Below, in pieces: positions 1 through 64,000 of a DNA stretch of 64,000 nt. The stretch is from Armatimonadota bacterium. GTDB taxonomy: Bacteria; Armatimonadota; UBA10988. Location of the stretch: positions 1 through 64,000 of the forward strand of contig JACRKZ010000031.1 in assembly GCA_016235455.1 (NCBI GenBank), read 5' to 3'. Numbering within the stretch: position 1 is the first letter of the stretch; the number at the start of each line of letters is the position of its first letter. The notes under the pieces were generated by a model. The model ran no database searches. It was not told the origin of the DNA and worked only from the letters and a program-made list of their open reading frames with translations. A program made the translations under genes and the position numbers.

Positions 1-1524
1 GGCCAGGTAGTCCCATTTGAGGACAGTGGTGCCGTCGAGCAGCTCGCCCAACAGGTCGCCATCCCACCAGATGCCCATGTTGGTGCTGGCGGGCCGGGCC
101 TCGCTGATCTTGGCGCCCCGGCAGTCGTACAGCCCGCCCGGTCCACCGCCGGCCCAGCATTCGTAGCCCCGACGGCGCGGGTCGATGTCGGCGGTCATGC
201 CGCGGCCGGTGTCGCGCGTGGTGGGCAGGCCCCAGAGCAGCCGGCCCGTAGCCGGATCGCGCATCTCCCAGCCGGCCGGACAGGGCTTCTCCTCGTGGAT
301 GTCGAACAGCTCCAGACCCGGCCGGTCGGGGTCGAAGTCGCCCAGGTGGATGGCGTCGCCATGGCCCAGACCGGTGCTGTACAGCCCGCGGCCGTCGTCG
401 TCGATAGCGCAGGCGCCGTAGATGATCTCGTCGCGGCCATCGCCGTCCACATCGCCCACGGCCAGGTTGTGGTTGCCCTGGCCGGCGTACTTGGCGTTGC
501 CCGGATCGGCCGAGGAGAAGGCCCAGCGCCGCGCGAGCGCTGCGCCGCGCAAGTCCCAGGCTTCGAGCTTGGTCAGCGCATAGTAGCCGCGGCAGGCGAT
601 CAGGCTGGGATGCACGCCATCGAGGTAGGCCACGGCCATGAGGAAGCGGTCGACGCGGTTGCCGTAGCCGTCGCCCCAGTCGGTCACCTTGCCGCGGGCA
701 ATGTAGGGCACACGCGCGCGCTCGGCGCCGGTCTGGCCCTCAAAGACCGACAGGAACTCGGGACCTTCGAGGATGTAGCCGGTCTTGGGGTTCACATAGT
801 CGGTGCGGCCGTCGCCGTCGGTATCGCCGATGACGTCGCCGACGCCATCCTTCGTCCCCTCGGCGGTGCGCACGGCCACCTCGGCGCGGCCGTCGCCATC
901 CAGGTCGAAGACGATGAACGGTGTGTAGTGAGCGCCCTCGCGGATGTTGTGGCCGAGGTCCACCTGCCACAGGAACGTGCCGTCGAGCCGGTAGGCCTGG
1001 AGGATGCTGGTGCCTGGGCAGACGCCCGCCTGGGAGTTGTCGAAGCCGCGCTGCTCCTGCTTGACCACGATCTCCAGCACGCCGTCACCATCCAGGTCGC
1101 CGACGGCGGCGTCGCCGGGGGTGTGGTCGGGTGGGGTTTGGAGCGGAATGGGCAGGTAGCCCAGCGCTTTGCCGGCGGGCACACGCCAGTAGGCTCGCTT
1201 GCTCAGGGTCTCGCCCTCGGCGACGACGTAGTAGCCGTGCGCCGTGGTGCTGGGCGCGCCCTCATCGACGCACGACGTGGCGCTGTTGCCGTTGATGTGC
1301 GCCACGCAGCGCGCGGGGTAGGCGCTGCCGATCCGGCAGTCGCACCAGACGTCGAACGCCGTACCCGCCGACTCGCCCGGCAGCAGCCGCCAACTGACCA
1401 GCACGCGCTGCTCATCGAGCCGCTGGGCGAACACGCCGCGGCCGAGTCGCTCGGCGGGCTGACGAGTCGCGGCGCTCGCGACCGACGCCAGGCAGAGGAG
1501 CACCACAAACGTTGCACGCGACAA
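1..1524 (-). CDS. Rhamnogalacturonan lyase, PL11 family (3' end cut by window edge)
   Basis: A secreted lyase that would cleave the rhamnogalacturonan I backbone of pectin by beta-elimination. 508 codons are visible and the frame stays open to base 1, so the C-terminus is missing; full-length PL11 enzymes are usually about 600 residues. The start is TTG at 1524, preceded by GGAG about 9 bases upstream. It gives a signal peptide (SRATFVVLLCLASVASA). Acidic calcium-loop motifs of the PL11 propeller recur: VGDLDGDGVLEIVVK, FDLDGDGRAEVAVR, GDTDGDGRTDYVNPKTG and VGDVDGDGRDEIIYGACAID. They are followed by the family-typical STGLGHGDAIHLGDFDP. Family assignment is by motif recognition. It is transcribed away from the serine-biosynthesis genes, so no operon partner is visible. 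Confidence 0.85.
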   Translation of the reverse strand, partial: MSRATFVVLLCLASVASAATRQPAERLGRGVFAQRLDEQRVLVSWRLLPGESAGTAFDVWCDCRIGSAYPARCVAHINGNSATSCVDEGAPSTTAHGYYVVAEGETLSKRAYWRVPAGKALGYLPIPLQTPPDHTPGDAAVGDLDGDGVLEIVVKQEQRGFDNSQAGVCPGTSILQAYRLDGTFLWQVDLGHNIREGAHYTPFIVFDLDGDGRAEVAVRTAEGTKDGVGDVIGDTDGDGRTDYVNPKTGYILEGPEFLSVFEGQTGAERARVPYIARGKVTDWGDGYGNRVDRFLMAVAYLDGVHPSLIACRGYYALTKLEAWDLRGAALARRWAFSSADPGNAKYAGQGNHNLAVGDVDGDGRDEIIYGACAIDDDGRGLYSTGLGHGDAIHLGDFDPDRPGLELFDIHEEKPCPAGWEMRDPATGRLLWGLPTTRDTGRGMTADIDPRRRGYECWAGGGPGGLYDCRGAKISEARPASTNMGIWWDGDLLGELLDGTTVLKWDYLA

Positions 1525-1684
1525 GGCAGAACTCCGTGCCTCCAGTGTAGCGCAAGCGTTAGGCCCGGTTCATTGCTCAATAGGGGTCCCTCGGTTATCC
1601 TTTGGGCCAGTCGCGAGGCTTCATACGGGCCCCAGATGGCCCGTGGCACGAGCCGTTGGTGCCGCCCGCGGCGTGGAGGATACG

Positions 1685-2842
1685 ATGGGAAGCCAGTTCC
1701 TTGACGCGCAAGAGGACATGCTGCTGCTGATTCCCGGCCCGACGCCTGTGCCGGGTCGAGTGCTGCGCGCCGGCTCGCGGCCGATGATGAACCACCGCTG
1801 TCCGGCCTTCCATGAGCTGCTCCAGTCGTGTACCTCGAGTCTCAAGGACTGTTTTGCCACCAGTAGCGAGCCGCTGACCCTGACTGCGTCGGGCACGGGC
1901 GGGCTGGAAGCGGCCATTGTCAACACGCTGTCGCCCGGCGACCGGGTGCTGGCCGTCGTCACCGGCGCCTTTGGCCAGCGTTTCGCCGAGATCGCCGAGA
2001 CCTACGGCGCTCTGGTCGACCGCATCGAGGTGACCTGGGGCCAGGCGGCCGACCCCGCCGTGGTCGAGGCCAAGTTGGCGGGTGGCGGCTACAAGGCGCT
2101 ACTCTGCACGCTCAACGAGACTTCCACCGGCGTCGTCAACCCCGTCCAGGCCATGGCCGCCGCAGCCAAGGCTGCGGGCGCGCTGGTGCTGGTCGATGCC
2201 ATTTCCGGTCTGCTGGCCACGCCCTGCGAGACCGACGCCTGGGGCCTCGACGTGGTCGTCGCCGGCTCGCAGAAGGCGTTCATGATCCCACCGGGCCTGA
2301 CCTTCGTGACCATGAGCGAAGCCGCCTGGGAAGCTTCGAAGACGGCCAAGATGCCGCGCTTCTACTTCGACCTGCCCATCGCCCGCAAGACGCTGGCCAA
2401 GGGTGAGAATCCCTGGACGCCGGCGGTCAGCCTGCTCTATGGCCTGCGCGAGTCGCTGGACATGATCGCCGAGGAAGGCCTGCCCAACGTCTTCGCGCGG
2501 CACCTGCGGCTGCGCAACGGCGTGCGCGCCGGCGCGGCAGTGCTCGGCTTCGAGGCGCTGGCGTCGGACGACGTGGCCTCGCCGGCGGTGACCTCGTTCC
2601 TGCCGCCGGGCGGCATCGAGGGCGACGCCTTCCGCAAGGTGCTGCGCGGGCACTATGGGCTGGAGCTGGCCGGTGGCCAGGGCCCGCTCAAGGGCAAGAT
2701 CGTGCGCTTTGGCCACCTCGGGTACGTGCATGAGGCGGAAGTGCTCAAGGGCATCAGCCTGATGGCCGCGGCGCTGGCCGAGCTGGGCCAGGCCGTGGAT
2801 CCCGCCGCCGCCGTGGCAGCCGCCAGAAAGGCGATGGCCTGA
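1685..2842 (+). CDS. Class V aminotransferase (serine-pyruvate/alanine-glyoxylate/phosphoserine type)
   Basis: A PLP-dependent fold-type I aminotransferase of 385 residues. The N-terminal LLLIPGPTPVP is typical of the serine-pyruvate/alanine-glyoxylate branch, and the PLP lysine is K197 in VVVAGSQKAFMIPPG. The start at 1685 is chosen over an upstream in-frame ATG at 1643 because GGAGG lies 5 bases before it; ATG 1718 is a shorter alternative. The stop overlaps the serA start by one base (TGATG), so the two are probably translationally coupled. In lineages lacking classical SerC, members of this branch next to serA transaminate 3-phosphohydroxypyruvate to phosphoserine, and I infer that role here. 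Serine-glyoxylate or alanine-glyoxylate activity remains possible. Confidence 0.9.
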   Translation: MGSQFLDAQEDMLLLIPGPTPVPGRVLRAGSRPMMNHRCPAFHELLQSCTSSLKDCFATSSEPLTLTASGTGGLEAAIVNTLSPGDRVLAVVTGAFGQRFAEIAETYGALVDRIEVTWGQAADPAVVEAKLAGGGYKALLCTLNETSTGVVNPVQAMAAAAKAAGALVLVDAISGLLATPCETDAWGLDVVVAGSQKAFMIPPGLTFVTMSEAAWEASKTAKMPRFYFDLPIARKTLAKGENPWTPAVSLLYGLRESLDMIAEEGLPNVFARHLRLRNGVRAGAAVLGFEALASDDVASPAVTSFLPPGGIEGDAFRKVLRGHYGLELAGGQGPLKGKIVRFGHLGYVHEAEVLKGISLMAAALAELGQAVDPAAAVAAARKAMA

Positions 2843-4497
2843 TGAAAGTCCTGGTAACCGAGGCCATCGGTGAACGTGGCATCGAGATTCTGTCCCAAGC
2901 CGGTCAGGTCGACGTCAAGCTGGGCCTCAACGGCCCGGCCCTGGCCGAAGCCATCGCCGAGTACAGCGTGCTGGTGGTGCGTAGCGCCACCCAGGTCACC
3001 GCGGACATCATCGCCTGCGCCGACAATCTGAAGATCGTCGGCCGCTGCGGTGTGGGTGTGGACAACATCGATGTGGAAGCCGCCACCAAGCGCGGCATCC
3101 TGGTGGTCAACTCGCCGGCCGGCAACACCCTGGCCGCCGCCGAGCACACCATCTCGCTGATGTTCAGCCTGGCTCGCCACATCCCCGACGCCGTGGCGTC
3201 GATGCGCGCGGGCAAGTGGGACCGCAAGACCTATGTCGGCACCGAACTGCACGACAAGGTGTTGGGCGTGGTCGGCTTCGGCAAGATCGGCGTGGAAGTA
3301 GCGCGCCGTGCGCTGGGCCTGGACATGAAGGTCCTGGCGTTCGACCCGCAGATGAACACGCAGCGTGCGCAGGGCGTGGGAGTCGAGGTGGTCACCGACC
3401 TGGACGACCTGCTGCGGCAGGTCGACTACGTGACCTTCCACCTGCCGCTCAACAAGTTCACCAAGGGCCTGCTCTCGGGCGAGCGCATCGAGTTGATGAA
3501 GCCTTCGGCGTATGTCATCAACTGCGCGCGCGGCGGCATCGTCGACGAGGCGGCGCTGGCTGAGGCGTTGGGGCGCGGCCGGCTGGCCGGCGCGGCCATC
3601 GACGTCTGGGAGCATGAGCCGCCGTTCGACAAGAACCCGCGCTCGCCGCTGATGGATGCGCCGCGCGTCATCCCCACGCCGCACCTGGGCGCGAGTACCG
3701 CCGAGGCGCAGGAGAACGTGGCCACCGACGTGGCGCAGCAGGTGCAGACCGCCTTGCGCGGCGAGCCGGTGCATGGCGCGGTGAACCTGCCGCAGCTCGA
3801 GGCCGAAGAGCATCGCCGGCTGAAGCCCTACATGGCGCTGGCCGAGCAGTTGGGCCGGTTCCTGGCGCAGCTCTCCGAGGGCGACAAGATCATCGGCATC
3901 GAGATGACCTACCTGGGCCGGCTGCAGCACGAGCCGACGGCGCCGCTGTCGCGCGCGGTGTTGCGCGGCCTGCTCGACACCTTCATCGACGACCGCACCA
4001 TCAACTACGTCAATGTGCCGTCGGTGGTGGCCGAGCAGGGCATCCAGGTGGCCGAGGTGCGCTCGGCGGAAGTCACCACCTACCCGGCGGTGCTGCGTGT
4101 GGCGTTGACCACCAGCCAGTACAAGCACATCGCCGAAGGTGCCTGCTTCGGCGCCGACCCGCGGGTGGTCAGCCTCGACGGCTACAACTTCAACATCATG
4201 CCGTACGGCCACCTGCTGGTCTGGTGGAACCACGACCATCCGGGCGTCATCGGCAAGGTGGGCACGCTGTTGGGCGATCATCAGGTCAACATCGCCGGCA
4301 TGCAGCTCGGTCGCGACAACTGGGGCGGCAACGCCGTCAGCATCGTGTCCATCGATGGCGCGGTGAGCGACGAACTGCTGGCCGCGATCATGGCCATCCC
4401 GGGCATGGTCGATGTACGGCGCGTCGACTTCGGCAACGGCGACCACCTGGCCATGCCGGTGCCCATGGTGCCGGTCGGGCCGACCGCCGGCGAATGA
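2842..4497 (+). CDS. serA: D-3-phosphoglycerate dehydrogenase (long form with ASB and ACT domains)
   Basis: Catalyses the first step of serine synthesis, NAD-dependent oxidation of 3-phosphoglycerate. At 551 residues it matches the long bacterial form. The Rossmann motif is GVVGFGKIG. The catalytic triad of the D-2-hydroxyacid dehydrogenase family is present: R230 (NCARGGIVDEAAL), E259 (DVWEHEPPF) and H281 (TPHLGAST). An allosteric substrate-binding domain follows at about residues 320-455, and a C-terminal ACT domain begins at HDHPGVIGKVGTLLGDH, so serine feedback control is plausible. It overlaps the upstream aminotransferase by one base and is followed 16 bases later by surE, suggesting one transcript. 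Confidence 0.97.
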   Translation: MKVLVTEAIGERGIEILSQAGQVDVKLGLNGPALAEAIAEYSVLVVRSATQVTADIIACADNLKIVGRCGVGVDNIDVEAATKRGILVVNSPAGNTLAAAEHTISLMFSLARHIPDAVASMRAGKWDRKTYVGTELHDKVLGVVGFGKIGVEVARRALGLDMKVLAFDPQMNTQRAQGVGVEVVTDLDDLLRQVDYVTFHLPLNKFTKGLLSGERIELMKPSAYVINCARGGIVDEAALAEALGRGRLAGAAIDVWEHEPPFDKNPRSPLMDAPRVIPTPHLGASTAEAQENVATDVAQQVQTALRGEPVHGAVNLPQLEAEEHRRLKPYMALAEQLGRFLAQLSEGDKIIGIEMTYLGRLQHEPTAPLSRAVLRGLLDTFIDDRTINYVNVPSVVAEQGIQVAEVRSAEVTTYPAVLRVALTTSQYKHIAEGACFGADPRVVSLDGYNFNIMPYGHLLVWWNHDHPGVIGKVGTLLGDHQVNIAGMQLGRDNWGGNAVSIVSIDGAVSDELLAAIMAIPGMVDVRRVDFGNGDHLAMPVPMVPVGPTAGE

Positions 4498-4513
4498 CCC
4501 AAAGGCGGGCCCC

Positions 4514-5269
4514 GTGCGCATTCTGGTGACCAACGACGATGGCATCGAAGCGCCGGGCCTGCGGGCCTTGGTGGCGGCGCTGCGCGACATCGGGCAAGTG
4601 ACCGTGGTCGCTCCCGATCGTGAGCGCAGCGCCGTCAGCCATGCCATCACCATGGCCGACCCACTGCGCGCGGTGCCCTGTGATGTCGATGGCCTGCCCG
4701 GCTGGGCGGTCAGCGGCATGCCGGCCGACTGCGTGCTGCTGGGTGTGCGCGAGCTGATGGACGAGCCGCCCGACCTGGTGGCCTCGGGCATCAACCGCGG
4801 CGCCAACCTGGGCGAAGACGTGTGGTATTCGGGCACGGTCTCGGCGGCCATGGAGGGCGCCATCCTCGGCGTGCCGTCGGTGGCCTTCAGCGTGGCCAAC
4901 ATGACCGGCGCGCCCGAGTTCGACTACCGCGCCGCGGCGGCCTGGGCGGCGCGCCTGGTGCCCTTGGCGGCGGCACACCTGCCGGCCGAGGTCATCCTCA
5001 ACGTCAACGTGCCCAACCTGCCGCCCGAGCAGGTCACCGCCTGCGAGCTGTGCCGCCAGGGCCGACGGCGCTATCAGACCACGTTCGACAAGCGGCTCGA
5101 CCCGCGGGGCGGCATCTACTACTGGCTGGGCGCCGAACTGCCGCTCGACCCACGCGATCCCGGCACCGACGTGACCGCGGTACGCGAGGGCAAGGTGGGC
5201 ATCGTGCCCGTCAGCCTCGACCTCACCTCCCAGCCGTCGCTGGACAGCTTCGCGAACTGGCTGGGCTGA
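4514..5269 (+). CDS. surE: 5'/3'-nucleotidase SurE
   Basis: A divalent-metal-dependent phosphatase on nucleoside monophosphates, 251 residues, the normal SurE length. The GTG start at 4514 gives the family N-terminus RILVTNDDGIEAPGL; the paired aspartates bind metal. Other family landmarks are VVAPDRERSAVSHAIT, SGMPADCV, SGINRGANLGEDVWYSGTVS and LNVNVPN. It lies 16 bases after serA. The stop is 3 bases from the converging stop of the next gene, leaving no room for a separate terminator. Confidence 0.96.
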   Translation: MRILVTNDDGIEAPGLRALVAALRDIGQVTVVAPDRERSAVSHAITMADPLRAVPCDVDGLPGWAVSGMPADCVLLGVRELMDEPPDLVASGINRGANLGEDVWYSGTVSAAMEGAILGVPSVAFSVANMTGAPEFDYRAAAAWAARLVPLAAAHLPAEVILNVNVPNLPPEQVTACELCRQGRRRYQTTFDKRLDPRGGIYYWLGAELPLDPRDPGTDVTAVREGKVGIVPVSLDLTSQPSLDSFANWLG

Positions 5270-5272
5270 GCC

Positions 5273-7051
5273 TCACCGCAGCGTGACGTCCACGCAGTCG
5301 TCGGTCCACACCGGGCCCGAATGCCCGGCTGCCGGCGCTTGCAGCATGACCGCGCGCTCGTTGGCCTCGAACCGGTTGTCGGTGATGGTCACTCCAGCGC
5401 AGCCTCGGAGCCAGATGGCCGGTCCCCCTGAGCCGCGGAAGGTGTTGCCGGTGATGGCCACGTCGTGCGGCAGCGGTACCTCCAGCTGGCCGAAGGTCGC
5501 CAGCCAGCAGGCGATGGCCGCGCCGCCGGGCTGCGGATTGGCATCCACGAAGCTGTTGCCGGCAATGGTGATGTGGTGCGGCACGCCACCTTCCACATAC
5601 GGGAACACCGAGTTGAGCTCCACGGCGCTGCCGATGCGGGCGAAGCGGAAGTCGCGGATCTCGCCGGGCCCCGACTGGATCATCACCCGCTGGTAGCAGT
5701 CGGCGAAGTCGCAGCGGCGGAGCGACCAGCCGGCGCTCTCGTGGTCGGGCCATTCCACCAGCGCCTCGGCCCAGCCGGCCACCGGCTGGTCGACGGTGAT
5801 CGTGTCGCCATCAAGCGCCGTGATGACGGCCTGTCCCAGTCGTCGACCGGTGCGCTTGTGCCAGAACAGCAGGCGGTCGCCCGCCACGGCGCCCGGCGCC
5901 AGCGTGCGGCGGGTTTCGCTGTTGGGGCTGAGCGTCAGCTGCGGGCCATCGGTCGACTTCACCAGGTGTGTATAGCCATGGAAGTTGGCGATGTCGTCGG
6001 TGGTGTGGCGGACGACCATGCCGTCCCAGGTGGTCCCGGCGCGCGTGCCGTTGAGCAGGAACCCGTCACCGCCTTGCCACTGGTTGGTGCCCGGCGGCGG
6101 ACCGAAGTAGCAGTCTTTCCAGAGGTGGCCGCCGTCGCCATGGTCCTCGATGCCGGCGCCCTTGGTGACGTGCACGCGCACGCCGTCCATGGTCAGGTTG
6201 GCGCTATCGATGAGCGACAGCGCCACCGATACCGTGTACAGACACGACAGGCCATCGCCCACGCCGGGCAGCGCCTCGCCATAGACAGCTTGCCAGCGCG
6301 GGTCGGCGAGGGTGGTGAGCAGCGTCCTGTCGAGCATGGTCACCCAAGCGTGACCGGGCCGGTCGCTGGGCACGATGTCGCGATACTTGAGGTGCATACC
6401 GCCGGCCTGCAGCGCGTAGAGCGGCGCGCAGAACCGGCCATCCGACTTGAACGGCACGAGTCGCTGTTCCATGCCGCCCGAGAACTTCGTCGGCAGCGCG
6501 CAGCCCGCGGCCAGCCGAATCTCGATGCGGTTGGCCGCCGGATCGAGCCGGGTGATGCGGCCCTCGATGTTGCCGCGCGTGGCGCGCGCCAACGTGGCGC
6601 CGCGCAGCGTCACGTTGGCGCAATCGCGGAAGGCGAGGCAGAAGTGCGCGGTCGGCGCCTGCTCATCGCCCAGTTCGAACCAGAACGTAGCGCCGGTGGC
6701 ATCGATGACCAGCGGCCGCGCCGCATTACGCCGCAGGCCCGCGAACTCGAGCGGGTAGATGGGACCGTGCGGTCCCCAAGTCTCCTGGCCGAAGCGGTAG
6801 TCGCCGGGCGGAATGCGCACCGACGCGACGTCCGAGCGGTAGGCCGCGGCGACCAACGGGACGACGGTGGCGGCTGCCTGGCGCTGGGCGCGCTGCTGGT
6901 CGGCCGAGAAGACCGACCCGGCCGGGTCATCGAGGCTGTACGGTCCCGGCAGTGGCGGTCGGGCGGGCTGGGCCAGTAGTGCCTGCTGATGCGGGCTCAG
7001 GCCGGCCGCGGCGCCGGCCAGGCCGAGGAGTAGGGTGAAGGTGGCGATCAT
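5273..7051 (-). CDS. Secreted right-handed parallel beta-helix protein
   Basis: A 592-residue exported protein. The start ATG at 7051 has AGGAG 7 bases upstream and a signal peptide (MIATFTLLLGLAGAAAG); a longer in-frame version reaches back to 7195 but lacks these. From about residue 330 it shows short repeats typical of PbH1 coils (for example NLTMDGVRVHVTKGAGIEDH, DVAITGNTFRGSGGPAIWLR and GVTITDNRFEANERAVML). This fold is common in polysaccharide lyases and glycosidases. No catalytic motif is recognisable, so the substrate is unknown. It ends 3 bases from surE, convergently. Confidence 0.8.
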   Translation of the reverse strand: MIATFTLLLGLAGAAAGLSPHQQALLAQPARPPLPGPYSLDDPAGSVFSADQQRAQRQAAATVVPLVAAAYRSDVASVRIPPGDYRFGQETWGPHGPIYPLEFAGLRRNAARPLVIDATGATFWFELGDEQAPTAHFCLAFRDCANVTLRGATLARATRGNIEGRITRLDPAANRIEIRLAAGCALPTKFSGGMEQRLVPFKSDGRFCAPLYALQAGGMHLKYRDIVPSDRPGHAWVTMLDRTLLTTLADPRWQAVYGEALPGVGDGLSCLYTVSVALSLIDSANLTMDGVRVHVTKGAGIEDHGDGGHLWKDCYFGPPPGTNQWQGGDGFLLNGTRAGTTWDGMVVRHTTDDIANFHGYTHLVKSTDGPQLTLSPNSETRRTLAPGAVAGDRLLFWHKRTGRRLGQAVITALDGDTITVDQPVAGWAEALVEWPDHESAGWSLRRCDFADCYQRVMIQSGPGEIRDFRFARIGSAVELNSVFPYVEGGVPHHITIAGNSFVDANPQPGGAAIACWLATFGQLEVPLPHDVAITGNTFRGSGGPAIWLRGCAGVTITDNRFEANERAVMLQAPAAGHSGPVWTDDCVDVTLR

Positions 7052-7076
7052 GGCTGGTCTCCTCGGCTCAAAGCAA

Positions 7077-7109
7077 AGGCCGGGGCCACCTGGGCGGTGG
7101 TCCCGGCCT
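7077..7109 (-). terminator. Rho-independent terminator after the 7152-7937 gene
   Basis: On the minus strand an 8-bp perfect stem (AGGCCGGG with CCCGGCCT) extends through a further 6 pairs (one G-U) around a 5-base loop. It is followed by TTGCTTTG. It lies 42 bases past the stop of the gene at 7152, and 25 bases before the start of the beta-helix gene, so it separates the two transcripts. Confidence 0.75.
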
Positions 7110-7151
7110 GAGAGTTGGTCGAGGAACCCGAAAGTCCTCGGCGAGTTCCGA

Positions 7152-7937
7152 TCAGCCGCGGTTGCCGCGCGCTCCGCCACCAGCACCGGCGCCACCGGCG
7201 GGCCGCGCCATCGGCGGCATCTTGACCACGGCGTCCGCCACCTTGGCGTCGCCTTGAGCGCCTTCGGGCTCGGTCACGGCGACAGTGTTGTCCTTGGTGA
7301 TCTCGTCGCGCTTGATCGCGGCGGCGGTCAACACGACCGCCTTGTCGGGCAGCGTGACGACGACTTCCTTGTCAGCGGTCTTGATGGTCAGCGTGCCGCC
7401 GCCCACCGCGGTGATCTGGCCGCGCAGGAAGTTGGGGCGCGGGCGGTTGCCGCCGCCACCACCGGCCTGCTGCGGGACACCGATCTGGGCCTGGCCGGCC
7501 ACGCCGGGGGCGTTGGCCATCATGGCGCGCATCATGAGCTGCATGGCGGCGGCGCGCAACACACGGCCGGCGTCCGCCTGGTCGCCGACGGTCGTGTAGA
7601 CGGCGACACCGGTAGCGGTCGGCTTGTCGTTGTTGTCAGCGGCCACCACGGCCCACTGCTGCGTCTTGATATCCGCGGCCTGGCCGACCTTGATCTCGGC
7701 GTACAGGGTCTTGTCGTTGGTCGTGAACTTCACGGGCGCCGGGGGCTGCTGATTGCCACCGGGCCGGCCCATGCGGCGCGGTTGCACGGTCAGCGCGTCG
7801 GTGGCCACCTCGGTCACCGTGCCGCTGGTCGCCATGCGGCGCTGGCCCTGGCCGCCGCCGCCACCGCCCTGCGCGTAGGCGGCCAAGGGCAGGCTCATGA
7901 CGCCCGCCAACGCAAACAGCATAGATCGTCGCTTCAT
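7152..7937 (-). CDS. Exported DUF5666-like protein, paralogue of the 9383-10090 gene
   Basis: A 261-residue protein with a signal peptide (MKRRSMLFALAGVMSLPLAAYAQ) and a GGGAGA ribosome site 6 bases before ATG 7937. After a glycine-rich linker come two similar beta-rich units. Each pairs a G-x-V/I-x-x-V-x-x-x-x-L-T-V/I core (SGTVTEVATDALTVQP; RGQITAVGGGTLTIKT) with a charged strand, resembling the OB-like units of DUF5666-type proteins. It ends in a GGAGAGGGARG tail. The protein at 9383-10090 has the same layout and the shared motif NDKTLYA, so they are paralogues flanking the 8103-9335 gene. Function unknown; extracytoplasmic location inferred from the signal peptide. Confidence 0.75.
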   Translation of the reverse strand: MKRRSMLFALAGVMSLPLAAYAQGGGGGGQGQRRMATSGTVTEVATDALTVQPRRMGRPGGNQQPPAPVKFTTNDKTLYAEIKVGQAADIKTQQWAVVAADNNDKPTATGVAVYTTVGDQADAGRVLRAAAMQLMMRAMMANAPGVAGQAQIGVPQQAGGGGGNRPRPNFLRGQITAVGGGTLTIKTADKEVVVTLPDKAVVLTAAAIKRDEITKDNTVAVTEPEGAQGDAKVADAVVKMPPMARPAGGAGAGGGARGNRG

Positions 7938-8102
7938 GTACTGTCTCCCACCAGTTGTATGGCCGCATAGACGCTGGCCCCGTCGGCAGGGTTCAATGGG
8001 GCGCGGGGCTGGTGTTTACAGCTGGGAAACAGGCTTGCGACTGGCGACTGCGGGGCGCGGATGGTACGGTAGGAGTCGGTTGGGTAAGGGAGTGCGGCTG
8101 CG

Positions 8103-9335
8103 ATGGGCATATGGGGGATTGGCCGGCCGGCGCCGCTGCTGGCGCGCGTGGCCTTTGTGGTCGAGGCGCCGACGGTCGACGCGCGTCTGCTCGCGGGCTT
8201 TGGCAACGACCGCAAGGTTCTGCCCAGTGCTCTCTACGATGCGCTGCTGCGAGTCGAGGAGCTGGCCACGACGTGCGCCACGCGCGCCACGGGTGAGCGC
8301 CGCGCCAAGCGGGCCTTGGCACGCGAGGTCGTGAAGCTGCAGTTGCACTCGCGCGACTTCACCCCGGAACACACACGGCAGCTCGACGCCGCGCAGGCCA
8401 GCTACGCGGTGATGGCGACCGGCGCGCCGGGCGACGCGCGTCTGCTGATCGCCGCGCGCGAGTTGGTCTGGCGAGTGGCCGAGCAAACAGGCGGGCTCGT
8501 CGTCGACGGTCCGGCGGCCACGGTCTGGCTGCCGCCGCCGGGCGGCTGGCTGGCCGGGCTCGAGCTGTCGGTCACCGAGGAGATCAACAGCCAGGTGACT
8601 TATCGGGCGGCGTCGCGCGCGGGCGTGTGGATGCGAAGCCTGGGCCTGTGCAAATACGGCCAGCCGGAGGTCCAGATCACGGTGCCCACCGACCGCTTGA
8701 TGGCCGTGGCGGGGATGCTGATCGAGTCCGTCGCCGCGAGGCTGGTGCGTGTGGGCGGCACGGTGGCGGTCGGTGACACGCTCTCGCTCCCTTACTGGGG
8801 CGAGGTGACGCTGACCGCGAGTCGCGACCGGCACTACGGCGGGCCGTGCTACGGGGTCATGGTCGCGGGCGACGACAGCCGCGGGCTGACCCGCACGGTC
8901 GAGCGGCTGGTCGCCGCCAACGCCGAACTCTACCACGCGCGAAGCGTCGCGCTTGACCCAGAGCTCCAGGCCGAGGCGATCCGCCAGGCCCAGGCGACGC
9001 TGGACGACATGATCGCTCGCTACCCCGACGCCGAGGCCGCCGAACTGCAGGGGGTGCGGCTGCGGCTCATGGCGGGATTCCCGTTGGAGGCGCCTTGCGA
9101 GTACCTGGAGGTGCGCGTGCTGGCCTGGGGCGACCCCGTGGTGGCCTTGGTGGATTGCCAGCCGATGCACGCGCCAGGGGTCATCTTCGGCCAAGTGGTC
9201 GGCCTGCCCCGCGCCTGCCTCATCGACTGGAAAGTCGGGTTGCCCGACGGCACCATCGAGGGCAACTTCGTCGGCGCGTTGCTGGAGCGCGCCGACGAAG
9301 TTGCCCCTGCCACGGGTCCGGAGACCGCCCGGTAG
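8103..9335 (+). CDS. Uncharacterised cytoplasmic protein with a DUF2314-like C-terminus
   Basis: 410 residues with no signal peptide or membrane segment. The ATG at 8103 has GGGAG about 9 bases upstream. The last 80 residues (CEYLEVRVLAWGDPVVALVD, then a GQVVGLPRACLIDW block and DGTIEGNFVG) resemble the DUF2314 pattern of a short beta domain ending in a W...DG...G-N-F signature. The middle segment (ARELVWRVAEQTGGLVVDG) resembles the DUF4261/DUF2314 neighbourhood seen in proteins of unknown function. I cannot assign an activity. It is transcribed opposite to the two exported paralogues on each side. Confidence 0.7.
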   Translation: MGIWGIGRPAPLLARVAFVVEAPTVDARLLAGFGNDRKVLPSALYDALLRVEELATTCATRATGERRAKRALAREVVKLQLHSRDFTPEHTRQLDAAQASYAVMATGAPGDARLLIAARELVWRVAEQTGGLVVDGPAATVWLPPPGGWLAGLELSVTEEINSQVTYRAASRAGVWMRSLGLCKYGQPEVQITVPTDRLMAVAGMLIESVAARLVRVGGTVAVGDTLSLPYWGEVTLTASRDRHYGGPCYGVMVAGDDSRGLTRTVERLVAANAELYHARSVALDPELQAEAIRQAQATLDDMIARYPDAEAAELQGVRLRLMAGFPLEAPCEYLEVRVLAWGDPVVALVDCQPMHAPGVIFGQVVGLPRACLIDWKVGLPDGTIEGNFVGALLERADEVAPATGPETAR

Positions 9336-9382
9336 GCGCCATGCCAGGCCCGGCGGCCGCGGCGCCCGTTGGGCCTGGTCGG

Positions 9383-10090
9383 TTACTTCTTGCCCTTGCC
9401 GCCGCCGGCGCGAGCCGCGCGCGCCGGCAGGCGCAGCACGACCGAGGCCAGGTGCTGCCGGCCCTTGCCGCCGACCGCCTGCGTCACTTCGACCGTGTCC
9501 TGCTTGGCCAGGTCGTCGTGCTTCAGCGACGAAGCCACGAGCACCGTCACCGGCTCGGCCAGCGCGATGGTGACGTCCTTCTCCGCGGTCTTGAGGGTCA
9601 GCGAGTCCGCCGTCACGGCGGTCACCTGCCCGACCAGCACGGTCGGCTTGGGCAGGTTCTTGGCGCCTTTGGCAGCCTTGCCGGCCAGGCGGGCGGTCAG
9701 CGGGCGCGACGCGGCGTCAAGGGCGAGCGTGGCCTCGTCTTCCTTGCCCGTCCACACCACCAGGCCCTGCGCCGTGGGCTTGTCAGGGTTGGCGTCGACC
9801 ACCACCGCGGCGAAGGTCTGCGCCTTTACGTCGGCCACCGCGCCCATCGCCAGGCTGGCGTAGAGCGTCTTGTCGTTGAGCGTGAACTCCGCCGCCTCGG
9901 GCGGCTGGCCCGCCGCGGCCTTGCCTTTGGCCGTGTGCATCACGGTCAGCGCTGTTGCCGAGATATCGGAGATGGTGCCCATCACCGGGGCCTTGGCCTT
10001 GGCCGGGCCCGCCTGCTTGTCGCCCTTGGCCGCTATGGCCGGCAGGCACAGCAGAGCCGTTGCGGCGACAGCCATCCACACCTTCTTCAT
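9383..10090 (-). CDS. Exported DUF5666-like protein, paralogue of the 7152-7937 gene
   Basis: 235 residues. The start ATG at 10090 follows AAGGAGA by 5 bases and gives a clear signal peptide (MKKVWMAVAATALLCLPAIAA). Two repeated beta units are visible (MGTISDISATALTVMH near residue 38; VGQVTAVTADSLTLKT near residue 155), plus the FTLNDKTLYASL motif shared with the paralogue at 7152. The C-terminus is lysine- and glycine-rich (ARAGGGKGKK). Function unknown. The paralogues have diverged a good deal outside the core motifs, so the duplication is not recent. Confidence 0.75.
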   Translation of the reverse strand: MKKVWMAVAATALLCLPAIAAKGDKQAGPAKAKAPVMGTISDISATALTVMHTAKGKAAAGQPPEAAEFTLNDKTLYASLAMGAVADVKAQTFAAVVVDANPDKPTAQGLVVWTGKEDEATLALDAASRPLTARLAGKAAKGAKNLPKPTVLVGQVTAVTADSLTLKTAEKDVTIALAEPVTVLVASSLKHDDLAKQDTVEVTQAVGGKGRQHLASVVLRLPARAARAGGGKGKK

Positions 10091-10155
10091 CACAGTCTCC
10101 TTGTAGACCAACGCCACCCAATGACGCCGGATCCGGGCGCCGGTTCAGTGGTCGC

Positions 10156-10182
10156 GTTACCAAACCCCTACCGGTCGGTAAC
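10156..10182. promoter_or_regulatory. Inverted repeat upstream of the 9383-10090 gene
   Basis: GTTACC and its exact complement GGTAAC are separated by 15 bases, with an inner TACCG-GT-CGGTA. The element lies 66 bases upstream of the exported paralogue's start and 45 bases past the stop of the beta-helix gene at 10227. It could be an operator or a weak hairpin; nothing else supports either reading. Confidence 0.3.
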
Positions 10183-10226
10183 CGGTCTGGGATCGCCGGG
10201 TCGCGGCGCGGCGCACGGCCTCGACC

Positions 10227-12980
10227 TTACTCGGCGAACCGTAGCGCCTCGATGTTGGCGATGCCCACGCCGCCGCTGAACGTCAGGTAGACCAGCCGCT
10301 GGCCCGTGGCGCCCTTGAGCGGCACGGACTGCTCAGCAAAGACGCGGAAGCCGCCGGTACTGGTGAACGTATGCCGCCCGACCTCGGGACCGGTGGGTGA
10401 GTCCAGGCGCACCGAGAGCCGGCCGCCCGCGAAGTTCGGGTCGATGCCCACGCGCAGGACCAGCGTCCGGAACCGCTCGGCACCCAGCTCGAACGGGCCA
10501 AAGCCCAGGTGGTCGCCGTTCTCGATGTGCCCCATGGGGCCGGCAGGATCGATCTCGACGCCGTGGTTCTCGCTGATCTGCGCCGCGCGCAGCCAGCCGT
10601 CGGGCGTGGCCCGCATGGGATCGCTGAGTACCAGCGGCGTGTAGCGCCCGCTGGCCACCGGTCCGAGCTGCCCATCGCGCACGGCGCGCGCTTTGACCGT
10701 GGTCGGCGCCGTGAGTCGCAGGGGGGCGGCGTAGGCCGGCGAGGCCGCGGTCGGCTCACTGCCGTCGACGGTGCAGACGATCCGCTGATCCGCCCAGCGC
10801 GGCCGGATGACCACGGCCTGGCCGGGCAGCAGGCCACCCTCGGCGGGGAACAGCGCCGGCTCGGCCAGCGGCAGCGTCAGACGGTAGGCATCGCGTTGCA
10901 GGCCGATGGTGTCGAAGGGGATCGGAGGGCAGGCGCCCAGCGGCTCGCGCGTCTCGAAGGTCAGCCGGTCGTCGTGCACGAACGCGGGCGGCGCGTCCAG
11001 CGTGGTGTTGTCCGCGGCGCGGTTGCGCGCCGTTTCGAAGCTGCCGGCCGAGCGCCACCGCGCGTTGCGCAGCACGTCGCTGCCGGTGACGATCTGATCG
11101 GTGGGTGCCCACAGGTCGAGCAGCCAGGGGTAGCGGGTGTCATACGGCGGCTTGGTCACGTCGATGTCGCCGCGCAGCCGCTTGATCTGGAGCGGGTCCT
11201 TGATGTAGTCGGCCCAGCCCGCCCGGTCCAGGCCGGCGGGGATATGCAGGCCGTTCTGCTCATACAGCAGGTTGCCCTCGATACGGTGCAGCCGGCCGCC
11301 ATTGATGGCGAACGGCATGGCGCGGTTGCGCCAGAAGACGTTGCCGCGCACGAGCGTGCCCGAGGCACCATCGTCGCAGTAGATCAGCGACGAGACGCCG
11401 AGCGGCGAGCCATTGGCCCAGAAGAAGTTGCTGGTGACCTCGTTGCCGGCCTCGCTGGGGTCGCGGCCCATGTAGAACACACCCATGTCGTCGGCCACCA
11501 GCAGCGTGTGGTGGATCTCGTTGCGCGTCACGCGGTGGTCGTTGCCGTGCAGGTAGAGCGCCAGGCCCGGCGCGTCGTGGATCAGGCAGCCGCTGACCTC
11601 GTTGCCCACACCGTCGAGGTTCACCGCGCCGCGATAGGTGCGTTCCAGGCGGTTGAAGTCATGGAGATGGCAGTTGCGCACGGCATTGCCCGCCGGCGTC
11701 AGGGTCACGCGGTCGCCGCCGCCCAGACTGATTGCGCCGGCGCCCAGGCCGTAAAGGTCGCAGGACAGCACCTGATGGTTGCGCCCGGCGCGGCGGTCGA
11801 GGGTGCTGTGGGCATAGATGTACTCGTGCCAACTGCCCAGCGCGCGGCTGATCGGCTGGCCATCGGGCATCTCGTGGCGGTAGATCTTGTCCGGCTCGAT
11901 GCCCTGGCCGATGCACACGCCGACGGTGCCGAAGTTGCGGATGGTGCAGCCGGCCAGGATGCAGCTCTCGCCGCGCTCGATGTACACGCCGAGGCCGCGG
12001 CCCAACTCGATGGTCAGGCCGGCCAGCGTGACATACGAGGCACCTTCCAGGCAGACCAGCGGCGCATCGAGCAGCGAGACCGAGTAGGTGCCGGCGCCCA
12101 CCGGCGGCCAGACGTAAAGCTTGCCGGCGGTGCGGTCGACGTAGTACTCGCCCGGCCGGTCGATTTCCTCGAGCAGGTTGAGCGCATACCAGTGCCGCCA
12201 CGGCGCTCCGGTGGCGATGCCATACATGGTGGCCTGGGCCATGGTCAGCGTCTTGGCCGCCGGGTCGATCTTGGCCAACTTGATGGTGTCGTCGGCATAG
12301 CCGTAGTTGAAGAGGCCCGACAGCCACACATCGTCGGCGGCCAGCCAGCGCTCGGGGCGGTCGCCGTCATAGCCGAAGGTGCCACCGCGCTCGGCGTAGT
12401 CGCCGTCGCGCGGCACGCTGCCCTTGTCCTTGACCGCGCCGATGAGCTGCGTGCCGTCATTCGGCCAGCGCGCAATCTCGAGCGCGCGGTCGTCGCAGAA
12501 CAGCTCCAGGCCGGGGTTGGTATAGGGCCGGCGGAAGCCGCGCGCGCTCATCCGCCCCAGATTGCCAATGCCCAGCGCGGCCAGGTCGAACATGCGCACC
12601 GTGGCCCGCGCGCTGGGGTCCAGCCGCTTCAAGACCGCGGCATCGGTCACCGACTGCCCCTGGCCGGGCAGGTCGCGGCCGCCGCGCAAGCGCACGCGGC
12701 CGGGATTGACCGCGCGCCAGAGCACTGGTGCGCCGTCGCGGCCGGAGTCGCGCGCGTCGAGCTCCAATGGCGCGGTCAGCTCCCAGGCGCCGTCGTGCAG
12801 CCAGACCGTCGAGCCCCCACGGTTCGGGGTGGCGCGGACCGCGTCGCGCGCGCGCGTGAGCGTGCGGAACGGGCGCGCCTGCGTGCCGGGGCTGGCATCG
12901 TCGCCGGTGGGGGCGACGTGGAAGTCGGCGGCGGCGAGCGCTCCGCAGAACAGCATCAGCAGCGACAAGACGCGTGTCAT
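10227..12980 (-). CDS. Large secreted parallel beta-helix protein with chitobiase-type C-terminal domain
   Basis: 917 residues with a signal peptide (MTRVLSLLMLFCGALAAADF). The segment DFHVAPTGDDASPGTQARPF is the usual opening of secreted pectate-lyase-like beta-helix proteins, and PbH1-type coils follow through about residue 560. Around residues 735-800 a beta-sandwich resembling the CHB_HEX_C/chitobiase C-terminal Ig domain appears (RIVCTVDGSEPTAASPAYA). The last 110 residues look like a jelly-roll or carbohydrate-binding module. It is likely a glycoside hydrolase or lyase on plant or algal polysaccharide, but I cannot name the linkage. It diverges from pdhB with 98 bases between. Confidence 0.8.
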   Translation of the reverse strand: MTRVLSLLMLFCGALAAADFHVAPTGDDASPGTQARPFRTLTRARDAVRATPNRGGSTVWLHDGAWELTAPLELDARDSGRDGAPVLWRAVNPGRVRLRGGRDLPGQGQSVTDAAVLKRLDPSARATVRMFDLAALGIGNLGRMSARGFRRPYTNPGLELFCDDRALEIARWPNDGTQLIGAVKDKGSVPRDGDYAERGGTFGYDGDRPERWLAADDVWLSGLFNYGYADDTIKLAKIDPAAKTLTMAQATMYGIATGAPWRHWYALNLLEEIDRPGEYYVDRTAGKLYVWPPVGAGTYSVSLLDAPLVCLEGASYVTLAGLTIELGRGLGVYIERGESCILAGCTIRNFGTVGVCIGQGIEPDKIYRHEMPDGQPISRALGSWHEYIYAHSTLDRRAGRNHQVLSCDLYGLGAGAISLGGGDRVTLTPAGNAVRNCHLHDFNRLERTYRGAVNLDGVGNEVSGCLIHDAPGLALYLHGNDHRVTRNEIHHTLLVADDMGVFYMGRDPSEAGNEVTSNFFWANGSPLGVSSLIYCDDGASGTLVRGNVFWRNRAMPFAINGGRLHRIEGNLLYEQNGLHIPAGLDRAGWADYIKDPLQIKRLRGDIDVTKPPYDTRYPWLLDLWAPTDQIVTGSDVLRNARWRSAGSFETARNRAADNTTLDAPPAFVHDDRLTFETREPLGACPPIPFDTIGLQRDAYRLTLPLAEPALFPAEGGLLPGQAVVIRPRWADQRIVCTVDGSEPTAASPAYAAPLRLTAPTTVKARAVRDGQLGPVASGRYTPLVLSDPMRATPDGWLRAAQISENHGVEIDPAGPMGHIENGDHLGFGPFELGAERFRTLVLRVGIDPNFAGGRLSVRLDSPTGPEVGRHTFTSTGGFRVFAEQSVPLKGATGQRLVYLTFSGGVGIANIEALRFAE

Positions 12981-13078
12981 GGCCCAGACCTCTCAGCCGG
13001 AGAGTTGGCCCGCGGCAGAATGAAACCTGCCCCCCACGGCGAACGTCCCTACAGTGTCGCCGAGAGGACCACCACGCT

Positions 13079-14059
13079 ATGAGGAAGCTGTCGTACGCCA
13101 AAGCCCTGCGCGAAGCGCTGTGCATCGAGATGGACCGTGACGAGCGGGTCATCCTGCTGGGCGAGGATATCGCGGCCTATGGCGGGTCGTTCAAGGTGAC
13201 TGACGGGCTGCTGGCCCAATACGGCGCTGAGCGGGTGCGCGATACGCCGATCAGCGAGAACACCATCGTCGGGCTGGCCACGGGCGCCGCGCTCATGGGC
13301 TTGCGGCCGGTGGCTGAGATCATGTTCATGGATTTCATCGGCCTCGCGGTCGACCAGATCGTGAACCATGCCGCCAAGTTCCACTACATGTATGGCGGGC
13401 AGAAGGCCGTGCCCATCGTCGTGCGCACGCCCGCCGGCGGCGGGCGTGGCTATGGCCCGACACACAGCCAGAGCCTCGAAGCCTGGTTCATGCATTCGCC
13501 CGGCCTCAAGGTGGCCTGTCCGGCCACGCCGGCCGATGCCAAGGGCTTGCTGCTGAGCGCCATGCGCGACGACAACCCGGTGCTGTTTGTCGAGAACAAG
13601 CTGCTGTATGGCGTGCAGGACGAGGTGCCCGAGGGCGACTACACCGTGCCCTTTGGCCAGGCCCGCATCGCGCGCGAAGGCACCGACCTGACCATCGTCA
13701 CCTACAGCCGCATGGTCGGGGAGTCGGTGGTGGCGGCCGATGCGCTGGAGCAGCAGCACGGTATCAGTGCCGCGGTGATCGACCTGCGCACGCTGTGTCC
13801 GCTGGATATGGACACGGTCACCGAGTCCGTCTCCGCCACCGGCCGCTGCCTGATCGTGGCCGAAGACTACCAGACGGCCGGTGTCGCCGCGGAGATCGGC
13901 TTCCAGGTCATCGAGCGCGCGTTTGAGTACCTCGACGCACCGCTGCGCAGAGTCTGCGGGCTGGACGTGCCCATTCCCTGTGCGCGCGGGCTGGAGGAGA
14001 TTGTCTTGCCCACGCGAAGCCGCATCGCGACCGCGGCGTTCGAGTTGGCGACATTCTGA
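13079..14059 (+). CDS. pdhB: Pyruvate/2-oxoacid dehydrogenase E1 component, beta subunit
   Basis: 326 residues, standard for a transketolase-like E1-beta. The N-terminus RKLSYAKALREAL and motifs LLGEDIAAYGGSFKVTDGL, RVRDTPISENTIVGLATGAA and the potassium/cofactor-loop region PAGGGRGYGPTHSQ are typical. ATG 13079 is preferred to an upstream in-frame ATG at 12974, because conservation begins there and the longer reading would overlap the divergent gene. E1-beta normally pairs with E1-alpha (thiamine-diphosphate binding) and feeds E2/E3, yet no alpha subunit, E2 or E3 lies nearby. The partner must be encoded elsewhere, or the operon has been broken up. The substrate (pyruvate, acetoin or branched-chain oxoacid) cannot be told from the beta subunit alone. 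Confidence 0.92.
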   Translation: MRKLSYAKALREALCIEMDRDERVILLGEDIAAYGGSFKVTDGLLAQYGAERVRDTPISENTIVGLATGAALMGLRPVAEIMFMDFIGLAVDQIVNHAAKFHYMYGGQKAVPIVVRTPAGGGRGYGPTHSQSLEAWFMHSPGLKVACPATPADAKGLLLSAMRDDNPVLFVENKLLYGVQDEVPEGDYTVPFGQARIAREGTDLTIVTYSRMVGESVVAADALEQQHGISAAVIDLRTLCPLDMDTVTESVSATGRCLIVAEDYQTAGVAAEIGFQVIERAFEYLDAPLRRVCGLDVPIPCARGLEEIVLPTRSRIATAAFELATF

Positions 14060-14097
14060 GCCGACCGTCAAGCGTCCGCAGGCGTCAGGAGCCATCC

Positions 14098-15501
14098 ATG
14101 CCCGACCGACGCGCGTTCCTGGCGACTACGGCGATGCTGGCGGCGACGCGTCTGCGCGCTGCCAAGCCGCCCAACATCGTCTTCATCCTGACCGACGACC
14201 AGGGCTACGGCGACCTGTCGTGCCACGGCAACCCGATCCTGCGCACTCCGAACATCGACCGCATCCACCGCGATGCGGTGCGCCTCACGGAGTTCCACGT
14301 CAGCCCGACCTGCGCGCCGACGCGCTGCACGTTGATGACCGGGCGGCATGAGTTCCGCTCGGGCGTGACGCACACCATTCTGGAGCGCGAACGCATGGCC
14401 CTGTCGGCCGCCACGCTGCCCGAGATGCTGCGGCGCGCGGGCTACACCACCGGCATCTTCGGCAAGTGGCACCTGGGCGACGAGGATGCCTACCTGCCCG
14501 AACGGCGCGGCTTCGACGAGGTCTACATCCACGGCGGCGGCGGCATCGGCCAGAGCTATCCCGGCAGTTGCGGCGATGCGCCGGGCAACACCTACTTCTC
14601 GCCGACCCTGTGGCACAACGGCCGGTTCGAGAAGACCGACGGCTACTGCACTGACCTGTTCTTCGGCGCCGCTGAGCGCTGGGTGGGCCAGGTGCGCGGC
14701 AAGCAGCCGTTCTTTGCCTACATCACGCCCAACGTGCCACACGGCCCGTTGCAGGTGCGCGACGAGGACCTGGCGGTGTACCGCGGCAAGGTGCCGGACA
14801 ACACCGCCAAGTTCTTCGGCATGATCCACAATCTCGACCAGAACGTTGGCCGGCTGCTCGACGCGCTCACCCGCTGGGACCTGGACCGCGACACGCTGGT
14901 CGTCTTCATGACCGACAACGGCGGCACGGCCGGTCTGCAGGTGGGCAACGACGGCATGAGGACCGGCAAGGGCACCGCCTTCCGCGGCGGCACGCGCGTG
15001 CCGTCGTTCTGGCGCTGGACCGGTACGCTGACGCCCGGTGACCGGCCGCAACTCGCCGGCGCCATCGACGTGCTGCCGACGCTGGCCGAGCTGGTCGGCG
15101 CGCAACCGGCGCAGCCGGTCGATGGACGCAGCCTGCTGCCGCTGCTGCGCGATCCGGCGGCCGCGTGGCCCGACCGTCTGCTCTACACCCATGTCGGCCG
15201 ATGGGAGCGGGGTCAGGCGGCGGGCAGCAAATACCGCCAGTGCCGCGTGCGCGCGCCACGCTGGGAACTCGTCTCCAACAGCCGGACGACCGAGCCGGCC
15301 TGGCAGCTGTACGACATCTTCGCCGATCCGGGCGAGCGAACCGACCTGGCCACGCGGCAGCCCGCCGTGGTCGCCGAGCTGGCCGCCGCCTACGACCGCT
15401 GGTGGGAGAGCATCCTGCCGGGCCTGGTCAACGAGGAGGTCACCGGCCCGGCCGAGAATCCCTACCGCACCCGCTACGAGCAGCAGTTCGGCAAGGCATG
15501 A
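14098..15501 (+). CDS. Type I (formylglycine) sulfatase
   Basis: 467 residues of the arylsulfatase fold. The N-terminus carries an RRAFL motif followed by an alanine-rich segment, compatible with Tat or Sec export. D33 and D34 (LTDDQGYGDLS) are expected metal ligands. C72 in CAPTR fits the C-x-P-x-R sulfatase signature and should be converted to formylglycine. GIFGKWHLGDE and VVFMTDNGGT are further conserved blocks. It probably removes sulfate esters from a polysaccharide. The esterase gene follows after 10 bases, so the two likely act together on a substituted sugar polymer. No canonical formylglycine-generating enzyme is visible here; the FGE-like domain at 17243 lacks the cysteines. Confidence 0.93.
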   Translation: MPDRRAFLATTAMLAATRLRAAKPPNIVFILTDDQGYGDLSCHGNPILRTPNIDRIHRDAVRLTEFHVSPTCAPTRCTLMTGRHEFRSGVTHTILERERMALSAATLPEMLRRAGYTTGIFGKWHLGDEDAYLPERRGFDEVYIHGGGGIGQSYPGSCGDAPGNTYFSPTLWHNGRFEKTDGYCTDLFFGAAERWVGQVRGKQPFFAYITPNVPHGPLQVRDEDLAVYRGKVPDNTAKFFGMIHNLDQNVGRLLDALTRWDLDRDTLVVFMTDNGGTAGLQVGNDGMRTGKGTAFRGGTRVPSFWRWTGTLTPGDRPQLAGAIDVLPTLAELVGAQPAQPVDGRSLLPLLRDPAAAWPDRLLYTHVGRWERGQAAGSKYRQCRVRAPRWELVSNSRTTEPAWQLYDIFADPGERTDLATRQPAVVAELAAAYDRWWESILPGLVNEEVTGPAENPYRTRYEQQFGKA

Positions 15502-15511
15502 GGAGCGCGTC

Positions 15512-17239
15512 ATGATGCCCTTGGCTCTCCTACTGGCGCTGACCGCCGCGCAGGCGCCCTTCGCCACGCCCGAGGCGGTCTGGCGTGACTTCGATCCGCG
15601 GCGCGATCCGCTCGATGTCGAGATCAAGAAGGAGTGGACCGAAGGCGGCGCGCACTACCGCGAGTTCTACTTCACCGGCGAGACCATCGATGGCCAGGTC
15701 GTGCGCGTGTATGCTCAGTACGGTGCGCCCGAAGGCGGCAAGTCGCTGCCCGCGGTGCTGCACATCCATGGTGGCGGCCAGACGGTGAACCCGTCGTGGC
15801 TGGCCTTCTGGACCAGGCGCGGCTACGCGGCGATGACCTTCAACTGGGGCGGCCGCTGGGACAATCGCGCCGAGTTCACGCGCTGGGGCACCTTCAAGGA
15901 GGGCAACCACCTTGACGCGCGCACGGGTGTGGTGGTCCATCCCGACCAACGCGCCTCGTGCTGGTACCACTGGGCGGTGCTCTCGCGCCGCTGCCTGACC
16001 TACCTTGAGCAGCAACCCGAGGTCGATGCGCAGCGACTGGGCATCTTCGGCGTGTCCATGGGCGGCACGCTGGTCTGGCCGATCGCGGCCATGGACAAGC
16101 GCGTCAAGGCGGCCTGCGCCATCTACGGCAACGGCTGGGACACGCATCCACCCGACGTGACGGCGCCCGATCCGCGCGCCGACGATGCCGACACCCGCTT
16201 GTGGCGCGCCACCATGCAGGGCGAGTCGTATGCGCCGCTGATCCGCTGCCCGCTGCTGTTCCTCAGCGCCACCGACGACCAGCATGGCCGCATGGACCGC
16301 ACGGACGCCATCCTGAGCCGGCTCGGCGGGCCCGGCTGGCAGGCGGTCACGCCCAACCAGCGTCACCATGTCGCGCCCGACCAAGGCCGGTCACTGCCGA
16401 TGTTCATGGATGCCGCGCTGCGTGGCGGCCCAGCCCTGCCCAAGTCGCCCGAGACCGCGCTGGATCTGGCCGGCAACGGCGTGCCGCGGCTGCGTGTGAC
16501 GCCGGACAGGCTGGCCGACGTGGAGCGGGTCGACGTCTGGTATGCCCTGGGCCAGACTCAGCCCATGGCTCGTCACTGGCGCCTGGCGAAACCCGTGCGC
16601 GCGGGCGACATCTGGACCGCCGCGCTGCCGGTGATGGATACCGGGCAGCGGCTCTACGCCTTCGCCAACGTCGGCTATCGCGGCGGCCCGTGCCTGACCT
16701 CGGCGCAGCAGTCGGCCGTGCCGAGCCGGCTTGGCGCGGCGCGGGCCACGGACCAGGCCTCGTCGCTGGTCGACGACTTCGCCGATGGCCTCCACGCCTG
16801 GGTCCGGCCGGCTTCGTACACCGATCCCGACCGCGACACGACGTACCTGAAGCTGGGCCAGGGCCCCGATGGCCGGCCGGCGCTGGTGCACGAGAGCACC
16901 ACGGGCGGCCACATTCAGGTGGGCACGCACAAGATCGGCGATCCCGCCTGGCGCGGGCCAGTTGGCGCCGCGCTCAGCTTCGAGATCTTCTCCACCCAGG
17001 CCAACACCCTCACCGTGGCGCTGACCGAGAACGAGTTCGTGCCCGGCATGAAGGTCTACACAGCCGAGGTGGCGCTGCTGGCCTCGGCCGCGTGGCAGAC
17101 CGTGACGCTGCGCCCGGCCGAGCTGAAGACCGACAAGGGCGAGGTGCTGGCCGACTGGCAGCGGGTGACCAACCTGGAGCTGCGCAGCAGCACCTGGAAG
17201 GGCGGCGACTTCACGCTCGGGCCCGTGCGCTGGCGCTGA
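15512..17239 (+). CDS. Secreted acetyl-xylan-esterase/dienelactone-hydrolase-like enzyme with C-terminal beta domain
   Basis: 575 residues with a short signal peptide (MMPLALLLALTAAQA). AGGAG sits 6 bases before ATG 15512. An alpha/beta-hydrolase domain spans about residues 60-330: oxyanion motif HIHGGGQT, nucleophile S182 in FGVSMGGT, and candidate acid and base in LFLSATDDQHG and PNQRHHVAPDQ. The last 150 residues (SLVDDFADGLHAW to the end) form a probable carbohydrate-binding jelly roll. It is co-transcribed with the upstream sulfatase. It likely removes acetyl or other acyl groups from a polysaccharide; the exact ester is not determinable. The stop is 3 bases from that of the convergent gene. 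Confidence 0.83.
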   Translation: MMPLALLLALTAAQAPFATPEAVWRDFDPRRDPLDVEIKKEWTEGGAHYREFYFTGETIDGQVVRVYAQYGAPEGGKSLPAVLHIHGGGQTVNPSWLAFWTRRGYAAMTFNWGGRWDNRAEFTRWGTFKEGNHLDARTGVVVHPDQRASCWYHWAVLSRRCLTYLEQQPEVDAQRLGIFGVSMGGTLVWPIAAMDKRVKAACAIYGNGWDTHPPDVTAPDPRADDADTRLWRATMQGESYAPLIRCPLLFLSATDDQHGRMDRTDAILSRLGGPGWQAVTPNQRHHVAPDQGRSLPMFMDAALRGGPALPKSPETALDLAGNGVPRLRVTPDRLADVERVDVWYALGQTQPMARHWRLAKPVRAGDIWTAALPVMDTGQRLYAFANVGYRGGPCLTSAQQSAVPSRLGAARATDQASSLVDDFADGLHAWVRPASYTDPDRDTTYLKLGQGPDGRPALVHESTTGGHIQVGTHKIGDPAWRGPVGAALSFEIFSTQANTLTVALTENEFVPGMKVYTAEVALLASAAWQTVTLRPAELKTDKGEVLADWQRVTNLELRSSTWKGGDFTLGPVRWR

Positions 17240-17242
17240 TCG

Positions 17243-19810
17243 TCAGGCGCCCGGCAAGGCCACGCGGAAGCCGATGAACACATACCCGGGGTAGCCTGGG
17301 CTGTTGAACTCGCGGTCGCGGGTGCGCTGGCTGTGGCCGTAGTAGCCCCATGACCCACCGCGCAGCACGCGGCTATGGCTCTCGCGGGTCTCGATCGGGT
17401 CGGTCTTGGCCGCCGCGGTGTAAGGCTGGTACCAGTCGCCGCACCACTCGGCCACGTTGCCCGCCAGGTCCAGCACGCCGTCGCGACTGGCGCCCGCGGG
17501 ATAGCGACCGACGATGGTCGTGCCTTCGGCGGGCTGGCTGCGGGGCACCGTGGGGATGGCCAAAGCCGCCGCCAGGGCGAAGTTGCCCTGCACGCCGGGC
17601 CGCGGTGGCTCCTTGCCCCAGGGGTACGGCCGGTTCTCGCCACGGCCGCTGGCCACGTACTCCCACTGCGCCTCGCTGGGCAGACGAAAGCCGTCCGCTC
17701 CGGGCTCGATGGCCCAGGTATCGGTGTTGTAGGCCGGCTTGAGGCCGTTGTGCGCCGACAGCCAGTTGCAGTAGCCCGCGGCATCGCGCCACGAGACGTA
17801 GATGACCGGCTCGGCGTCGCGCCAGGAGTAGCCGTCGCGCCACTTGCGGTGCTCGGGCTGGAAACGCTCGTACTCGGCGTTGGTCACCTCGTGACGGGCC
17901 AGGCGGAAGGGCGAGAGCCTGACCTGGGAGGCGGGCTGCTCGTCGGCCTCGCCCGACGCGCCGCCGAGCGTGAAGCTACCGCCGGGGATGCTGACCAGCT
18001 CAGGCATGGTGCTTGCGGCAGGCGGGTCGAAGGTCGGTGGCCGCGACCAGACCAGGTCCACATCGCCTAGCAGCACGTCGGCCGTGTCGTTCCAGCCGGG
18101 CGCCGCATCGGCCTTGGCCGCGCAGCTCACCGTCAGTCGCGTGGTGGTCTCGTATAGCGGCCACATCAGGCTCACCGTGCGCCATTGCGCGCCCGTCGGC
18201 GGCAGCCAGAGCGGGATGTGATAGCTCTCCTCCGGGTCGCTGCTGGCCACGCCGTCCGCCGACAGCGTGACGCGCGCGTCATCGACGCCGGCATGGCGGT
18301 AGCGGAAGCGCAGGTTGGCCATGCCCGTCTTGAGGCCGGGCGCGGCGAACACGATGGTGGCGCCGGCCGCGGTGGGCAGCCAGAGCCCATCGGCGCGGCG
18401 TTGGGCGCCGCCGGACAGCGTCGCATCGGCGGCCCGCAGGCTACGATCAGCGCCGGCGACAGCCATGCCGGCCCAGACTCGGCTCTGCAGATGGCCGCCC
18501 AGGTACAGGCTGTTGGTCTGGGTCTCATGGTCGATGATCGAGCGGCGACCCACCACATCGAGCAGTTCGGTCGCGCCGCGCCGCAACCGGAAACGCGGTA
18601 CGCCCGGCGCCATGGGCAGCGCCAGGTGCGACAAGCCCGCAGGCAGCGCGATGGTCTGGTCGCGGCCGGCCAGCGTGACGGTCAGGCTGGCCGGCGCGGT
18701 GAGGAAGGCGCTGGCATAGACCTGATCGCGCACATCGTCATGGATCTGCGTGAACGGCCATTTGCCCAGTGTGATGATGCGCCAGTCCTTGGTCGCCGGG
18801 TCCCAGGCCTTGGTCTGCCAGCGGCCCCGGTCGCGATAGGCGAAGAACAGCTTGTCCTGGGTGATGGCCGGCGGCGCGCCGCGCTTGTAGGCGCTGGCGT
18901 ACCAGGCGGTGGCGTCCAGGTAGGCGCCGTCGCGGTTGTAGAGCGCTTTGTCCCAGTCGCGCTTCCACTTGTAGGGCATCAGGTTGGTGTCTTCGTTGTA
19001 GTCGTTCCAGGTGACGATCTCCACCCAGTCGGGCTGGTCGTCGATGATGCCCTGCCATAGCGCGCCGTAGCCGCGCAGACCTTCCATGTCGCGCACGTTG
19101 GCGCTGTTGTAGTGCGGCGCCAGGCCGGCCATGTACAGCTTGCCTTCCAGCCAGGTGGCGCGCCGCAGGTTGGCGTTGCTGGCCAGAATGCCGGGCACGG
19201 AATCGTCGCAGGCGAACCGCCACAGCCCGTCGGCGTGCGGCTGGCGGCAGAGCCGGATGGCCGCGTCCAGGCTGACCGCCATCTCGAACTTGCCCTGGCT
19301 CGAGAAGGGGATGAAGCACAGCCGGAGACCGTCGGCCTTCAGCTTGGTCAGCACCTTGTCATACGCTTCGCCGCCGATGCCATAGGGCGCCAGGCAGAAC
19401 GTGCTGCCGCCGTAGGCGGTGCTGTGCCGCGCCGCGTTTGGATGCTCGTAGTAGCGGCGCACCATGTGCTCGACCTGCACCTCCACGGGCTGCACCGAGT
19501 ATTCGGGCGTGAGCAGCAGTTGAAAGCCGGTGCCGAGCTGCCTGGCCGCCTCGAACATGGTGTCCATGCTGGCCACGTAGTTGGTCGGCTGGTGCGGCGG
19601 CGCGCCCTCCAGCCAGGCGCCGAAGTCCATGGCGAAGCCATCGAGCCCGGCGGCCTGGGCCAGGCGGATCTCGCGCTTGCAGAACTCGAGATCGTTCGTG
19701 AAGCAGGTCATGTAGTGGGCGAAGACGCGGTGCGGCGGGCCGGCGGCGGACGCAGCCGAGACCGCCACCGCCAGGCACCACAGCACGGCGAGACGGCCTC
19801 GGCTGAGCAT
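17243..19810 (-). CDS. GH71-like alpha-glucanase fused to a formylglycine-generating-enzyme-like domain
   Basis: 855 residues with a signal peptide (MLSRGRLAVLWCLAVAVSAASAAG). The ATG at 19810 has GGGAG 8 bases upstream. Residues about 26-400 resemble GH71 alpha-1,3-glucanases: HRVFAHYMTCFTND at the start, AGLDGFAMDFGAWL, and EIVTWNDYNED in the region where the family carries its active-site acids. A beta-rich linker or CBM-like segment follows. Residues about 602-855 form a SUMF1/FGE-like domain (VSIPGGSFTLGG, RLARHEVTNAEYERF, LPSEAQWEYVASGRG, LDLAGNVAEWCGDW, RVLRGGSWGYYGHS). The paired catalytic cysteines that true FGE carries after RGGS are absent, so oxidase activity is unlikely and the domain is more probably a binding module. 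It starts 5 bases after the dehydrogenase-like gene's stop. Confidence 0.78.
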   Translation of the reverse strand: MLSRGRLAVLWCLAVAVSAASAAGPPHRVFAHYMTCFTNDLEFCKREIRLAQAAGLDGFAMDFGAWLEGAPPHQPTNYVASMDTMFEAARQLGTGFQLLLTPEYSVQPVEVQVEHMVRRYYEHPNAARHSTAYGGSTFCLAPYGIGGEAYDKVLTKLKADGLRLCFIPFSSQGKFEMAVSLDAAIRLCRQPHADGLWRFACDDSVPGILASNANLRRATWLEGKLYMAGLAPHYNSANVRDMEGLRGYGALWQGIIDDQPDWVEIVTWNDYNEDTNLMPYKWKRDWDKALYNRDGAYLDATAWYASAYKRGAPPAITQDKLFFAYRDRGRWQTKAWDPATKDWRIITLGKWPFTQIHDDVRDQVYASAFLTAPASLTVTLAGRDQTIALPAGLSHLALPMAPGVPRFRLRRGATELLDVVGRRSIIDHETQTNSLYLGGHLQSRVWAGMAVAGADRSLRAADATLSGGAQRRADGLWLPTAAGATIVFAAPGLKTGMANLRFRYRHAGVDDARVTLSADGVASSDPEESYHIPLWLPPTGAQWRTVSLMWPLYETTTRLTVSCAAKADAAPGWNDTADVLLGDVDLVWSRPPTFDPPAASTMPELVSIPGGSFTLGGASGEADEQPASQVRLSPFRLARHEVTNAEYERFQPEHRKWRDGYSWRDAEPVIYVSWRDAAGYCNWLSAHNGLKPAYNTDTWAIEPGADGFRLPSEAQWEYVASGRGENRPYPWGKEPPRPGVQGNFALAAALAIPTVPRSQPAEGTTIVGRYPAGASRDGVLDLAGNVAEWCGDWYQPYTAAAKTDPIETRESHSRVLRGGSWGYYGHSQRTRDREFNSPGYPGYVFIGFRVALPGA

Positions 19811-19815
19811 CGCTG

Positions 19816-20820
19816 CTACTCCCAGTCGATCACGCCGCCGACCAGCCCCGGGACGCCGCCGTGGTTGATCTGCTCGTAGAACGCGGGCGAGTCCACGGCC
19901 TTGACGCGGTGCGTGACGACCTCGGTCCACGGCAAGGCGCCGCTGGCCATCATCTTGAGCACGGCGCGCCGACACGGCGCCTGGCCGTCATCGCACGGGT
20001 AGTACCAGGTCAGCCGCCGACCGTGCGCGGGCAGGAACGAGTAGGTGATGGGCGCCGCGCCGTAGTTGCCCTGCAACACGAACCCGCCCAGCGTGCGCGC
20101 CAGCGGGATGGTGACGTCGAGGCACGCGGGGATGCCGGTGCACTCGAAGACCGTGTCGGCGCCGGCCGGCACGATAGCCCTGACGGCCTCCTCCAGGTCG
20201 ATGCCCTTGGCGTTGATCAGGTGGTCGGCGCCGAACCGGGCGGCCAGCGCCAGCGCCTCGTCGGCGATGTCCACGGCGATGACCTTGGCCCCACGCAGCA
20301 CGCTGAACGCCACCACGCCCAGGCCGATCTGGCCGCAGCCGTAGACCAGCACCGTGGAACCCATGCGCGGGTTGGCCATGTCGACCCCGGCCAGGCCCAC
20401 CGCGGGCATCACATACAACGAGGCCGCGTCGAGATCGCAGCCGGCGGGCAGATGGGCCAGGCCATGCGTCTCACCCGGATGGATGACCGCGTGCGCGCAG
20501 TGCGTGCCGGCTACCGCCGAAACCGGCGTGCCGTCGGCCAGCGCGATGTGCTTGCCGTCGCGGTAGTAGACCAGGTCGCCCACCGCGAAGCCCTCGACGT
20601 TCTCGCCGGCCTGCTCCACCACGCCGACCGCCTGGTAGCCAGTGCACAGCGGGTAGGGGCCCCAGTCGAGCTTGCGGCGGATCAGCGCGAACTCCGTGCC
20701 GATGCTTACGCCGCTGCGCAGTGTGCGCACCAGCAGCCGGTCAGGCCCGGCCTCGGGCAGTACCACCTCGGCCAGGCTGAACGCCTGGTTCTCATCACAG
20801 ATCAGCGCCTTGGACGTCAT
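19816..20820 (-). CDS. Medium-chain dehydrogenase/reductase, zinc-site-poor sugar/alcohol dehydrogenase-like
   Basis: 334 residues. The ATG at 20820 has GGGAG 8 bases upstream. The Rossmann motif is VLVYGCGQIGLGVVAF, followed by VIAVDIADEALALAARFGAD. The N-terminal catalytic half has SGVSIGTEFALIRRKLDWGP and LCTGYQAVGVVEQAG. The usual GHE zinc-ligand motif is replaced by GYQ, as in BchC-like and other SGTE-type MDR proteins, so classical zinc-alcohol chemistry is doubtful. It shares a transcript with the GH71-like gene (5-base gap), suggesting a role with a released sugar or derivative. Divergent from the metal ATPase. Confidence 0.82.
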   Translation of the reverse strand: MTSKALICDENQAFSLAEVVLPEAGPDRLLVRTLRSGVSIGTEFALIRRKLDWGPYPLCTGYQAVGVVEQAGENVEGFAVGDLVYYRDGKHIALADGTPVSAVAGTHCAHAVIHPGETHGLAHLPAGCDLDAASLYVMPAVGLAGVDMANPRMGSTVLVYGCGQIGLGVVAFSVLRGAKVIAVDIADEALALAARFGADHLINAKGIDLEEAVRAIVPAGADTVFECTGIPACLDVTIPLARTLGGFVLQGNYGAAPITYSFLPAHGRRLTWYYPCDDGQAPCRRAVLKMMASGALPWTEVVTHRVKAVDSPAFYEQINHGGVPGLVGGVIDWE

Positions 20821-20937
20821 CCTCTTGGCTCCCGGCCTGTGGGTTGTCCCAGCCCCGCCCAACTCCTCCCAGGCGTCGATCACCAGGGGTTACAGCCCGC
20901 GGTCCCCATGCTGCCGGTCGCCTTGCTACTTGCAACG

Positions 20938-20966
20938 TTGTCGCACTGCCATCGCGGCTCTAGACT
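20938..20966 (+). promoter_or_regulatory. Possible sigma-70 promoter for the P1B ATPase
   Basis: TTGTCG and TAGACT (4 of 6 consensus) are separated by 17 bases and end 23 bases before the ATG. The 169-base gap lies between divergent genes. No obvious MerR/ArsR palindrome was recognised. Confidence 0.35.
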
Positions 20967-20989
20967 GCCTCCTGAGGACGGAGCGCGCT

Positions 20990-23083
20990 ATGTCGTCAGC
21001 CGCGGAGCAGAGCCCCACGCAGACCTGCGAATGGCAGGTCGCGGGTCTCGACTGCCCCAACTGCGTGGCCATGCTGGAGAAGGCCTGCCGGGCCGTGCCG
21101 GGCGTGGTGCAGGTGCAGGCCCATCTGACCTCGGGTCGGCTGACAGCCACGGTGGGCCAGCAGTTCGACCCGACGGCCCTGGAAGCGGCCGCGCGGCGGG
21201 CCGGGCATCCGCTGAGCGCGGTTTCGCAGGCGCCACCGCCGGTGCGCGCCGACCGCCTGCTGGTGGTGTCCAGTATTGCTCTGGTGGTTGGCTTCGCGCT
21301 GCAGCTCGCCGGCCAACCGGCCACGCCGGCCTATGCCGTGGCGGCGCTGCTGGGCACGACGCGGCTGGTGCCGCTGGCGCTGGCCGCGCTACGCATGCGC
21401 ACGATCACCATCGATGCGCTGATGGTGTTGGCGCTGTTCGGCGCCATGGGCCTGGGTGACTGGTTCGACGCGGCGCTGCTGGCGGTGCTCTTCGCCGTGG
21501 CCGAGGCGGTGGAGGCGGCCAGCCTGAGCCGTACCGGGCACGCGGTGCAGTCGTTGTTGGCCCTGGCGCCGCGCATGGCCCGCGTGGAATGCGGCGACCG
21601 GGCGCTCGAAACGCCGGTGGAGGCGGTGCAACCCGGCCAGATCGTGCGCGTGCGGCCCGGCGATGCCATTCCGCTCGACGGCCTGGTGCTCGACGGCGCG
21701 GCGGGCGTCGACGAATCGGCGATGACCGGCGAGAGCGTGCCCGTGGCCAAGTCGCCCGGCGACCGCGTCTATGCCGGCACGATGGCGCTCGACGGCGCGC
21801 TGCGCGTGCAGGTGACGCAGGTGGCTGGCGACTCCACGCTGGCGCGCATTGTAGCGCTGGTGGAGCAGGCGCAGGACACCGCCTCGCCGACCCAGCGGGT
21901 GGTCGACCGCTTCGCCGCGTGGTACACGCCGCTGATCATCGCACTCGTCGCGGCGGTGTGGATTCTGGGGCCGATCTTTGGCCTGGCCTTCCGCGATGCC
22001 TTCCTGCGCGGCACGGTGCTGCTGGTCATCGGCTGTCCGTGTGCCATCGTCATTGCCACCCCGGTGGCCATCTACAGCGGCCTGACCGCCGCGGCGCGGC
22101 GCGGCATCCTGGTCCGCGGTGGTGAGGTGCTGGAGCGCGCCGCGGGGCTCAAAGTGGTCGCCCTCGACAAGACCGGCACGCTGACCATGGGCCAGCCGCG
22201 GCTGGAGCGCATGGTCTGCCTGGACGGCCTGGCCGAGGACCGTGCGCTGGCCATTGCCGCCGCCCTGGAGGCGGACTCCTCCCACCCGCTGGCAGCGGCT
22301 ATCAGCCGCGCGGCCCACGAGCGCGGCCTGGCCGTGTCGCCCGCCGGCGAGCATCAGGCGGTGCCTGGCCGCGGCGTGATGGGCTCGGTTGATGGCGAGC
22401 GGTTCATCCTCGGTGGTCGCTCGCTGCTGGCCGAACTGGGCGTCGACCCCGCTCTGGCGCTGCCTGTGTGCGATGCCTTCGAGCACGATGGGCTGACGCC
22501 GGTCATCCTGGCCGACGGTCAACCGCTGGCGGTGTTGGGCCTGGCCGACCGGCTGCGCCCGGAGGCGGCCGAGATGGTGGCCGCGCTGACCGCATCGGGC
22601 CTGGCACGACCGGTCATGCTCACCGGTGACCGCCGGCGCCCGGCCGAGGCCGTGGCGCGGCTGGTCGGTATCGAGGACGTGCGCGCCGAACTGCTGCCGG
22701 CCGACAAGCAGGCCGAACTGGCACGGCTGCGGCGGATCGGCCCGACGGCCATGGTCGGCGACGGCATCAACGACGCGCCCGCCCTGGCCTCGGCCGACGT
22801 GGGCGTGGCGCTCGGCGCGGTGAGCAGTGCCATCGCCCAGGAGACGGCCGACGTGTCATTGTTGGGCGCCGACCTGCGCGGCGTGGCGCGGCTGGTGGCG
22901 CTGGCCCGGCGTGTGCGGCGCACCATCGGCTGGAACATCGCCATCGCCATCGGCATTCGGCTGGTCCTCGTGCCGCTGGCGGTGATGGGTTGGGCCGATT
23001 TGTGGCTGGCCATCCTCGGCGATGTGGGCGGCTCGCTGGCCGTCACCGCCAACAGCCTGAGAATCCTGCGCGCCGACATCTGA
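20990..23083 (+). CDS. P1B-type heavy-metal-exporting ATPase (Zn/Cd/Pb type)
   Basis: 697 residues with GGAG 8 bases before the ATG. Domain order: an N-terminal HMA domain (GLDCPNC, C22 and C25), transmembrane helices, actuator loop (ESAMTGESVPVAKS), the C349-P350-C351 transport motif in a context (CPCAIVIATPVAIYSGL) like that of the P1B-2 Zn/Cd group, the phosphorylated D393 in DKTGTLTMG, the SSHPLAAAI block, and VGDGINDAPALASADVGVA. The last helix ends DVGGSLAVTANSLRILR, close to the D-x-G ... NSLRLL signature of ZntA/CadA. It exports divalent cations across the inner membrane. The secreted cysteine-rich protein follows 88 bases downstream on the same strand. Confidence 0.93.
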   Translation: MSSAAEQSPTQTCEWQVAGLDCPNCVAMLEKACRAVPGVVQVQAHLTSGRLTATVGQQFDPTALEAAARRAGHPLSAVSQAPPPVRADRLLVVSSIALVVGFALQLAGQPATPAYAVAALLGTTRLVPLALAALRMRTITIDALMVLALFGAMGLGDWFDAALLAVLFAVAEAVEAASLSRTGHAVQSLLALAPRMARVECGDRALETPVEAVQPGQIVRVRPGDAIPLDGLVLDGAAGVDESAMTGESVPVAKSPGDRVYAGTMALDGALRVQVTQVAGDSTLARIVALVEQAQDTASPTQRVVDRFAAWYTPLIIALVAAVWILGPIFGLAFRDAFLRGTVLLVIGCPCAIVIATPVAIYSGLTAAARRGILVRGGEVLERAAGLKVVALDKTGTLTMGQPRLERMVCLDGLAEDRALAIAAALEADSSHPLAAAISRAAHERGLAVSPAGEHQAVPGRGVMGSVDGERFILGGRSLLAELGVDPALALPVCDAFEHDGLTPVILADGQPLAVLGLADRLRPEAAEMVAALTASGLARPVMLTGDRRRPAEAVARLVGIEDVRAELLPADKQAELARLRRIGPTAMVGDGINDAPALASADVGVALGAVSSAIAQETADVSLLGADLRGVARLVALARRVRRTIGWNIAIAIGIRLVLVPLAVMGWADLWLAILGDVGGSLAVTANSLRILRADI

Positions 23084-23171
23084 AAACCTGGGAACCGCAG
23101 TATGCCCAGCGGACACCCTTGCCGCTACCGAGGCCGAGAAGCAAGGGCGCCTCGCGAGGAGACAAGGGAAC

Positions 23172-23612
23172 ATGAAGCGGTTTTTGTTGATGGCGGGCGT
23201 GGTGGTTGCGACTCTGGCGTGGATGACGGCGACGAGCCCCGCGGGTGCGGCCGATGCCGCCACCTGCAAGTGCAGTCCCTGTAAGTGCAGCCCCTGCAAG
23301 TGCGCCGAGACGCCCGGCAAGTGTGCCTGCGACCCCTGCAAGTGCACTGACTGCAAGTGCGCCGACAAGCCGGCCGCTGCCGGCACCGCCGCCGCGCCTG
23401 CCGCCGGCTGTGCCATGGGCGCCTGCCCGATGGGCGCCGCGGCCGCCGCCCCCAAGGCCATGGCCTGCTGCAGCACCGGCAAGCCCACCGCCTGCTGCAA
23501 CGGCAACTGCGCCGAGTGCTGCAAGGGCAAGTGCAGTGAGTGCTGCAACGGCGGCGCCTGCCGCGGCTGCGACAAGAAGCACGACGCGGTACGCACCAAC
23601 ACCATCAAGTAG
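23172..23612 (+). CDS. Secreted metallothionein-like cysteine-rich protein
   Basis: 146 residues with a typical signal peptide (MKRFLLMAGVVVATLAWMT, cleavage near AGAADA). AGGAGAC lies just before the ATG at 23172. The mature part holds 26 cysteines: twelve in an N-terminal C-K-C/P-C-K-C repeat (CKCSPCKCSPCKC, then CACDPCKCTDCKC), two in GCAMGACPMG, two in ACC, and ten in a C-terminal block of CC and C-x-x-CC patterns. An alanine/proline linker separates the two cysteine clusters, as in two-domain metallothioneins. I recognise no named family. Position after a Zn/Cd-type ATPase suggests soft-metal binding outside the cytoplasm. A terminator hairpin follows at 23640. Confidence 0.85.
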   Translation: MKRFLLMAGVVVATLAWMTATSPAGAADAATCKCSPCKCSPCKCAETPGKCACDPCKCTDCKCADKPAAAGTAAAPAAGCAMGACPMGAAAAAPKAMACCSTGKPTACCNGNCAECCKGKCSECCNGGACRGCDKKHDAVRTNTIK

Positions 23613-23639
23613 CGCGAGCGCGAAGATAAACGAACACGC

Positions 23640-23669
23640 GAGGGCCGGCCCCGAACGGGACCGGCCCTC
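23640..23669. terminator. Bidirectional terminator hairpin between converging genes
   Basis: GAGGGCCGG pairs perfectly with CCGGCCCTC, with three more inner pairs around a GAAC loop. The flank on the minus-strand exit side is T-rich (TTCGTTTATCTT), so it suits the minus-strand gene ending at 23689. It also lies 28 bases past the stop of the cysteine-rich gene. Confidence 0.75.
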
Positions 23670-23688
23670 GTGCTGTCTGGGACGGTGC

Positions 23689-24918
23689 TTAGCCGCCGGT
23701 GAGCTTTTTCCAGAACGACGCGCGCGGCTTGAGCGCGGCGATCTGGGCATCCTTGCGCCACAGCGGGTCGTTGGCGTGGCGCTCGCCCCAGGCCAACCAG
23801 ATCTTGGGCGGGAGGCAATCGCGCAGGGCCATGAGCGCGCCACAGATGGTGCCGGACTCGCCCGCGCCCATGAGCTGCGACGGTGTGCCGCTGCCCAGCA
23901 GCGCGTGGGCCATGGCGTTGCGGCTGGCCAGATGGGGCAGGACCGAGTTGATGCGGTCGGCGTGGCCGCTCAGCGAGTTGGTCACGGCGTCCGCGGCCTG
24001 GGTCCAGAGGATGTCGAGCATCTCGGCATCGCCGTGGCCCAGTGGCATCTCGATGCCGCGGCGCGCGGTGGTCAGCAGCATCTGGTAGCGGTTGAGCAGC
24101 GGCCAGTTGCCGGCGGCCAGGCAGCTCAGCACGAAGCCGCCATAGGCGGTCTCGGCCACGCGCGGCTGCGTCTCCATCGGCGGGCGCGAGGGATCGGGCT
24201 CCAGCTCGAACACCACGTAGTCGCCCAGCTTCTTGGGTGCCTGGGCATGGCTGGGCACGGCCATCAGCCGGTACCGGTCGCGCAGCGCGTCGGCCTGGAC
24301 AAAGTGCGTGTCGAAGGTCATCGCGGGCCGGTCGTCGGCGGCCACCATGTAGTACAGCGCGCGCATGATGCTGCGCTGCTGCTTAGCGCCGGCGATGAGT
24401 AGGATGGGCTTCTTGGTGCCCTCCACCACGGACAGCACGAGGTCGTTGAGGAGCTGCTCCGGCAGTGCCTTCAGCGCCTCGAACGGCGCGGCCGTCGGCG
24501 TGACCTTGAGCTGCTGTGGCGGGAGCGCCTTGGGATCGCTGAGCTGCGCGCCATGCGGCAACGGGATCTCGTCCAGCAACAGGAACGCGTCGCTGTTGAC
24601 CAGGTCGAGCGCGTCGGCGTCGAAGATCAGATGCCGCGTGAGGTGGCTGGCATGGCCGTCCGGGCTGACGCCGATGACGCCGGTGCGACCCACGGCAAAG
24701 CGCCCCGAGGCGAGCTTGACGAACGTCTCTCGCAGCGGCGGCGTCACGCCCGCCTGGAGCGCCGGGTGGTAGCAGATCAGCTGCTCGAGCTCGCGATACT
24801 CCAGCGATGTGGCCACGTCCTTGCCGCAGGCGAAGGTCTGGTAGCCAGGACCGCGACCGGACTCGATGCCGCGAGGCACATTGGCATACAGATGCTGATC
24901 GACCGTGATTGTCGCCAT
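23689..24918 (-). CDS. GAP1-N2-like (GTPase-associated protein 1 N-terminal) protein
   Basis: 409 residues, soluble. The opening ITVDQHLYANVPRG followed by GRGPGYQTFACGKD matches the GAP1-N2 pattern (a D-Q-x-x-Y-x-x-x-P-R-G start, then a G-[FY]-Q-x-x-[AS] strand). The first half is this domain; the rest is helix-rich and ends in a basic tail (ASFWKKLTGG). GAP1-N domains are known from predicted GTPase-centred systems, usually beside a TRAFAC-type GTPase and GAP1-M/C partners, but none is adjacent here. The ATG at 24918 has AAAGGGG about 12 bases upstream. Function unknown; family assignment is by eye. Confidence 0.7.
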   Translation of the reverse strand: MATITVDQHLYANVPRGIESGRGPGYQTFACGKDVATSLEYRELEQLICYHPALQAGVTPPLRETFVKLASGRFAVGRTGVIGVSPDGHASHLTRHLIFDADALDLVNSDAFLLLDEIPLPHGAQLSDPKALPPQQLKVTPTAAPFEALKALPEQLLNDLVLSVVEGTKKPILLIAGAKQQRSIMRALYYMVAADDRPAMTFDTHFVQADALRDRYRLMAVPSHAQAPKKLGDYVVFELEPDPSRPPMETQPRVAETAYGGFVLSCLAAGNWPLLNRYQMLLTTARRGIEMPLGHGDAEMLDILWTQAADAVTNSLSGHADRINSVLPHLASRNAMAHALLGSGTPSQLMGAGESGTICGALMALRDCLPPKIWLAWGERHANDPLWRKDAQIAALKPRASFWKKLTGG

Positions 24919-25046
24919 AAACTCTGGACCCCTTTCGCACAGCTTACACCATCATACATCGTGCTCCCAACGCCTGGGCCAGGCAGGGAGTTCGCGCCGC
25001 GGGGCGTATGGTCTGTCGACGCGCGGCGGCGCGGCGGGAGTCGGCT

Positions 25047-26033
25047 GTGTGGAATGTAGTGTGCATCGGCCTCAAAGGCCACCAGGGAGTCTGCCTGAGC
25101 GAGATTGCCAAGCGGCCGGACGCGCGGCTGGTGGCCGTCTACGACGATGATCCGGCGGCGTTGCGCGGCGCGAGTCGGTTGCCCGGCGCGAGCGCCGAGA
25201 CGCTGATCACCCCCAATCTGGACGAGGTGTTGGCCCGGCGCGACGTGAACGTGGCCATCCTGGCCGAGGACAATGCCTCGCGCGGGCACAATCTGATCGA
25301 GTGCGCGCGACGCGGGTGGCACCTTTGCGCGGAGAAGCCGCTGACGCTGGATCTGGCCGAACTGGCCCGCGTGCGCCAGGCGATCACCGAGGCCAAGGTC
25401 AGCCTGACCATGCTGCTGACCATGCGTTTCGAGGCGCCCTACCGGGCCATGCGGCAGGCCATCGCCGACGGTGCCGTGGGTCAGCCGCTCAACCTCTCTG
25501 GCCAGAAGAGCTACAAGCGCGGCGACCGTCCCGCCTGGCAGCAGAACCCCAAGACCTTCGGCGCCACCATCCCGTACATCGGCATCCACCCCATCGACCT
25601 GCTGCATTTCACCACCGGCTGCCGCTTCAGGCGCGTGGCGGCGTTGGCGCACAACGCCGGGCTGCCTGGCTCAGGCCGCATCGACGAGAGCTGCGCCGTG
25701 CTCCTCGAGACGACCGACGGTGCCGTGGCCAGCGTGCGGCTCGACTACCTGCGGCCCGACAAGGCGCCCAGCCACGGCGACGATCGCATCCGCGTGGCCG
25801 GCTCCACTGGCGTGATCGAGGTGCTCGACGGCAAGGTCAACCTGATTACCGCCAAGCAGGCGCCCACGGTGCTGCCGACCACGCCACCACCGAATCTGTT
25901 CGGCCAGTTTCTGGACTCCCTGGCTGGCGGCCCGGCCCATGACATCAGCACCGACGAGTGCTTCATGCTGACCGAGGTGGTGCTACGCGCCCAGGAAGCC
26001 GCCGTGCGCGGCACCTGGGTCGATATACCGTAG
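25047..26033 (+). CDS. Gfo/Idh/MocA-family oxidoreductase
   Basis: 328 residues. The GTG at 25047 is preceded by GGGAG at 6 bases and gives the family's nucleotide-binding N-terminus (VVCIGLKGHQGVCLSEIAKR). The cofactor and catalytic landmarks are ILAEDNASRGHNLIECARRG, CAEKPLTLDLAEL (EKP motif) and IGIHPIDLLHF, where the histidine is a likely catalytic residue. It probably oxidises or reduces a sugar or sugar derivative with NAD(P). The next gene begins 91 bases later and may be part of the same unit. The substrate is not determinable. Confidence 0.88.
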   Translation: MWNVVCIGLKGHQGVCLSEIAKRPDARLVAVYDDDPAALRGASRLPGASAETLITPNLDEVLARRDVNVAILAEDNASRGHNLIECARRGWHLCAEKPLTLDLAELARVRQAITEAKVSLTMLLTMRFEAPYRAMRQAIADGAVGQPLNLSGQKSYKRGDRPAWQQNPKTFGATIPYIGIHPIDLLHFTTGCRFRRVAALAHNAGLPGSGRIDESCAVLLETTDGAVASVRLDYLRPDKAPSHGDDRIRVAGSTGVIEVLDGKVNLITAKQAPTVLPTTPPPNLFGQFLDSLAGGPAHDISTDECFMLTEVVLRAQEAAVRGTWVDIP

Positions 26034-26124
26034 TGCGAGATGATGTCATTGAACGATCACAAGCCTGGTTGACCGGCCTCAGAGCGGGTGCTACCCTCGG
26101 CGCTTGGCACTGGGATGTAGAGTC

Positions 26125-28107
26125 GTGAGACGACCGAGTCTGGTGGCTGGCCTGCTCATGGCCGGTCTGGGGTCCTTGGCGGCCGAAGAGATCGTACGGC
26201 CGCCGGTGGCGGCGGTGGTGGTGGCGCAGCCGCCCAAGGTGGACGGCGTCCTCGACGATCCCTGCTGGAAGCAGGCGGCGCATGTCGACGGCTTCGTCTT
26301 CCCCACGGAGAACCGCCCCGCCACGGAGCCGACCGAGGGCTGGGTGTGCCTCGATGACAGCTTCCTCTACGCGGCGATCTACGCGCATGACAGCAAGCCG
26401 GACACCATCCTGCAGGCCATCACGCAGCGGCAGGTCGACCTGGGCCGGGACGACTATGTGTCGTTCTACGTGGACCCCGTGGCCAACGGCGTGGAGAAGT
26501 ATGCCTTCTCGGTGAACCCGCGCGGCACCATGTCGGACGCCATCCCCCAGATCGGCAGCGACAACTACGCCTGGAAGGGCGTCTGGAAGGCGGCCGCCAA
26601 GCGGGTCAAGGACGGCTACTGCGTCGAGATCGCCATCCCGCTCAAGATGCTGCGCTACCGCAACGGCCAGACCAGGTTCGGCGTGGGCTTCATGCGCAAC
26701 CTCGAGCGCGAGGAGGAGCAGAGCTTCTGGCCGCCCATGCGCGACCGCTACGAGAGCCACAAGCTGGGTATCCTCGAGCCGCTGGCCCTCAAGCCGCGCC
26801 ACAACGTGCCGCTGTTCATGCCGTATGTGGTCGGCCGGCTGAGCGAAAAGGAGCACGCCACGGTGCAGGCCGGCCTCGATGTCCGGCATCTGTTCGGTAC
26901 CGGCGTCATGGGCCTGGCCACGCTCAATCCCGATTTCCGCAACATCGAGGATGTGGTCGACACCATCGCCTTCTCCTACACGCCGCGCCAGCTCGGCGAG
27001 ACGCGACCGTTCTTCGGCGAGGGCTCAGGCTTCTTCCCCGGCTCGGGCACGTGGTACAGCCGACAGGTGCCCAACATCATTGGTGGCCTGAAGACCTATG
27101 GCCGCATGGGCCGGCACGATGTGGGCCTGCTGGGCACGTGGAGCGACCACGGCCGGCTCGATGCCGTGGGGAACTACGTCTTCCGGCTCAACGACGACGC
27201 CAGCCTCTCGGCCGGCATGGTCTGGCGCGACGCACCGGGCGATCCGACCAACGTGGCGCTGAGCGGCGGCTTCCACTGGTTTGAACCCATGGGCACCGCG
27301 GGCCTGTCGGCCGATGCCAGTGTGCGCCAGAGCTTCACCAACGGGCCCGGCGGCGACGGCAACACCTACTACGGCTCGCTGAGCTACAGCGGCAACGGCC
27401 ACGTCGGCGGGTGGGTCAACTACAACCAGGTCAATCCGTCGTTCAAGGCGCTCGACGGATACGTGCCGGACGCCGACCTGCGCGGCTGGTCGACCGGCAT
27501 CCAGGGCGGCGTGCGCTCGCAGGGCCACCTGATCCAGGAGCACAGCTGGAGCGCCAGCGTCTCCGAGTACCTGCGTTCCGACGGCACGATGTTGAGCAAC
27601 GGCGCCAACGCGAGCCTGTACGCGCGCTACCGGTTCGGCATGAATACCACGCTCAGCGCCTATGTGGGCCAGCGGCCGCCGCACCATGACTGGAGCGGCA
27701 CCGCGTCGGTGCGCTGGGGGCTGGAGTCGGCCTACGACGAAGGCGGCCTGTCGGTGACCTTCGGCCGGCGTGGCTCGGGCGACTACTTCTACGCCCGGCT
27801 GGACCAGGGCTGGCAGCCCATGGACCGGCTGCTGTTCAGCCTGGCCAGCGAGTACACCTACCGCTACTTCGGGCTCGGCGGCGACGCAACGGTGAGCCGC
27901 ACGCAGAACCTGCTCACGGCGTCGTACCGCCTCGATGACTTCTCGGCCGTGTCGGCCCGGTTGGTGGAGCGCGCGGGCGACATCAACCTGTTCGTGGCCT
28001 ACCGCATGTCGCCGCTTTCGGGCGATAATCTGTCGTTGCTCTACGGCGACCCCAATGCGCGCACGACGAAGACCCAGGTCCAGACGAAGCTGACCTGGCC
28101 GTTCTAG
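26125..28107 (+). CDS. Outer-membrane DUF5916-type protein with N-terminal CBM9-like domain
   Basis: 660 residues from GTG 26125; a TTG at 26104 is an alternative. The signal peptide is MRRPSLVAGLLMAGLGSLAAEE. The first 200 residues (PPKVDGVLDDPCWKQAAHVD ... DDSFLYAAIYAHDSKPDTI) match the carbohydrate-binding family 9-like domain that precedes DUF5916. The remainder has the DUF5916 segment (GFMRNLEREEEQSFWP; ATLNPDFRNIEDVVDT; ETRPFFGEGSGFF) and alternating beta strands ending in an aromatic (LTWPF), as in outer-membrane barrels. Function is unsettled in the family; a role in glycan handling at the surface is inferred. The SGNH hydrolase follows after 12 bases. Confidence 0.83.
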   Translation: MRRPSLVAGLLMAGLGSLAAEEIVRPPVAAVVVAQPPKVDGVLDDPCWKQAAHVDGFVFPTENRPATEPTEGWVCLDDSFLYAAIYAHDSKPDTILQAITQRQVDLGRDDYVSFYVDPVANGVEKYAFSVNPRGTMSDAIPQIGSDNYAWKGVWKAAAKRVKDGYCVEIAIPLKMLRYRNGQTRFGVGFMRNLEREEEQSFWPPMRDRYESHKLGILEPLALKPRHNVPLFMPYVVGRLSEKEHATVQAGLDVRHLFGTGVMGLATLNPDFRNIEDVVDTIAFSYTPRQLGETRPFFGEGSGFFPGSGTWYSRQVPNIIGGLKTYGRMGRHDVGLLGTWSDHGRLDAVGNYVFRLNDDASLSAGMVWRDAPGDPTNVALSGGFHWFEPMGTAGLSADASVRQSFTNGPGGDGNTYYGSLSYSGNGHVGGWVNYNQVNPSFKALDGYVPDADLRGWSTGIQGGVRSQGHLIQEHSWSASVSEYLRSDGTMLSNGANASLYARYRFGMNTTLSAYVGQRPPHHDWSGTASVRWGLESAYDEGGLSVTFGRRGSGDYFYARLDQGWQPMDRLLFSLASEYTYRYFGLGGDATVSRTQNLLTASYRLDDFSAVSARLVERAGDINLFVAYRMSPLSGDNLSLLYGDPNARTTKTQVQTKLTWPF

Positions 28108-28119
28108 GAGGCATCATCG

Positions 28120-28758
28120 ATGGGCGATTTCCTGTGGCAGAGCGGGCAGACCGTGGTCATGACCGGTGACAGCATCACCGATTGCGGGCGGTTCGGCGAC
28201 CCGGCGGGACTGGGCAGCGGCTACGTGCGCCAGACCGTGGGTCTGGTTCGCGCCCGCTATCCCGAGCGCGAACTCAACATCATCAACACGGGCATCAGCG
28301 GCCACTGCACGGACGATCTGCAGGCGCGCTGGCAGGCCGATGTGCTCGATCACCGGCCTGACTGGGTGACGATCATGATCGGCATCAACGATCTGCACCG
28401 CACCAAGGACAACGTCAAGCATCTGCCGGCCGACGAGTTCGAGACGCGCTACCGCGATCTGCTCACGCAGACCGCCGCGGCCGGCGCGCGGCTCGTGCTG
28501 ATCGACCCCTTCTTCATGTGCCTGGGCGACTGCCCGGACGCCTACTGCGCCGACGTGCTGGGCCGGCTGCCCGGCTACCTGGCCGCCGTCGACAAGCTGG
28601 CCGCCGAGTTCGGCGCGCTGCACGTGCGCACCCAACAGGCCTGGGAACGCGTGCTGCGCGTCTACCCGGCCAAGGCCTGGTGCGACGAGCCTGTGCATCC
28701 CAACAGCGACGGCCACTACGTGATGGCCAACGCGTTGCTGGAGGTGCTGGGCTTCTGA
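28120..28758 (+). CDS. SGNH/GDSL-family hydrolase
   Basis: 212 residues, without a signal peptide. A strong AGGAGG ribosome site precedes ATG 28120. The four SGNH blocks are visible: nucleophile S18 in VMTGDSITDCG, the glycine at NTGISGH, GIND in IMIGINDLH, and the catalytic D/H pair in DEPVHPNSDGHYVM. It is probably an esterase that deacetylates a sugar or oligosaccharide, as many GDSL enzymes of this size do. It sits in one operon with the DUF5916 protein, 12 bases away, and ends before a strong terminator at 28833. Confidence 0.9.
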   Translation: MGDFLWQSGQTVVMTGDSITDCGRFGDPAGLGSGYVRQTVGLVRARYPERELNIINTGISGHCTDDLQARWQADVLDHRPDWVTIMIGINDLHRTKDNVKHLPADEFETRYRDLLTQTAAAGARLVLIDPFFMCLGDCPDAYCADVLGRLPGYLAAVDKLAAEFGALHVRTQQAWERVLRVYPAKAWCDEPVHPNSDGHYVMANALLEVLGF

Positions 28759-28832
28759 GGCGTCGGCGTCCCGCCAGTGCGCGACCGGCCCGGTGATCAC
28801 AGCAGAGCCGCGGAGCGTTCGCTCGACACCGC

Positions 28833-28857
28833 GGGGCACGGCCCCGGGCCGTGCCCC
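28833..28857 (+). terminator. Terminator hairpin after the SGNH hydrolase
   Basis: A near-perfect 25-base palindrome: GGGGCACGGCCC pairs with GGGCCGTGCCCC around a single base. It lies 75 bases past the stop and is followed by GTCTTGTCG, with only a weak T run. Confidence 0.7.
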
Positions 28858-28907
28858 GTCTTGTCGCCGACCTCCATTCGGGCTACCCTTGAGCCGCGGA
28901 GTCGAGC

Positions 28908-30281
28908 GTGGCCCAGGATCTAATGCAGGAGGAGTGGTCGGAGCCCAAGCTGCGCGGCAAGCTGGAGCCGGCGCTGCGCGAGTTCGGCCGGCCGGCCACC
29001 CTGGGCGACATCGTCGCGGCCACCGGTCTGCCCGCCGAGCGCACCGAGCCCGTGCTGCGCGCGCTGCTGGACCAGTACAACGGGCAGCTTGCCGTTGATG
29101 AGCATGGCGAGTTGGTCTACGGCTTCCCGCGCGGGCTGGACCGGCGCCGCACCCTGTCCGAAATGGCCGCGCAGGCGCTGGCCGCGCTCTGGCTGTGGTT
29201 CAAGCTGGCCTACAAGGTGGGCATCAGCGTCATGCTGGTGGCCTACTTCACCATCTTCCTGACCATCGCGCTGATCCTGCTGGTGGCGGCCATCGCCGGC
29301 GTGTTCAAGGACGCCGACCTGGACGGCTGCGGCGACGGCTGCGACCTGGGCGGCTGCGGCGAGGGCTGCGCCAACGCGCTGTTCTGGATGCCCGTCCCCA
29401 TACCCGTCGATGTGCCGCCGCAGACGCAGCGCAAGGGCCGCCGCAAGGCGAAACCGCGCGACGCCAACTGGCTGCCCTTCTGGCAGCGAGTCTATGAGTT
29501 CGTGTTCGGACCCGACCAGCCCCAGCCCGACAACCTGGCCATCGAGCGCGAGTTGCTCGACTTCCTGCGCGACCATCGTGGCCGCGTCACGGCGGCCGAG
29601 CTGGCGGCGCTGCGTGGCATCAGCCTGGACGACGCCGACAAGCTGGCGCTGCATCTGATGGTCGAGCATGGCGGTGACGTGGCGGTCAGCGACGACGGCT
29701 CGCTGGTCTACCTGTTCGACCATCTCATGGTGTCCGCCACGGAGTCGGCCGAAGAGGCCGACGCTCCGCGGCGTTGGAGCTGGTGGTGGGAACGCGCCGA
29801 GCCCCAGCCGACGTTGAACCGTAACAGCGCGGGCGCCAACTGGGGTATTGGCTTCCTGAACGCCTTCAACCTGACCGCGTCGGCGCTGTTGGCGCGGGCG
29901 CTGTGGGATCTGGGCCTGGGCTGGTTCCTCGGGCTGGGCCTGGCGCCGCTGGGATTCTCGGCGCTGCTGTTCCTGATCCCGCTGGCCCGCTGGTTCAAGC
30001 TACCGGCACAGAAGCAGGCGGTGGATCGTCGTAACCGGCAGCGCGCCTGGGCGGAGAAGGTGTTCGGCGGCACGACGCTGCTGCCCGACGAGTCGGACCC
30101 GGAGCTGGACGCGTTCGCACGGTGGTGGCAGGCTGAACCCGAAGTGGACGACGACGGCCGGGTGCGCTACCGTTTTGGCAGAATAGCTCAAGAGCTGACC
30201 GATGTGGCGGCGGCGCGAGAGGCGGTCGATCCGACCCAGTTCCGGCTGGGCGCCATCGACTACGACTCGGACAAGGACTGA
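28908..30281 (+). CDS. Membrane protein with two winged-helix-like segments and a cysteine cluster
   Basis: 457 residues from GTG 28908 (GGAG at 7 bases). Residues 10-75 (ALREFGRPATLGDIVAATGL ... GELVYGF) and about 205-275 (RVTAAELAALRGISLDDADK ... GSLVYLF) resemble two copies of a helix-turn-helix-like unit, each ending in the same G-x-L-V-Y-x-F strand. Two membrane regions lie at about 88-130 and 310-360. Between them a short loop (DGCGDGCDLGGCGEGC) has four cysteines and could bind a metal or cluster. It starts a four-gene run of membrane proteins. Function unknown. Confidence 0.75.
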   Translation: MAQDLMQEEWSEPKLRGKLEPALREFGRPATLGDIVAATGLPAERTEPVLRALLDQYNGQLAVDEHGELVYGFPRGLDRRRTLSEMAAQALAALWLWFKLAYKVGISVMLVAYFTIFLTIALILLVAAIAGVFKDADLDGCGDGCDLGGCGEGCANALFWMPVPIPVDVPPQTQRKGRRKAKPRDANWLPFWQRVYEFVFGPDQPQPDNLAIERELLDFLRDHRGRVTAAELAALRGISLDDADKLALHLMVEHGGDVAVSDDGSLVYLFDHLMVSATESAEEADAPRRWSWWWERAEPQPTLNRNSAGANWGIGFLNAFNLTASALLARALWDLGLGWFLGLGLAPLGFSALLFLIPLARWFKLPAQKQAVDRRNRQRAWAEKVFGGTTLLPDESDPELDAFARWWQAEPEVDDDGRVRYRFGRIAQELTDVAAAREAVDPTQFRLGAIDYDSDKD

Positions 30282-30284
30282 ACG

Positions 30285-31031
30285 GTGCAAACAACGGGGC
30301 AACGCGCGAAGACGGTGGCACGCCTGCTCTGGCGGGCGCTGGCCATGGCCGCAACGCTGGTCGCGGGCATCGCCTGGGCCGCATTCTATGCGCTCACACG
30401 CGTGCTCGCCGCGAGTAAGCGCGTGGGCTTCTGCGCCACGCTGGTGGGCCCGGGCTCGCTGGTGGCGCTGTACCTCGTTCAGCGTGGGCATCCGGCGGCG
30501 ATGACGCTGCTCCTGGCCTTTGGCCTCACCGCCGCGCTCTGGTATGTTTCGCGGGACGCGTGGGTGGAATACTCAGAGAAGCTGACCTTCCTGGCGCGCG
30601 CCGAGATGCACGGCCGCCGCCTGCACGATGGGCCGGACTGGCCCAGTGTGCTGCGCGGCCATGCCGCTGATCGCGTGGGCCGCGGCTACCTGGTGGTCGC
30701 GCTGCTGCTCGCGGCGCTGGCGGTCTACGGCTGGTGGGCGGCCGCGCCGGTGTTGCGTGAGTTGATGAGTACCGTGGTGCTGGCCCTGGCGGGCGTGAAC
30801 TTTGTCATCCAGGCGGTCGTGGTGTGGCGGGTGGAGCGGGCCGAAAAGGTGGCGTTCTACCACCGCGGCTGGCCCATCGGTGAGGCTCGCTGCTGCGAGG
30901 ACTGGCTGGCGGCCCGCTGGCCGGGCGCCAAGCGGATCTGGGCTACTCGTGCATTGTTGACAGAGATGCTGGCGCCGGTGGCGCATTCGGCCGAGGCCAT
31001 TCTGGTACCCCGCGGGGGCTGCCAGGGCTGA
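30285..31031 (+). CDS. Uncharacterised multi-pass membrane protein
   Basis: 248 residues from GTG 30285, 3 bases after the preceding stop. About four to five hydrophobic segments are apparent (near residues 15-37, 45-85, 132-160 and 164-182). The C-terminal third is soluble and contains ARCCEDWLAARWPGAKR. No family recognised. Tight spacing puts it in one transcript with the winged-helix-like membrane protein and the two following permease-like genes. Confidence 0.7.
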   Translation: MQTTGQRAKTVARLLWRALAMAATLVAGIAWAAFYALTRVLAASKRVGFCATLVGPGSLVALYLVQRGHPAAMTLLLAFGLTAALWYVSRDAWVEYSEKLTFLARAEMHGRRLHDGPDWPSVLRGHAADRVGRGYLVVALLLAALAVYGWWAAAPVLRELMSTVVLALAGVNFVIQAVVVWRVERAEKVAFYHRGWPIGEARCCEDWLAARWPGAKRIWATRALLTEMLAPVAHSAEAILVPRGGCQG

Positions 31032-31075
31032 TCGACCCCGACCGAGCCGCGCGGCGCCGAGCAGGGGAGAGCGCT

Positions 31076-32638
31076 GTGGCAAGCGAGATCTGGCTGCATC
31101 TGTTGGCGTGGGAGCTGCGTTACGCCGTGCGGCGCAGTGCCCTGTGGGTGATGGTGGCCAGCGCGGCGCTGGCGCCCCCGCTCTTCGGCTGGGCCATGGC
31201 GCGGGCTTATGACCAGCCGCTGCCCATCCTCTATGCCCCAGCCTGTGGCGCGCAGGCGCTGCTGCTGGCGCTGCTGGTGGCCTCTTGGACCGCCTTCAGC
31301 GTCAAACGGCAGGTCGGCGCCGAGTTGAGCGACGACTGGCTGATGGTCATCACCTGGCGGCAGTCGCTGCTGGTGCGCTACGTGGCGGCGGCGCTGCTGG
31401 GCCTGCTGATGGCCGTGGCCAGCGTCGGCACCATGCTGCTGGTGGCGCGCCTCGACCCCAACGCGCCGGCCGGCCTGCACCCGGCGCAGTGGAGCGCCTT
31501 TGGCGCCGTGCTCCAGGGCCTGGCCTCGGCCGCCGTGGTGGTCGGTGCCGCGGACTTCCTGCTGGCCTCGGAGGCCACGGTACTGTCGGTGCAGTTGGCC
31601 TTCACCGCCTTCTGGTCGTTCGTGCCGGTCATGGGCTACTTCTGGCCGGCCTGGATGCTGACCGATCCCTTCCAGGCGTCGCCGGGCTGCTCGGCGGCGG
31701 TCTTCGGCCTCGTGGCGACGTTCGCCTGCTGCTGGGCGCTGGCCCTGGGCTGGCGGCGCAGCGAGGACTTCTGGGCGCTGCTCAAAGCCGAACACCGCAA
31801 GGGACAGGACGTGAGCATCGGCGAGATCCGCAGCGAGATCGCCGGCAGCCAGAGCGGCAACAGCGCCAGCGGTCGCCAGGCCTTGGCCGAGGCCCGCACC
31901 AGTTGGCGGCTGTTCGACCTCGAACCGATCTTCGTGCACGACCTGGCCCGCTTCCCTGCGCTCTCCCTGCCGCGCAGCAGCGAAGCCTGGCAGCGCGCCG
32001 TGCGCTTTGCCGGCTGGATGACGGGCGTGCTGCTGATCTATGCGGCCGGCTTCCGCTGGATCTCCGGCAGCAACGTCGAAGTCGGGGTGTGGCGCATCTT
32101 CTGCTGGTGGGCCGGCGCGCTGGTCGTCATGCTGCGGGCCCTGGCCAGCGGTGTGCAGATCGTGGCCGAGGAGCGCGAACAGTGCACCTTGCCCGCGCTG
32201 GCCATCACGCCGGTGGGGCTGGCACACGCGCTGAGCGCCAAGGTGCTGGTGGTGCTGGTCCAGGCCGCGCCGTGGCTGGTCCTGCTGCGTCTGGCCGCGG
32301 CCGGGCACCGCGAACTGCCCATCGCGCTGGTGGCGGTGCTGACCGCCTCGGCCGCCATGGTCGGGCCGCTGGCCGCGGCGTGGTTCAGCGGCCGGCTGGT
32401 GGCTGTCATGGTCGGCGGGCTGGGCGCGGCGGTGCTGGGTCTGAGCCTGATGCGCTTCATCTATCGGCCGGTGGCGAGCGCCTACAGCGCCCTGGAGTTC
32501 GCTCTTCCGCTACCGCATGGCGAGTGGCTGCCGACGCTCCTGGTGGTCGGCGCGCTGGCGGCCGCGTGGCACAGGCTGCGCGTCGCGGCGAGCGCCGGTC
32601 TGTATCGCGCGGCGGGCGAGCTGGGGCAGGGGACGTAG
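31076..32638 (+). CDS. ABC-2-like membrane permease, first of a tandem pair
   Basis: 520 residues with about 12 hydrophobic helices and a GGGGAGA site 5 bases before GTG 31076. The segment SGVQIVAEEREQCTLPALAI, with TPVGLAHALSAKVLVVL after it, has the E-R-E-x-x-T-L-x-x-L-x-x-T-P-x-x pattern of ABC-2-type permeases. A central soluble loop (RSEDFWALL ... SIGEIRSEIAGSQSGNSAS) is shared almost word for word with the next gene. No ABC ATPase gene is within the cluster, so the energising subunit must be encoded elsewhere or the pair is not a transporter. Substrate unknown. Confidence 0.8.
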   Translation: MASEIWLHLLAWELRYAVRRSALWVMVASAALAPPLFGWAMARAYDQPLPILYAPACGAQALLLALLVASWTAFSVKRQVGAELSDDWLMVITWRQSLLVRYVAAALLGLLMAVASVGTMLLVARLDPNAPAGLHPAQWSAFGAVLQGLASAAVVVGAADFLLASEATVLSVQLAFTAFWSFVPVMGYFWPAWMLTDPFQASPGCSAAVFGLVATFACCWALALGWRRSEDFWALLKAEHRKGQDVSIGEIRSEIAGSQSGNSASGRQALAEARTSWRLFDLEPIFVHDLARFPALSLPRSSEAWQRAVRFAGWMTGVLLIYAAGFRWISGSNVEVGVWRIFCWWAGALVVMLRALASGVQIVAEEREQCTLPALAITPVGLAHALSAKVLVVLVQAAPWLVLLRLAAAGHRELPIALVAVLTASAAMVGPLAAAWFSGRLVAVMVGGLGAAVLGLSLMRFIYRPVASAYSALEFALPLPHGEWLPTLLVVGALAAAWHRLRVAASAGLYRAAGELGQGT

Positions 32639-32644
32639 CGCACG

Positions 32645-34204
32645 ATGGCGAGCCCGGTGTGGCGATACCTACTGGCCTGGGAGCTGCGTTACGCGGTGCG
32701 GCGCAGCGCGTTCTGGCTGATGCTGCTCGGCGCGGCGCTGCTGCCGGTAGCCTTCGGCTGGGCCATGGCGCGCGCCTACGGCCAGCCCGGTTTCATGCTC
32801 TACGCCCCGGCCTGCGGCGCGCAGATGGTGCTGCTGTCGGTGCTGGTCGCCGCGTGGACCGCGCTCAGCGCCAAGCGCCAGGTCAGCTCGGAGCTGAGCG
32901 ACGACTGGCTGCTGGTCATCACCTGGCGGCAGTCGCTGCTGGCGCGCTATGCCGCCGCGGCGCTCATGGGCCTGGCCATGGCCCTTGCCAGCACGGTCGC
33001 CATGCGGCTGGCCATCGCCTGGTGCGGCGGCACGGGAGCCATGCTGGCGGTTGCCGCGCAGCGCCACGTGTTCGGCGCGGTGCTGCAGGGCCTGGCTTCG
33101 GCGGCGGTGGTGGTGGGCGCGGCCGACTTCCTGCTGGCCTCGCAGGCCACGGTGCTGTCGGTGCAGTTGGCGGTCACGCTGTTCTGGTCGTTCGTTCCGT
33201 TCCTGGGCTTCTTCTGGCCGGCCTGGGTGCTGACCGACCCCGCCAACCTGGGCACTCCGGACGGCGCGCTGCTGTTCGCGCAGGTGGCCAAGGGGCTGTG
33301 CCTGGTGCTGTTCGGCTTTGGCTGGCTGCGTAGCGAGGACTTCTGGCTGCTGCTTGCCGAGCGCCGCCGCGACGGCTACGATGCGAGCATCGGCGAGATC
33401 CGCAGCGAGATCGCGGGCAGCCAGACGGCCAACAGCGCCGGTAGCCGCCTCGCCCTGGCCGCGTCGCGCGCGCGCTGGCGCCAGCTACGATTGCCGCCCT
33501 GGCTGGTGGCCGATCTGGCGCGCTATCCGGTCATCGCGCTGCCACGCGGCAGCGCCGGCTGGGGCCGGCTGATCAAGTTCGCGTTGCTGCTGGGCACGGT
33601 TTTGCTGGCCTATGTCGGCGCCACCTCGGCTGCCGGCCGAGAGGTCGATCTGGACTGGATCTTCTGGCAGACGTTCGGCTGGTGGGCCGCGCTGGTGATC
33701 GTGCTGCTGCGGGCGCTGGCCAGCGGGGTGCAGATTGTGGCGCAGGAGCGCGAGCAGGGCACGCTGGCCGATCTGGCGACCACCCCCGTAGGGTTGGCGT
33801 ACATGCTCAACGGCAAGGTGCTGGTGGTCGTGTGGCAGGCCGTGCCGTGGCTCGTACTGCTGGTCGCCTGGGCGTGGGACGGCCACACGCTGCCCTTCTC
33901 GAGCCTCGTGCCGCTGATCGTCGCCGCCGCGTTGTTGGCGCCGTGCGCCGCCGCCCTCTTCGGCAGCCGCTTGCTGGCGGTTCTCGCGGCTGGGGGTGGG
34001 GCGTTCCTGCTCATTGCCGTCCTGTGGGCGCAAGCAGCGCGTTTCGCCTGCAACTGGCCCGGCATGTTCCACAAGCACCTGAACCAATGTGGTGAACTCA
34101 TCGCGATGGAGCTGGTCATCCTCGTGCTGCCGTTGGTCTGGTTCGCCGCGCGCGACATAGCGCTCGTCTGGCTCCGCCGCTCGGCCGGCAGCCAGACGGC
34201 CTAG
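32645..34204 (+). CDS. ABC-2-like membrane permease, second of a tandem pair
   Basis: 519 residues beginning 6 bases after the first copy. It is collinear with that protein over its whole length: LLAWELRYAVRRSAFWLM against LLAWELRYAVRRSALWVM at the N-terminus, the same central SIGEIRSEIAGSQ loop, and the same ABC-2 signature (VQIVAQEREQGTLADLATTP). The similarity extends to the DNA level, indicating tandem duplication. The pair could form a heterodimeric permease. The transcript probably ends at the hairpins in 34252-34320. Confidence 0.8.
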   Translation: MASPVWRYLLAWELRYAVRRSAFWLMLLGAALLPVAFGWAMARAYGQPGFMLYAPACGAQMVLLSVLVAAWTALSAKRQVSSELSDDWLLVITWRQSLLARYAAAALMGLAMALASTVAMRLAIAWCGGTGAMLAVAAQRHVFGAVLQGLASAAVVVGAADFLLASQATVLSVQLAVTLFWSFVPFLGFFWPAWVLTDPANLGTPDGALLFAQVAKGLCLVLFGFGWLRSEDFWLLLAERRRDGYDASIGEIRSEIAGSQTANSAGSRLALAASRARWRQLRLPPWLVADLARYPVIALPRGSAGWGRLIKFALLLGTVLLAYVGATSAAGREVDLDWIFWQTFGWWAALVIVLLRALASGVQIVAQEREQGTLADLATTPVGLAYMLNGKVLVVVWQAVPWLVLLVAWAWDGHTLPFSSLVPLIVAAALLAPCAAALFGSRLLAVLAAGGGAFLLIAVLWAQAARFACNWPGMFHKHLNQCGELIAMELVILVLPLVWFAARDIALVWLRRSAGSQTA

Positions 34205-34251
34205 GGCCAGACAGGACCAGCCCCGCGCCAGAACGGCCCCAAACTGGCTAC

Positions 34252-34320
34252 GCCACGCCCCAGCGTGGCACGACATGCGGCTCCGCGCGGCCGTGGAGGT
34301 CGGCCTACGGCCGATGCCAC
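34252..34320. terminator. Two hairpins between converging genes
   Basis: GCCACGC (34252-34258) pairs perfectly with GCGTGGC (34263-34269). A second stem joins TCGGCC (34300-34305) to GGCCGA (34309-34314), flanked by GTGG and CCAC. There is no clear T run on either side. The gap separates the permease stop at 34204 from the fucosidase stop at 34357. Confidence 0.5.
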
Positions 34321-34356
34321 GCGGGAGCGGTGTGGTCTGGAACTGCTACAGGCCGC

Positions 34357-35628
34357 TCAGCGCACCAGCCGCTCATCCCCCTCAACCGCCGCCGCCGCCT
34401 CGGGCAACTCATCGAACTCCAGCCGCACCACCAGCACCGTGCCCGCCAACTCGTTGGCCGGCAGCCGCCGCAGGCGCAGGCAGGGCTGCTGCGTCGCGTG
34501 CTCGCTGGGTAGGACGGTCACCTCGCACTCCACCTCGTCGCCCGAGTTGAGCAGCGTGGCGCGGGTCGGCATGACGGCCAGCGGCTTGAGCTTGACCGAG
34601 TCGGTGACCAGTTCGCGGTGGCAGATGACGTACAACGTGGTACCGCGCCGGGTCAGCAGCACGTCGCGGTTGGTGGTCAGGTGCGAGGCGGGCTCAACGT
34701 CGATCAGCGCCTCGCGGGTCTTGTGGTACCAGGCGCCGAGCCGCCGCAGCATGCCCACCTGATGCGGGTCGATGCTGCCGTCGGCGCGCGGGCCGAGGTT
34801 GAGCAGGTAGTTGGCGCCGCGCGCTAAGTACTTGGCCAGACTGCGCTGCAGGTGGCGGTCGGTGTAGTAGTCTTCGCCGAGACGAAAGCCCCAGCTCTCG
34901 ATGCCCACCGACTGGCAGGCCTCGGTCGGCCGACTGAGCGTCATCTGGCCGTCCAGCCCGCCATCCCAGTCGCGTTCGGGCGTGCCGAAGTCGCCCTCGT
35001 CGTAGCCGCGGTTGTTGATCACCGCGCCGGGCTGCAACTCGCGGATGCGCGCGTTGATGCTCGGGTCGACGTGCTCCTCGACGTTCATGTCCCACCAGAA
35101 CCCGCCCAGCGGGCCGTAGTTGGTGCACAACTCCTCAACCTGAGCGCGCAGGAAGTCCAGATACCGCGCGTGGTCGGGCTGATCCCCGGGCAGCGGGCCG
35201 GGCAGCTCGTGGTGGCGGCCCTGGTTGGGGTAGTTGGGGTGGTGCCAGTCGACGCACGAGTAGTAGAGGCACAGCGGGAAGCGTCGGCGGCGGCAGGCCT
35301 CGGCCACCAGATAGACCAGGTCCCGGCCGTCGGGCGTGTGGGTCACGCAGAAGTCGGTCTGCTTCGTGGCCCACAGGCAGAAGCCGTCGTGATGCTTGGT
35401 GGTCAGGCACAGGTAGCCCATCCCGGCCTCTTCGGCCAGATCGAGCCACAGATCGGGGTCGAAGCGGTGCGGCACCCAGTCGCCGGCCAGCTTCTCATAC
35501 TCGCTCCGATCCACGCGGCCGCGCCACTGCAGTTGCTCATGCCAGGCCGGCAGGGCATAGAGTCCCCAATGAATGAACAAGCCGAAGCGCTTCTCAAAGA
35601 ACCAGTCGCGCGCATCGCCAAAGCGCAT
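34357..35628 (-). CDS. Alpha-L-fucosidase, GH29 family
   Basis: 423 residues from ATG 35628 (GAGAGG 8 bases upstream; GTG 35637 is an alternative). GH29 landmarks are RFGLFIHWGLYALPAWHEQ at the N-terminus, CLTTKHHDGFCLWATKQTD, and YGPLGGFWWDMN, whose aspartate sits where the family nucleophile lies. It also has INNRGYDEGDFGTPER and YLLNLGPRADGSI. It hydrolyses terminal alpha-L-fucosides. No signal peptide is present, so it may act on imported oligosaccharides, unlike the secreted enzymes elsewhere in the window. The rhomboid-like gene lies 26 bases upstream on the same strand. Confidence 0.92.
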   Translation of the reverse strand: MRFGDARDWFFEKRFGLFIHWGLYALPAWHEQLQWRGRVDRSEYEKLAGDWVPHRFDPDLWLDLAEEAGMGYLCLTTKHHDGFCLWATKQTDFCVTHTPDGRDLVYLVAEACRRRRFPLCLYYSCVDWHHPNYPNQGRHHELPGPLPGDQPDHARYLDFLRAQVEELCTNYGPLGGFWWDMNVEEHVDPSINARIRELQPGAVINNRGYDEGDFGTPERDWDGGLDGQMTLSRPTEACQSVGIESWGFRLGEDYYTDRHLQRSLAKYLARGANYLLNLGPRADGSIDPHQVGMLRRLGAWYHKTREALIDVEPASHLTTNRDVLLTRRGTTLYVICHRELVTDSVKLKPLAVMPTRATLLNSGDEVECEVTVLPSEHATQQPCLRLRRLPANELAGTVLVVRLEFDELPEAAAAVEGDERLVR

Positions 35629-35654
35629 GGCAGCCACCTCTCATGCCGCGGGGC

Positions 35655-36437
35655 TCAGCGCTTGCCGCGGTCGTCCTCGTCCACCACCCGCAGGCCCGAG
35701 CGCTCGAAGATGTCGGCCACGCGCTTCTCACGCGACTGCCGCTCGGCCTCGGCGCGCCGGTTGGGCTTGGGCGGCTTGGGCGGCTTGGGCTTGCCGCCGG
35801 TCTTCTGGAAGATCCGGTGCAGGTGGTGGCCAAAGTAGAAGTAGGCCGCCGGCAGGCCGACGCCACCAGCCACGGCGAACAAGCCGAGCACGGGGCCGAA
35901 CCCGTACCACAGCGACAGAATCTCCAGCACCAGCAGCACCCAGCCGTAAGCCGGCACGATGAGCAGCATGATCGGCGTGCGCAGGTTGCGCAGCGACCAG
36001 ATGGTCAACACGGCGCTCAGCGCGATGCCCGCGCCGGCGATGGGCACGGCGGCGCCCAGCGCGCTCGCGCCCAGCGAGATCAGCACGGCCGTCACGGCGC
36101 AGACGGTCAGCACGAAGACGGCGTGGATGGTGGTGCCCCACCAGCGCTCGACATCGGAGCCCGCCCACCACAGCACGAAGCCCATCATCAGCATGAAGAA
36201 GGGCTGCATGCCGACATTCACCAGCGGGTAGGTGAGTAGCGCCCACGGCCGCTGGGCCAGCGCCTCGCTGTGCACCGCCAGGCTGCTGGCCAGCGCGGCC
36301 ACTGGCGGCGCCAGGAAGGCGAAGAACCACAGCGCCACGGAGGCCACGATGAACCAGAAGGTGAACGGCGCGCTGCGCGGCGCGAACCTGGGTCCGAAGC
36401 TGATGGTCGAGGTTTGATAGGCCATGGTTGTGCTCAC
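35655..36437 (-). CDS. Rhomboid-fold membrane protein lacking the catalytic serine motif
   Basis: 260 residues (GTG 36437; ATG 36425 is equally possible). Six or so hydrophobic segments, the PWALLTYPLVNVGMQPFFML opening, and W-x-G-S-D-V-E-R-W-W-G resemble the rhomboid layout. Where active rhomboids have G-x-S-G, this protein reads IAGAGIALSAVLTI, so it looks like a pseudoprotease. The C-terminal cytoplasmic tail is proline/lysine-rich (GGKPKPPKPPKPNRR), then charged (KRVADIFERSGLRVVDEDD), similar to tails seen on environmental rhomboid-like proteins. Its start is weakly supported, with no clear ribosome site. Confidence 0.65.
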   Translation of the reverse strand: MSTTMAYQTSTISFGPRFAPRSAPFTFWFIVASVALWFFAFLAPPVAALASSLAVHSEALAQRPWALLTYPLVNVGMQPFFMLMMGFVLWWAGSDVERWWGTTIHAVFVLTVCAVTAVLISLGASALGAAVPIAGAGIALSAVLTIWSLRNLRTPIMLLIVPAYGWVLLVLEILSLWYGFGPVLGLFAVAGGVGLPAAYFYFGHHLHRIFQKTGGKPKPPKPPKPNRRAEAERQSREKRVADIFERSGLRVVDEDDRGKR

Positions 36438-36578
36438 CAGCGCCCGCGCGCGCGGCGGGTTCCCTTGAGGCTATTGTACGACGAGTCGGGCCACGCGTGA
36501 CACGACCGCGATAAGCCACCGTAACGCGCGGATGTTGTATAAGGAGTGCGGGGGGCAACGCTCCCGGCAGGTGGCACC

Positions 36579-37616
36579 ATGGACGACACGAAAGCCAGGC
36601 GCAAGCGACGCACCGTGTGGGTGGCGCTCGGCACCACTTTCCTGCTCATCACGCTCGGCGTGGGGCTGATCCGGCTGCTGGCCGGCGCGCTGGGCGGCGA
36701 CGAGACGAACTCGCGCGGCTTCGCTGGCGTCAGCGGCGACCGCATCGCCGTGATCAACGTCAACGGCGTCATCCGCGCCGGGGGCGAGAGCAGCCTGCTG
36801 GGCGGTGTCTCGCCGGGCGCCAGCGCGCTGCTCAAGCAGATCCGCTCTGCCGAGCGCAACCGCGATGTCAAGGCCGTCATCCTGCACATCAACTCGCCCG
36901 GCGGCGCCGCGGCCTCGTCGCAAGAGGTCTACGAGGCGGTCATGGCCGCGCGCCGCAAGAAGAAGTTCGTTGCCTCCATGGCCGATGTGGCCGCGTCCGG
37001 CGGCTACTACATCGCCAGCGCGTGTGACAGGATCGTGGCCAACCGCGCCTCGATGACCGGCAGCATCGGCGTCATCATTGCCAGCTACAACGTCTCGGGC
37101 CTCATGAAGCGCTACGACGTGACGGACACCACCATCACCAGCGGGCCCTTCAAGGCCACCGGCGCGCCCACGCGACCCTTCTCCGACGCCGATCGCACGC
37201 TGCTCCAGGGCCTGGTGAACGACACCTACGAGCAGTTCGTGGCCGACGTGGCCAAGGGTCGCGGCTGCGACGTGGCCAAGATCCGCAAGGTTGCCGACGG
37301 GCGCGTCATGACCGGTCGGCAGGCCAAGGCGGCCGGGCTGGTCGACGAGCTCGGCGGCTTCCAGCGCGCGGTGGAAGTGGCCCGCGATCTGGCCCGCCTG
37401 CCCCGGGGCCGGCAGCCCAACCTCTACTACATGGGCCGCACCTCCTTGGTCGACCAGCTGCTCGATAGCGAGACGCTCCTGCCCGGCCGCGGCGCCGCGC
37501 TGGAGCAGGTTCTGGCGCCGACACCCCTGTGGCTGCTGGCACCCGCGGCCCTGGCGCCCGCGGCTCTGGAGCCGACAGCGGCCACCCCGCCGGCGGCAAC
37601 GCCGCAGGCCCGCTGA
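36579..37616 (+). CDS. sppA: Signal peptide peptidase SppA, short form
   Basis: 345 residues with one N-terminal membrane helix (VWVALGTTFLLITLGVGLI). It is a serine-lysine protease that degrades leftover signal peptides in the inner membrane. The nucleophile is S140 in VAASGGYYIAS and the general base is K192 in SGPFKATG, the spacing expected of the Bacillus-type short form. The start ATG 36579 is preferred over ATG 36546 because the conserved N-terminal helix begins there. The C-terminus has an alanine/proline-rich extension. The stop overlaps the next gene's start by one base (TGATG). Confidence 0.94.
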   Translation: MDDTKARRKRRTVWVALGTTFLLITLGVGLIRLLAGALGGDETNSRGFAGVSGDRIAVINVNGVIRAGGESSLLGGVSPGASALLKQIRSAERNRDVKAVILHINSPGGAAASSQEVYEAVMAARRKKKFVASMADVAASGGYYIASACDRIVANRASMTGSIGVIIASYNVSGLMKRYDVTDTTITSGPFKATGAPTRPFSDADRTLLQGLVNDTYEQFVADVAKGRGCDVAKIRKVADGRVMTGRQAKAAGLVDELGGFQRAVEVARDLARLPRGRQPNLYYMGRTSLVDQLLDSETLLPGRGAALEQVLAPTPLWLLAPAALAPAALEPTAATPPAATPQAR

Positions 37617-39748
37617 TGGCTGGGCGCTGGTTGCTGGTCGATCCCGAGAGCATTCTGCGCTGGGCCTGGCATGCGCTGTCGCCGCGGCGCGCCCGCGATG
37701 GCCAGTCAACCCACGCGGTCCACGGTCTGGCCGCCACACTGTTGCGCGCGCTGGACCAGGAGCGCCCGGCGCGCATCGTCGCTGCCTGGGAGTCGGCGCC
37801 ACCCACCTGGCGCCACGAGCAGTTTCCCGCCTACCAGGCCGAGCGCGAGCCCGACGACGTCGATCTGATCGGTCAACGCGCGCTGGGCGAGGCCTTCGTC
37901 GCGGCGTTGGGCTGGCCCAGCGTACGCGTCGACGGCCATGCCGCGCGGGACGTGCTGGCCACGCTGGCCGCGCAGGCCGGCGACGACGAGGTGCTGCTGC
38001 TCAGCGCCGACCGTGACCTGTGCCAACTGGTCTCGCCCAGCGTGACACTGCTCGCGCCGCGGCCGGGCGATCTGGAGCGCTTCGACGAGCCCGCCGTGGC
38101 CGCGCGCTACGGCGTGCCGCCCGTGCTGTGGGCCGAGCTGCGCGCGCTCGACGGCGACCACGGCAACAGCCTGCCCGGCGTGCCGGGCATCGGCGAAAAG
38201 ACCGCCGCCGGCTGGTTGCTGCGTCACCGCGGGCTGGAGGGCGTGCTGGCCGCCGATCTGGGGGGCAAGCGGGGCGCCGAAACCAAGGCCCGGGCCGACC
38301 AGGTGCGCGCGGTGCTGGCGGTGGTGCGGCTGCGCACCGACTCGCCGGTGGCGGTGCCGGCCGGCGGCTGGCCACGTCCCACTCCGCAGGCCGAGCGACT
38401 GAGCGCGCTGCTGACCGAGTGGGACTTCCACGACCTGCTGCGGCGCCTGACCCCGCGCCTGTTGGCGCCGCCGGGCGAGATTGCCTACCGCCGCGCCGCC
38501 GACGAGGCGACCGTGGCCCTGGTGGTGGACGCGCTGGCCGCCGGCCGAGTGGCTGGTCTGGCGGCGGGTGAGAAGGGCCTGGCGGTGAGTCCGGCGCGGG
38601 CCGATGCCTGGTACGTGCCGGCCGACCTGGCGGCGCCCGTGGTGTCGGCCTTGGCCGAGGGCCGGGCGCGGCTGGTCGCCCATGATCTGACGCGCCTGCC
38701 GGCCTGGCTGGCCCGCGCGCTGCCGGCGGCGGTGGGCGACAGCCACCTGGCCCTGTGGCTGCTGGACCCCGAGCGACCGCCTATGGGCGTGGTCGAGGCC
38801 GGCCGACGCTGGCTGGGTCTGGTGGCCGAGTCGCCCGACGATCTGCCGCGCGAGCCGGCCGCGCTGTGCCTGGAGGCCGACTGGACGCGGCGCCTGGAGC
38901 CCACGCTGCGCGCCGAGCTCGAGGACCGTCACATGGGCCGCCTCTACCGCACCAGCGAGTTGGCCACCGTGCAGGCCGTCGCGGCGCTGGCCGCCCGCGG
39001 CGCGCACACGGCGGCGGGGCGCGAGCCGCTGGCCCTGCGCCGGGCGGCGGGCAGCTCCGGCCGCTGGGAGGTGGCGCGGCCGGCCCGCGAGCACCTGGCC
39101 GCCGAACTGCTGCCCGACGAGGGCGGCGTGCTGCTGAGCGCCGTCTACCGCGACCCGGCCATTTGGCTGGTGGCCGGGCTCAGCGGCGACCGCGAACTGG
39201 CCACGGCCCTGGCGGCGGCGCCCAGCGCGGCGGTGGCCGTGGCGGCGGCGCTGTGGGGCCGGGCGCCCGACAGCGTGACCCCCGAGCAGCGTCAGCGCGC
39301 GGCGGCCCTCAACGGCGCCGCGGCGCGCGGTGGCGACCTGGCCTGGTTGCGCCGCCGGCTGGGAGTCGACGAGGCCGAGGCCCGCGCGCTGGGCCGGGCC
39401 TGGGAGGCCCGGTTCCCGGTCAGCGCGCGCTGGCGAGCCGACATTGCTGCCTCGGCCCGGCGCGAAGGCTGGTTGACGACGCTCGCCGGCCGGCGCTTGC
39501 GGGCCGGCTCGACTGAGCGCGTGGCGCTGGCCCGCCAGGTCGCCGAGGCAGCCCTGGGCGATCTGCTCAACCGCGCTCTGCAGGCCTGTCGCGGCCACGC
39601 CGTGCTGCCCCTGCGCCATGGCTGGCTGGTCGGCGTGGCGGCGGGCGAGGCGGCCGCCGCGGCGGCCGAGATCGAGCGCGCCTGGCCGACGCTGGCGGGG
39701 CTCGATGTGAGCCAGCCGGTGACGGTTTCGGCGCCGGATTCACCCTGA
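37616..39748 (+). CDS. DNA polymerase I homologue with degenerate exonuclease and polymerase active sites
   Basis: 710 residues, alanine/arginine-rich, collinear with PolA from end to end but about 200 residues shorter than E. coli PolA. Exonuclease part: D9, D132, D134 and D181 are kept (LLVDPE, LLLSADRDLCQLV, LDGDHGNSLPGVPGIGEKTA). E59, A109, R111 and N184 stand where E. coli has D63, E113, D115 and D188. Polymerase part: motif A reads LLSAVYRDPAIWLVAGLSGD, with V510 in place of the catalytic aspartate. Motif B has R559 but A563 and G567 where K758 and F762 should be. Motif C is R-H-G-W in place of V-H-D-E. The reading frame is intact. It is translationally coupled to sppA. A non-enzymatic DNA-binding role or functional decay are both possible. 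Confidence 0.8.
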   Translation: MAGRWLLVDPESILRWAWHALSPRRARDGQSTHAVHGLAATLLRALDQERPARIVAAWESAPPTWRHEQFPAYQAEREPDDVDLIGQRALGEAFVAALGWPSVRVDGHAARDVLATLAAQAGDDEVLLLSADRDLCQLVSPSVTLLAPRPGDLERFDEPAVAARYGVPPVLWAELRALDGDHGNSLPGVPGIGEKTAAGWLLRHRGLEGVLAADLGGKRGAETKARADQVRAVLAVVRLRTDSPVAVPAGGWPRPTPQAERLSALLTEWDFHDLLRRLTPRLLAPPGEIAYRRAADEATVALVVDALAAGRVAGLAAGEKGLAVSPARADAWYVPADLAAPVVSALAEGRARLVAHDLTRLPAWLARALPAAVGDSHLALWLLDPERPPMGVVEAGRRWLGLVAESPDDLPREPAALCLEADWTRRLEPTLRAELEDRHMGRLYRTSELATVQAVAALAARGAHTAAGREPLALRRAAGSSGRWEVARPAREHLAAELLPDEGGVLLSAVYRDPAIWLVAGLSGDRELATALAAAPSAAVAVAAALWGRAPDSVTPEQRQRAAALNGAAARGGDLAWLRRRLGVDEAEARALGRAWEARFPVSARWRADIAASARREGWLTTLAGRRLRAGSTERVALARQVAEAALGDLLNRALQACRGHAVLPLRHGWLVGVAAGEAAAAAAEIERAWPTLAGLDVSQPVTVSAPDSP

Positions 39749-39793
39749 GCGACCGACGCCCGGCGGCGAGTCGCCATGGGCTTGCAGAGATTG

Positions 39794-39822
39794 TTGTCAT
39801 TGCGGCGCGCCTCTGCTATACT
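39794..39822 (+). promoter_or_regulatory. Sigma-70-type promoter of rpsA
   Basis: TTGTCA (5 of 6) and TATACT (5 of 6) are separated by exactly 17 bases. Transcription would start near 39829, giving an untranslated leader of about 160 bases before the S1 start codon. This is the best promoter in the window. Confidence 0.85.
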
Positions 39823-39851
39823 CGGCGCCACGCGGATGGGCCACCAGTGGA

Positions 39852-39948
39852 CTACCAGAACATGCTCGTACGGCGGAAACCCGCCACCCTCGCCTGACAC
39901 CACGCCTCTCAGGGGTTGCTGTCGCTATGAGGGTCACGAGTCTGGTAG
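39852..39948 (+). ncRNA. Structured 5' leader of rpsA (candidate autoregulatory RNA)
   Basis: Four nested or adjacent complementary segments lie between promoter and gene. P1 pairs CTACCAGA (39852-39859) with TCTGGTAG (39941-39948). P2 pairs GGCGG (39872-39876) with CCGCC (39881-39885). P3 pairs ACCCTC (39886-39891) with GAGGGT (39929-39934), and P4 inside it pairs CCTGA (39893-39897) with TCAGG (39909-39913). Together they form a three-way junction closed by P1. S1 represses its own mRNA through the leader in E. coli, so a similar role is plausible here. The pairing was found by eye. Confidence 0.45.
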
Positions 39949-39991
39949 AAAGCGGAATCAAGCTGCCGCAACATCGGACAGGTGAGCAGGC

Positions 39992-41635
39992 ATGAGCGAA
40001 GAGCGTGACGATCGCGTCGAGACCGCGCAGAACGGCGATGCGTCGATGGAAGAGGCCATGGAATCCATGCCCAGCATGGATGAGCTGATGGCGAGCTACG
40101 AGGGTCCCGAACTCTCGACCGAGCTGCGTGAAGGTGATCTGGTGACGGGTACCGTCGTCCAGATCAACGACAACGGCGTGATGGTCGACGTGGGTACCAA
40201 GTCGGAAGGCTTGATCCCCAAGGGTGAGTTGGAGGCGATCCGCGACCACATCAAGCTCGGCGACCAGATCAAGGTCGTCGTAGTGCGCATGGACTCCGAA
40301 GACGTGGTGCTGAGCAAGCGCCAGGCGGATGTCGAAGCGGCGTGGGAACACATCGTCGACAAGCAGGACAGCGCCGAGATCCTCGAAGCCAAGGTGATTG
40401 ACGCGGTCAAGGGCGGTCTGCTGGTGGACCTGGGCCTCTACGGCCAAGGGTTCGTGCCCGCCTCGCATGTCAGCATCCGGCGACCTCGCAACCTCAACAA
40501 GTACATCGGCCAGACCCTGCAATTGCAGGTCATCGAGGTTGAGCGCAAGCGCCGCCGCGTGGTGCTCTCGCACCGCTTGGTGATGGAGCGCGAGCGCGAA
40601 GCCGAGCGCGATGTGACTCTGGGCAAGCTGCGCGAGGGCCAGGTCCGGCGCGGCGTGGTGCGTCGCATCACCGATTTTGGCGCCTTTGTCGACATCGGCG
40701 GCGTCGACGGCCTGCTGCACGTCAGCGAGCTGTCGTGGAAGCGTGTTGGCAGCCCGCAGGAAGAGCTGCGCGTCGGCGATCCGCTCGAGGTCATGGTCCT
40801 CAAGCTGAACGTGGACGAGGGGCGCATCTCCCTGGGCCGCCGCCAGTTGCTGGCCGACCCGTGGCGCGAGATTCCCAAGCTGTACCGCGAAGGCCAGACG
40901 GTCCGCGGTTCGGTCATCAAGTTCGTCTCCGGCGGCACCCGAGCCGTCGTCAAGCTGCCCGTCGGCCTCGAGGTCGTCGTGGAGCTGCCCGACGAGCTGC
41001 GGCCGGTGGCCGCCCCGAGCGTCGAAGAGGCGCCCGTGGCCGAGGCCGTCGAGGTCGTGGTGGAGCCGGCGGCAGCCCCTGAGGCTGTCGAAGGCGCCGA
41101 GGCCGTGGCGACGGAAGTCGTCGAACCGGTCGAGGGCGCCGAGGTCGAGGCTGCCGCGGTTGAGGCCGTGGTGGAAGTCGTGGCCGAAGCCGAAGTGGCT
41201 GTCGAAGTCGAGGCCGAACCCGAAGCCAAGGGCTTGGCCGTGGGCAGCGAAGTCGAGTTGCGCATCGAGCGCATCAGCCTCGGCGAGCGCGACCTGCAGG
41301 CCTCCGTGGCTGGTACGCGCGCCATTGGCGAGCGCGGCCCCGGCCGGCTCTCCGAAGGCGAGCGCGGGGCGGCCCGCGGTCCTCTGGCCCGCGGTCGCTA
41401 CAGCGACCGCCGCGAAGAGGAAGGCGACGCCAGCAACGAGCAGCGAGCGCCGCGTGAGCGCCGTGACCGCCGCCGCGAACGCGATGGCGACCGCGACCGC
41501 GAATCGATGCCGCTTGAGCACAGCACCACGGCGCCGGCGCGGCGTACGCTGGGCGACCTCATGGGCGACAAGCTGCGGTCGCTGTTCGACAGTGGCGAGG
41601 AATCGTCGGAAAAGGCGAGCGGCGAGGAGGAGTAA
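39992..41635 (+). CDS. rpsA: 30S ribosomal protein S1
   Basis: 547 residues. An S1 OB-fold repeat protein that helps the 30S subunit bind mRNA. Three clear S1 domains are present: about residues 47-112 (LREGDLVTGTVVQINDNGVM), 130-195 and 215-285 (RRGVVRRITDFGAFVDIGGV). A fourth begins at about 300 (YREGQTVRGSVIKFVSGGTR) but is interrupted by a roughly 78-residue valine/glutamate/alanine-rich stretch (338-415). The canonical closing strands (VGSEVELRIERISLGERD) follow at 416-433. The C-terminus is highly charged (RERRDRRRERDGDRDRES). Transcribed from its own promoter. Confidence 0.9.
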   Translation: MSEERDDRVETAQNGDASMEEAMESMPSMDELMASYEGPELSTELREGDLVTGTVVQINDNGVMVDVGTKSEGLIPKGELEAIRDHIKLGDQIKVVVVRMDSEDVVLSKRQADVEAAWEHIVDKQDSAEILEAKVIDAVKGGLLVDLGLYGQGFVPASHVSIRRPRNLNKYIGQTLQLQVIEVERKRRRVVLSHRLVMEREREAERDVTLGKLREGQVRRGVVRRITDFGAFVDIGGVDGLLHVSELSWKRVGSPQEELRVGDPLEVMVLKLNVDEGRISLGRRQLLADPWREIPKLYREGQTVRGSVIKFVSGGTRAVVKLPVGLEVVVELPDELRPVAAPSVEEAPVAEAVEVVVEPAAAPEAVEGAEAVATEVVEPVEGAEVEAAAVEAVVEVVAEAEVAVEVEAEPEAKGLAVGSEVELRIERISLGERDLQASVAGTRAIGERGPGRLSEGERGAARGPLARGRYSDRREEEGDASNEQRAPRERRDRRRERDGDRDRESMPLEHSTTAPARRTLGDLMGDKLRSLFDSGEESSEKASGEEE

Positions 41636-42022
41636 GACTGCAGCCGCCGAACCCCATACTCCAGCGGGAGTTCGGGGACGGATGGCAATTACCGCAGTCC
41701 CGACCCTTTCTCGTTCGTCGTGTGTCTAACGGTCGGCGGGTGTGCCGGCCTCGGCGCCGGAGTCCGGATTTCCGGACACCGGCGTCGACCCGTTGAGGGG
41801 CTCGGTGTGAGCTCCTGAGGGAAATTGGCGTTTACGGGGCTCGTGAGTCGGGAATATGCACAATCAGTATAGGTACTCCTCGTTGAGCGCCTGGGGCCTC
41901 TCCGTGGCCCGCGACCGGTCTGCTCCCCCCTGGGCCGTCGCTGCCGCGGGTGTGCATTGTCTTGAGACCAAGACGACCCGACTCGAACACGCCCACAGCC
42001 GGACGGACAAGGGAGATCGGCC
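41636..42022 (+). other. 387-base intergenic region with two hairpins
   Basis: Just after rpsA, CCCC (41652-41655) and ACTCC (41658-41662) pair with GGAGT (41667-41671) and GGGG (41674-41677) around AGCG. A second, longer stem near 41751-41786 is built from CGGCGCCGG, GTCCGG, CCGGAC and CCGGCGTCG. Neither has a T tract. No convincing promoter for the 42023 gene was found; TATAGG at 41868-41873 has no good -35 partner. No small coding region stands out. GGGAG before ATG 42023 marks the start of the envelope block. Confidence 0.6.
41652..41677 (+). terminator. Hairpin after rpsA, possible terminator
   Basis: Stem CCCC..ACTCC with GGAGT..GGGG around an AGCG tetraloop and a 2x2 internal loop, starting 17 bases past the rpsA stop. 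No U tract follows, so termination may be Rho-dependent or weak. Confidence 0.45.
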
Positions 42023-45000
42023 ATGCGTGTGAGGCGATCGAGCCTGGGTTGGAGCGTTCTGCTCCTGGTGTCGCTGGTGACGGCCGTCGCCGCGAAGACG
42101 TCGCATGAGTTCGTGGGGGCCCAGGGCCCGGCGTTCATGCGGGCGCAACTGCGCCAGGCCGGCTCTCGGCAGGTGGCGCCCACGGCCGACCACAACATCA
42201 CCCAGAGTGCCTCGGACAACATCGATCCCGTGTGGTCGCCCGACGGTACCCGTGTGGCCTTCGCCTCCAACCGCGCCGGCAGTTACGATATCTACATCGC
42301 TCGCTCGGACGGCTCGAATCCCGACACCGGCGCGCTGCTGACCCCCAAGCTGATCTCTGGCGTGGCCGGGGACGAGCGCTATCCCGCCTGGAACCCTGGT
42401 GGCCTGGACTTGGCCTACGTGCGCGGCAATGCCATCTACGTGCGCAACCTGCGCACCATGGCCGAGATCCAGCTGATCGACCAGCTCACCAACATCCAAG
42501 GCCTGACCTACAGCCCGGATGGTTCGCGCCTGGTCTTCTCCGCCCGCCTGGCCGGTGACTCCGATCTCAACCTGTACTGGGTGACCACTGACCCGCAATC
42601 CACCGACCCGGCCACCGGCAAGCCCCAGATGGTGCAGATCACCAATGCGGCGGGCAACGAAGTTCAGCCGAGCTGGTTCCCGAACTCCGACGCCGCGGAC
42701 GGGCGCCAAGTCATCTTCTCGTCGAACGCCAACGGCGACTACGACTTGTACCGCGTGACGCCGCCGACGGTCGGTGGTGCGCCGGTCGCCCTCACCGCGG
42801 CCAACCGCGTGCTGGGCAATGGCGGTGACGGTGACCAGTCGTATCCCTCTTGGGTGCGACCGGGCGGCTCTCGCGACGCCAGCTACGACCAGCCCTACTA
42901 CCTGCTGTATGCGGACAACGGCAACGGCAACTACGATCTGCGGGTCGTCGACGCCGACCTCGTGCCCGCGTCGGCGGTCGTGTACCAGGGCGCCGGCGAC
43001 CAGATTCAGCCGGTCGCATGCCCCATCCAGGACACAACCCACAATGCCTGCGTCTATTCGGGCAAGAAGACCGGCATCACCACGAACCAGCTGTTCGTGA
43101 TCGACATCTTCGACAACTCAGCGCCAATTCTGGGCGACGGCATCACCACCTCGCTGCCGTCGGTGAGCCCGCAACGCGGCTTCCCCGGCTCGACGGTCAC
43201 CATCACGGCCAAGGTCTACGACAAGGGCAGTGGCGTGGCTCCGGCGCCGATCGACTATGACGGCGACACCATCCCGGACTCTGGCGTGTGGGCCATCGTG
43301 CGCGTCGCTGACCGCCCGGTCTTCGCCAGGTGGACGACGGGCAGCACGGAAGTCCAGCCCAACCACATCAGCAACACCGTCTGGGCGCACGTTTCGAACA
43401 ACCAGATCGAGACCGACCAGGAGATTGTGGACATCCCGACCACCAGGCTGTCGGGGAACCTGACCACGGTACAGCCCAACGACCCCACCGAACTCGGGGC
43501 GGCCATCACTGGCCCGGGTGTCGCCTACCGTTTCACCACGCTGGATGCCATGTCCTTTGTGAACCGCGTCGGCCTGCCGTTGCGGGACGACGGTACGCAA
43601 GGCGACGCGGTGGCTGGGGATGGCATCTACACCGGCACCTGGCTGACCCCGGCGGAATCCCACGACTACTATGTGGACGTCGTGCCGGTCGATACCCGGG
43701 GCAACGCACCGGTGGACCCCGATCTGGGCATGGACGGTCTCGGCCGCACGAACCCGCTCGAAACCACATACCGCTACCCCGATGGTATTGCGACCTGCAT
43801 GGGGCCGTGGGCCATCGGCTATGACCACGTGGCGGGTTTCACCACTCGGCAACTGGACATCACGCGCAAGATTCTGCTCGTCAGCGACTACGGCTGCGGC
43901 CAGAAGTTCCAGGCCGCGGACTTCGCCACGACCGCCTCCGCGGCGCTGAGCCGCTACTGGCCGGTCGCGCTGCCAACAGAACACTATTGGTTCACCGATG
44001 ATGACGTGGCCGGCGCTGAGTCGATGACCGCCGCGCCGGTGATCACCTTCGGCAGCGGGGTCTCGGGCGTGCAGCGCACCATCGGCCCGAACCCCACGGT
44101 TTCAGCCGGCACACAAGTGCCAGACGGCCCCTGGTCGTGCGGCCCCTTCGCCCAGCTCAACGGCGGCGGCCAGCCCTTCGGCGGGCCGCAGGACGTTGAC
44201 CAGGTCGCCATCTGGCGGGTGCTCTGCCGCGGCCCGCTGGACGCTGGCACGCTCAACGCCTATACGCCAGCTCCGCTGGCCGCCGTTGAGGGCAGTCCCG
44301 TCCCGGCTCAGAACGGCGACCATATGGTCGTCTTCTCCAGCCCCTACACCGGCGATGTCTACGCGCAGCCAGGGACGCTCCTCGACGCCTCGACGCAAGC
44401 GCTGCTGCGTTCCTTCGTGGCCGCCGGCGGGCGCTTGGTCGTCAGCGGCATGGACATCGCCTGGGCGCTGACCAAGAACGGCACGCAGGCGAGTCCGTTC
44501 CTGCAGGATGTGCTCAAGGCGACGTTCATCTCGGATGCCACCCCGGGCGCGGTCAACTCACCGATCAGCGGCTATGACTCGGGCCGCACCCGCATGACAC
44601 CCCCGGATGCGCAGGGCGGCGTCGAGCCGCAGCTCTTCCAGTTCGGCGGCAGTCCGGTCGCTGCATCCATGACCGGGCGTCCGATGAACGCGGACGGGGG
44701 CGTCCCCGGCAACCTGGCCCTGCTGCGGATCAACGGCGGCGGCGACACACAGGGCGGCTGGCCTTTCTCGGGCGACGGCTGCCCGAACGCGTTCTTCATT
44801 GACAATGTCAGCCCCACTGGTGGCGGCCTGTCCACCTTTGACTACGCCGGCGGAGACGGCTCGGCCGCGGTCCGTTACATCGACCCGACAACCGGCTCGC
44901 GCGTGGTCTACTTCGCCTTCGGCCTGGAGTCGCTGCGGGCGGACTTCATCCTCCACGACCACAACCCCGCCCCCTACGTCGTCCATGGCATGGAGCATCG

Positions 45001-47452
45001 GGTCCGCCTGATGACCAACCTGAGCGACTACCTGCGCACGGGTGGCCTGCGCGGCAAGGTGGTCGACACGGACTCCTTGACCCCCATGGCCGGCATCACG
45101 GTCATCGCGCGCCGCGGCACGGGCACCAACGGCACCATCATGGGCCGGACCACCACGCTGTCCGACGGCACGTACCTCCTGGAAGGCCTGACGGTCGGCG
45201 ACTACGCGCTGTTCGTCCAGTCGGCGGAGTACACCGCCGACCACCGTCCGGTGCAGCGCGTCTACGGCGGCCAGGTCAGCCAGAACTCCGACCTGACCAT
45301 GCGCCTGCTGCGCTTTGAAACCTCCGCGCTGTACGGCACGGTGACCGGCCCGACCGGCACACCGGTGTCCGGCGCCACGGTCATTGCGTCGCTGGCCACG
45401 GCCGGCGCCAACCCGATGCAGGTGAGCACCACCACCGACACGGTCGGACAATACTCGTTGTCCGTGCCCAGCGGCACCTACACGCTGACCGCCAGCGCGG
45501 CGGGCTTCGCCTCGGCCACGCGCACCGACATCATCGTCGTGGCCGGCGCCGACCAGAAGCAGGACCTGCAACTCACGGCTTCACCGGGCGTGCTCACGGG
45601 CACGATCACCGGTAACGGCGCCGGTGTGGGCGGCGCCACCGTGGTGGCGACCAGCGGGGGCGTGACGGTCGGCAGCACCACCACCGCGGCGGATGGCACC
45701 TACACCATGTCCATCGCCGCCGGCACCTATGATCTGGTGGTCACGGCGCCCGGCTATCAGCAGGGCCGTAAGGCGGCCGTTGTGGTCACCAGCAGCGCCA
45801 CGACCACGGCCAATCTGGCCCTGACGGCGGTGGCGCCCGGCAGCATTGCCGGCCTGATCACCGTCCAGGGCTCCAACCAGGCGGTGGGCGGTGTCACGGT
45901 GTCCCTGCTGGCGGGCGGCGCGACGGTGCGCAGCACCACATCGGCTAGCACCACGACCACGCAGGGCGGCGTTACCTACAACTGGAAGATCGACGACGTG
46001 CCGGCCGGTCTATACGACGTGCGGGTGCAGGCGCCGGGCTACAACGCCCAGACCACCACGTCGGTGACGGTGACCAGCAACCAGTTGACGTCGGGCATCG
46101 ACTTCACGCTGCAGCCGCTGCACGTGTTCATCTCGTCGCTGTCCATGGCCTCGACGCCGTTCGACTACAGCACCTCGGCGCCCGACGCGCAGACGCTGAT
46201 CGACGACGACAACAATGCGGCCACCCCGCTCAAGATGGCGGCCTACAACACCGCCACGGCGGCCTACGCGTACTATCCGAACGCACCGGGCAGGACCTTC
46301 ACGCTGGGTCGCGGCTACTTCCTGAAGCTGGCCAACAACGCGGCACTGACCCGCGAAGGCGTCCGCGCGGCGACCACGGGCAGCGGCTACGATGTGCCTC
46401 TGCTCAACGGCTGGAACCTGATCGGCGCCGTCTACGAGTTCCCGGTTGATCTGTTCTCCTGCCAGGTGATCCTGGAGGTGAACGGTGCCGGCTCGACGGT
46501 CTACTCCTTCCAGGAGGCCGTGGCTCGCGGTCTGGTCGGTGGATCCATGTACACGCTGAACTTCGGTGTGTACCAGCAGGTCTACCGCTTCGACCCGTAT
46601 ACGGGCTACTGGCTGCGCGGCTACGTGCCGTCGGCGGCCACGACGCTCAAGCTGCGCGTCCCGCCGACGCCGCTGGGTGGTTCGTCCAACCGCGGCCGGA
46701 GCGCCGCGACGCCCACCGACTGGAAGGCGAGCATCGTCGCCAAGACCACGGACGGCGTGGCCTCACAGGCCACCTTCGGCGTGGGCGGCAACTCGGCTAC
46801 GGTGTACGACGGCGCGGACCGAGCCCAACCGCCGGCGCCGCCCGTGGCTGCTCAGTGGCTGGAGCTGGGCTTCCCGCACGCGGACTGGGGTCGCTACTCG
46901 GGGTCGTACCAGAGCGACATCCGTAGCGCGAGCCGCAGCCTGCGCTGGGAACTGGAGCTCAAGGGCGCCAAGCCGGGCCAGATGGTCAGCCTGAGCTGGC
47001 CGGAGCTGGGCGCCAACATACCGGGCAACCTGAGGGTCATCCTGGAGGACCTGCAGACGGGTGTGCGGCGCTCGCTGCGCCACACCAGCGGCTACACGGT
47101 CCGCGCCGACGGTAGTGCGCGGCGGCTGGCCATCATCGTCGAGCCGGCGGACAACCGCCCGGCGGTGACATCGCTGGCCTACACGGCGAGCCGCGCCGTG
47201 GGCGGCCAGGTGCACTTTACGCTCACCGCGGACCTGACTACCAACGTGGTGGTGCGTGGTCTGAACGGTGCGCTGGTCAAGACGCTGCTGCGCGATGAGG
47301 TGCTGACCGCCGGGCCCCAAGTGGTGGTCTGGGACGGCACCGACGACAGCGGCCGCGTGGCCCCCGACGGCACGTATCGACTCGAAGTGGTCGCCGTGGG
47401 CGACACGGGTGAGCAGGTACGGGCCACGACAACGGTTCGACAGCAGCGCTGA
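42023..47452 (+). CDS. Giant exported surface protein: beta-propeller, carboxypeptidase-regulatory-like repeats, shared C-terminal module
   Basis: 1809 residues with a signal peptide (MRVRRSSLGWSVLLLVSLVTAVAA) and GGGAG 8 bases before ATG. Residues about 50-320 are TolB/PD40-type propeller blades (SDNIDPVWSPDGTRVAFASN, NIQGLTYSPDGSRLVFSA, NEVQPSWFPN). Residues 370-580 hold Ig-like segments, and 600-1000 an unrecognised domain. About 1005-1365 has four carboxypeptidase-regulatory-like (CnaB-type) repeats (GLRGKVVDTDSLTPMAG, LYGTVTGPTGTPVSGATV, LTGTITGNGAGVGGATV, SIAGLITVQGSNQAVGG). The C-terminus carries the three-part module shared with the 49636 and 52724 genes: a G-W-N/G-Y-W-L domain (1369-1550), a D-W-G-x-x-x-G-x-Y domain (1560-1712) and a FlgD-Ig-like domain (1714-1809, VVWDGTDDSGRVAPDGTY). 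First gene of the envelope block; function unknown. Confidence 0.85.
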   Translation: MRVRRSSLGWSVLLLVSLVTAVAAKTSHEFVGAQGPAFMRAQLRQAGSRQVAPTADHNITQSASDNIDPVWSPDGTRVAFASNRAGSYDIYIARSDGSNPDTGALLTPKLISGVAGDERYPAWNPGGLDLAYVRGNAIYVRNLRTMAEIQLIDQLTNIQGLTYSPDGSRLVFSARLAGDSDLNLYWVTTDPQSTDPATGKPQMVQITNAAGNEVQPSWFPNSDAADGRQVIFSSNANGDYDLYRVTPPTVGGAPVALTAANRVLGNGGDGDQSYPSWVRPGGSRDASYDQPYYLLYADNGNGNYDLRVVDADLVPASAVVYQGAGDQIQPVACPIQDTTHNACVYSGKKTGITTNQLFVIDIFDNSAPILGDGITTSLPSVSPQRGFPGSTVTITAKVYDKGSGVAPAPIDYDGDTIPDSGVWAIVRVADRPVFARWTTGSTEVQPNHISNTVWAHVSNNQIETDQEIVDIPTTRLSGNLTTVQPNDPTELGAAITGPGVAYRFTTLDAMSFVNRVGLPLRDDGTQGDAVAGDGIYTGTWLTPAESHDYYVDVVPVDTRGNAPVDPDLGMDGLGRTNPLETTYRYPDGIATCMGPWAIGYDHVAGFTTRQLDITRKILLVSDYGCGQKFQAADFATTASAALSRYWPVALPTEHYWFTDDDVAGAESMTAAPVITFGSGVSGVQRTIGPNPTVSAGTQVPDGPWSCGPFAQLNGGGQPFGGPQDVDQVAIWRVLCRGPLDAGTLNAYTPAPLAAVEGSPVPAQNGDHMVVFSSPYTGDVYAQPGTLLDASTQALLRSFVAAGGRLVVSGMDIAWALTKNGTQASPFLQDVLKATFISDATPGAVNSPISGYDSGRTRMTPPDAQGGVEPQLFQFGGSPVAASMTGRPMNADGGVPGNLALLRINGGGDTQGGWPFSGDGCPNAFFIDNVSPTGGGLSTFDYAGGDGSAAVRYIDPTTGSRVVYFAFGLESLRADFILHDHNPAPYVVHGMEHRVRLMTNLSDYLRTGGLRGKVVDTDSLTPMAGITVIARRGTGTNGTIMGRTTTLSDGTYLLEGLTVGDYALFVQSAEYTADHRPVQRVYGGQVSQNSDLTMRLLRFETSALYGTVTGPTGTPVSGATVIASLATAGANPMQVSTTTDTVGQYSLSVPSGTYTLTASAAGFASATRTDIIVVAGADQKQDLQLTASPGVLTGTITGNGAGVGGATVVATSGGVTVGSTTTAADGTYTMSIAAGTYDLVVTAPGYQQGRKAAVVVTSSATTTANLALTAVAPGSIAGLITVQGSNQAVGGVTVSLLAGGATVRSTTSASTTTTQGGVTYNWKIDDVPAGLYDVRVQAPGYNAQTTTSVTVTSNQLTSGIDFTLQPLHVFISSLSMASTPFDYSTSAPDAQTLIDDDNNAATPLKMAAYNTATAAYAYYPNAPGRTFTLGRGYFLKLANNAALTREGVRAATTGSGYDVPLLNGWNLIGAVYEFPVDLFSCQVILEVNGAGSTVYSFQEAVARGLVGGSMYTLNFGVYQQVYRFDPYTGYWLRGYVPSAATTLKLRVPPTPLGGSSNRGRSAATPTDWKASIVAKTTDGVASQATFGVGGNSATVYDGADRAQPPAPPVAAQWLELGFPHADWGRYSGSYQSDIRSASRSLRWELELKGAKPGQMVSLSWPELGANIPGNLRVILEDLQTGVRRSLRHTSGYTVRADGSARRLAIIVEPADNRPAVTSLAYTASRAVGGQVHFTLTADLTTNVVVRGLNGALVKTLLRDEVLTAGPQVVVWDGTDDSGRVAPDGTYRLEVVAVGDTGEQVRATTTVRQQR

Positions 47453-47542
47453 CGCGCTGCCTGAAGGAAGCGAGCCGGGCCTGCCGAAATGGCTGGCGCG
47501 GGTCGCGGCGGAAGACTGAGCGAAGCTGCGAGGGAGTCTGAC

Positions 47543-49603
47543 ATGAGACTGGTCAAGCGATTGCGGCGGCATCCGCTGACTCGCCCACTGGCGTGGGCGG
47601 TGCAGCTTGCGCTGCTGGCAAGCACCGGCGTGCTGGCGCCGCCGGCGGCGGCACAGGATATCGAGGCGAAGCGCGCGGTAGTGCTGGACTTCGGCAACCT
47701 GGCCACGGCCTCGCCGTTGGCTGGCGACGAGGCGGCCGCAGCCTTGAGCTTGGCTCTGGTGCAGCGTCGCTACGAAGTCACGCCGCGCAGTGAGGTGCAA
47801 ACGCGCCTCAAGGCGATTGGCGTGCGCGCGCCGTTCGAGCCTGACGAGATCAAGCTCATCAAGAACGACCTCGACATTCGCGACCTGTACTCCGGCAGCG
47901 TGATCAGCGTGGACGAGAAGATCGGCGCCAAGTCCTCGGTCGAAGTGCTGCTGCGCGTCGAAGTCTACGACGGCGACACCGGCGACATGGTCAACGGTGG
48001 CTACGGCAAGGGCTTCGAGGTGCTGAACAGCGCCAACATCGCCGACCGTGAAGCTGGTTTGGCCAGCGCCATCGAGCGCGCCGTCGCGCAGGCCTTGACC
48101 CGCATCGATGCCCGCACCCTGATCCACGCCGCGGTCATGTCCTACGCCCCGCCGAACCGCGTGCTGATCAACAAGGGTCGCAAGCAAGGCGTGCTGGAAG
48201 GCATGGAGTTCAACGTCTTCCGCACCAAGGCCGATCCCGAAAACCCGAACCGCTCCCTCACGGTGAAGGTCGGCCGCGTCCGGGTGCATGAGGCGTCGAA
48301 CGACGATGCCACGGCCTCGGTCATCGAGATGACCCAGGGCATCAATACGCACGACGAGTTGCGCGAGGTCTTCCGCCTGCCGTCCATCTCCGCCAGTCAG
48401 GCGCAGTCAGGCAACCTGCCTGACCTGGGTCGGGCTCCGGCGCGCGGTGGCGCGGGCAACGGTGCGTGGCTAGCGCCCGTGGCTGGCGTCGTGGCCGGCA
48501 TCGGCCTGCTCGGCCTGCTAGTCGTGTTGGCCGGCACTTCGACCAGTGACTCGCCGTCGGCGCAGGCCACCGGGGCTTACCTCCGCCAGGCCGCGCCGGG
48601 CCAGAACCCGTCCGTGGAGGTGGCCTGGGGCGATCGCAACTACGCGCCGCCCAAGCGCTTCATTGGCGGCTACCTGCTGTACCGTGGCATCTCGCAGTCG
48701 TTCGCGGCGCTGACCGGCGACGCGGTGGGAGCGGTGCCTGGCGCCAACCAGCGCAAGTGGGCGGACGACCCGACCTGGGTGGACGTGACCACCACGATTC
48801 CGCTGCGCTACGAGCGCATCACCGCCACAGACGTGGAAGTGGTTGAGACGACGCTGGATGTGCGCATCGTGCACCAATCGCCGCAGCCGGGCAAGACCTA
48901 CTACTACAAGGTCCGGCGCCTCGGTCCGCCGATGGCGGCGACGGCACCGACCGTGTTCGCGCGCACCGCGACGGGTGGCAACCTGTCGTCACGGCTGAAC
49001 AGCCGCTCGGCGCAGATGCGCCAGGCCTCCGCCGGTCGCGTGCTGCGCAGTGGTGGCAACGTGCACATCTCGCGCGTTGGCCTGCCCATGATCACCCATC
49101 GCCAGGTGACCAGCATCGATCCGGGCGCGAACTACGACGCGACGCTCGACCCCACCGTCGACAATGACATCGTCATCGACACCGACATGGGTCTGTCCGA
49201 CGCGACGGTGGCCATGGGCCCGGTGACCTACATGGTGCCGCCGGACCTGTTGGCGCCGTCGAACAACAACATGGCCCAGCGCGTGGACGACATCGGCTTC
49301 TCGTGGCAGGGCGTTCTGGGCGCCACGCAGTACGTCGTGCAGATCGCCACGGATGCCGACTTCTCGGCCTTGGCGTTCTCCAGCGCGGCGATCGCGACGA
49401 CCTCCACCGGGCAGTTGTCGTTCCGCTACGACAGCACGGCGGCGGGCTACCGCGCGCTGGCGGCGAACACACAGTACTTCTGGCGAGTAGGCGCGAAGTC
49501 CACCTTCGGCGGTCAGCGGGCGCCCGAGCCCAACGGCTTCGTCTTCAGCCAGGTCTATACGTTCCAGACCGCGGACCAGCCGCCCAGCAACCCGCGCCGC
49601 TGA
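47543..49603 (+). CDS. Exported CsgG/FlgT-like protein with internal hydrophobic helix and FN3-like domains
   Basis: 686 residues from ATG 47543 (GAGGGAG 6 bases before). A basic N-terminus and hydrophobic stretch end in APPAAAQ, an export signal. Residues 35-200 resemble the CsgG/TolB-N/LpoB-type periplasmic fold (AVVLDFGNLATASPLAGDEA ... YSGSVISVDEK). Residues 205-270 look like a FlgT C-terminal domain (RVLINKGRKQGVLEGMEFNV). A 25-residue hydrophobic, glycine-rich helix follows near 305-333 (WLAPVAGVVAGIGLLGLLVV), then two fibronectin-III-like regions to the end. The protein at 55640 has the same order of parts. It lies within the envelope block, 90 bases after the giant protein. Confidence 0.78.
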   Translation: MRLVKRLRRHPLTRPLAWAVQLALLASTGVLAPPAAAQDIEAKRAVVLDFGNLATASPLAGDEAAAALSLALVQRRYEVTPRSEVQTRLKAIGVRAPFEPDEIKLIKNDLDIRDLYSGSVISVDEKIGAKSSVEVLLRVEVYDGDTGDMVNGGYGKGFEVLNSANIADREAGLASAIERAVAQALTRIDARTLIHAAVMSYAPPNRVLINKGRKQGVLEGMEFNVFRTKADPENPNRSLTVKVGRVRVHEASNDDATASVIEMTQGINTHDELREVFRLPSISASQAQSGNLPDLGRAPARGGAGNGAWLAPVAGVVAGIGLLGLLVVLAGTSTSDSPSAQATGAYLRQAAPGQNPSVEVAWGDRNYAPPKRFIGGYLLYRGISQSFAALTGDAVGAVPGANQRKWADDPTWVDVTTTIPLRYERITATDVEVVETTLDVRIVHQSPQPGKTYYYKVRRLGPPMAATAPTVFARTATGGNLSSRLNSRSAQMRQASAGRVLRSGGNVHISRVGLPMITHRQVTSIDPGANYDATLDPTVDNDIVIDTDMGLSDATVAMGPVTYMVPPDLLAPSNNNMAQRVDDIGFSWQGVLGATQYVVQIATDADFSALAFSSAAIATTSTGQLSFRYDSTAAGYRALAANTQYFWRVGAKSTFGGQRAPEPNGFVFSQVYTFQTADQPPSNPRR

Positions 49604-49635
49604 GGACTGTCTAGGGCTTGGAGAGGAGCGCAGGC

Positions 49636-52600
49636 ATGCGGAAGGCACTGTTCTGGCTGATGGCGGCGACCGTAATGGTCGTCGCCCGGCCAGGGGCCGC
49701 CCAAACGACGGCCGATTGGACCGTGCTGGTCTACCTGAACGGTGACTCCACTGTCCGCTACGAGGACGCATCGATCCGCGTGTTCAACGCGCTGGAGCAG
49801 ATCGGCTCGACGCAGGCGGTGAACGTCGTCGTGCAGTGGGACCGCGGCCCTGGCGACGATGTGCTGACCGCGGCGAACCCCGCCGACGCCACGCAGGCCT
49901 GGGCCACCACGCGCCGGTACTTGGTGGTGGCGGACCCGGCCCAGACCGGCCTGACGCCGGACACGCTGACCGCCGCCGCGACGCGTATCGCCTCACCGGC
50001 CCTGGTCGACCTGGGCGAAGTGGACATGGGCCAGCAGGCGAGCCTGGTGGACTTCTACACCTGGACTGCCGCGCGCTTCCCCGCGCGTCACTATGCGCTG
50101 ATCCTGAGCGGTCCCGGCACCGGCTGGCAGCCGCGCAGCCAGCACCGTGGCATGCTGTTCGACACGACGACCGTGTCGACCGGCCCCACCGACCCGTCGG
50201 CCTTCCTGACCAATGCCGAGTTGACCGGCGCGCTGACCGCGATCAAGTCCCAGCGCAGCGGCCTGAACCTGGACGCCTTGCTGTGTGACACTGGCGGCAG
50301 CGCGACGGTCGAAGTCGCCACTCAGGCTACTGGGCTGGTGGACAGCTACCTGGGCGAGTTCCTCGATCGCAATGGCAACGGCGGCCTGAACTACGACACG
50401 CTGGTGTCCTCCCTGAACACGGCGCTGCCGTTGACGGCGGCCACGGTGCAAACCTGGCTCGGCAGTGTAGCCACGACCTACCTGGGCTCCTATGGCACCG
50501 GCACGGCGCGGCTGGGTGGCGCCCAAAGCGTGACTGCGGGCGTGTACCGCATGGGCAACCTGCCCAGCTTGGTAACCGCCTGCGATGACCTGGCCAAGGC
50601 GCTGGATGCCGACCTGCTGACCACGGCACCGGGATTGTTCCGGGTGCTCAGTACGGTCCAGCGTGGTCGCCCTGCTGACTTCAGCGGAGACTACATTGAC
50701 CTCAAGCACTTCGCTGAGCTGTGCCAGACTGAGTTCGCGGCCACCCAGACCATCGTTGACGCCGCGACGGCGCTGATCTCCGCGGTCACCGCGGTCCAGG
50801 CGGGCGACGTGACCGCCGCTTCCGCCGCCACCGACATCGATGTGTCGAATTTCAACGGTGTGGCCGTGTACTTCCCGGGAGAGCTGGCGGCCTACGACAG
50901 CAACTACCCGACGGGCTGCGACTTCGGGCAGACAGAATGGCCGACCCTGATCCAGGGGCTCTACACGCTCTACTCGGATCGCAACCCGCCGGTGATCACC
51001 CTGATCACCCCGACCAACGGCACCACCATCCTTGAGAATCCGCCGACGATTCAGGTGTCCATCGTGGACCCCGACGCCATCGGCGGTGTCAACGCGGACT
51101 CGGTCTCGTTGACCTTCGACGGGGTCGTCGTGCCCAAGGCCAACTACAGCTTCAGCAGCGAGACGGGCGTTCTGACCTACACGCCGGCCAACGCGCTCGG
51201 CGCCACCAGCCACACGTTCATCGTGGGGGCCAGTGACCTGAGCGGTAATGCCGCGACGCCCACGACAGGCAACTTCCGCATCTCCGTGGCGACCTTGTCG
51301 ACGGGGATCCAGACGTTCTCGTTGCCTCGCCTGCTGACCGCCGCTCAGAACGATCCGGGCCTGGTCTTCGGCGCCAGCAACTTCGCCATGGCACGCTGGG
51401 TGCCTGGGCTCAGCGGGTCGGACAAGTACCGGCTGTACCCCGATAGCTATGCTTCGTTCCTGCCGCCCGACTGCAGCACCAGCGTGTCGAACCCCGTCGT
51501 CACGCGGGCGCCGGCGGGGCTGGGCTACTGGGTCAGGGTGAAGCAGTCCAGGCCGTTGCAGACGTTGCCCGGCACGCCGGTCACGCTCTCGGAGTACGGG
51601 ATTCGGCTGCTCACCGACGGCAGTTCGCCGAACTGGAACATGGTGGCCAACCCCTATGACACGCCGGCCATCTCCTTGGCCAGCGCTTTCATCCAGTTGG
51701 TCGACGGACGGCGCCTGACGTTCCGTCAGGCTATCGACCAGCGGTACACACCGGGTGTGCTGTTCAGCTACGTGCCCAATGAGAGCAACGCCAACGCTCC
51801 GGGGCGCTACGACTTCAGTGACGCGGGCGCCGGCCAACTGATCCGGCTTCAGGCGCACTGGCTCAAGGTCAACACGGCCTGCTCCTTGGTGGTGCAATCC
51901 GGTCTTTCGTCCCGCGCGGCCGTACCGAGCGCTTCGGCCCGGGCCCTGCCGCGCGACGGTTGGAGCCTGGCGCTGTGGGCCACGGCTGACAGCAAGGCCA
52001 ACGCCTATTCGGACGGCCGAGCCTATGAAGCCAAGGACCGTCTGGTGCTGGGCCAGTCCAGCGATGCGCAGAATGGCTACGACCATGCCTTGGACGTGGC
52101 CGGGCCGCCGGCCATGCCGGGCGGTGTCGCGCTGCGTGCCGTCCACGGCGACTGGGGCCTGGAGAGCGGGCGCTACGTGCGGGACTACCGCGCCGCCGGC
52201 ATGAGTACGGAGTGGGACGTCGAGGTCGCGGCGCCGGCCGGCGAAGTGAGCCTGACGTGGCCCGACCTGCGGGCGGTGCCGGGCGACATCGACCTCGTGC
52301 TGACCGACCTGACCAACGGTCAGTCGCGAGCGCTGCGCACAACCGCCAGCTACGGCTTCACGCACAGCGGTGGCCCGCGGGCGTTCCGCGTGACGGCGCA
52401 ACGGCGCAACGGCGCCGGCCTGTTGGTGACCAACGTCACCACGCAGTCCGGTCGCGGCGGCGACTCCGTGGATATCGGCTACACGCTCTCTCGGGCGGCG
52501 AGTGTGCACGTCCAGGTGACGAGCCTGAGTGGCCGTTCGCTGCGCTCGCTCGGCCCGGTTGACTCCGCCACGGGTCGCGGTCGCTTGGCCTGGGACGGGT

Positions 52601-52713
52601 GCGATGCCAACGGTCGACCGGTGCCCAACGGCATCTACGTGTTGCAGGTGGTCGCGACGGGCGCGGACGGGTCCTTGGCTCGAGAGCTTCGCACGGTTCG
52701 CGTGATGCGGTAG
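49636..52713 (+). CDS. Exported protein with inactive clostripain-like (C11) domain and the shared C-terminal module
   Basis: 1025 residues, ATG 49636 with AGGAG 7 bases before and a signal peptide (MRKALFWLMAATVMVVARPGAAQ). Residues 27-440 follow the C11/clostripain fold: DWTVLVYLNGDS, NVVVQWDR, HYALILSGPGTGW and LDALLCDTGGSATVEVA. Active C11 enzymes have D-H-G-S-G-W and F-D-A-C there. Here P160 replaces the histidine and G220 the cysteine, so it should not cleave peptides. An Ig-like segment lies at about 450-550. The C-terminal three-part module follows (555-755, 773-918, 928-1025), ending in the FlgD-Ig-like DGCDANGRPVPNGIYVLQVV. 32 bases after the previous gene, 10 before the next start. 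Confidence 0.83.
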   Translation: MRKALFWLMAATVMVVARPGAAQTTADWTVLVYLNGDSTVRYEDASIRVFNALEQIGSTQAVNVVVQWDRGPGDDVLTAANPADATQAWATTRRYLVVADPAQTGLTPDTLTAAATRIASPALVDLGEVDMGQQASLVDFYTWTAARFPARHYALILSGPGTGWQPRSQHRGMLFDTTTVSTGPTDPSAFLTNAELTGALTAIKSQRSGLNLDALLCDTGGSATVEVATQATGLVDSYLGEFLDRNGNGGLNYDTLVSSLNTALPLTAATVQTWLGSVATTYLGSYGTGTARLGGAQSVTAGVYRMGNLPSLVTACDDLAKALDADLLTTAPGLFRVLSTVQRGRPADFSGDYIDLKHFAELCQTEFAATQTIVDAATALISAVTAVQAGDVTAASAATDIDVSNFNGVAVYFPGELAAYDSNYPTGCDFGQTEWPTLIQGLYTLYSDRNPPVITLITPTNGTTILENPPTIQVSIVDPDAIGGVNADSVSLTFDGVVVPKANYSFSSETGVLTYTPANALGATSHTFIVGASDLSGNAATPTTGNFRISVATLSTGIQTFSLPRLLTAAQNDPGLVFGASNFAMARWVPGLSGSDKYRLYPDSYASFLPPDCSTSVSNPVVTRAPAGLGYWVRVKQSRPLQTLPGTPVTLSEYGIRLLTDGSSPNWNMVANPYDTPAISLASAFIQLVDGRRLTFRQAIDQRYTPGVLFSYVPNESNANAPGRYDFSDAGAGQLIRLQAHWLKVNTACSLVVQSGLSSRAAVPSASARALPRDGWSLALWATADSKANAYSDGRAYEAKDRLVLGQSSDAQNGYDHALDVAGPPAMPGGVALRAVHGDWGLESGRYVRDYRAAGMSTEWDVEVAAPAGEVSLTWPDLRAVPGDIDLVLTDLTNGQSRALRTTASYGFTHSGGPRAFRVTAQRRNGAGLLVTNVTTQSGRGGDSVDIGYTLSRAASVHVQVTSLSGRSLRSLGPVDSATGRGRLAWDGCDANGRPVPNGIYVLQVVATGADGSLARELRTVRVMR

Positions 52714-52723
52714 GATGGTAAGC

Positions 52724-55612
52724 ATGAAACGGCCCAAGCACACAATCCTGGCCCTGTTCGCCTGCCTGGCTGTGGCTGGCTCGGTCTCGGCGCAGACCTA
52801 CCAGACCATCAGCGGGACAGCGACGAACTCGCAGCCCGGGACGTTGTTCTCCACCGTGCGCAACAACTACCTCCAGGTGGACGTGCGCGTGCCGGGCATC
52901 GTGCCCGTGGTCAATCCCGGAGGCACGACGGGTCCCACGCTCGTTGGCTACAGCAACTACCGTGGTGGCCGGGCCTGGATCAGCACCGTGCAAGGCGATC
53001 CGTTCACCGCCAACGACAACGGTGTGCGCATCGCCGGGCCGACCGCCTACTCGACATGGTGCGGGGTGCAGTTGCAGGATCTGCCCACGCCGGCCGATGA
53101 CACGCCGGCGATTGAGTACCATGAGTGCGAGACCAGCTACGAGCCGGTGAACAATCCGAACCAGGACATCTTCTCGCAGTACCCGACGGCGAGCAACGAT
53201 GAGGTCCGGTTTGCCTGGCAGATCCGCAAGGACCTGCCCTCGCTGACAACCATCCACGCCAACCCAAACGTGGCCACCAACGGTGGTCTGGCGGGCGTGA
53301 ACTCCGCTGTGCAGTGCCTCGTGTCGCAGTCCTATCGGCTGGTCGGCGACAAGGTTCGCGTCGAGATGCTGGTCCAGAACGTCAGCAATGCCAGCGTGCG
53401 CATCGGCGGGCACATCTACATCAACCCGACCTTTGGCAGCGGCGTGCGCAACGGTGATCGGTTCCACTTCCAAGGCGTCAAGCAGACCATCGACCACGAA
53501 ATTACATTCCCCTCGACCAATGCCGCGGACGACCCGTCGTTGCGTCGCATCCCCACCTTCTACCGTACCTTCGACGATGAAGCCGCCCCGTCGGTCATTC
53601 TGGGTGGCCTGTTCGACGGCGCCGACATCCGGACGACGGCGTTGAGCGCCGGCCCGCCCACGAGCGCCATGCTGGTCGACCAGAACCTGATCACAGGCAA
53701 CTGGTTCGCCTACACGCCGGCGTCGGGCAGCCTGATCGGCGCCAACTTTGGCATCATGCTGCGCTGGGCTCCGACCTTGGTCGCCCCCAACTCGGGACGT
53801 CGGTTCATCACCTACTACGGCCTGGGCGGCACGGATGCCGACTACGACCAGCCGTACATCTTGTCCGCCGAGGCGCCGTTCAGCCTGTCGCTGGCCAATG
53901 GCGACGACCCCAACACCACCTTGGTGGAGACCAGCGACAATGTGTACCGGGCGCCGAACCCGTTCACCGTTCGCGCCTCCGTCTTCAACACCTCGGATCG
54001 GGCCATCAGCAATGTGGCCGTGGCGCTGTCGCTGCCGGCCGGCATGAGCCTGGCCAGCGCCGGAGACACGCTCAGCAAGTCCATTGGGCTCGTTCCCGCG
54101 AGGTCCGAGCAGGTGGTGAGTTGGCAGGTCAAGACGACATCGACCCTCGAGCCGGGCGTGCGGACAGTGTCCGTGTCGTCTTCCGGCACCAGCCTGACAT
54201 CGAAGATCGTGGACCGCGAGATCGGCATTCCGGCGCTGCCGCAACTGCTCTTCCCGAACGTCGCCAGGCGACTGGACATGATCTCGGTGCCCTACGATTT
54301 TGCCAACCGCGACATCCAGCACGTGCTCAACTCGTTGGGCACGGTCGGAGTGACCGGCGGCGGCAACGCGGCGGTAGCTCGCTACAATGCCGCGGCGCGC
54401 TCGTACGGGTACTTCCCGGATCCCTATATCACCAGTGTGGTCCCGGGCGAAGGCTTCTGGCTCTTCAATGGCGCTCTGACAGACCTGCGGCTGCCCACCG
54501 ACAAGGCCCAGTTGCCGCTGGCGCAGTCGGTGTCGGTGGCGCTGAGTACCGGCTGGAACCAGATCGGCTGCCCATTCACGGTGCCGGCACGGCTGTATGA
54601 CTGCGAAGTGGTGGGCAGCGACGGCATCGTCCGCAGCTTCCTCGATGCGGTCGGCGCGGGCCAGGTCAAGCCTGTCGTCTACGAGTACCAGCCCAACGAC
54701 CTGAACCCCACGGCCCAGGGCAGTTATCTGTTCGCCGGCGATGACGCCACCATGCTCAACCCGTGGCGCGGGTACTGGCTGCGTTCGCTGACGGACGTGA
54801 ACCTGGTCTTCAACGCCAACTCCCTGGTCGGACCGTTCCGCTCCAGCGGTCGCAGCCCATTGGCGCTGCGCGGCGGTTGGGAGTGCGCGCTGTCCGCTGA
54901 CTCGCCCAACACGGGCAAGCGCCCGGTGCGCCTGGGCTGCGATAGCACCTCGCTGGATGGCTACGACAGCCGCGACGTTGAGGCGCCGCCCACGCTGCGC
55001 TCCGAGGGCGACCTGCGCCTCTCGGTGCTGCGTGAGGACTGGGGTCGCGACGCCGGCCGCTACATGCGTGATATCCAGTCGGGCACTCGAGCGCAGACGC
55101 GATGGCGCCTGCTGGCCGAGTGTGACCGGGCCAACGAGGACGTGACGCTGCGGTGGAACCTGCGGACGGTGCCGGCCGATGTGCAGCTCACTTTGGTCGA
55201 CCTGGAGACGGGGGCCCAGCGGCACTTGCGCACGACCTCGGCCTTCAGCTACAACACAGGTGCGACGCCGCGGCCGCGGCTGTTCGAGGTGATTGCCACC
55301 AAGGGCGGCGGCCAGGGGCTCAGCATCCCATTCATGCAGGTGGCTGGCACGCGCGGTCGCGCGGTGACCGTGGCTTTCGGCCTGACCTCGGCCGCGACGG
55401 TCGACGTTGTGATCGAAAGCCCGACCGGGCGACGGGTGAAGCTGGTTGCTGCATCAATGGCTGCCACGGAAGGTCAAAACAGTGTATCCTGGGACGGCCT
55501 TGACGAAGGGGGCCGCCCGGTGCCTGCTGGGATGTACCGTTGCCGGGTGCTGGTTTCGACGCCGGATGGCCAACGGGCCATCGCTGAGCGTCTGGTGCGG
55601 ATTGGCCGGTAA
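52724..55612 (+). CDS. Exported protein with unique N-terminus and the shared C-terminal module
   Basis: 962 residues from ATG 52724 (AGGATGG 6 bases before; ATG 52715 is an alternative that starts 1 base after the previous stop). Signal peptide MKRPKHTILALFACLAVAGSVSA. Residues about 25-400 are beta-rich with an asparagine/threonine-rich look and no recognised family. Residues 410-510 look like a CARDB-type Ig domain (FTVRASVFNTSDRAISNVAV). The shared module follows: 514-705 (MISVPYDFANRDIQHVLNSL; NPWRGYWLRSL), 714-860 (EDWGRDAGRYMRDIQSG) and 862-962, FlgD-Ig-like (VSWDGLDEGGRPVPAGMY). Likely displayed or secreted. Function unknown. Confidence 0.82.
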   Translation: MKRPKHTILALFACLAVAGSVSAQTYQTISGTATNSQPGTLFSTVRNNYLQVDVRVPGIVPVVNPGGTTGPTLVGYSNYRGGRAWISTVQGDPFTANDNGVRIAGPTAYSTWCGVQLQDLPTPADDTPAIEYHECETSYEPVNNPNQDIFSQYPTASNDEVRFAWQIRKDLPSLTTIHANPNVATNGGLAGVNSAVQCLVSQSYRLVGDKVRVEMLVQNVSNASVRIGGHIYINPTFGSGVRNGDRFHFQGVKQTIDHEITFPSTNAADDPSLRRIPTFYRTFDDEAAPSVILGGLFDGADIRTTALSAGPPTSAMLVDQNLITGNWFAYTPASGSLIGANFGIMLRWAPTLVAPNSGRRFITYYGLGGTDADYDQPYILSAEAPFSLSLANGDDPNTTLVETSDNVYRAPNPFTVRASVFNTSDRAISNVAVALSLPAGMSLASAGDTLSKSIGLVPARSEQVVSWQVKTTSTLEPGVRTVSVSSSGTSLTSKIVDREIGIPALPQLLFPNVARRLDMISVPYDFANRDIQHVLNSLGTVGVTGGGNAAVARYNAAARSYGYFPDPYITSVVPGEGFWLFNGALTDLRLPTDKAQLPLAQSVSVALSTGWNQIGCPFTVPARLYDCEVVGSDGIVRSFLDAVGAGQVKPVVYEYQPNDLNPTAQGSYLFAGDDATMLNPWRGYWLRSLTDVNLVFNANSLVGPFRSSGRSPLALRGGWECALSADSPNTGKRPVRLGCDSTSLDGYDSRDVEAPPTLRSEGDLRLSVLREDWGRDAGRYMRDIQSGTRAQTRWRLLAECDRANEDVTLRWNLRTVPADVQLTLVDLETGAQRHLRTTSAFSYNTGATPRPRLFEVIATKGGGQGLSIPFMQVAGTRGRAVTVAFGLTSAATVDVVIESPTGRRVKLVAASMAATEGQNSVSWDGLDEGGRPVPAGMYRCRVLVSTPDGQRAIAERLVRIGR

Positions 55613-55639
55613 TCAAGGATGAAGCGGAAGGACGGTCGC

Positions 55640-58600
55640 ATGATGAAGCGCTTTCTCGAGTCGCCCCTGGCGCGGCGCATCGCCTGGATGACCCTGACGG
55701 CACTGGCGGTCGGGTTGATAGGTCCGGCCGCACAGCGCGCCGACGCGCAAGAGGCGGTTCGCGGCGCCTACTTCGTGCCGTTCACGGCGGCCGAAGGCGT
55801 GGATGCTGAGACCCCCGTGCGCATTGGCAACGGCACCGCCGAACTGCTGCAGCGCATGAGCGGAGACCCGCGAGCGAAGCAGCCTTTGGCTGTGCTGCCG
55901 GTGGTTCCGGCGCTGGATGGCCATGCGTCTCTGAGCCCCAGCAACCCGATCGTCAAGCGCGCTCTGAGTGAGTCGGCGATCACCCAGGAGGAAGTCGACA
56001 GTCCTCCGACCGCCGCCGAGCCGGCAGCCGCTCTGTGCCGCAAACTCGGCCTCGGCTATGTCATTACCGGCAACATCGACCGCTACAAGGAAGGCCCCGG
56101 CGCGGACGGCAAGAGCCAGGTCGCCGAGCTGTCCTACACGGTCAAGCTGACCGAGGTGCTGCCCGAGGGTGCCGTGGCGCAGCCCCGGACCGTGCCGATC
56201 AGCGGCGTCAGCAAGTACACGGCGACCACCGACAAAGACAAGATCATCCTCCGGGCCATCCTGACCGACCGTGTCTCCCGCGAGATCGTCTCTCAGCTCA
56301 TTGAGTTGCCGGAACTGGCGCCTGAGCCCCAGACCGAGGTGCAGGTCAAGCCCAAGCCGGCCAAGGGCAGCAACGCCTGGGCCTATGCGGGCGTCGTGGT
56401 GGCGGGCATCGCCTCCATCTTCCTGATCTCCACCATCGGCGGCGGCAAGACCAAGGCACCGGCCAACCTGGCGGTGACGGGCGTGGCCGCGGTATCCGAA
56501 CAGGACGCGGTACGCATCACCTGGCTCCAGGCGCCGGCGGCGATCGGTTACAACGTGTATCGTCGACAGGTAGGCAGCCAGCCGTTGGTGTCGAGGGCCC
56601 TCCGCGGGCGCACCACGGCTGACGGCTTCACCGTGTTGCCCAATCCGCAGACCAACAGTGTGCCGACCGTGGTTGGCGGCAACCGGACCTCCTTCATCGA
56701 CACCACGGCCGTCAGCGGCGTGGTGTATGAGTACGCCGTGGCGGGCATGAACGCCAGCAACGTGCTTGGTGCTCGCTCCAGCTCCACGACGGCGGCCCGC
56801 ACGGGCGCCAACATCGGCGCCGCGCCGCAGTTGACGGCCTCGGCCGGCAACGGCTTCGTCTCCCTGAACTGGAGCGCCAGCAGCGCCTTTGTGACCGGCT
56901 ACTTCGTGTACCGGCGCCAGGGCGGCGTGCCCGACACCGTGACCGCGGCCGACCGCGTAGCCACGGTGACCGGCCGCACGACGTTCGACGACACGCCGTT
57001 GACCAACGGGGTGGAGTACACCTACGTGGTGCAGCCGTACACGCAGATCGGTACCGGCCAGAAGTTGATCGGCACGGACAGCAACCGCGTGACGATCGCG
57101 CCGATGGCTGGCGCGCCGCCGCAGGCCCCGCGCGGGGTGGCGGCCGTGGCCAGCAACCTCGGTGTGGTGACGGTCTCGTGGCAGTTCAACGCCGAGCCGG
57201 TGGCCTCCTATGAGGTGCTCCGACTGCGTGAAGCCACGACCCGGCAGCGCACGGTGACCGGCAGTTCCTCGTGGCTGCGTGGTCTACCCGTGGACTTGGC
57301 GGCGCGCGCGCAGACCGTACGCGTCGACCCGCGTCGGTCGCGCCAGATCGACCTCACTGGCTACAGTGTGGTGGGCAGTGTGCCCAGCACGCAGAACAGC
57401 TTCGTTGAAGGGCCTCTGCCCGACGGGCTCTACACCTACGCAGTACGCGCGGTGAGCAGCACCGGCGTGCGCGGCCCGGTGGGCGTGAGCACGGCGCTGA
57501 CGGTCTCGTCGCCGCCGGCGGCTCCGGCCGGAGTGACCGCTACTGGTCAGTCCGGGGCGGTGCTGGTAGCCTGGCAGAGCGCTGCCGGCAACGTGAGCGC
57601 CTATCGCGTCTACCGTAGTCTGACGGCCATCACCGCGTCGATGACCGGCCCCGCCACGGCGCCGGGCATCTCCCGCGTGACCGAAGTCAATCCGAGCGTC
57701 ACGTCGTTCAGCGACACCGGCGTCACCAACAATACCGTGTACTACTACGCGGTGACGGCGGTGGGCCAGGGCGGCACGGAGAGCCTGTTCGGCAAGGGCA
57801 CGGCGACCACGACCGGTGCGGTGGGCGTGCCCCACGCGGCGCCGGCCACGATGACGCTGGCCACCGACCGGCCGCTCATCTCGGCCAACGGCATGCACAC
57901 GGCGGCCATCACGGCCACCGTGCAGGACCTGAGCAGTATCGCGGTGCCGGGTGTCGAGGTCATCGTCACGGCGGACCGTGGCAGCTTCAAGGCGCCCCTG
58001 CCGGCCAACGCCAGCTACGTCGACGCCACGAAGCGTCAGGTTCGCTCGCTGACGGACGCCACGGGCAAGGTTGTGCTGAACTTCATGTCGGAAGTCATCA
58101 CGACTGCCGCGACGCAGGTGGTGGCCAATATCCAGGCCCGCGCCGCGGAGCTTCCGGTAGCGCAGCAACTGCAGTCGACCAGCGTGGCGATGCAGTCGTC
58201 CGCGCCGAGTGTGCTGCTCATGAGCCCCGCGCTGGTGTCGCTGACGGCCGACCAAGCTTCCACCCAGACGGTGGCGGCACGGGTCCTGGACAGCCTGAAC
58301 CAGCCGGTGCCTGACGGCACGTTCTCGGTGGACTTCAGCCTCAGCGCCGACAACGGCGAGTTGCGTCAGTCGGGCGACGTGCAGACCTATCCGTTCCAGC
58401 GCTACCCGACCACCATCACGGTGCCGGTGACCACCGGTCGAGCGACCATGGTGTACCGCGCCGGCCCGGCCAGCGGCACGTTGCAGATCAACGCGGCGGT
58501 GGCGGGTCTGCCCGCCGTAGCCTCGTCGGCGACGGTCCGGCTGTCGGCTGGTGAAGCGACGCAGGTGTCGTTCAGCCAGACCGGCACGACGCTGAACCAG

Positions 58601-58858
58601 TTGAACGTGCCGGTCAGCGGCTCGCAGGCCATCACGGTTGACGTGCGCGACGCGCAAGGCAACCGGGTGGGCGCGGGTGTGGCCGTGCAGTTGGCTGTGG
58701 AGCCGACGGGTGTGGTCACGATCCCGGCCTCCGGCGTGACCGACGCCAATGGCCAGGTTGCCCTGAACATCACCGGCGGCGCAGTCGTCGGCGATGCGAT
58801 CATCACGGCAACCGCCGGCACGTCGGCGGAAGGCCAGTTGGCAGTCCATGTGCGCTAG
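55640..58858 (+). CDS. Exported protein: N-terminal periplasmic domain, hydrophobic helix, FN3-like and invasin-like Ig repeats
   Basis: 1072 residues from ATG 55640 (AAGGAC upstream; ATG 55619 and 55643 possible). A signal region (RIAWMTLTALAVGLIGPAAQ) is followed by a TolB-N/CsgG-like domain at about 35-235 (GLGYVITGNIDRYKEG, VAELSYTVKLTEVLPEGAVA). A hydrophobic glycine-containing helix spans about 245-268 (WAYAGVVVAGIASIFLISTI). Three to four FN3-like domains follow (RITWLQAPAAIGYNVYRRQ; FVSLNWSASSAFVTGYFVYR; VLVAWQSAAGNVSAYRVYR). Then come three Ig domains of invasin/Big_1 type (ITATVQDLSSIAVPGVEVIV; VDVRDAQGNRVGAGVAVQLA). Same architecture as the 47543 protein. A terminator hairpin follows at 58882. 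Confidence 0.8.
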   Translation: MMKRFLESPLARRIAWMTLTALAVGLIGPAAQRADAQEAVRGAYFVPFTAAEGVDAETPVRIGNGTAELLQRMSGDPRAKQPLAVLPVVPALDGHASLSPSNPIVKRALSESAITQEEVDSPPTAAEPAAALCRKLGLGYVITGNIDRYKEGPGADGKSQVAELSYTVKLTEVLPEGAVAQPRTVPISGVSKYTATTDKDKIILRAILTDRVSREIVSQLIELPELAPEPQTEVQVKPKPAKGSNAWAYAGVVVAGIASIFLISTIGGGKTKAPANLAVTGVAAVSEQDAVRITWLQAPAAIGYNVYRRQVGSQPLVSRALRGRTTADGFTVLPNPQTNSVPTVVGGNRTSFIDTTAVSGVVYEYAVAGMNASNVLGARSSSTTAARTGANIGAAPQLTASAGNGFVSLNWSASSAFVTGYFVYRRQGGVPDTVTAADRVATVTGRTTFDDTPLTNGVEYTYVVQPYTQIGTGQKLIGTDSNRVTIAPMAGAPPQAPRGVAAVASNLGVVTVSWQFNAEPVASYEVLRLREATTRQRTVTGSSSWLRGLPVDLAARAQTVRVDPRRSRQIDLTGYSVVGSVPSTQNSFVEGPLPDGLYTYAVRAVSSTGVRGPVGVSTALTVSSPPAAPAGVTATGQSGAVLVAWQSAAGNVSAYRVYRSLTAITASMTGPATAPGISRVTEVNPSVTSFSDTGVTNNTVYYYAVTAVGQGGTESLFGKGTATTTGAVGVPHAAPATMTLATDRPLISANGMHTAAITATVQDLSSIAVPGVEVIVTADRGSFKAPLPANASYVDATKRQVRSLTDATGKVVLNFMSEVITTAATQVVANIQARAAELPVAQQLQSTSVAMQSSAPSVLLMSPALVSLTADQASTQTVAARVLDSLNQPVPDGTFSVDFSLSADNGELRQSGDVQTYPFQRYPTTITVPVTTGRATMVYRAGPASGTLQINAAVAGLPAVASSATVRLSAGEATQVSFSQTGTTLNQLNVPVSGSQAITVDVRDAQGNRVGAGVAVQLAVEPTGVVTIPASGVTDANGQVALNITGGAVVGDAIITATAGTSAEGQLAVHVR

Positions 58859-58881
58859 CCGCGGTGGCTAGCGACCAGAGC

Positions 58882-58909
58882 GCCGGGCCTCGGTTCACCG
58901 AGTCCCGGC
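58882..58909 (+). terminator. Terminator hairpin splitting the envelope block
   Basis: GCCGGG and CTCGG pair with CCGAG and CCCGGC around TTCA, with one mismatch between the two stems. GTTCGTGGTTTGTG follows. It lies 24 bases past the stop of the 55640 gene. Confidence 0.6.
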
Positions 58910-58949
58910 GTTCGTGGTTTGTGTCGCCGAGTCGAGGGCGCACACCCTC

Positions 58950-58978
58950 TGGCGCGGAGCGCGGCGGGAAGGTACAAT
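58950..58978 (+). promoter_or_regulatory. Weak candidate promoter for the LptD-like/PorV-like pair
   Basis: TACAAT (5 of 6) at 58973-58978 has only a poor -35 (TGGCGC) 17 bases upstream. Its position between the hairpin at 58882 and the GTG at 59059 is what suggests a separate transcript. Confidence 0.3.
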
Positions 58979-59058
58979 TCGGTGGGCGGCCAAGGTCGCT
59001 CATGCTGCCTGGCCCACCTGATGATGGTGCCGCTGGGCAGGGGTGGAGAGGCGGCTTG

Positions 59059-61056
59059 GTGCGACGCTGGCGCGTCACATATCTGGTAACGTGGCTAGCC
59101 CTGCTGGCGTGTGGCGCGGCAACGGGCGCCACCATTGACCTTATGGCCAGCCCCAGCCGTGTCCCCGCGGATGGCGTGAGTACCATCACGCTTTCGGCCA
59201 CTGTGCGTGAAGGCACCAGCCTGGTGGAGGCGCCGGTGGCCGTGCTGTTCAACACCACGGCCGGCGAGTTGTCGCCTCTGGGCGGGGCCCGCGGCAACGG
59301 CCAGCAATTGCGCGTGATGACCCAGGGCGGTCGCGCGCAGGCGACCCTGCGGGCGACCACTTACGAGACCTCCGCGCTCGTCACAGCGGCGCTGATCGAC
59401 CAGGCCAACGCGACCACGGCTCAGCGCACTGTGACATTCGGGTCGAGCGGCACCAAGCAGGTCTTCTACGACAACATCATCAAGGTGACGGGCGCCTATC
59501 TGGCCTACTACCCGGAAGGCTCGATGATGGTCATGGAGGTGCTTGGCGATGCCGCGGTCTCGTACCAAGGCGTCGAGATCCGGGCCTCGCGGCTGCACTT
59601 GGATGTGCGCGAAGACATCCTGGTCGCGCGCGACTTCCAGGGCCGGGTGAGCATCGGGCATGGTGCGCCGCCGTACAAGAGCGATCGCAAGAACGAAGCC
59701 GCACCTTACTTCGGCGACGCGCTGGTGCTCGACATGCGCACTTTCACCGGCGCCATCTTCAGCACGCAGAGCGGGCAGACCACGCACTTTACGGGACGCG
59801 AACTGAGGAAGACGCCGGCGGTGGAGTTGCCGACGGACGCCTTCGACCTGTACGACGTGAGCGGCGCGAAGTTGCAGATCAGGGCGCGGCGGGCGGTCGT
59901 CTACCCCAATGAGAAGATCCGCTTCGACCAGCCCAAGTTCTACATGGGCGACAAGAAGATTCTGTCCCTGCCGTACTACTTCGAGCCGTTGGGCTATTCG
60001 GCCATGGGCGGCGGCGGCTTTGCGCAGTTCGTCAACTACAGCTCGCAGGACGGCCTGCTGGTCAACTTCCCCTACTACTTCGACATGGGCGATCGCTCGA
60101 CGAACGAAGTGACGCTGTCGCGGGGCGAACGGTCGGGCGTGTTCGCGCGGCAGAATGGTTGGCAGGTGTACTACCGCCACCACGCCGACTTGCCGCAGAA
60201 CAAGGGCGACTGGGACTTCACGATCGACCAGATCGGGACGCAGTTTGGCGTGACCTATCAGCGCAACCAGCGGTTTGGCAGCAATTCATACAGCTCTTTC
60301 TCGCTGACCTGGCCAGAGCACCGCAACCTTTACTCGAATGCGAACCTCTATACCACCATAGGACCGGGTACGCTGAGCGCGACGGGCAATCTGGACAACC
60401 TGCTCGGCCCCGGCGGCGGAATCAGTAACAACCTGAATGTGGTGTGGCAGAGCTTCCCGATGCGCGTCAAAGCCATCGACTCGCGTTTCTCGGTGGCCCT
60501 GGGCACCGGGTTCAGCCATTCGCTGAGCCAGCAGGACCTATGGCGCCAAAGCGTGTCGCTGAGCTGGGACCACGATGCCTGGAACTTCGGGCCCAAGGCG
60601 TCGCTGGTGCCGTATGCGGGTCTGCGCTACCAGAACACCATCAATGGAGGCCAGGAGACCGCATTTACGTTCAACACGACGTACCGGCAGGACCTGGCCG
60701 AGGGCATGACGCTGGGGCTGGGTTACACGTTCGACAAGGCGTGGAACTCGCAGTACAAGGTGCCCGACCGGCATGTGTTCTCGCTGGACTGGCAGATGAC
60801 CAAGACCAAGCTGCGCGGTTACGCGTATGCCAACTACAACCTGGTGGACCAGGCACTATCGGCCTCGGTGTTGTTCGACTACACGCTGTCGCGCAACTGG
60901 GGCCTGCAGGCGCAGACCATCTACCAGAGCAGCTCGCTGGGCTCGTTCAGCGAGACGGAGCTGTGGGCGTACCGCATGTTGGGCGGTCGCGAACTGCGCT
61001 TGCGTTATAATCTGGAACGCGGTAGGATCTTCTTCGAGATCGACAACCAATTCTGA
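59059..61056 (+). CDS. LptD-like outer-membrane barrel protein with N-terminal invasin-like Ig domain
   Basis: 665 residues from GTG 59059 (GGAGAGG 7 bases upstream; ATG 59002 is a longer option). Signal peptide RRWRVTYLVTWLALLACGAATG. Residues 25-130 form an Ig domain (SRVPADGVSTITLSATVREG ... QATLRAT) like those closing the preceding protein. Residues about 135-300 resemble the OstA/LptA-type beta-jellyroll (GDAAVSYQGVEIRASRLHLD; YDVSGAKLQIRARRAVVYPN). The segment KKILSLPYYFEPLG is a typical LptD lead-in to the barrel, which runs to a terminal phenylalanine (FFEIDNQF). LptD inserts lipopolysaccharide in the outer leaflet. The Ig domain and the absence of obvious LptD disulfide cysteines make a different export substrate possible. 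Confidence 0.78.
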   Translation: MRRWRVTYLVTWLALLACGAATGATIDLMASPSRVPADGVSTITLSATVREGTSLVEAPVAVLFNTTAGELSPLGGARGNGQQLRVMTQGGRAQATLRATTYETSALVTAALIDQANATTAQRTVTFGSSGTKQVFYDNIIKVTGAYLAYYPEGSMMVMEVLGDAAVSYQGVEIRASRLHLDVREDILVARDFQGRVSIGHGAPPYKSDRKNEAAPYFGDALVLDMRTFTGAIFSTQSGQTTHFTGRELRKTPAVELPTDAFDLYDVSGAKLQIRARRAVVYPNEKIRFDQPKFYMGDKKILSLPYYFEPLGYSAMGGGGFAQFVNYSSQDGLLVNFPYYFDMGDRSTNEVTLSRGERSGVFARQNGWQVYYRHHADLPQNKGDWDFTIDQIGTQFGVTYQRNQRFGSNSYSSFSLTWPEHRNLYSNANLYTTIGPGTLSATGNLDNLLGPGGGISNNLNVVWQSFPMRVKAIDSRFSVALGTGFSHSLSQQDLWRQSVSLSWDHDAWNFGPKASLVPYAGLRYQNTINGGQETAFTFNTTYRQDLAEGMTLGLGYTFDKAWNSQYKVPDRHVFSLDWQMTKTKLRGYAYANYNLVDQALSASVLFDYTLSRNWGLQAQTIYQSSSLGSFSETELWAYRMLGGRELRLRYNLERGRIFFEIDNQF

Positions 61057-61069
61057 TGGGAGGGCTGTC

Positions 61070-61915
61070 ATGTCCAACCTGCGGCTGAAGCCGTGGCTCG
61101 TAGTATGTGGGTTGCTCGTCATGCCTTGGCGAGCGCAGGCGCAGGATACCTCCGGCGCTGGTTTCTTCCCGTTCCGGGGCAGTGCCCGGACGGCTGGTCT
61201 GGCGGGCGCCTTCACGGCTGTCGCGGACGACGTGGCTGGCCTGCAGTGGAACCCGGCCGGCATGACCCAGGTGGCCACGCGCCAGGCGGGTGTCAACTTC
61301 AAGGTCAACGGCGACGGTGGCGACTACCTCAACGTGTCGTACATCGAGCCGGTTCGCCAGGGCAAGTTCGGCGGCGGCTTCACCTACATCAACGCCACGG
61401 ACGGCGCTGGTCGGCGTGACAACGTCTTCCAGTTCACCTATGGCCAGGCGTTCACCAACGAGCTGTCGTTCGGCGCCAATCTGCGCTATCAGACGGCCGA
61501 CGCTGGCGCGACGACCGACCAGAACTTCTCGTTCGACTTCGGCCTGCTCTTCCGCCCCAAGCGCTACAAGCAGTGGGCTGTGGGCCTGACCGCGTTGGAC
61601 ATCAATGAGCCCAGCTTCACGGGCATCGGCCTGCAGAAGCGCATCTTCAACCTGGGCTTGGCTTACCACCCGGACGAGTACACCACGCTGGCCCTGGACT
61701 GGTACGACATCGGCTCGCTGGCCCATCGTGGCCAGGCGCGCTTCGGTGCCGAGCGCCAGGTGACCCGCAACATCGCGGTGCGCGCCGGTGTGGCGCAGGA
61801 CACCTTCGGCGTGGGTCTCTCGCTCATGTACAAGTACTTCACGTTCGACTACGGCTTCCAGCGCCTGTCTGGCGCGCCGGACATGAACATGATCAGCGTG
61901 ACCGCCAACTTCTGA
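61070..61915 (+). CDS. PorV/PorQ-family outer-membrane protein
   Basis: 281 residues from ATG 61070 with GGAGGG 5 bases upstream. Signal peptide to about RAQAQ. The signature ADDVAGLQWNPAG near the N-terminus matches the PorV/PorQ/UPF0164 group (A-D-D-x-x-x-x-x-x-N-P-A-G), a FadL-like 14-strand barrel. Alternating strands continue to a terminal phenylalanine (MISVTANF). In Bacteroidota, PorV shuttles type IX secretion cargo at the outer membrane. Homologues occur in other diderm phyla without known cargo. It follows the LptD-like gene by 13 bases and lies close to three proteins with C-terminal FlgD-Ig-like domains. Confidence 0.85.
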   Translation: MSNLRLKPWLVVCGLLVMPWRAQAQDTSGAGFFPFRGSARTAGLAGAFTAVADDVAGLQWNPAGMTQVATRQAGVNFKVNGDGGDYLNVSYIEPVRQGKFGGGFTYINATDGAGRRDNVFQFTYGQAFTNELSFGANLRYQTADAGATTDQNFSFDFGLLFRPKRYKQWAVGLTALDINEPSFTGIGLQKRIFNLGLAYHPDEYTTLALDWYDIGSLAHRGQARFGAERQVTRNIAVRAGVAQDTFGVGLSLMYKYFTFDYGFQRLSGAPDMNMISVTANF

Positions 61916-61938
61916 TCCTCAGATCAGGCGCGTGACGC

Positions 61939-61972
61939 GACCGGCGCGGTGCCCTTGGGCGCCGCGCCGGTC
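61939..61972. terminator. Terminator hairpin between converging genes
   Basis: GACCGGCGCGG pairs perfectly with CCGCGCCGGTC (11 bp), with GCCC/GGGC inside. Only a short T run (CATTTGGG) follows on the plus strand. It closes the PorV transcript and could also serve the permease gene ending at 62052. Confidence 0.72.
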
Positions 61973-62051
61973 CTGCATTTGGGTGGCTGGCACGCCCCAG
62001 TGAACGAAGCAGCGCGAGTCGCCGGTCGGTCAGACACCTCGGCTCTGAACA

Positions 62052-63758
62052 TCAGGCCAGGGGCAGTTCGCGACGCCGGCCGAGCAGCGGCGCCAGCGCC
62101 AGCACCGCGGCGGTGACGACGACCAGGATGACGCCATAGGCGGCGCCGCGGGCGAAGTAGCTACCGCGGAACTGGTTGGCGATCTCGATGGAGACGGGCC
62201 GGTTGGCTGGCGTGTAGAGCACGATGGAGGCGACGAACTCGCCCATGGCAGCGATGAAGGCCAACAGGCCGCCGACGATGGCGCCGGGCGCGACCAATGG
62301 CAGCACGACCGTGCCGAACACGCGGCCCGGCCGGGCGCCGAGGGTGCCGGCGGCCTCCTCGATGCTGGGATCGACCTGTGCGAAGGACGAACCCACGGCC
62401 CGCACCGTGAGCGGAATGCTCCGTACGAAGTAGGCCAAGGGCAGGATGGTGTAGGTGCTGAGCAGCAGGAACCGGCCGGCCCAGGGCTGGTTGACGCTGA
62501 ACCACTCCGCCAACGCCAGCGCGGTTACGGTGCCGGGAATGGCGTAGGGCAGCACGGCCAGTGCTTCGGCCAGGCCACGTCCCCGGAAGCGCACTCGCGC
62601 GAAGCACCACGCGGCGACGAGCGCGAACAGCACATTGGCCACTGTGGCCTGGGTGGCCATGGCCAGGCTGTTGATCAGTGGGATCTGGCCATCGGGCTGG
62701 GCCGCGATGAAGCGGAACGCGTCGAGTGTGTAGCGCGGCGGCAGGATCTGAGTGGTCCAGGCGGCGTCGTCGGCGAAGCTGAGCAGCAGCAGCATGGCGT
62801 GAGGCAGAAGCAGCACCACCACGGCCACGGCGCCCAGCAGGCCCAGCACCAGCCGCGTGCCACCCGACCGCACCATGCGACGTCGGCCAGCGCCGCCCTT
62901 GCCTCCGCCGTAGTAGTTGCCGCGACTCTCGACCCAGCGCAGCAGGAGCAAGAACAACACGCACACAGCCGCCAGCACCACGGTCTCGGCGCGCATGAGG
63001 GTCAGCGAGCTGCGTTGGCGCGAAGCCAGCAACTGAGTTGTCAGCACGCGCACGCCGCCCAGCACATACGGTGCGGTGAAGCTGGCCATGGACTGCATGA
63101 AGCAGAGCAACGAGGCGCCGAGTAGCGAAGGCGTGAGTAGTGGCAGCGTGACCGTCCAGAAGACGCGTGAACGGCCGGCGCCGAGCGTGCCAGCCGCCTC
63201 CAGCCGTGACTCATCCAACCGCTGCAAGCCGGCGGCGACGAACGTGTAGAAGTAGGCGTAGAAGCTGTAGGCATGGACCGCGAGCACGGCGCCCATGCCG
63301 CGGAAAGTCCACGGTGCGTGGCTGAGCCCCAGCGCCGACTGCACGAGCCGGGTGACGATGCCGCTGGGCGCATAGAGGAAGTAGAAAGCCATGGTGCCGA
63401 CGAGCGGTGGCAGCAGGATGGGCACGACGGCCAGGCCGGCGATGACTCGTCGCCCCGGGAAGTCGTAGCGGGTGACGAGGAAGGCCAGCGGCACGCCGAT
63501 GCCGGCCGACAGCAGGACCGACAGCACGGAGATGAGCAGCGAGTTGCCCAGCGCCTCGAACTCGATGTTGCTCAGCCCGTGGCCGGGTCCGACGAACAGC
63601 TCGTGCCACCCGGCGAGGGTGAAGACTGGACGCGGGCCGGAATCGTCGATGAGGCTGCCCACCGCGAGGCGCAGGTTGGGACCGGCCACCAGCCAGAGCA
63701 GGATGGCGGTGACCAGGACAGGCAGCAGTTGGCGGCTGGTGGGTCGCAGTCTGGGCAT
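62052..63758 (-). CDS. Double-domain ABC transporter permease (Fe3+/thiamine/phosphonate type)
   Basis: 568 residues made of two binding-protein-dependent permease domains, each with about six helices and an EAA loop: AAGTLGAGRSRVFWTVTLPL in the first half and EEAAGTLGARPGRVFGTVVL in the second. This fused layout is typical of FbpB/SfuB-, ThiP- and PhnV-type permeases. The ATG at 63758 is chosen because the first helix begins at once (QLLPVLVTAILLWLVAG); no clear ribosome site precedes it. The solute-binding protein and ATPase genes are not in the window; they may lie upstream across the divergent transposase gene. The substrate is uncertain, Fe3+ being the commonest for the fold. Confidence 0.88.
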   Translation of the reverse strand: MPRLRPTSRQLLPVLVTAILLWLVAGPNLRLAVGSLIDDSGPRPVFTLAGWHELFVGPGHGLSNIEFEALGNSLLISVLSVLLSAGIGVPLAFLVTRYDFPGRRVIAGLAVVPILLPPLVGTMAFYFLYAPSGIVTRLVQSALGLSHAPWTFRGMGAVLAVHAYSFYAYFYTFVAAGLQRLDESRLEAAGTLGAGRSRVFWTVTLPLLTPSLLGASLLCFMQSMASFTAPYVLGGVRVLTTQLLASRQRSSLTLMRAETVVLAAVCVLFLLLLRWVESRGNYYGGGKGGAGRRRMVRSGGTRLVLGLLGAVAVVVLLLPHAMLLLLSFADDAAWTTQILPPRYTLDAFRFIAAQPDGQIPLINSLAMATQATVANVLFALVAAWCFARVRFRGRGLAEALAVLPYAIPGTVTALALAEWFSVNQPWAGRFLLLSTYTILPLAYFVRSIPLTVRAVGSSFAQVDPSIEEAAGTLGARPGRVFGTVVLPLVAPGAIVGGLLAFIAAMGEFVASIVLYTPANRPVSIEIANQFRGSYFARGAAYGVILVVVTAAVLALAPLLGRRRELPLA

Positions 63759-63785
63759 GGCGCTATGATAATGCCGGTGAGTGTC

Positions 63786-64000
63786 ATGGGCTACGATCCG
63801 CGCGAGCATCATCGGCGGAGTGTGCGGCTGGCGGGGTATGACTATGCCGCCGCCGCGGCCCACTTCGTCACCGTGTGCACGACCGACCGCGCGCCGGTGT
63901 CGGGCGACGTGGTCGATGGCGTCGTGCGGTTGTCCGAACAGGGCGAGGTGGCGTGGGGCGTGTGGTGCAAGATACCTGAGCACTTCCCGCACGCCGACAT
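63786..64000 (+). CDS. REP-associated tyrosine transposase (RAYT), N-terminal part
   Basis: About 71 codons are visible before the window ends. The N-terminus MGYDPREHHRRSVRLAGYDY, with AHFVTVCTTDR and WCKIPEHFPHAD, matches the opening of RAYT/Y1-transposase proteins (YDP..HHRRS.RL.GYDY ... FVT.CT). These proteins act on REP-type palindromes rather than forming full insertion sequences. ATG 63786 is chosen by homology; in-frame ATGs at 63765 and 63771 are possible. It diverges from the permease. No REP repeats are recognisable in this window. Confidence 0.8.
   Translation, partial: MGYDPREHHRRSVRLAGYDYAAAAAHFVTVCTTDRAPVSGDVVDGVVRLSEQGEVAWGVWCKIPEHFPHAD

Follow-up and report, generated by a model that had tools for sequence, protein, structure and literature searches.

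A catalytically dead homologue of DNA polymerase I, open in frame, with an intact second Pol I elsewhere in an Armatimonadota genome

DNA polymerase I (Pol I) is nearly universal in bacteria. Why, then, would a bacterial genome carry a long, uninterrupted polA gene in which the catalytic residues have been replaced? The gene that raises this question lies in a 64,000-nucleotide stretch of an Armatimonadota genome (the whole stretch is here called the window). The frame of 710 codons described in an earlier note is borne out: it runs without interruption on the + strand from an ATG at 37616 to a stop at 39748. Its ATG overlaps the stop codon of sppA as TGATG, and the two genes are apparently translationally coupled. 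The features of the locus are as follows.

36546..37616, + strand: sppA (S49 signal peptide peptidase), the upstream neighbor
37616..39748, + strand: catalytically dead Pol I homologue (orthologue of type a polA), 710 aa
37616..38485, + strand: FEN-like 5'-nuclease domain, residues 1-290 (Pfam, residue alignment)
38486..39010, + strand: vestigial 3'-5' exonuclease-like domain, residues 291-465
39002..39034, + strand: thumb deletion site, around residues 463-473 (three adjoining in-frame gaps)
39011..39745, + strand: degenerate palm/fingers, residues 466-710 (motifs A, B, and C all changed)
39992..41635, + strand: rpsA (ribosomal protein S1), the downstream neighbor and synteny anchor with genomes G002, G003, and G001

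The homology of the protein to PolA is far beyond chance. Pfam identifies 5_3_exonuc_N (PF02739, 6.5e-33), 5_3_exonuc (PF01367, 9.2e-13), and, as a partial match covering profile positions 145-278 of 381, DNA_pol_A (PF00476, 7.7e-12); a PDB sequence search returns mycobacterial Pol I (3e-44) and Taq Pol I (1e-41). Alignment from end to end, as first described, is nevertheless too strong a claim, and the protein is not truly full length. The thumb is gone, removed at residues 463-473 by deletions of 25, 43, and 34 aa (~102 aa), and further deletions affect the palm and fingers, so that the polymerase domain typical of family A, with its thumb, palm, and fingers, is incomplete. An AlphaFold2 model (20-row alignment; mean pLDDT 83) is confident in the FEN domain and poor at the lost thumb, and in Foldseek it matches Taq Pol I, mycobacterial Pol I, and single FENs; because the alignment holds intact homologues, the model indicates fold compatibility only and is not independent evidence of folding.

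Alignment with E. coli Pol I (E. coli numbering) places V510 at D705 of motif A, and A563, G567, and R571 at K758, F762, and Y766 of motif B, in agreement with the first three of these replacements as originally noticed. The H-G-W once read in motif C is one residue off (without gaps, H881-D882-E883 corresponds to R667-H668-G669), but both acidic residues are lost either way. The catalytic D705, K758, D882, and E883 have become V, A, H, and G, and the protein is predicted to be without a polymerase active site. Nor have fold motifs persisted in this half, as the earlier note had supposed: in addition to the loss of the thumb, conserved Pol I residues of the palm and fingers are kept no better than variable ones (35/94 versus 22/68, p=0.32), and the retention of hydrophobic class at changed core sites is nonsignificant (p=0.10).

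The 5'-nuclease half shows a different pattern. The four changed acidic residues that the earlier note counted are confirmed (D63E, E113A, D115R, and D188N), and R20W and K78Q are added to them, while D13, R70, Y77, R81, D116, D138, D140, and D185 are kept. With roles of the two metal sites assigned after PMC3783174, Cat1 is broken (D63E, E113A, and D115R, plus K78Q and R20W), and the protein does not have the complete Cat1 (D13, D63, E113, D115, and D138) and arch lysine K78 expected of an active FEN. Cat2 is mostly kept (D140 and D185 retained, D188N), as is the H3TH DNA-binding motif with its GhG (GVPGIGEKTA). Flap cleavage by T5 FEN depends on Cat1, which also suffices for it, and the role of Cat2 is to bind the substrate; ExoIX, which is without Cat2 yet active, binds DNA via its H3TH region (PMC3783174). 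Across the domain of the window protein, retention is higher at conserved than at variable sites (41/59 versus 61/125, p=0.006), and changed core sites stay hydrophobic in 18 of 24 cases, compared with 5 of 24 at polar sites (p=0.0002). Loss fell more heavily on the catalytic residues than on the other conserved positions (5/8 versus 5/27, p=0.03 in a post hoc comparison; 4/7 versus 5/27, p=0.06 with a strict site set). Since Cat1 is broken, Cat2 mostly kept, and H3TH kept, binding without cutting would be the most economical function, if there is any.

It could be argued that only the polymerase is dead and that the FEN domain is an altered but real nuclease, cutting with D13, E63, D116, D138, D140, and D185. 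These six positions are all still acidic, and separate proteins can take on the nuclease and polymerase tasks of Pol I in B. subtilis (PMC10191290). We consider this improbable, however, as the core Cat1 residues E113 and D115, lost here (E113A, D115R), are kept in the other rows of our alignment that cover them, and K78Q alters a lysine that all prokaryotic FENs are said to share (PMC3783174). FenA of B. subtilis complements poorly when two Cat1 residues are changed (E114Q/D116N), whereas with D192N it does complement (PMC10191290). The vestigial 3'-5' exonuclease-like domain is catalytically dead already in the intact sister orthologues.

The suggestion that the true PolA lies elsewhere in the genome proved correct. 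The search for a second, active polA that the earlier note proposed, carried out here as a family search of the whole genome, recovers the window gene (46.7 bits) and, on contig C104, a 958-aa Pol I that is intact (474.7 bits). The latter, which we call type b, keeps the FEN, proofreading, and polymerase residues, and it is present also in a second genome of the same genus (G001), where the flanking genes match on both sides. In each of two sister genera (G002 and G003) there is only one Pol I, of a kind that we call type a, with polymerase and FEN metal residues intact and a dead 3'-5' exonuclease. The order polA-rpsA-propeller gene is common to the window and to both of these genomes; sppA lies upstream of the type a gene in G003 but not in G002. 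A 1185-aa frame in G002 was considered as a fusion and rejected, since its upstream part has low GC3 and is free of Pfam domains.

A quick maximum-likelihood tree built from 66 polymerase domains sets the window protein with G002, G003, and G004 and separates these four from the remaining 62 rows (SH-aLRT 96), although the end branch of the window protein is so long (~10 changes per column; median 0.2) that it is placed with caution. The other rows covering the columns keep D705, D882, and E883. Synteny and tree together identify the window gene as orthologous to the sole PolA, an intact one, of the two sister genera. Type b forms a separate clade (support 100) that spans five families of the phylum (loci L035, L037, L039, L041, and L043); the four type b genomes outside the window genus also have an intact type a Pol I. 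This distribution suggests an old paralogue or horizontal spread. Three genomes of the phylum that are 87-97% complete (G047, G105, and G140) gave no family A polymerase match, and in G135 one high-scoring Pol I match (G135:C159:5815-6942) is interrupted by a single TAA stop.

We propose that Pol I function probably passed to type b and that the old gene was released. In the same-genus genome G001, the old polA is absent beside rpsA, where other genes lie upstream and the rpsA promoter and leader align; the loss of the gene there is rated likely, and no higher, because G001 is 80% complete. The region upstream of rpsA is itself conserved between the window genome and G001 (39749-39991 and L078:2080-2374), with a TATACT-type promoter element and a leader (CACGCGGATGGGCCA..AGTGGAC.ACCAG) at which S1 leader regulation is possible.

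When the polymerase half was searched against 291 genomes of the phylum, nothing came closer to it than ordinary intact Pol I. Weak additional matches to family A in genomes with several copies were considered as possible second cases of a dead Pol I, but the five that we read look phage-type and keep a motif A aspartate, four by pattern and one (G013:C86) reading LLDADYNAIEARI. Our analysis therefore knows the dead state from a single genome; this limits our claim more than anything else and makes dN/dS within the dead state unobtainable.

Such a singular gene could in principle be an artefact of assembly or binning, for example a chimeric or error-ridden contig, and the genome is a draft of 185 contigs. 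This seems very improbable: the gene sits inside a 132-kb contig in conserved synteny, each domain of its single open frame shows the G+C by codon position that is typical of coding sequence, and sequencing error does not produce coherent in-frame divergence.

A more serious alternative is that the gene is dying, that is, that after the takeover by type b the old polA entered relaxed, functionless decay and has by chance escaped stops and frameshifts at high G+C. We rate this somewhat below an even chance. The open frame alone is weak evidence against it, because the genome has 69% G+C and a 637-aa antisense ORF at 37706-39619 (-) overlaps the gene, so that any argument from the frame needs tests based on indels and neutral simulation. 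That antisense ORF is an example of the long spurious frames found in this genome. The window gene has accumulated ~20 lineage-specific indels, all in frame, with no stop and no frameshift, and it does not have the disabled frame of a pseudogene. In neutral simulations brought to the observed retention, the palm and fingers stayed free of stops with a probability of 0.04 at GC* 0.69 and in 0/100 runs at GC* 0.5, which argues against decay of the polymerase half; the corresponding probability for the FEN domain is 0.11-0.15.

Amino-acid rates of the window lineage were compared with those of the sisters G002/G003 as products of branch length and omega. The ratio is ~1.0 (rpsA), 2.3 (propeller gene), 2.1 (vestigial 3'-exonuclease domain), 3.2 (FEN domain), and 5.6 (polymerase half); because dS is saturated, these are relative amino-acid rates only. 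The acceleration of the polymerase half over both neighboring genes favors decay, and that of the FEN domain over its sisters counts against a kept pseudoenzyme; the vestigial domain, evolving near the rate of the propeller gene, speaks against decay. All three domains reject omega=1 for the window branch (2dlnL of 40.1, 13.6, and 18.3), in tests that, owing to the same saturation, span the whole branch, including the time when the enzyme was active. The rise of GC1/GC2 to 0.83/0.58, from 0.79/0.51 in the G003 orthologue, is as drift to G+C-rich codons would produce, and the deleted thumb and erased conservation pattern of the palm and fingers likewise favor decay, whereas the pattern retained in the FEN domain does not. 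Frameshifts in relatives, named by the earlier note as a sign of simple decay, were not found; the same-genus genome instead appears to have lost the gene, and decay therefore stays a live alternative. Judged by its indels and retained sites, the gene is nevertheless not simple junk.

The explanation that we put forward, and to which we give even weight for and against, is that the original polA has been kept as a translated pseudoenzyme, in which a FEN domain that binds but does not cut is joined to a degenerate polymerase shell. The lineage's original polA would have been freed when a proofreading-type Pol I (type b) became the working Pol I of the genus, and would then have been kept in translated form. 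Its polymerase half would have lost the thumb and all catalytic residues, and its 5'-nuclease half the catalytic Cat1, with most of the substrate-binding Cat2 and H3TH remaining. The likeliest action of such a protein would be to bind 5'-flap or gapped DNA and leave it uncut, for example shielding or handing over repair or Okazaki intermediates. The sequences themselves show the orthology, the lost residues, the intact second Pol I, and the in-frame history of the gene; we infer its translation, its binding to DNA, and any biological role that it may have. The structural or regulatory DNA-binding role first suggested for it receives indirect support, mainly from the FEN domain, in which H3TH and most of Cat2 persist and Cat1 is broken.

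The locus appears to catch the replacement of a Pol I in progress: the sister genera have the old Pol I only, the window genome has the new one and the dead old one, and the same-genus genome apparently has only the new. It could also serve to test whether a Pol I, once dead, can be recruited as a DNA-binding protein or just fades. Our literature search for a known inactive Pol I found none. For families X and Y, a survey of 3070 genomes reports forms whose polymerase sites are dead, and for Pol I it reports dead proofreading domains; its accessible part describes no Pol I in which the polymerase domain is dead (PMC12926913).

Among known systems, the protein resembles the PolA1 group (E. coli Pol I and Taq Pol I) in its domain order (FEN, 3'-5' exonuclease-like, polymerase), in the orthology of its locus to the sole Pol I of the sister genera, and in its vestigial 3'-5' exonuclease, a condition that the same survey gives for about half of PolA1 (PMC12926913). 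It differs from that group in having neither polymerase active site nor thumb, in its broken Cat1, and in sharing its genome with another, intact Pol I. With the ExoIX/Xni-type flap endonucleases it has in common a FEN fold minus one of two metal sites; however, ExoIX is still active, with Cat1 in place and Cat2 lost (PMC3783174), whereas in the window protein it is Cat1 that is gone and Cat2 that mostly remains, and its FEN is part of a Pol I chain. As a polymerase homologue without catalytic residues beside active polymerases, it is comparable to ImuB/iPolY (family Y), part of PolX1, and archaeal PolB2, from which it is set apart by belonging to family A and by the fact that neither a partner protein nor a widespread group was seen here. 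More tentatively still than the readings of pseudoenzyme and decay, it may be a maintained, noncatalytic Pol I, an accessory that holds 5'-flap or gapped DNA and that arose after replacement as the family A counterpart of the ImuB-type inactive polymerases. Archaeal PolB2, also predicted to be inactive, was later found to work in translesion synthesis (PMC8764526).

Follow-up and report, generated by a model that had tools for sequence, protein, structure and literature searches.

Seven consecutive genes for predicted envelope proteins, three of them giants with a common C-terminal module, raise the question of whether a single locus in a bacterium of the phylum Armatimonadota encodes surface proteins together with their own exporter, as the initial annotation proposed from an echo of type IX secretion (T9SS), or whether the genes are held together by a different task at the cell envelope.

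Layout and conservation of the block

The stretch of DNA that was analysed (the window, 64,000 nucleotides in all) derives from an Armatimonadota genome of 6.5 Mb in 185 contigs. Reading of its open reading frames showed the block to be real, with seven genes at 42023-61915, all on the plus strand and packed with gaps of 1-36 bp, although the starts of genes 6 and 7 were amended. The signal peptide of gene 6 lies near a GTG codon at 59059, and gene 7 was taken to start at ~61070, 13 bp past gene 6, the longest-ORF start at 60827 not being used. The features are as follows.

42023..47452, plus strand: gene 1 (1809 aa), with signal peptide, TolB-like PD40 beta-propeller, choice-of-anchor X domain, four CarboxypepD_reg repeats and C-terminal module
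46307..47449, plus strand: module of gene 1, profile match 1-382 (E 5e-108), FlgD_ig at the end, last residue Arg
47489..49603, plus strand: gene 2 (704 aa), with LpoB/CsgG-like N-domain, FlgT_C/TsaP-like domain, hydrophobic helix (residues 331-349) and FN3-type C-terminal part
49618..52713, plus strand, likely start 49636: gene 3 (1031 aa), with clostripain-like C11 domain, Big domain and C-terminal module
51517..52710, plus strand: module of gene 3, full-length profile match (E 3e-113)
52715..55612, plus strand: gene 4 (965 aa), with signal peptide, uncharacterised N-terminal part, NEW3-like domain and C-terminal module
54446..55609, plus strand: module of gene 4, full-length profile match (E 2e-121), structure model of mean pLDDT 86.9
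55619..58858, plus strand: gene 5 (1079 aa), with alpha/beta N-domain, hydrophobic helix (residues 255-273), FN3 domains and Big_1/invasin D3 domains
58864..61056, plus strand, probable start GTG 59059: gene 6, LptD by homology and predicted fold, with signal peptide, Big_1/invasin-D3 Ig domain, LptA-like jellyroll and beta-barrel
59134..59439, plus strand: extra N-terminal Ig domain of the predicted LptD, conserved across the phylum
61070..61915, plus strand: gene 7 (281 aa), PorV/PorQ/FadL-like barrel, present at the locus in only some families
61939-61972, plus strand: hairpin directly 3' of gene 7, 15-bp stem, no T run (z -3.75)

The hairpin possibly marks the end of the operon; promoter and terminator scans of the sequence returned no consensus site. 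Upstream, a gap of 387 bp separates the block from a gene for an S1-domain protein. Such a gene is also found 5' of the block in genome G025, and in genome G003 a gene of similar length occupies a similar position (coordinates of the upstream genes of this type: window 39992-41635; L128:2516-4066; L047:17156-18775). Elsewhere in the window, 37616-39748 encodes a DNA polymerase I-like protein with a good match in its 5'-3' exonuclease part and a weak, partial polymerase match, while 63783-64000 holds the start of an ORF that by eye resembles a REP-associated transposase, a fragment without a Pfam match.

The genes proved to be neighbours in relatives also. A module gene is found at most three genes upstream of lptD (gene 6) in 26 of 31 loci, representing 17 of 20 families, where by our own estimate, with ~10 module carriers per genome and relatives that are not independent, well under one case would be expected by chance. 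The order module gene-g2-module gene-module gene-g5-lptD recurs in families f1, f11, f15, f21 and f25, and in slightly altered form in f5, f9, f22, f26, f27 and f30. Genome G003 was counted as negative because its locus came in two pieces, the full order being present there; in genomes G006 and G018 lptD has no module nearby. The block can be taken as an envelope operon of ancient origin in the Armatimonadota, and gene neighbourhood is a record of co-inheritance, not of mechanism.

Gene 7 is not a core member of this operon. Its initial assignment to the PorV family holds as a resemblance to PorV/PorQ, but the score against the family model is 54.5 bits where the cut-off is 90. Across 25 genomes the same model found matches in 12, none over the cut-off, and a PorV-like gene is located near lptD in three families only (f1, f3 and f16).

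The N-terminal part of gene 1 has relatives at the same position in many other families, and the protein scores above the cut-off of a choice-of-anchor domain model; choice-of-anchor domains are paired with varying surface-sorting tails. Among nine relatives that were scanned, eight have a subtilase in the slot of gene 3; the ninth, which belongs to the same order as the window's genome, has a C11 domain there. Alignment revealed that the catalytic His and Cys of the C11 domain, identified by what we take to be the C11 catalytic motifs, are replaced in the window, as is the Cys in all three C11-type members aligned. Since the gene 3 peptidase domain is without its catalytic residues, no sortase-like enzyme is evident in the locus.

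Genes 2 and 5 each encode one strong hydrophobic helix behind an alpha/beta N-domain, and in several families gene 5 ends just past the helix, in some with a Gly- and Pro-rich tail. Both had been described as CsgG/FlgT-like proteins with a helix and FN3 domains. The helix and FN3 parts were recovered for both, but a clear likeness of the N-domain only for gene 2, whose family profile matches LpoB (E 8e-6), TsaP (3e-5) and FN3; the gene 5 profile reaches LpoB at E 0.05 only, a likeness to LpoB/CsgG that is too weak to count. Gene 2 thus resembles the LpoB/CsgG/FlgT/TsaP proteins in an N-domain that matches LpoB and a later domain that matches FlgT_C and TsaP, whereas the proteins of genes 2 and 5 differ from these in continuing with the hydrophobic helix and then FN3 domains.

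Gene 6 and the LPS pathway

What had been described as an LptD-like barrel is, by every test of homology and predicted fold that was made, LptD itself. A scan of the genome collection with the gene 6 sequence alone gave no match, and the sole match in a Pfam scan was a Big_1/invasin-type Ig domain. A profile built from 20 relatives matched solved LptD (7omm, E 8e-7) over profile positions 145-320, with positions 26-122 matching invasin/intimin Ig domains, and when an AlphaFold2 model of the protein (mean pLDDT 82) was searched with Foldseek the twelve best matches were all LptD chains (E 6e-13 to 1e-9). The gene is present as a single copy in its own genome and is matched in 54 of 61 genomes. 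In one genus the lptD matches are interrupted by one stop within the matched or open region (L038; G021:C3:56535-57824; G045:C1:1453465-1454757), which may be a frame or start artefact.

The Pfam LptD model (PF04453) matched none of 25 Armatimonadota genomes; among the controls it responds in E. coli and Caulobacter only, which indicates that the model does not cover distant LptD. Since LpxC and LptF/G are present in all 25 of these genomes but Pfam LptD in none, gene 6 probably represents the missing LptD of the phylum, and its predicted role is probably that of the phylum's LPS translocon. In genome G036, lptD is located near uvrB, two LptC-like genes, an ABC ATPase and LptF/G. The predicted protein shares with the LptD of Proteobacteria an LptA-like jellyroll and large barrel, its top Foldseek matches, and the presence of LpxC and LptF/G in the genome; it differs in its extra N-terminal invasin/Big_1 Ig domain, predicted to be periplasmic, in being missed by the Pfam LptD model and in being encoded with module-bearing giants. 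A literature search found no paper covering Armatimonadota and LptD together. The known job of LptD is the insertion of LPS, and hence no protein exporter is shown at the locus.

The C-terminal module and type IX secretion

The modules of genes 1, 3 and 4, each of ~382 residues and with ~30% identity, are full-length matches to one 382-position profile, so that the shared module described initially stands. Pfam covers only its last ~80 residues, as FlgD_ig. The profile was found in 57 of 61 genomes of the phylum, and in the loci examined all 62 distinct full-length copies end at most five residues from the stop, the last residue being Arg in 53 and Lys in two. Additionally, at least nine further proteins of the source genome end in the module; six of these were scanned and carry Big_1/invasin arrays, LamG, beta-helix, filamin or subtilase domains, and the other carriers in this genome appear from sequence to be adhesin-like. 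Neither of the outcomes named initially as refuting the proposed island, genes scattered in relatives or a genome lacking further module proteins, was observed, and that proposal has partial support. A fold search with the module returned generic Ig sandwiches only (TM-score about 0.2). At the profile level the PorU C-terminal domain is matched (6za2, E 1.5e-4), the match to PorZ not being significant.

Full-length homologues of the module are located at protein C-termini in KSB1, Marinimicrobia, Eisenbacteria and Cyclobacteriaceae. The tails of those from KSB1 and Cyclobacteriaceae pass the T9SS type A model (TIGR04183), while in those from Marinimicrobia and Eisenbacteria a type A match is detectable below the cut-off. 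The same model gave no match to window genes 1, 3 and 4, nor, at E 0.1, to gene 4 and one relative. The module resembles the type A domain and the FlgD Ig domain in its C-terminal position, its Ig region and its basic last residue, and departs from both in that ~300 conserved residues precede the Ig domain; this region is also present in the homologues from T9SS phyla. Its fixed C-terminal position, its Arg end and its homology to T9SS tails make a signal for sorting or anchoring the most likely role of the module, and the FlgD-like Ig fold can alternatively be purely structural. Record L219, labelled Alphaproteobacteria, also contains a full module, and record L228, labelled Dependentiae, a partial one; mislabelled MAGs or a wider spread may account for these. 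No paper on T9SS with FlgD, KSB1 or Marinimicrobia was found in a literature search.

The supposed echo of T9SS therefore stands for the tail, whose homologues end in type A or PorU-like sorting tails, but not for the machine. SprA, the translocon of ~2300 aa, and PorU were over the cut-off in all four module-bearing genomes used as positive controls (KSB1, Marinimicrobia, Eisenbacteria and Cyclobacteriaceae). SprA was over the cut-off in none of 21 genomes, nor in five Armatimonadota searched beside the controls, and in the same five PorU gave none over the cut-off and tail-only matches in two. The initial annotation had seen no T9SS core genes at the locus, and indeed neither SprA nor PorU was found in the window's own genome. 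GldM/PorM had no match in 25 genomes or in the own genome, with a weak model that misses three SprA-bearing controls; the model matches only the Bacteroidota genome among these controls, so this absence says little.

A second type of locus was found in which barrels of ~850-1270 aa with SprA-type repeats adjoin, or sit one gene from, a module gene (seven of 18 loci: L239, L241, L250, L254, L238, L240 and L249). LptC- and LptA-like genes, as called by Pfam, are present in three of the seven (L239, L250 and L254), and other neighbours include PEGA/CarboxypepD_reg proteins, a polysaccharide pyruvyl transferase (CsaB-like) and DUF5693. Together, the lptD operon and this second locus link the module to LPS-transport genes at two places. 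The SprA model detects 15 of the 16 barrels (best E 2e-21); among the matches listed, each covers a short stretch of ~35-140 residues and scores under the curated cut-off. A barrel profile gave no SprA among solved structures at E 10, and the barrels have about half the length of SprA or less. The ~1000-aa barrels were not accepted as SprA, the SprA matches being weak and short. The source genome encodes a SprA-repeat barrel without a module neighbour.

Explanations for the locus

The closest known parallel is the T9SS attachment complex of Porphyromonas gingivalis, which comprises PorU, PorV, PorQ and PorZ with A-LPS, and in which a protease and a beta-propeller protein attach cargo to A-LPS (PMC8545088). 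The Armatimonadota locus resembles it in having a C-terminal Ig-like tail on protease-type and beta-propeller proteins, a link to LPS and, in some families, a PorV/PorQ-like barrel. It differs in that SprA and PorU were not found, LptD is part of the operon and additional helix-bearing LpoB/CsgG-like proteins are encoded; moreover, the slot for the protease is taken by a subtilase or an inactivated C11 domain as opposed to C25, and the tail is unmatched by the type A model.

The reading that we tentatively prefer, at a probability of about 0.4, is that the locus provides LPS-coupled display or anchoring of surface proteins via a tail related to the T9SS CTD, with no T9SS translocon involved. 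The giants encoded by genes 1, 3 and 4 would be exported by Sec and carry a tail related to that of T9SS cargo, which would serve as sorting or anchoring signal, and by analogy with the P. gingivalis attachment complex their placement at the surface may be coupled to LPS. The tailed beta-propeller protein (gene 1), the protease or pseudoprotease (gene 3) and the gene 4 protein could assemble at an outer-membrane site centred on LptD, which the helix-bearing LpoB/CsgG-like proteins of genes 2 and 5 would link through the periplasm, with help from the PorV-like barrel in certain families. The genome's other adhesins with this tail would then be clients, and the first candidate for a protein translocon would be the SprA-repeat barrel that is often encoded beside a tail gene at the second locus.

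The main rival is a purely structural envelope complex, in which LptD is joined by scaffolds that bridge the periplasm or coat the cell surface, the module serves structure or docking and not secretion, and LptD is present only for co-ordinated envelope biogenesis. Such a complex is possible on the present evidence: the resemblance of the gene 2 family is to accessory proteins of the envelope (LpoB and TsaP/FlgT), the fold search yielded only generic Ig sandwiches, and the fixed order of genes 1 to 5 is as expected of complex subunits. However, the module is found elsewhere on many unrelated proteins (Big_1 arrays, LamG, subtilase), always at the C-terminus, and its homologues in other phyla end in a known sorting tail. 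It is also conceivable, if unlikely, that the module proteins leave the cell by an ordinary route such as type II secretion, for the cargo of which we know of no defining sequence signal, and afterwards bind LPS, or some other component of the surface, through the module. The complete genome of another member of the Armatimonadota, Fimbriimonas ginsengisoli, for which 21 type II secretion genes as well as LPS genes are reported (PMC4072686), is consistent with this route, which nevertheless leaves unexplained the linkage to lptD at one locus and to lptA/lptC-like genes at another.

A strongly diverged true T9SS, with the SprA-repeat barrels as translocon and the module as its signal, would account for the SprA-model matches of nearly all barrels and for their position beside module genes, but is improbable given the shortness of those matches and of the barrels themselves, the lack of a solved-SprA match to the barrel profile and the failure to find PorU and GldM in the Armatimonadota genomes searched. 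The island of cargo and exporter proposed initially, in which the LptD-like or PorV-like barrel exports the giants, retains the genomic linkage in its favour; however, gene 6 belongs to the LPS pathway by predicted fold and, in G036, by its neighbours, LptD exports LPS, a PorV-like gene is absent from most loci and no protein translocon was identified, such that this proposal is very hard to credit.

Returning to LPS-coupled display, a more specific version, in which the Armatimonadota combine secretion and anchoring of surface proteins with a T9SS-CTD-related C-terminal signal, a translocon other than SprA and LptD as a working partner, is doubtful at present. If it were true, sorting tails of the T9SS type would be older or more widespread than the T9SS machine, and the phylum offers a test of whether such C-terminal signals work without SprA. 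The module can serve as a marker when genomes of the Armatimonadota are searched for surface proteins, and the probable LptD of the phylum, missed by the Pfam model, is identified. Together these provide a molecular handle on how the surface is built in an almost unstudied diderm phylum.
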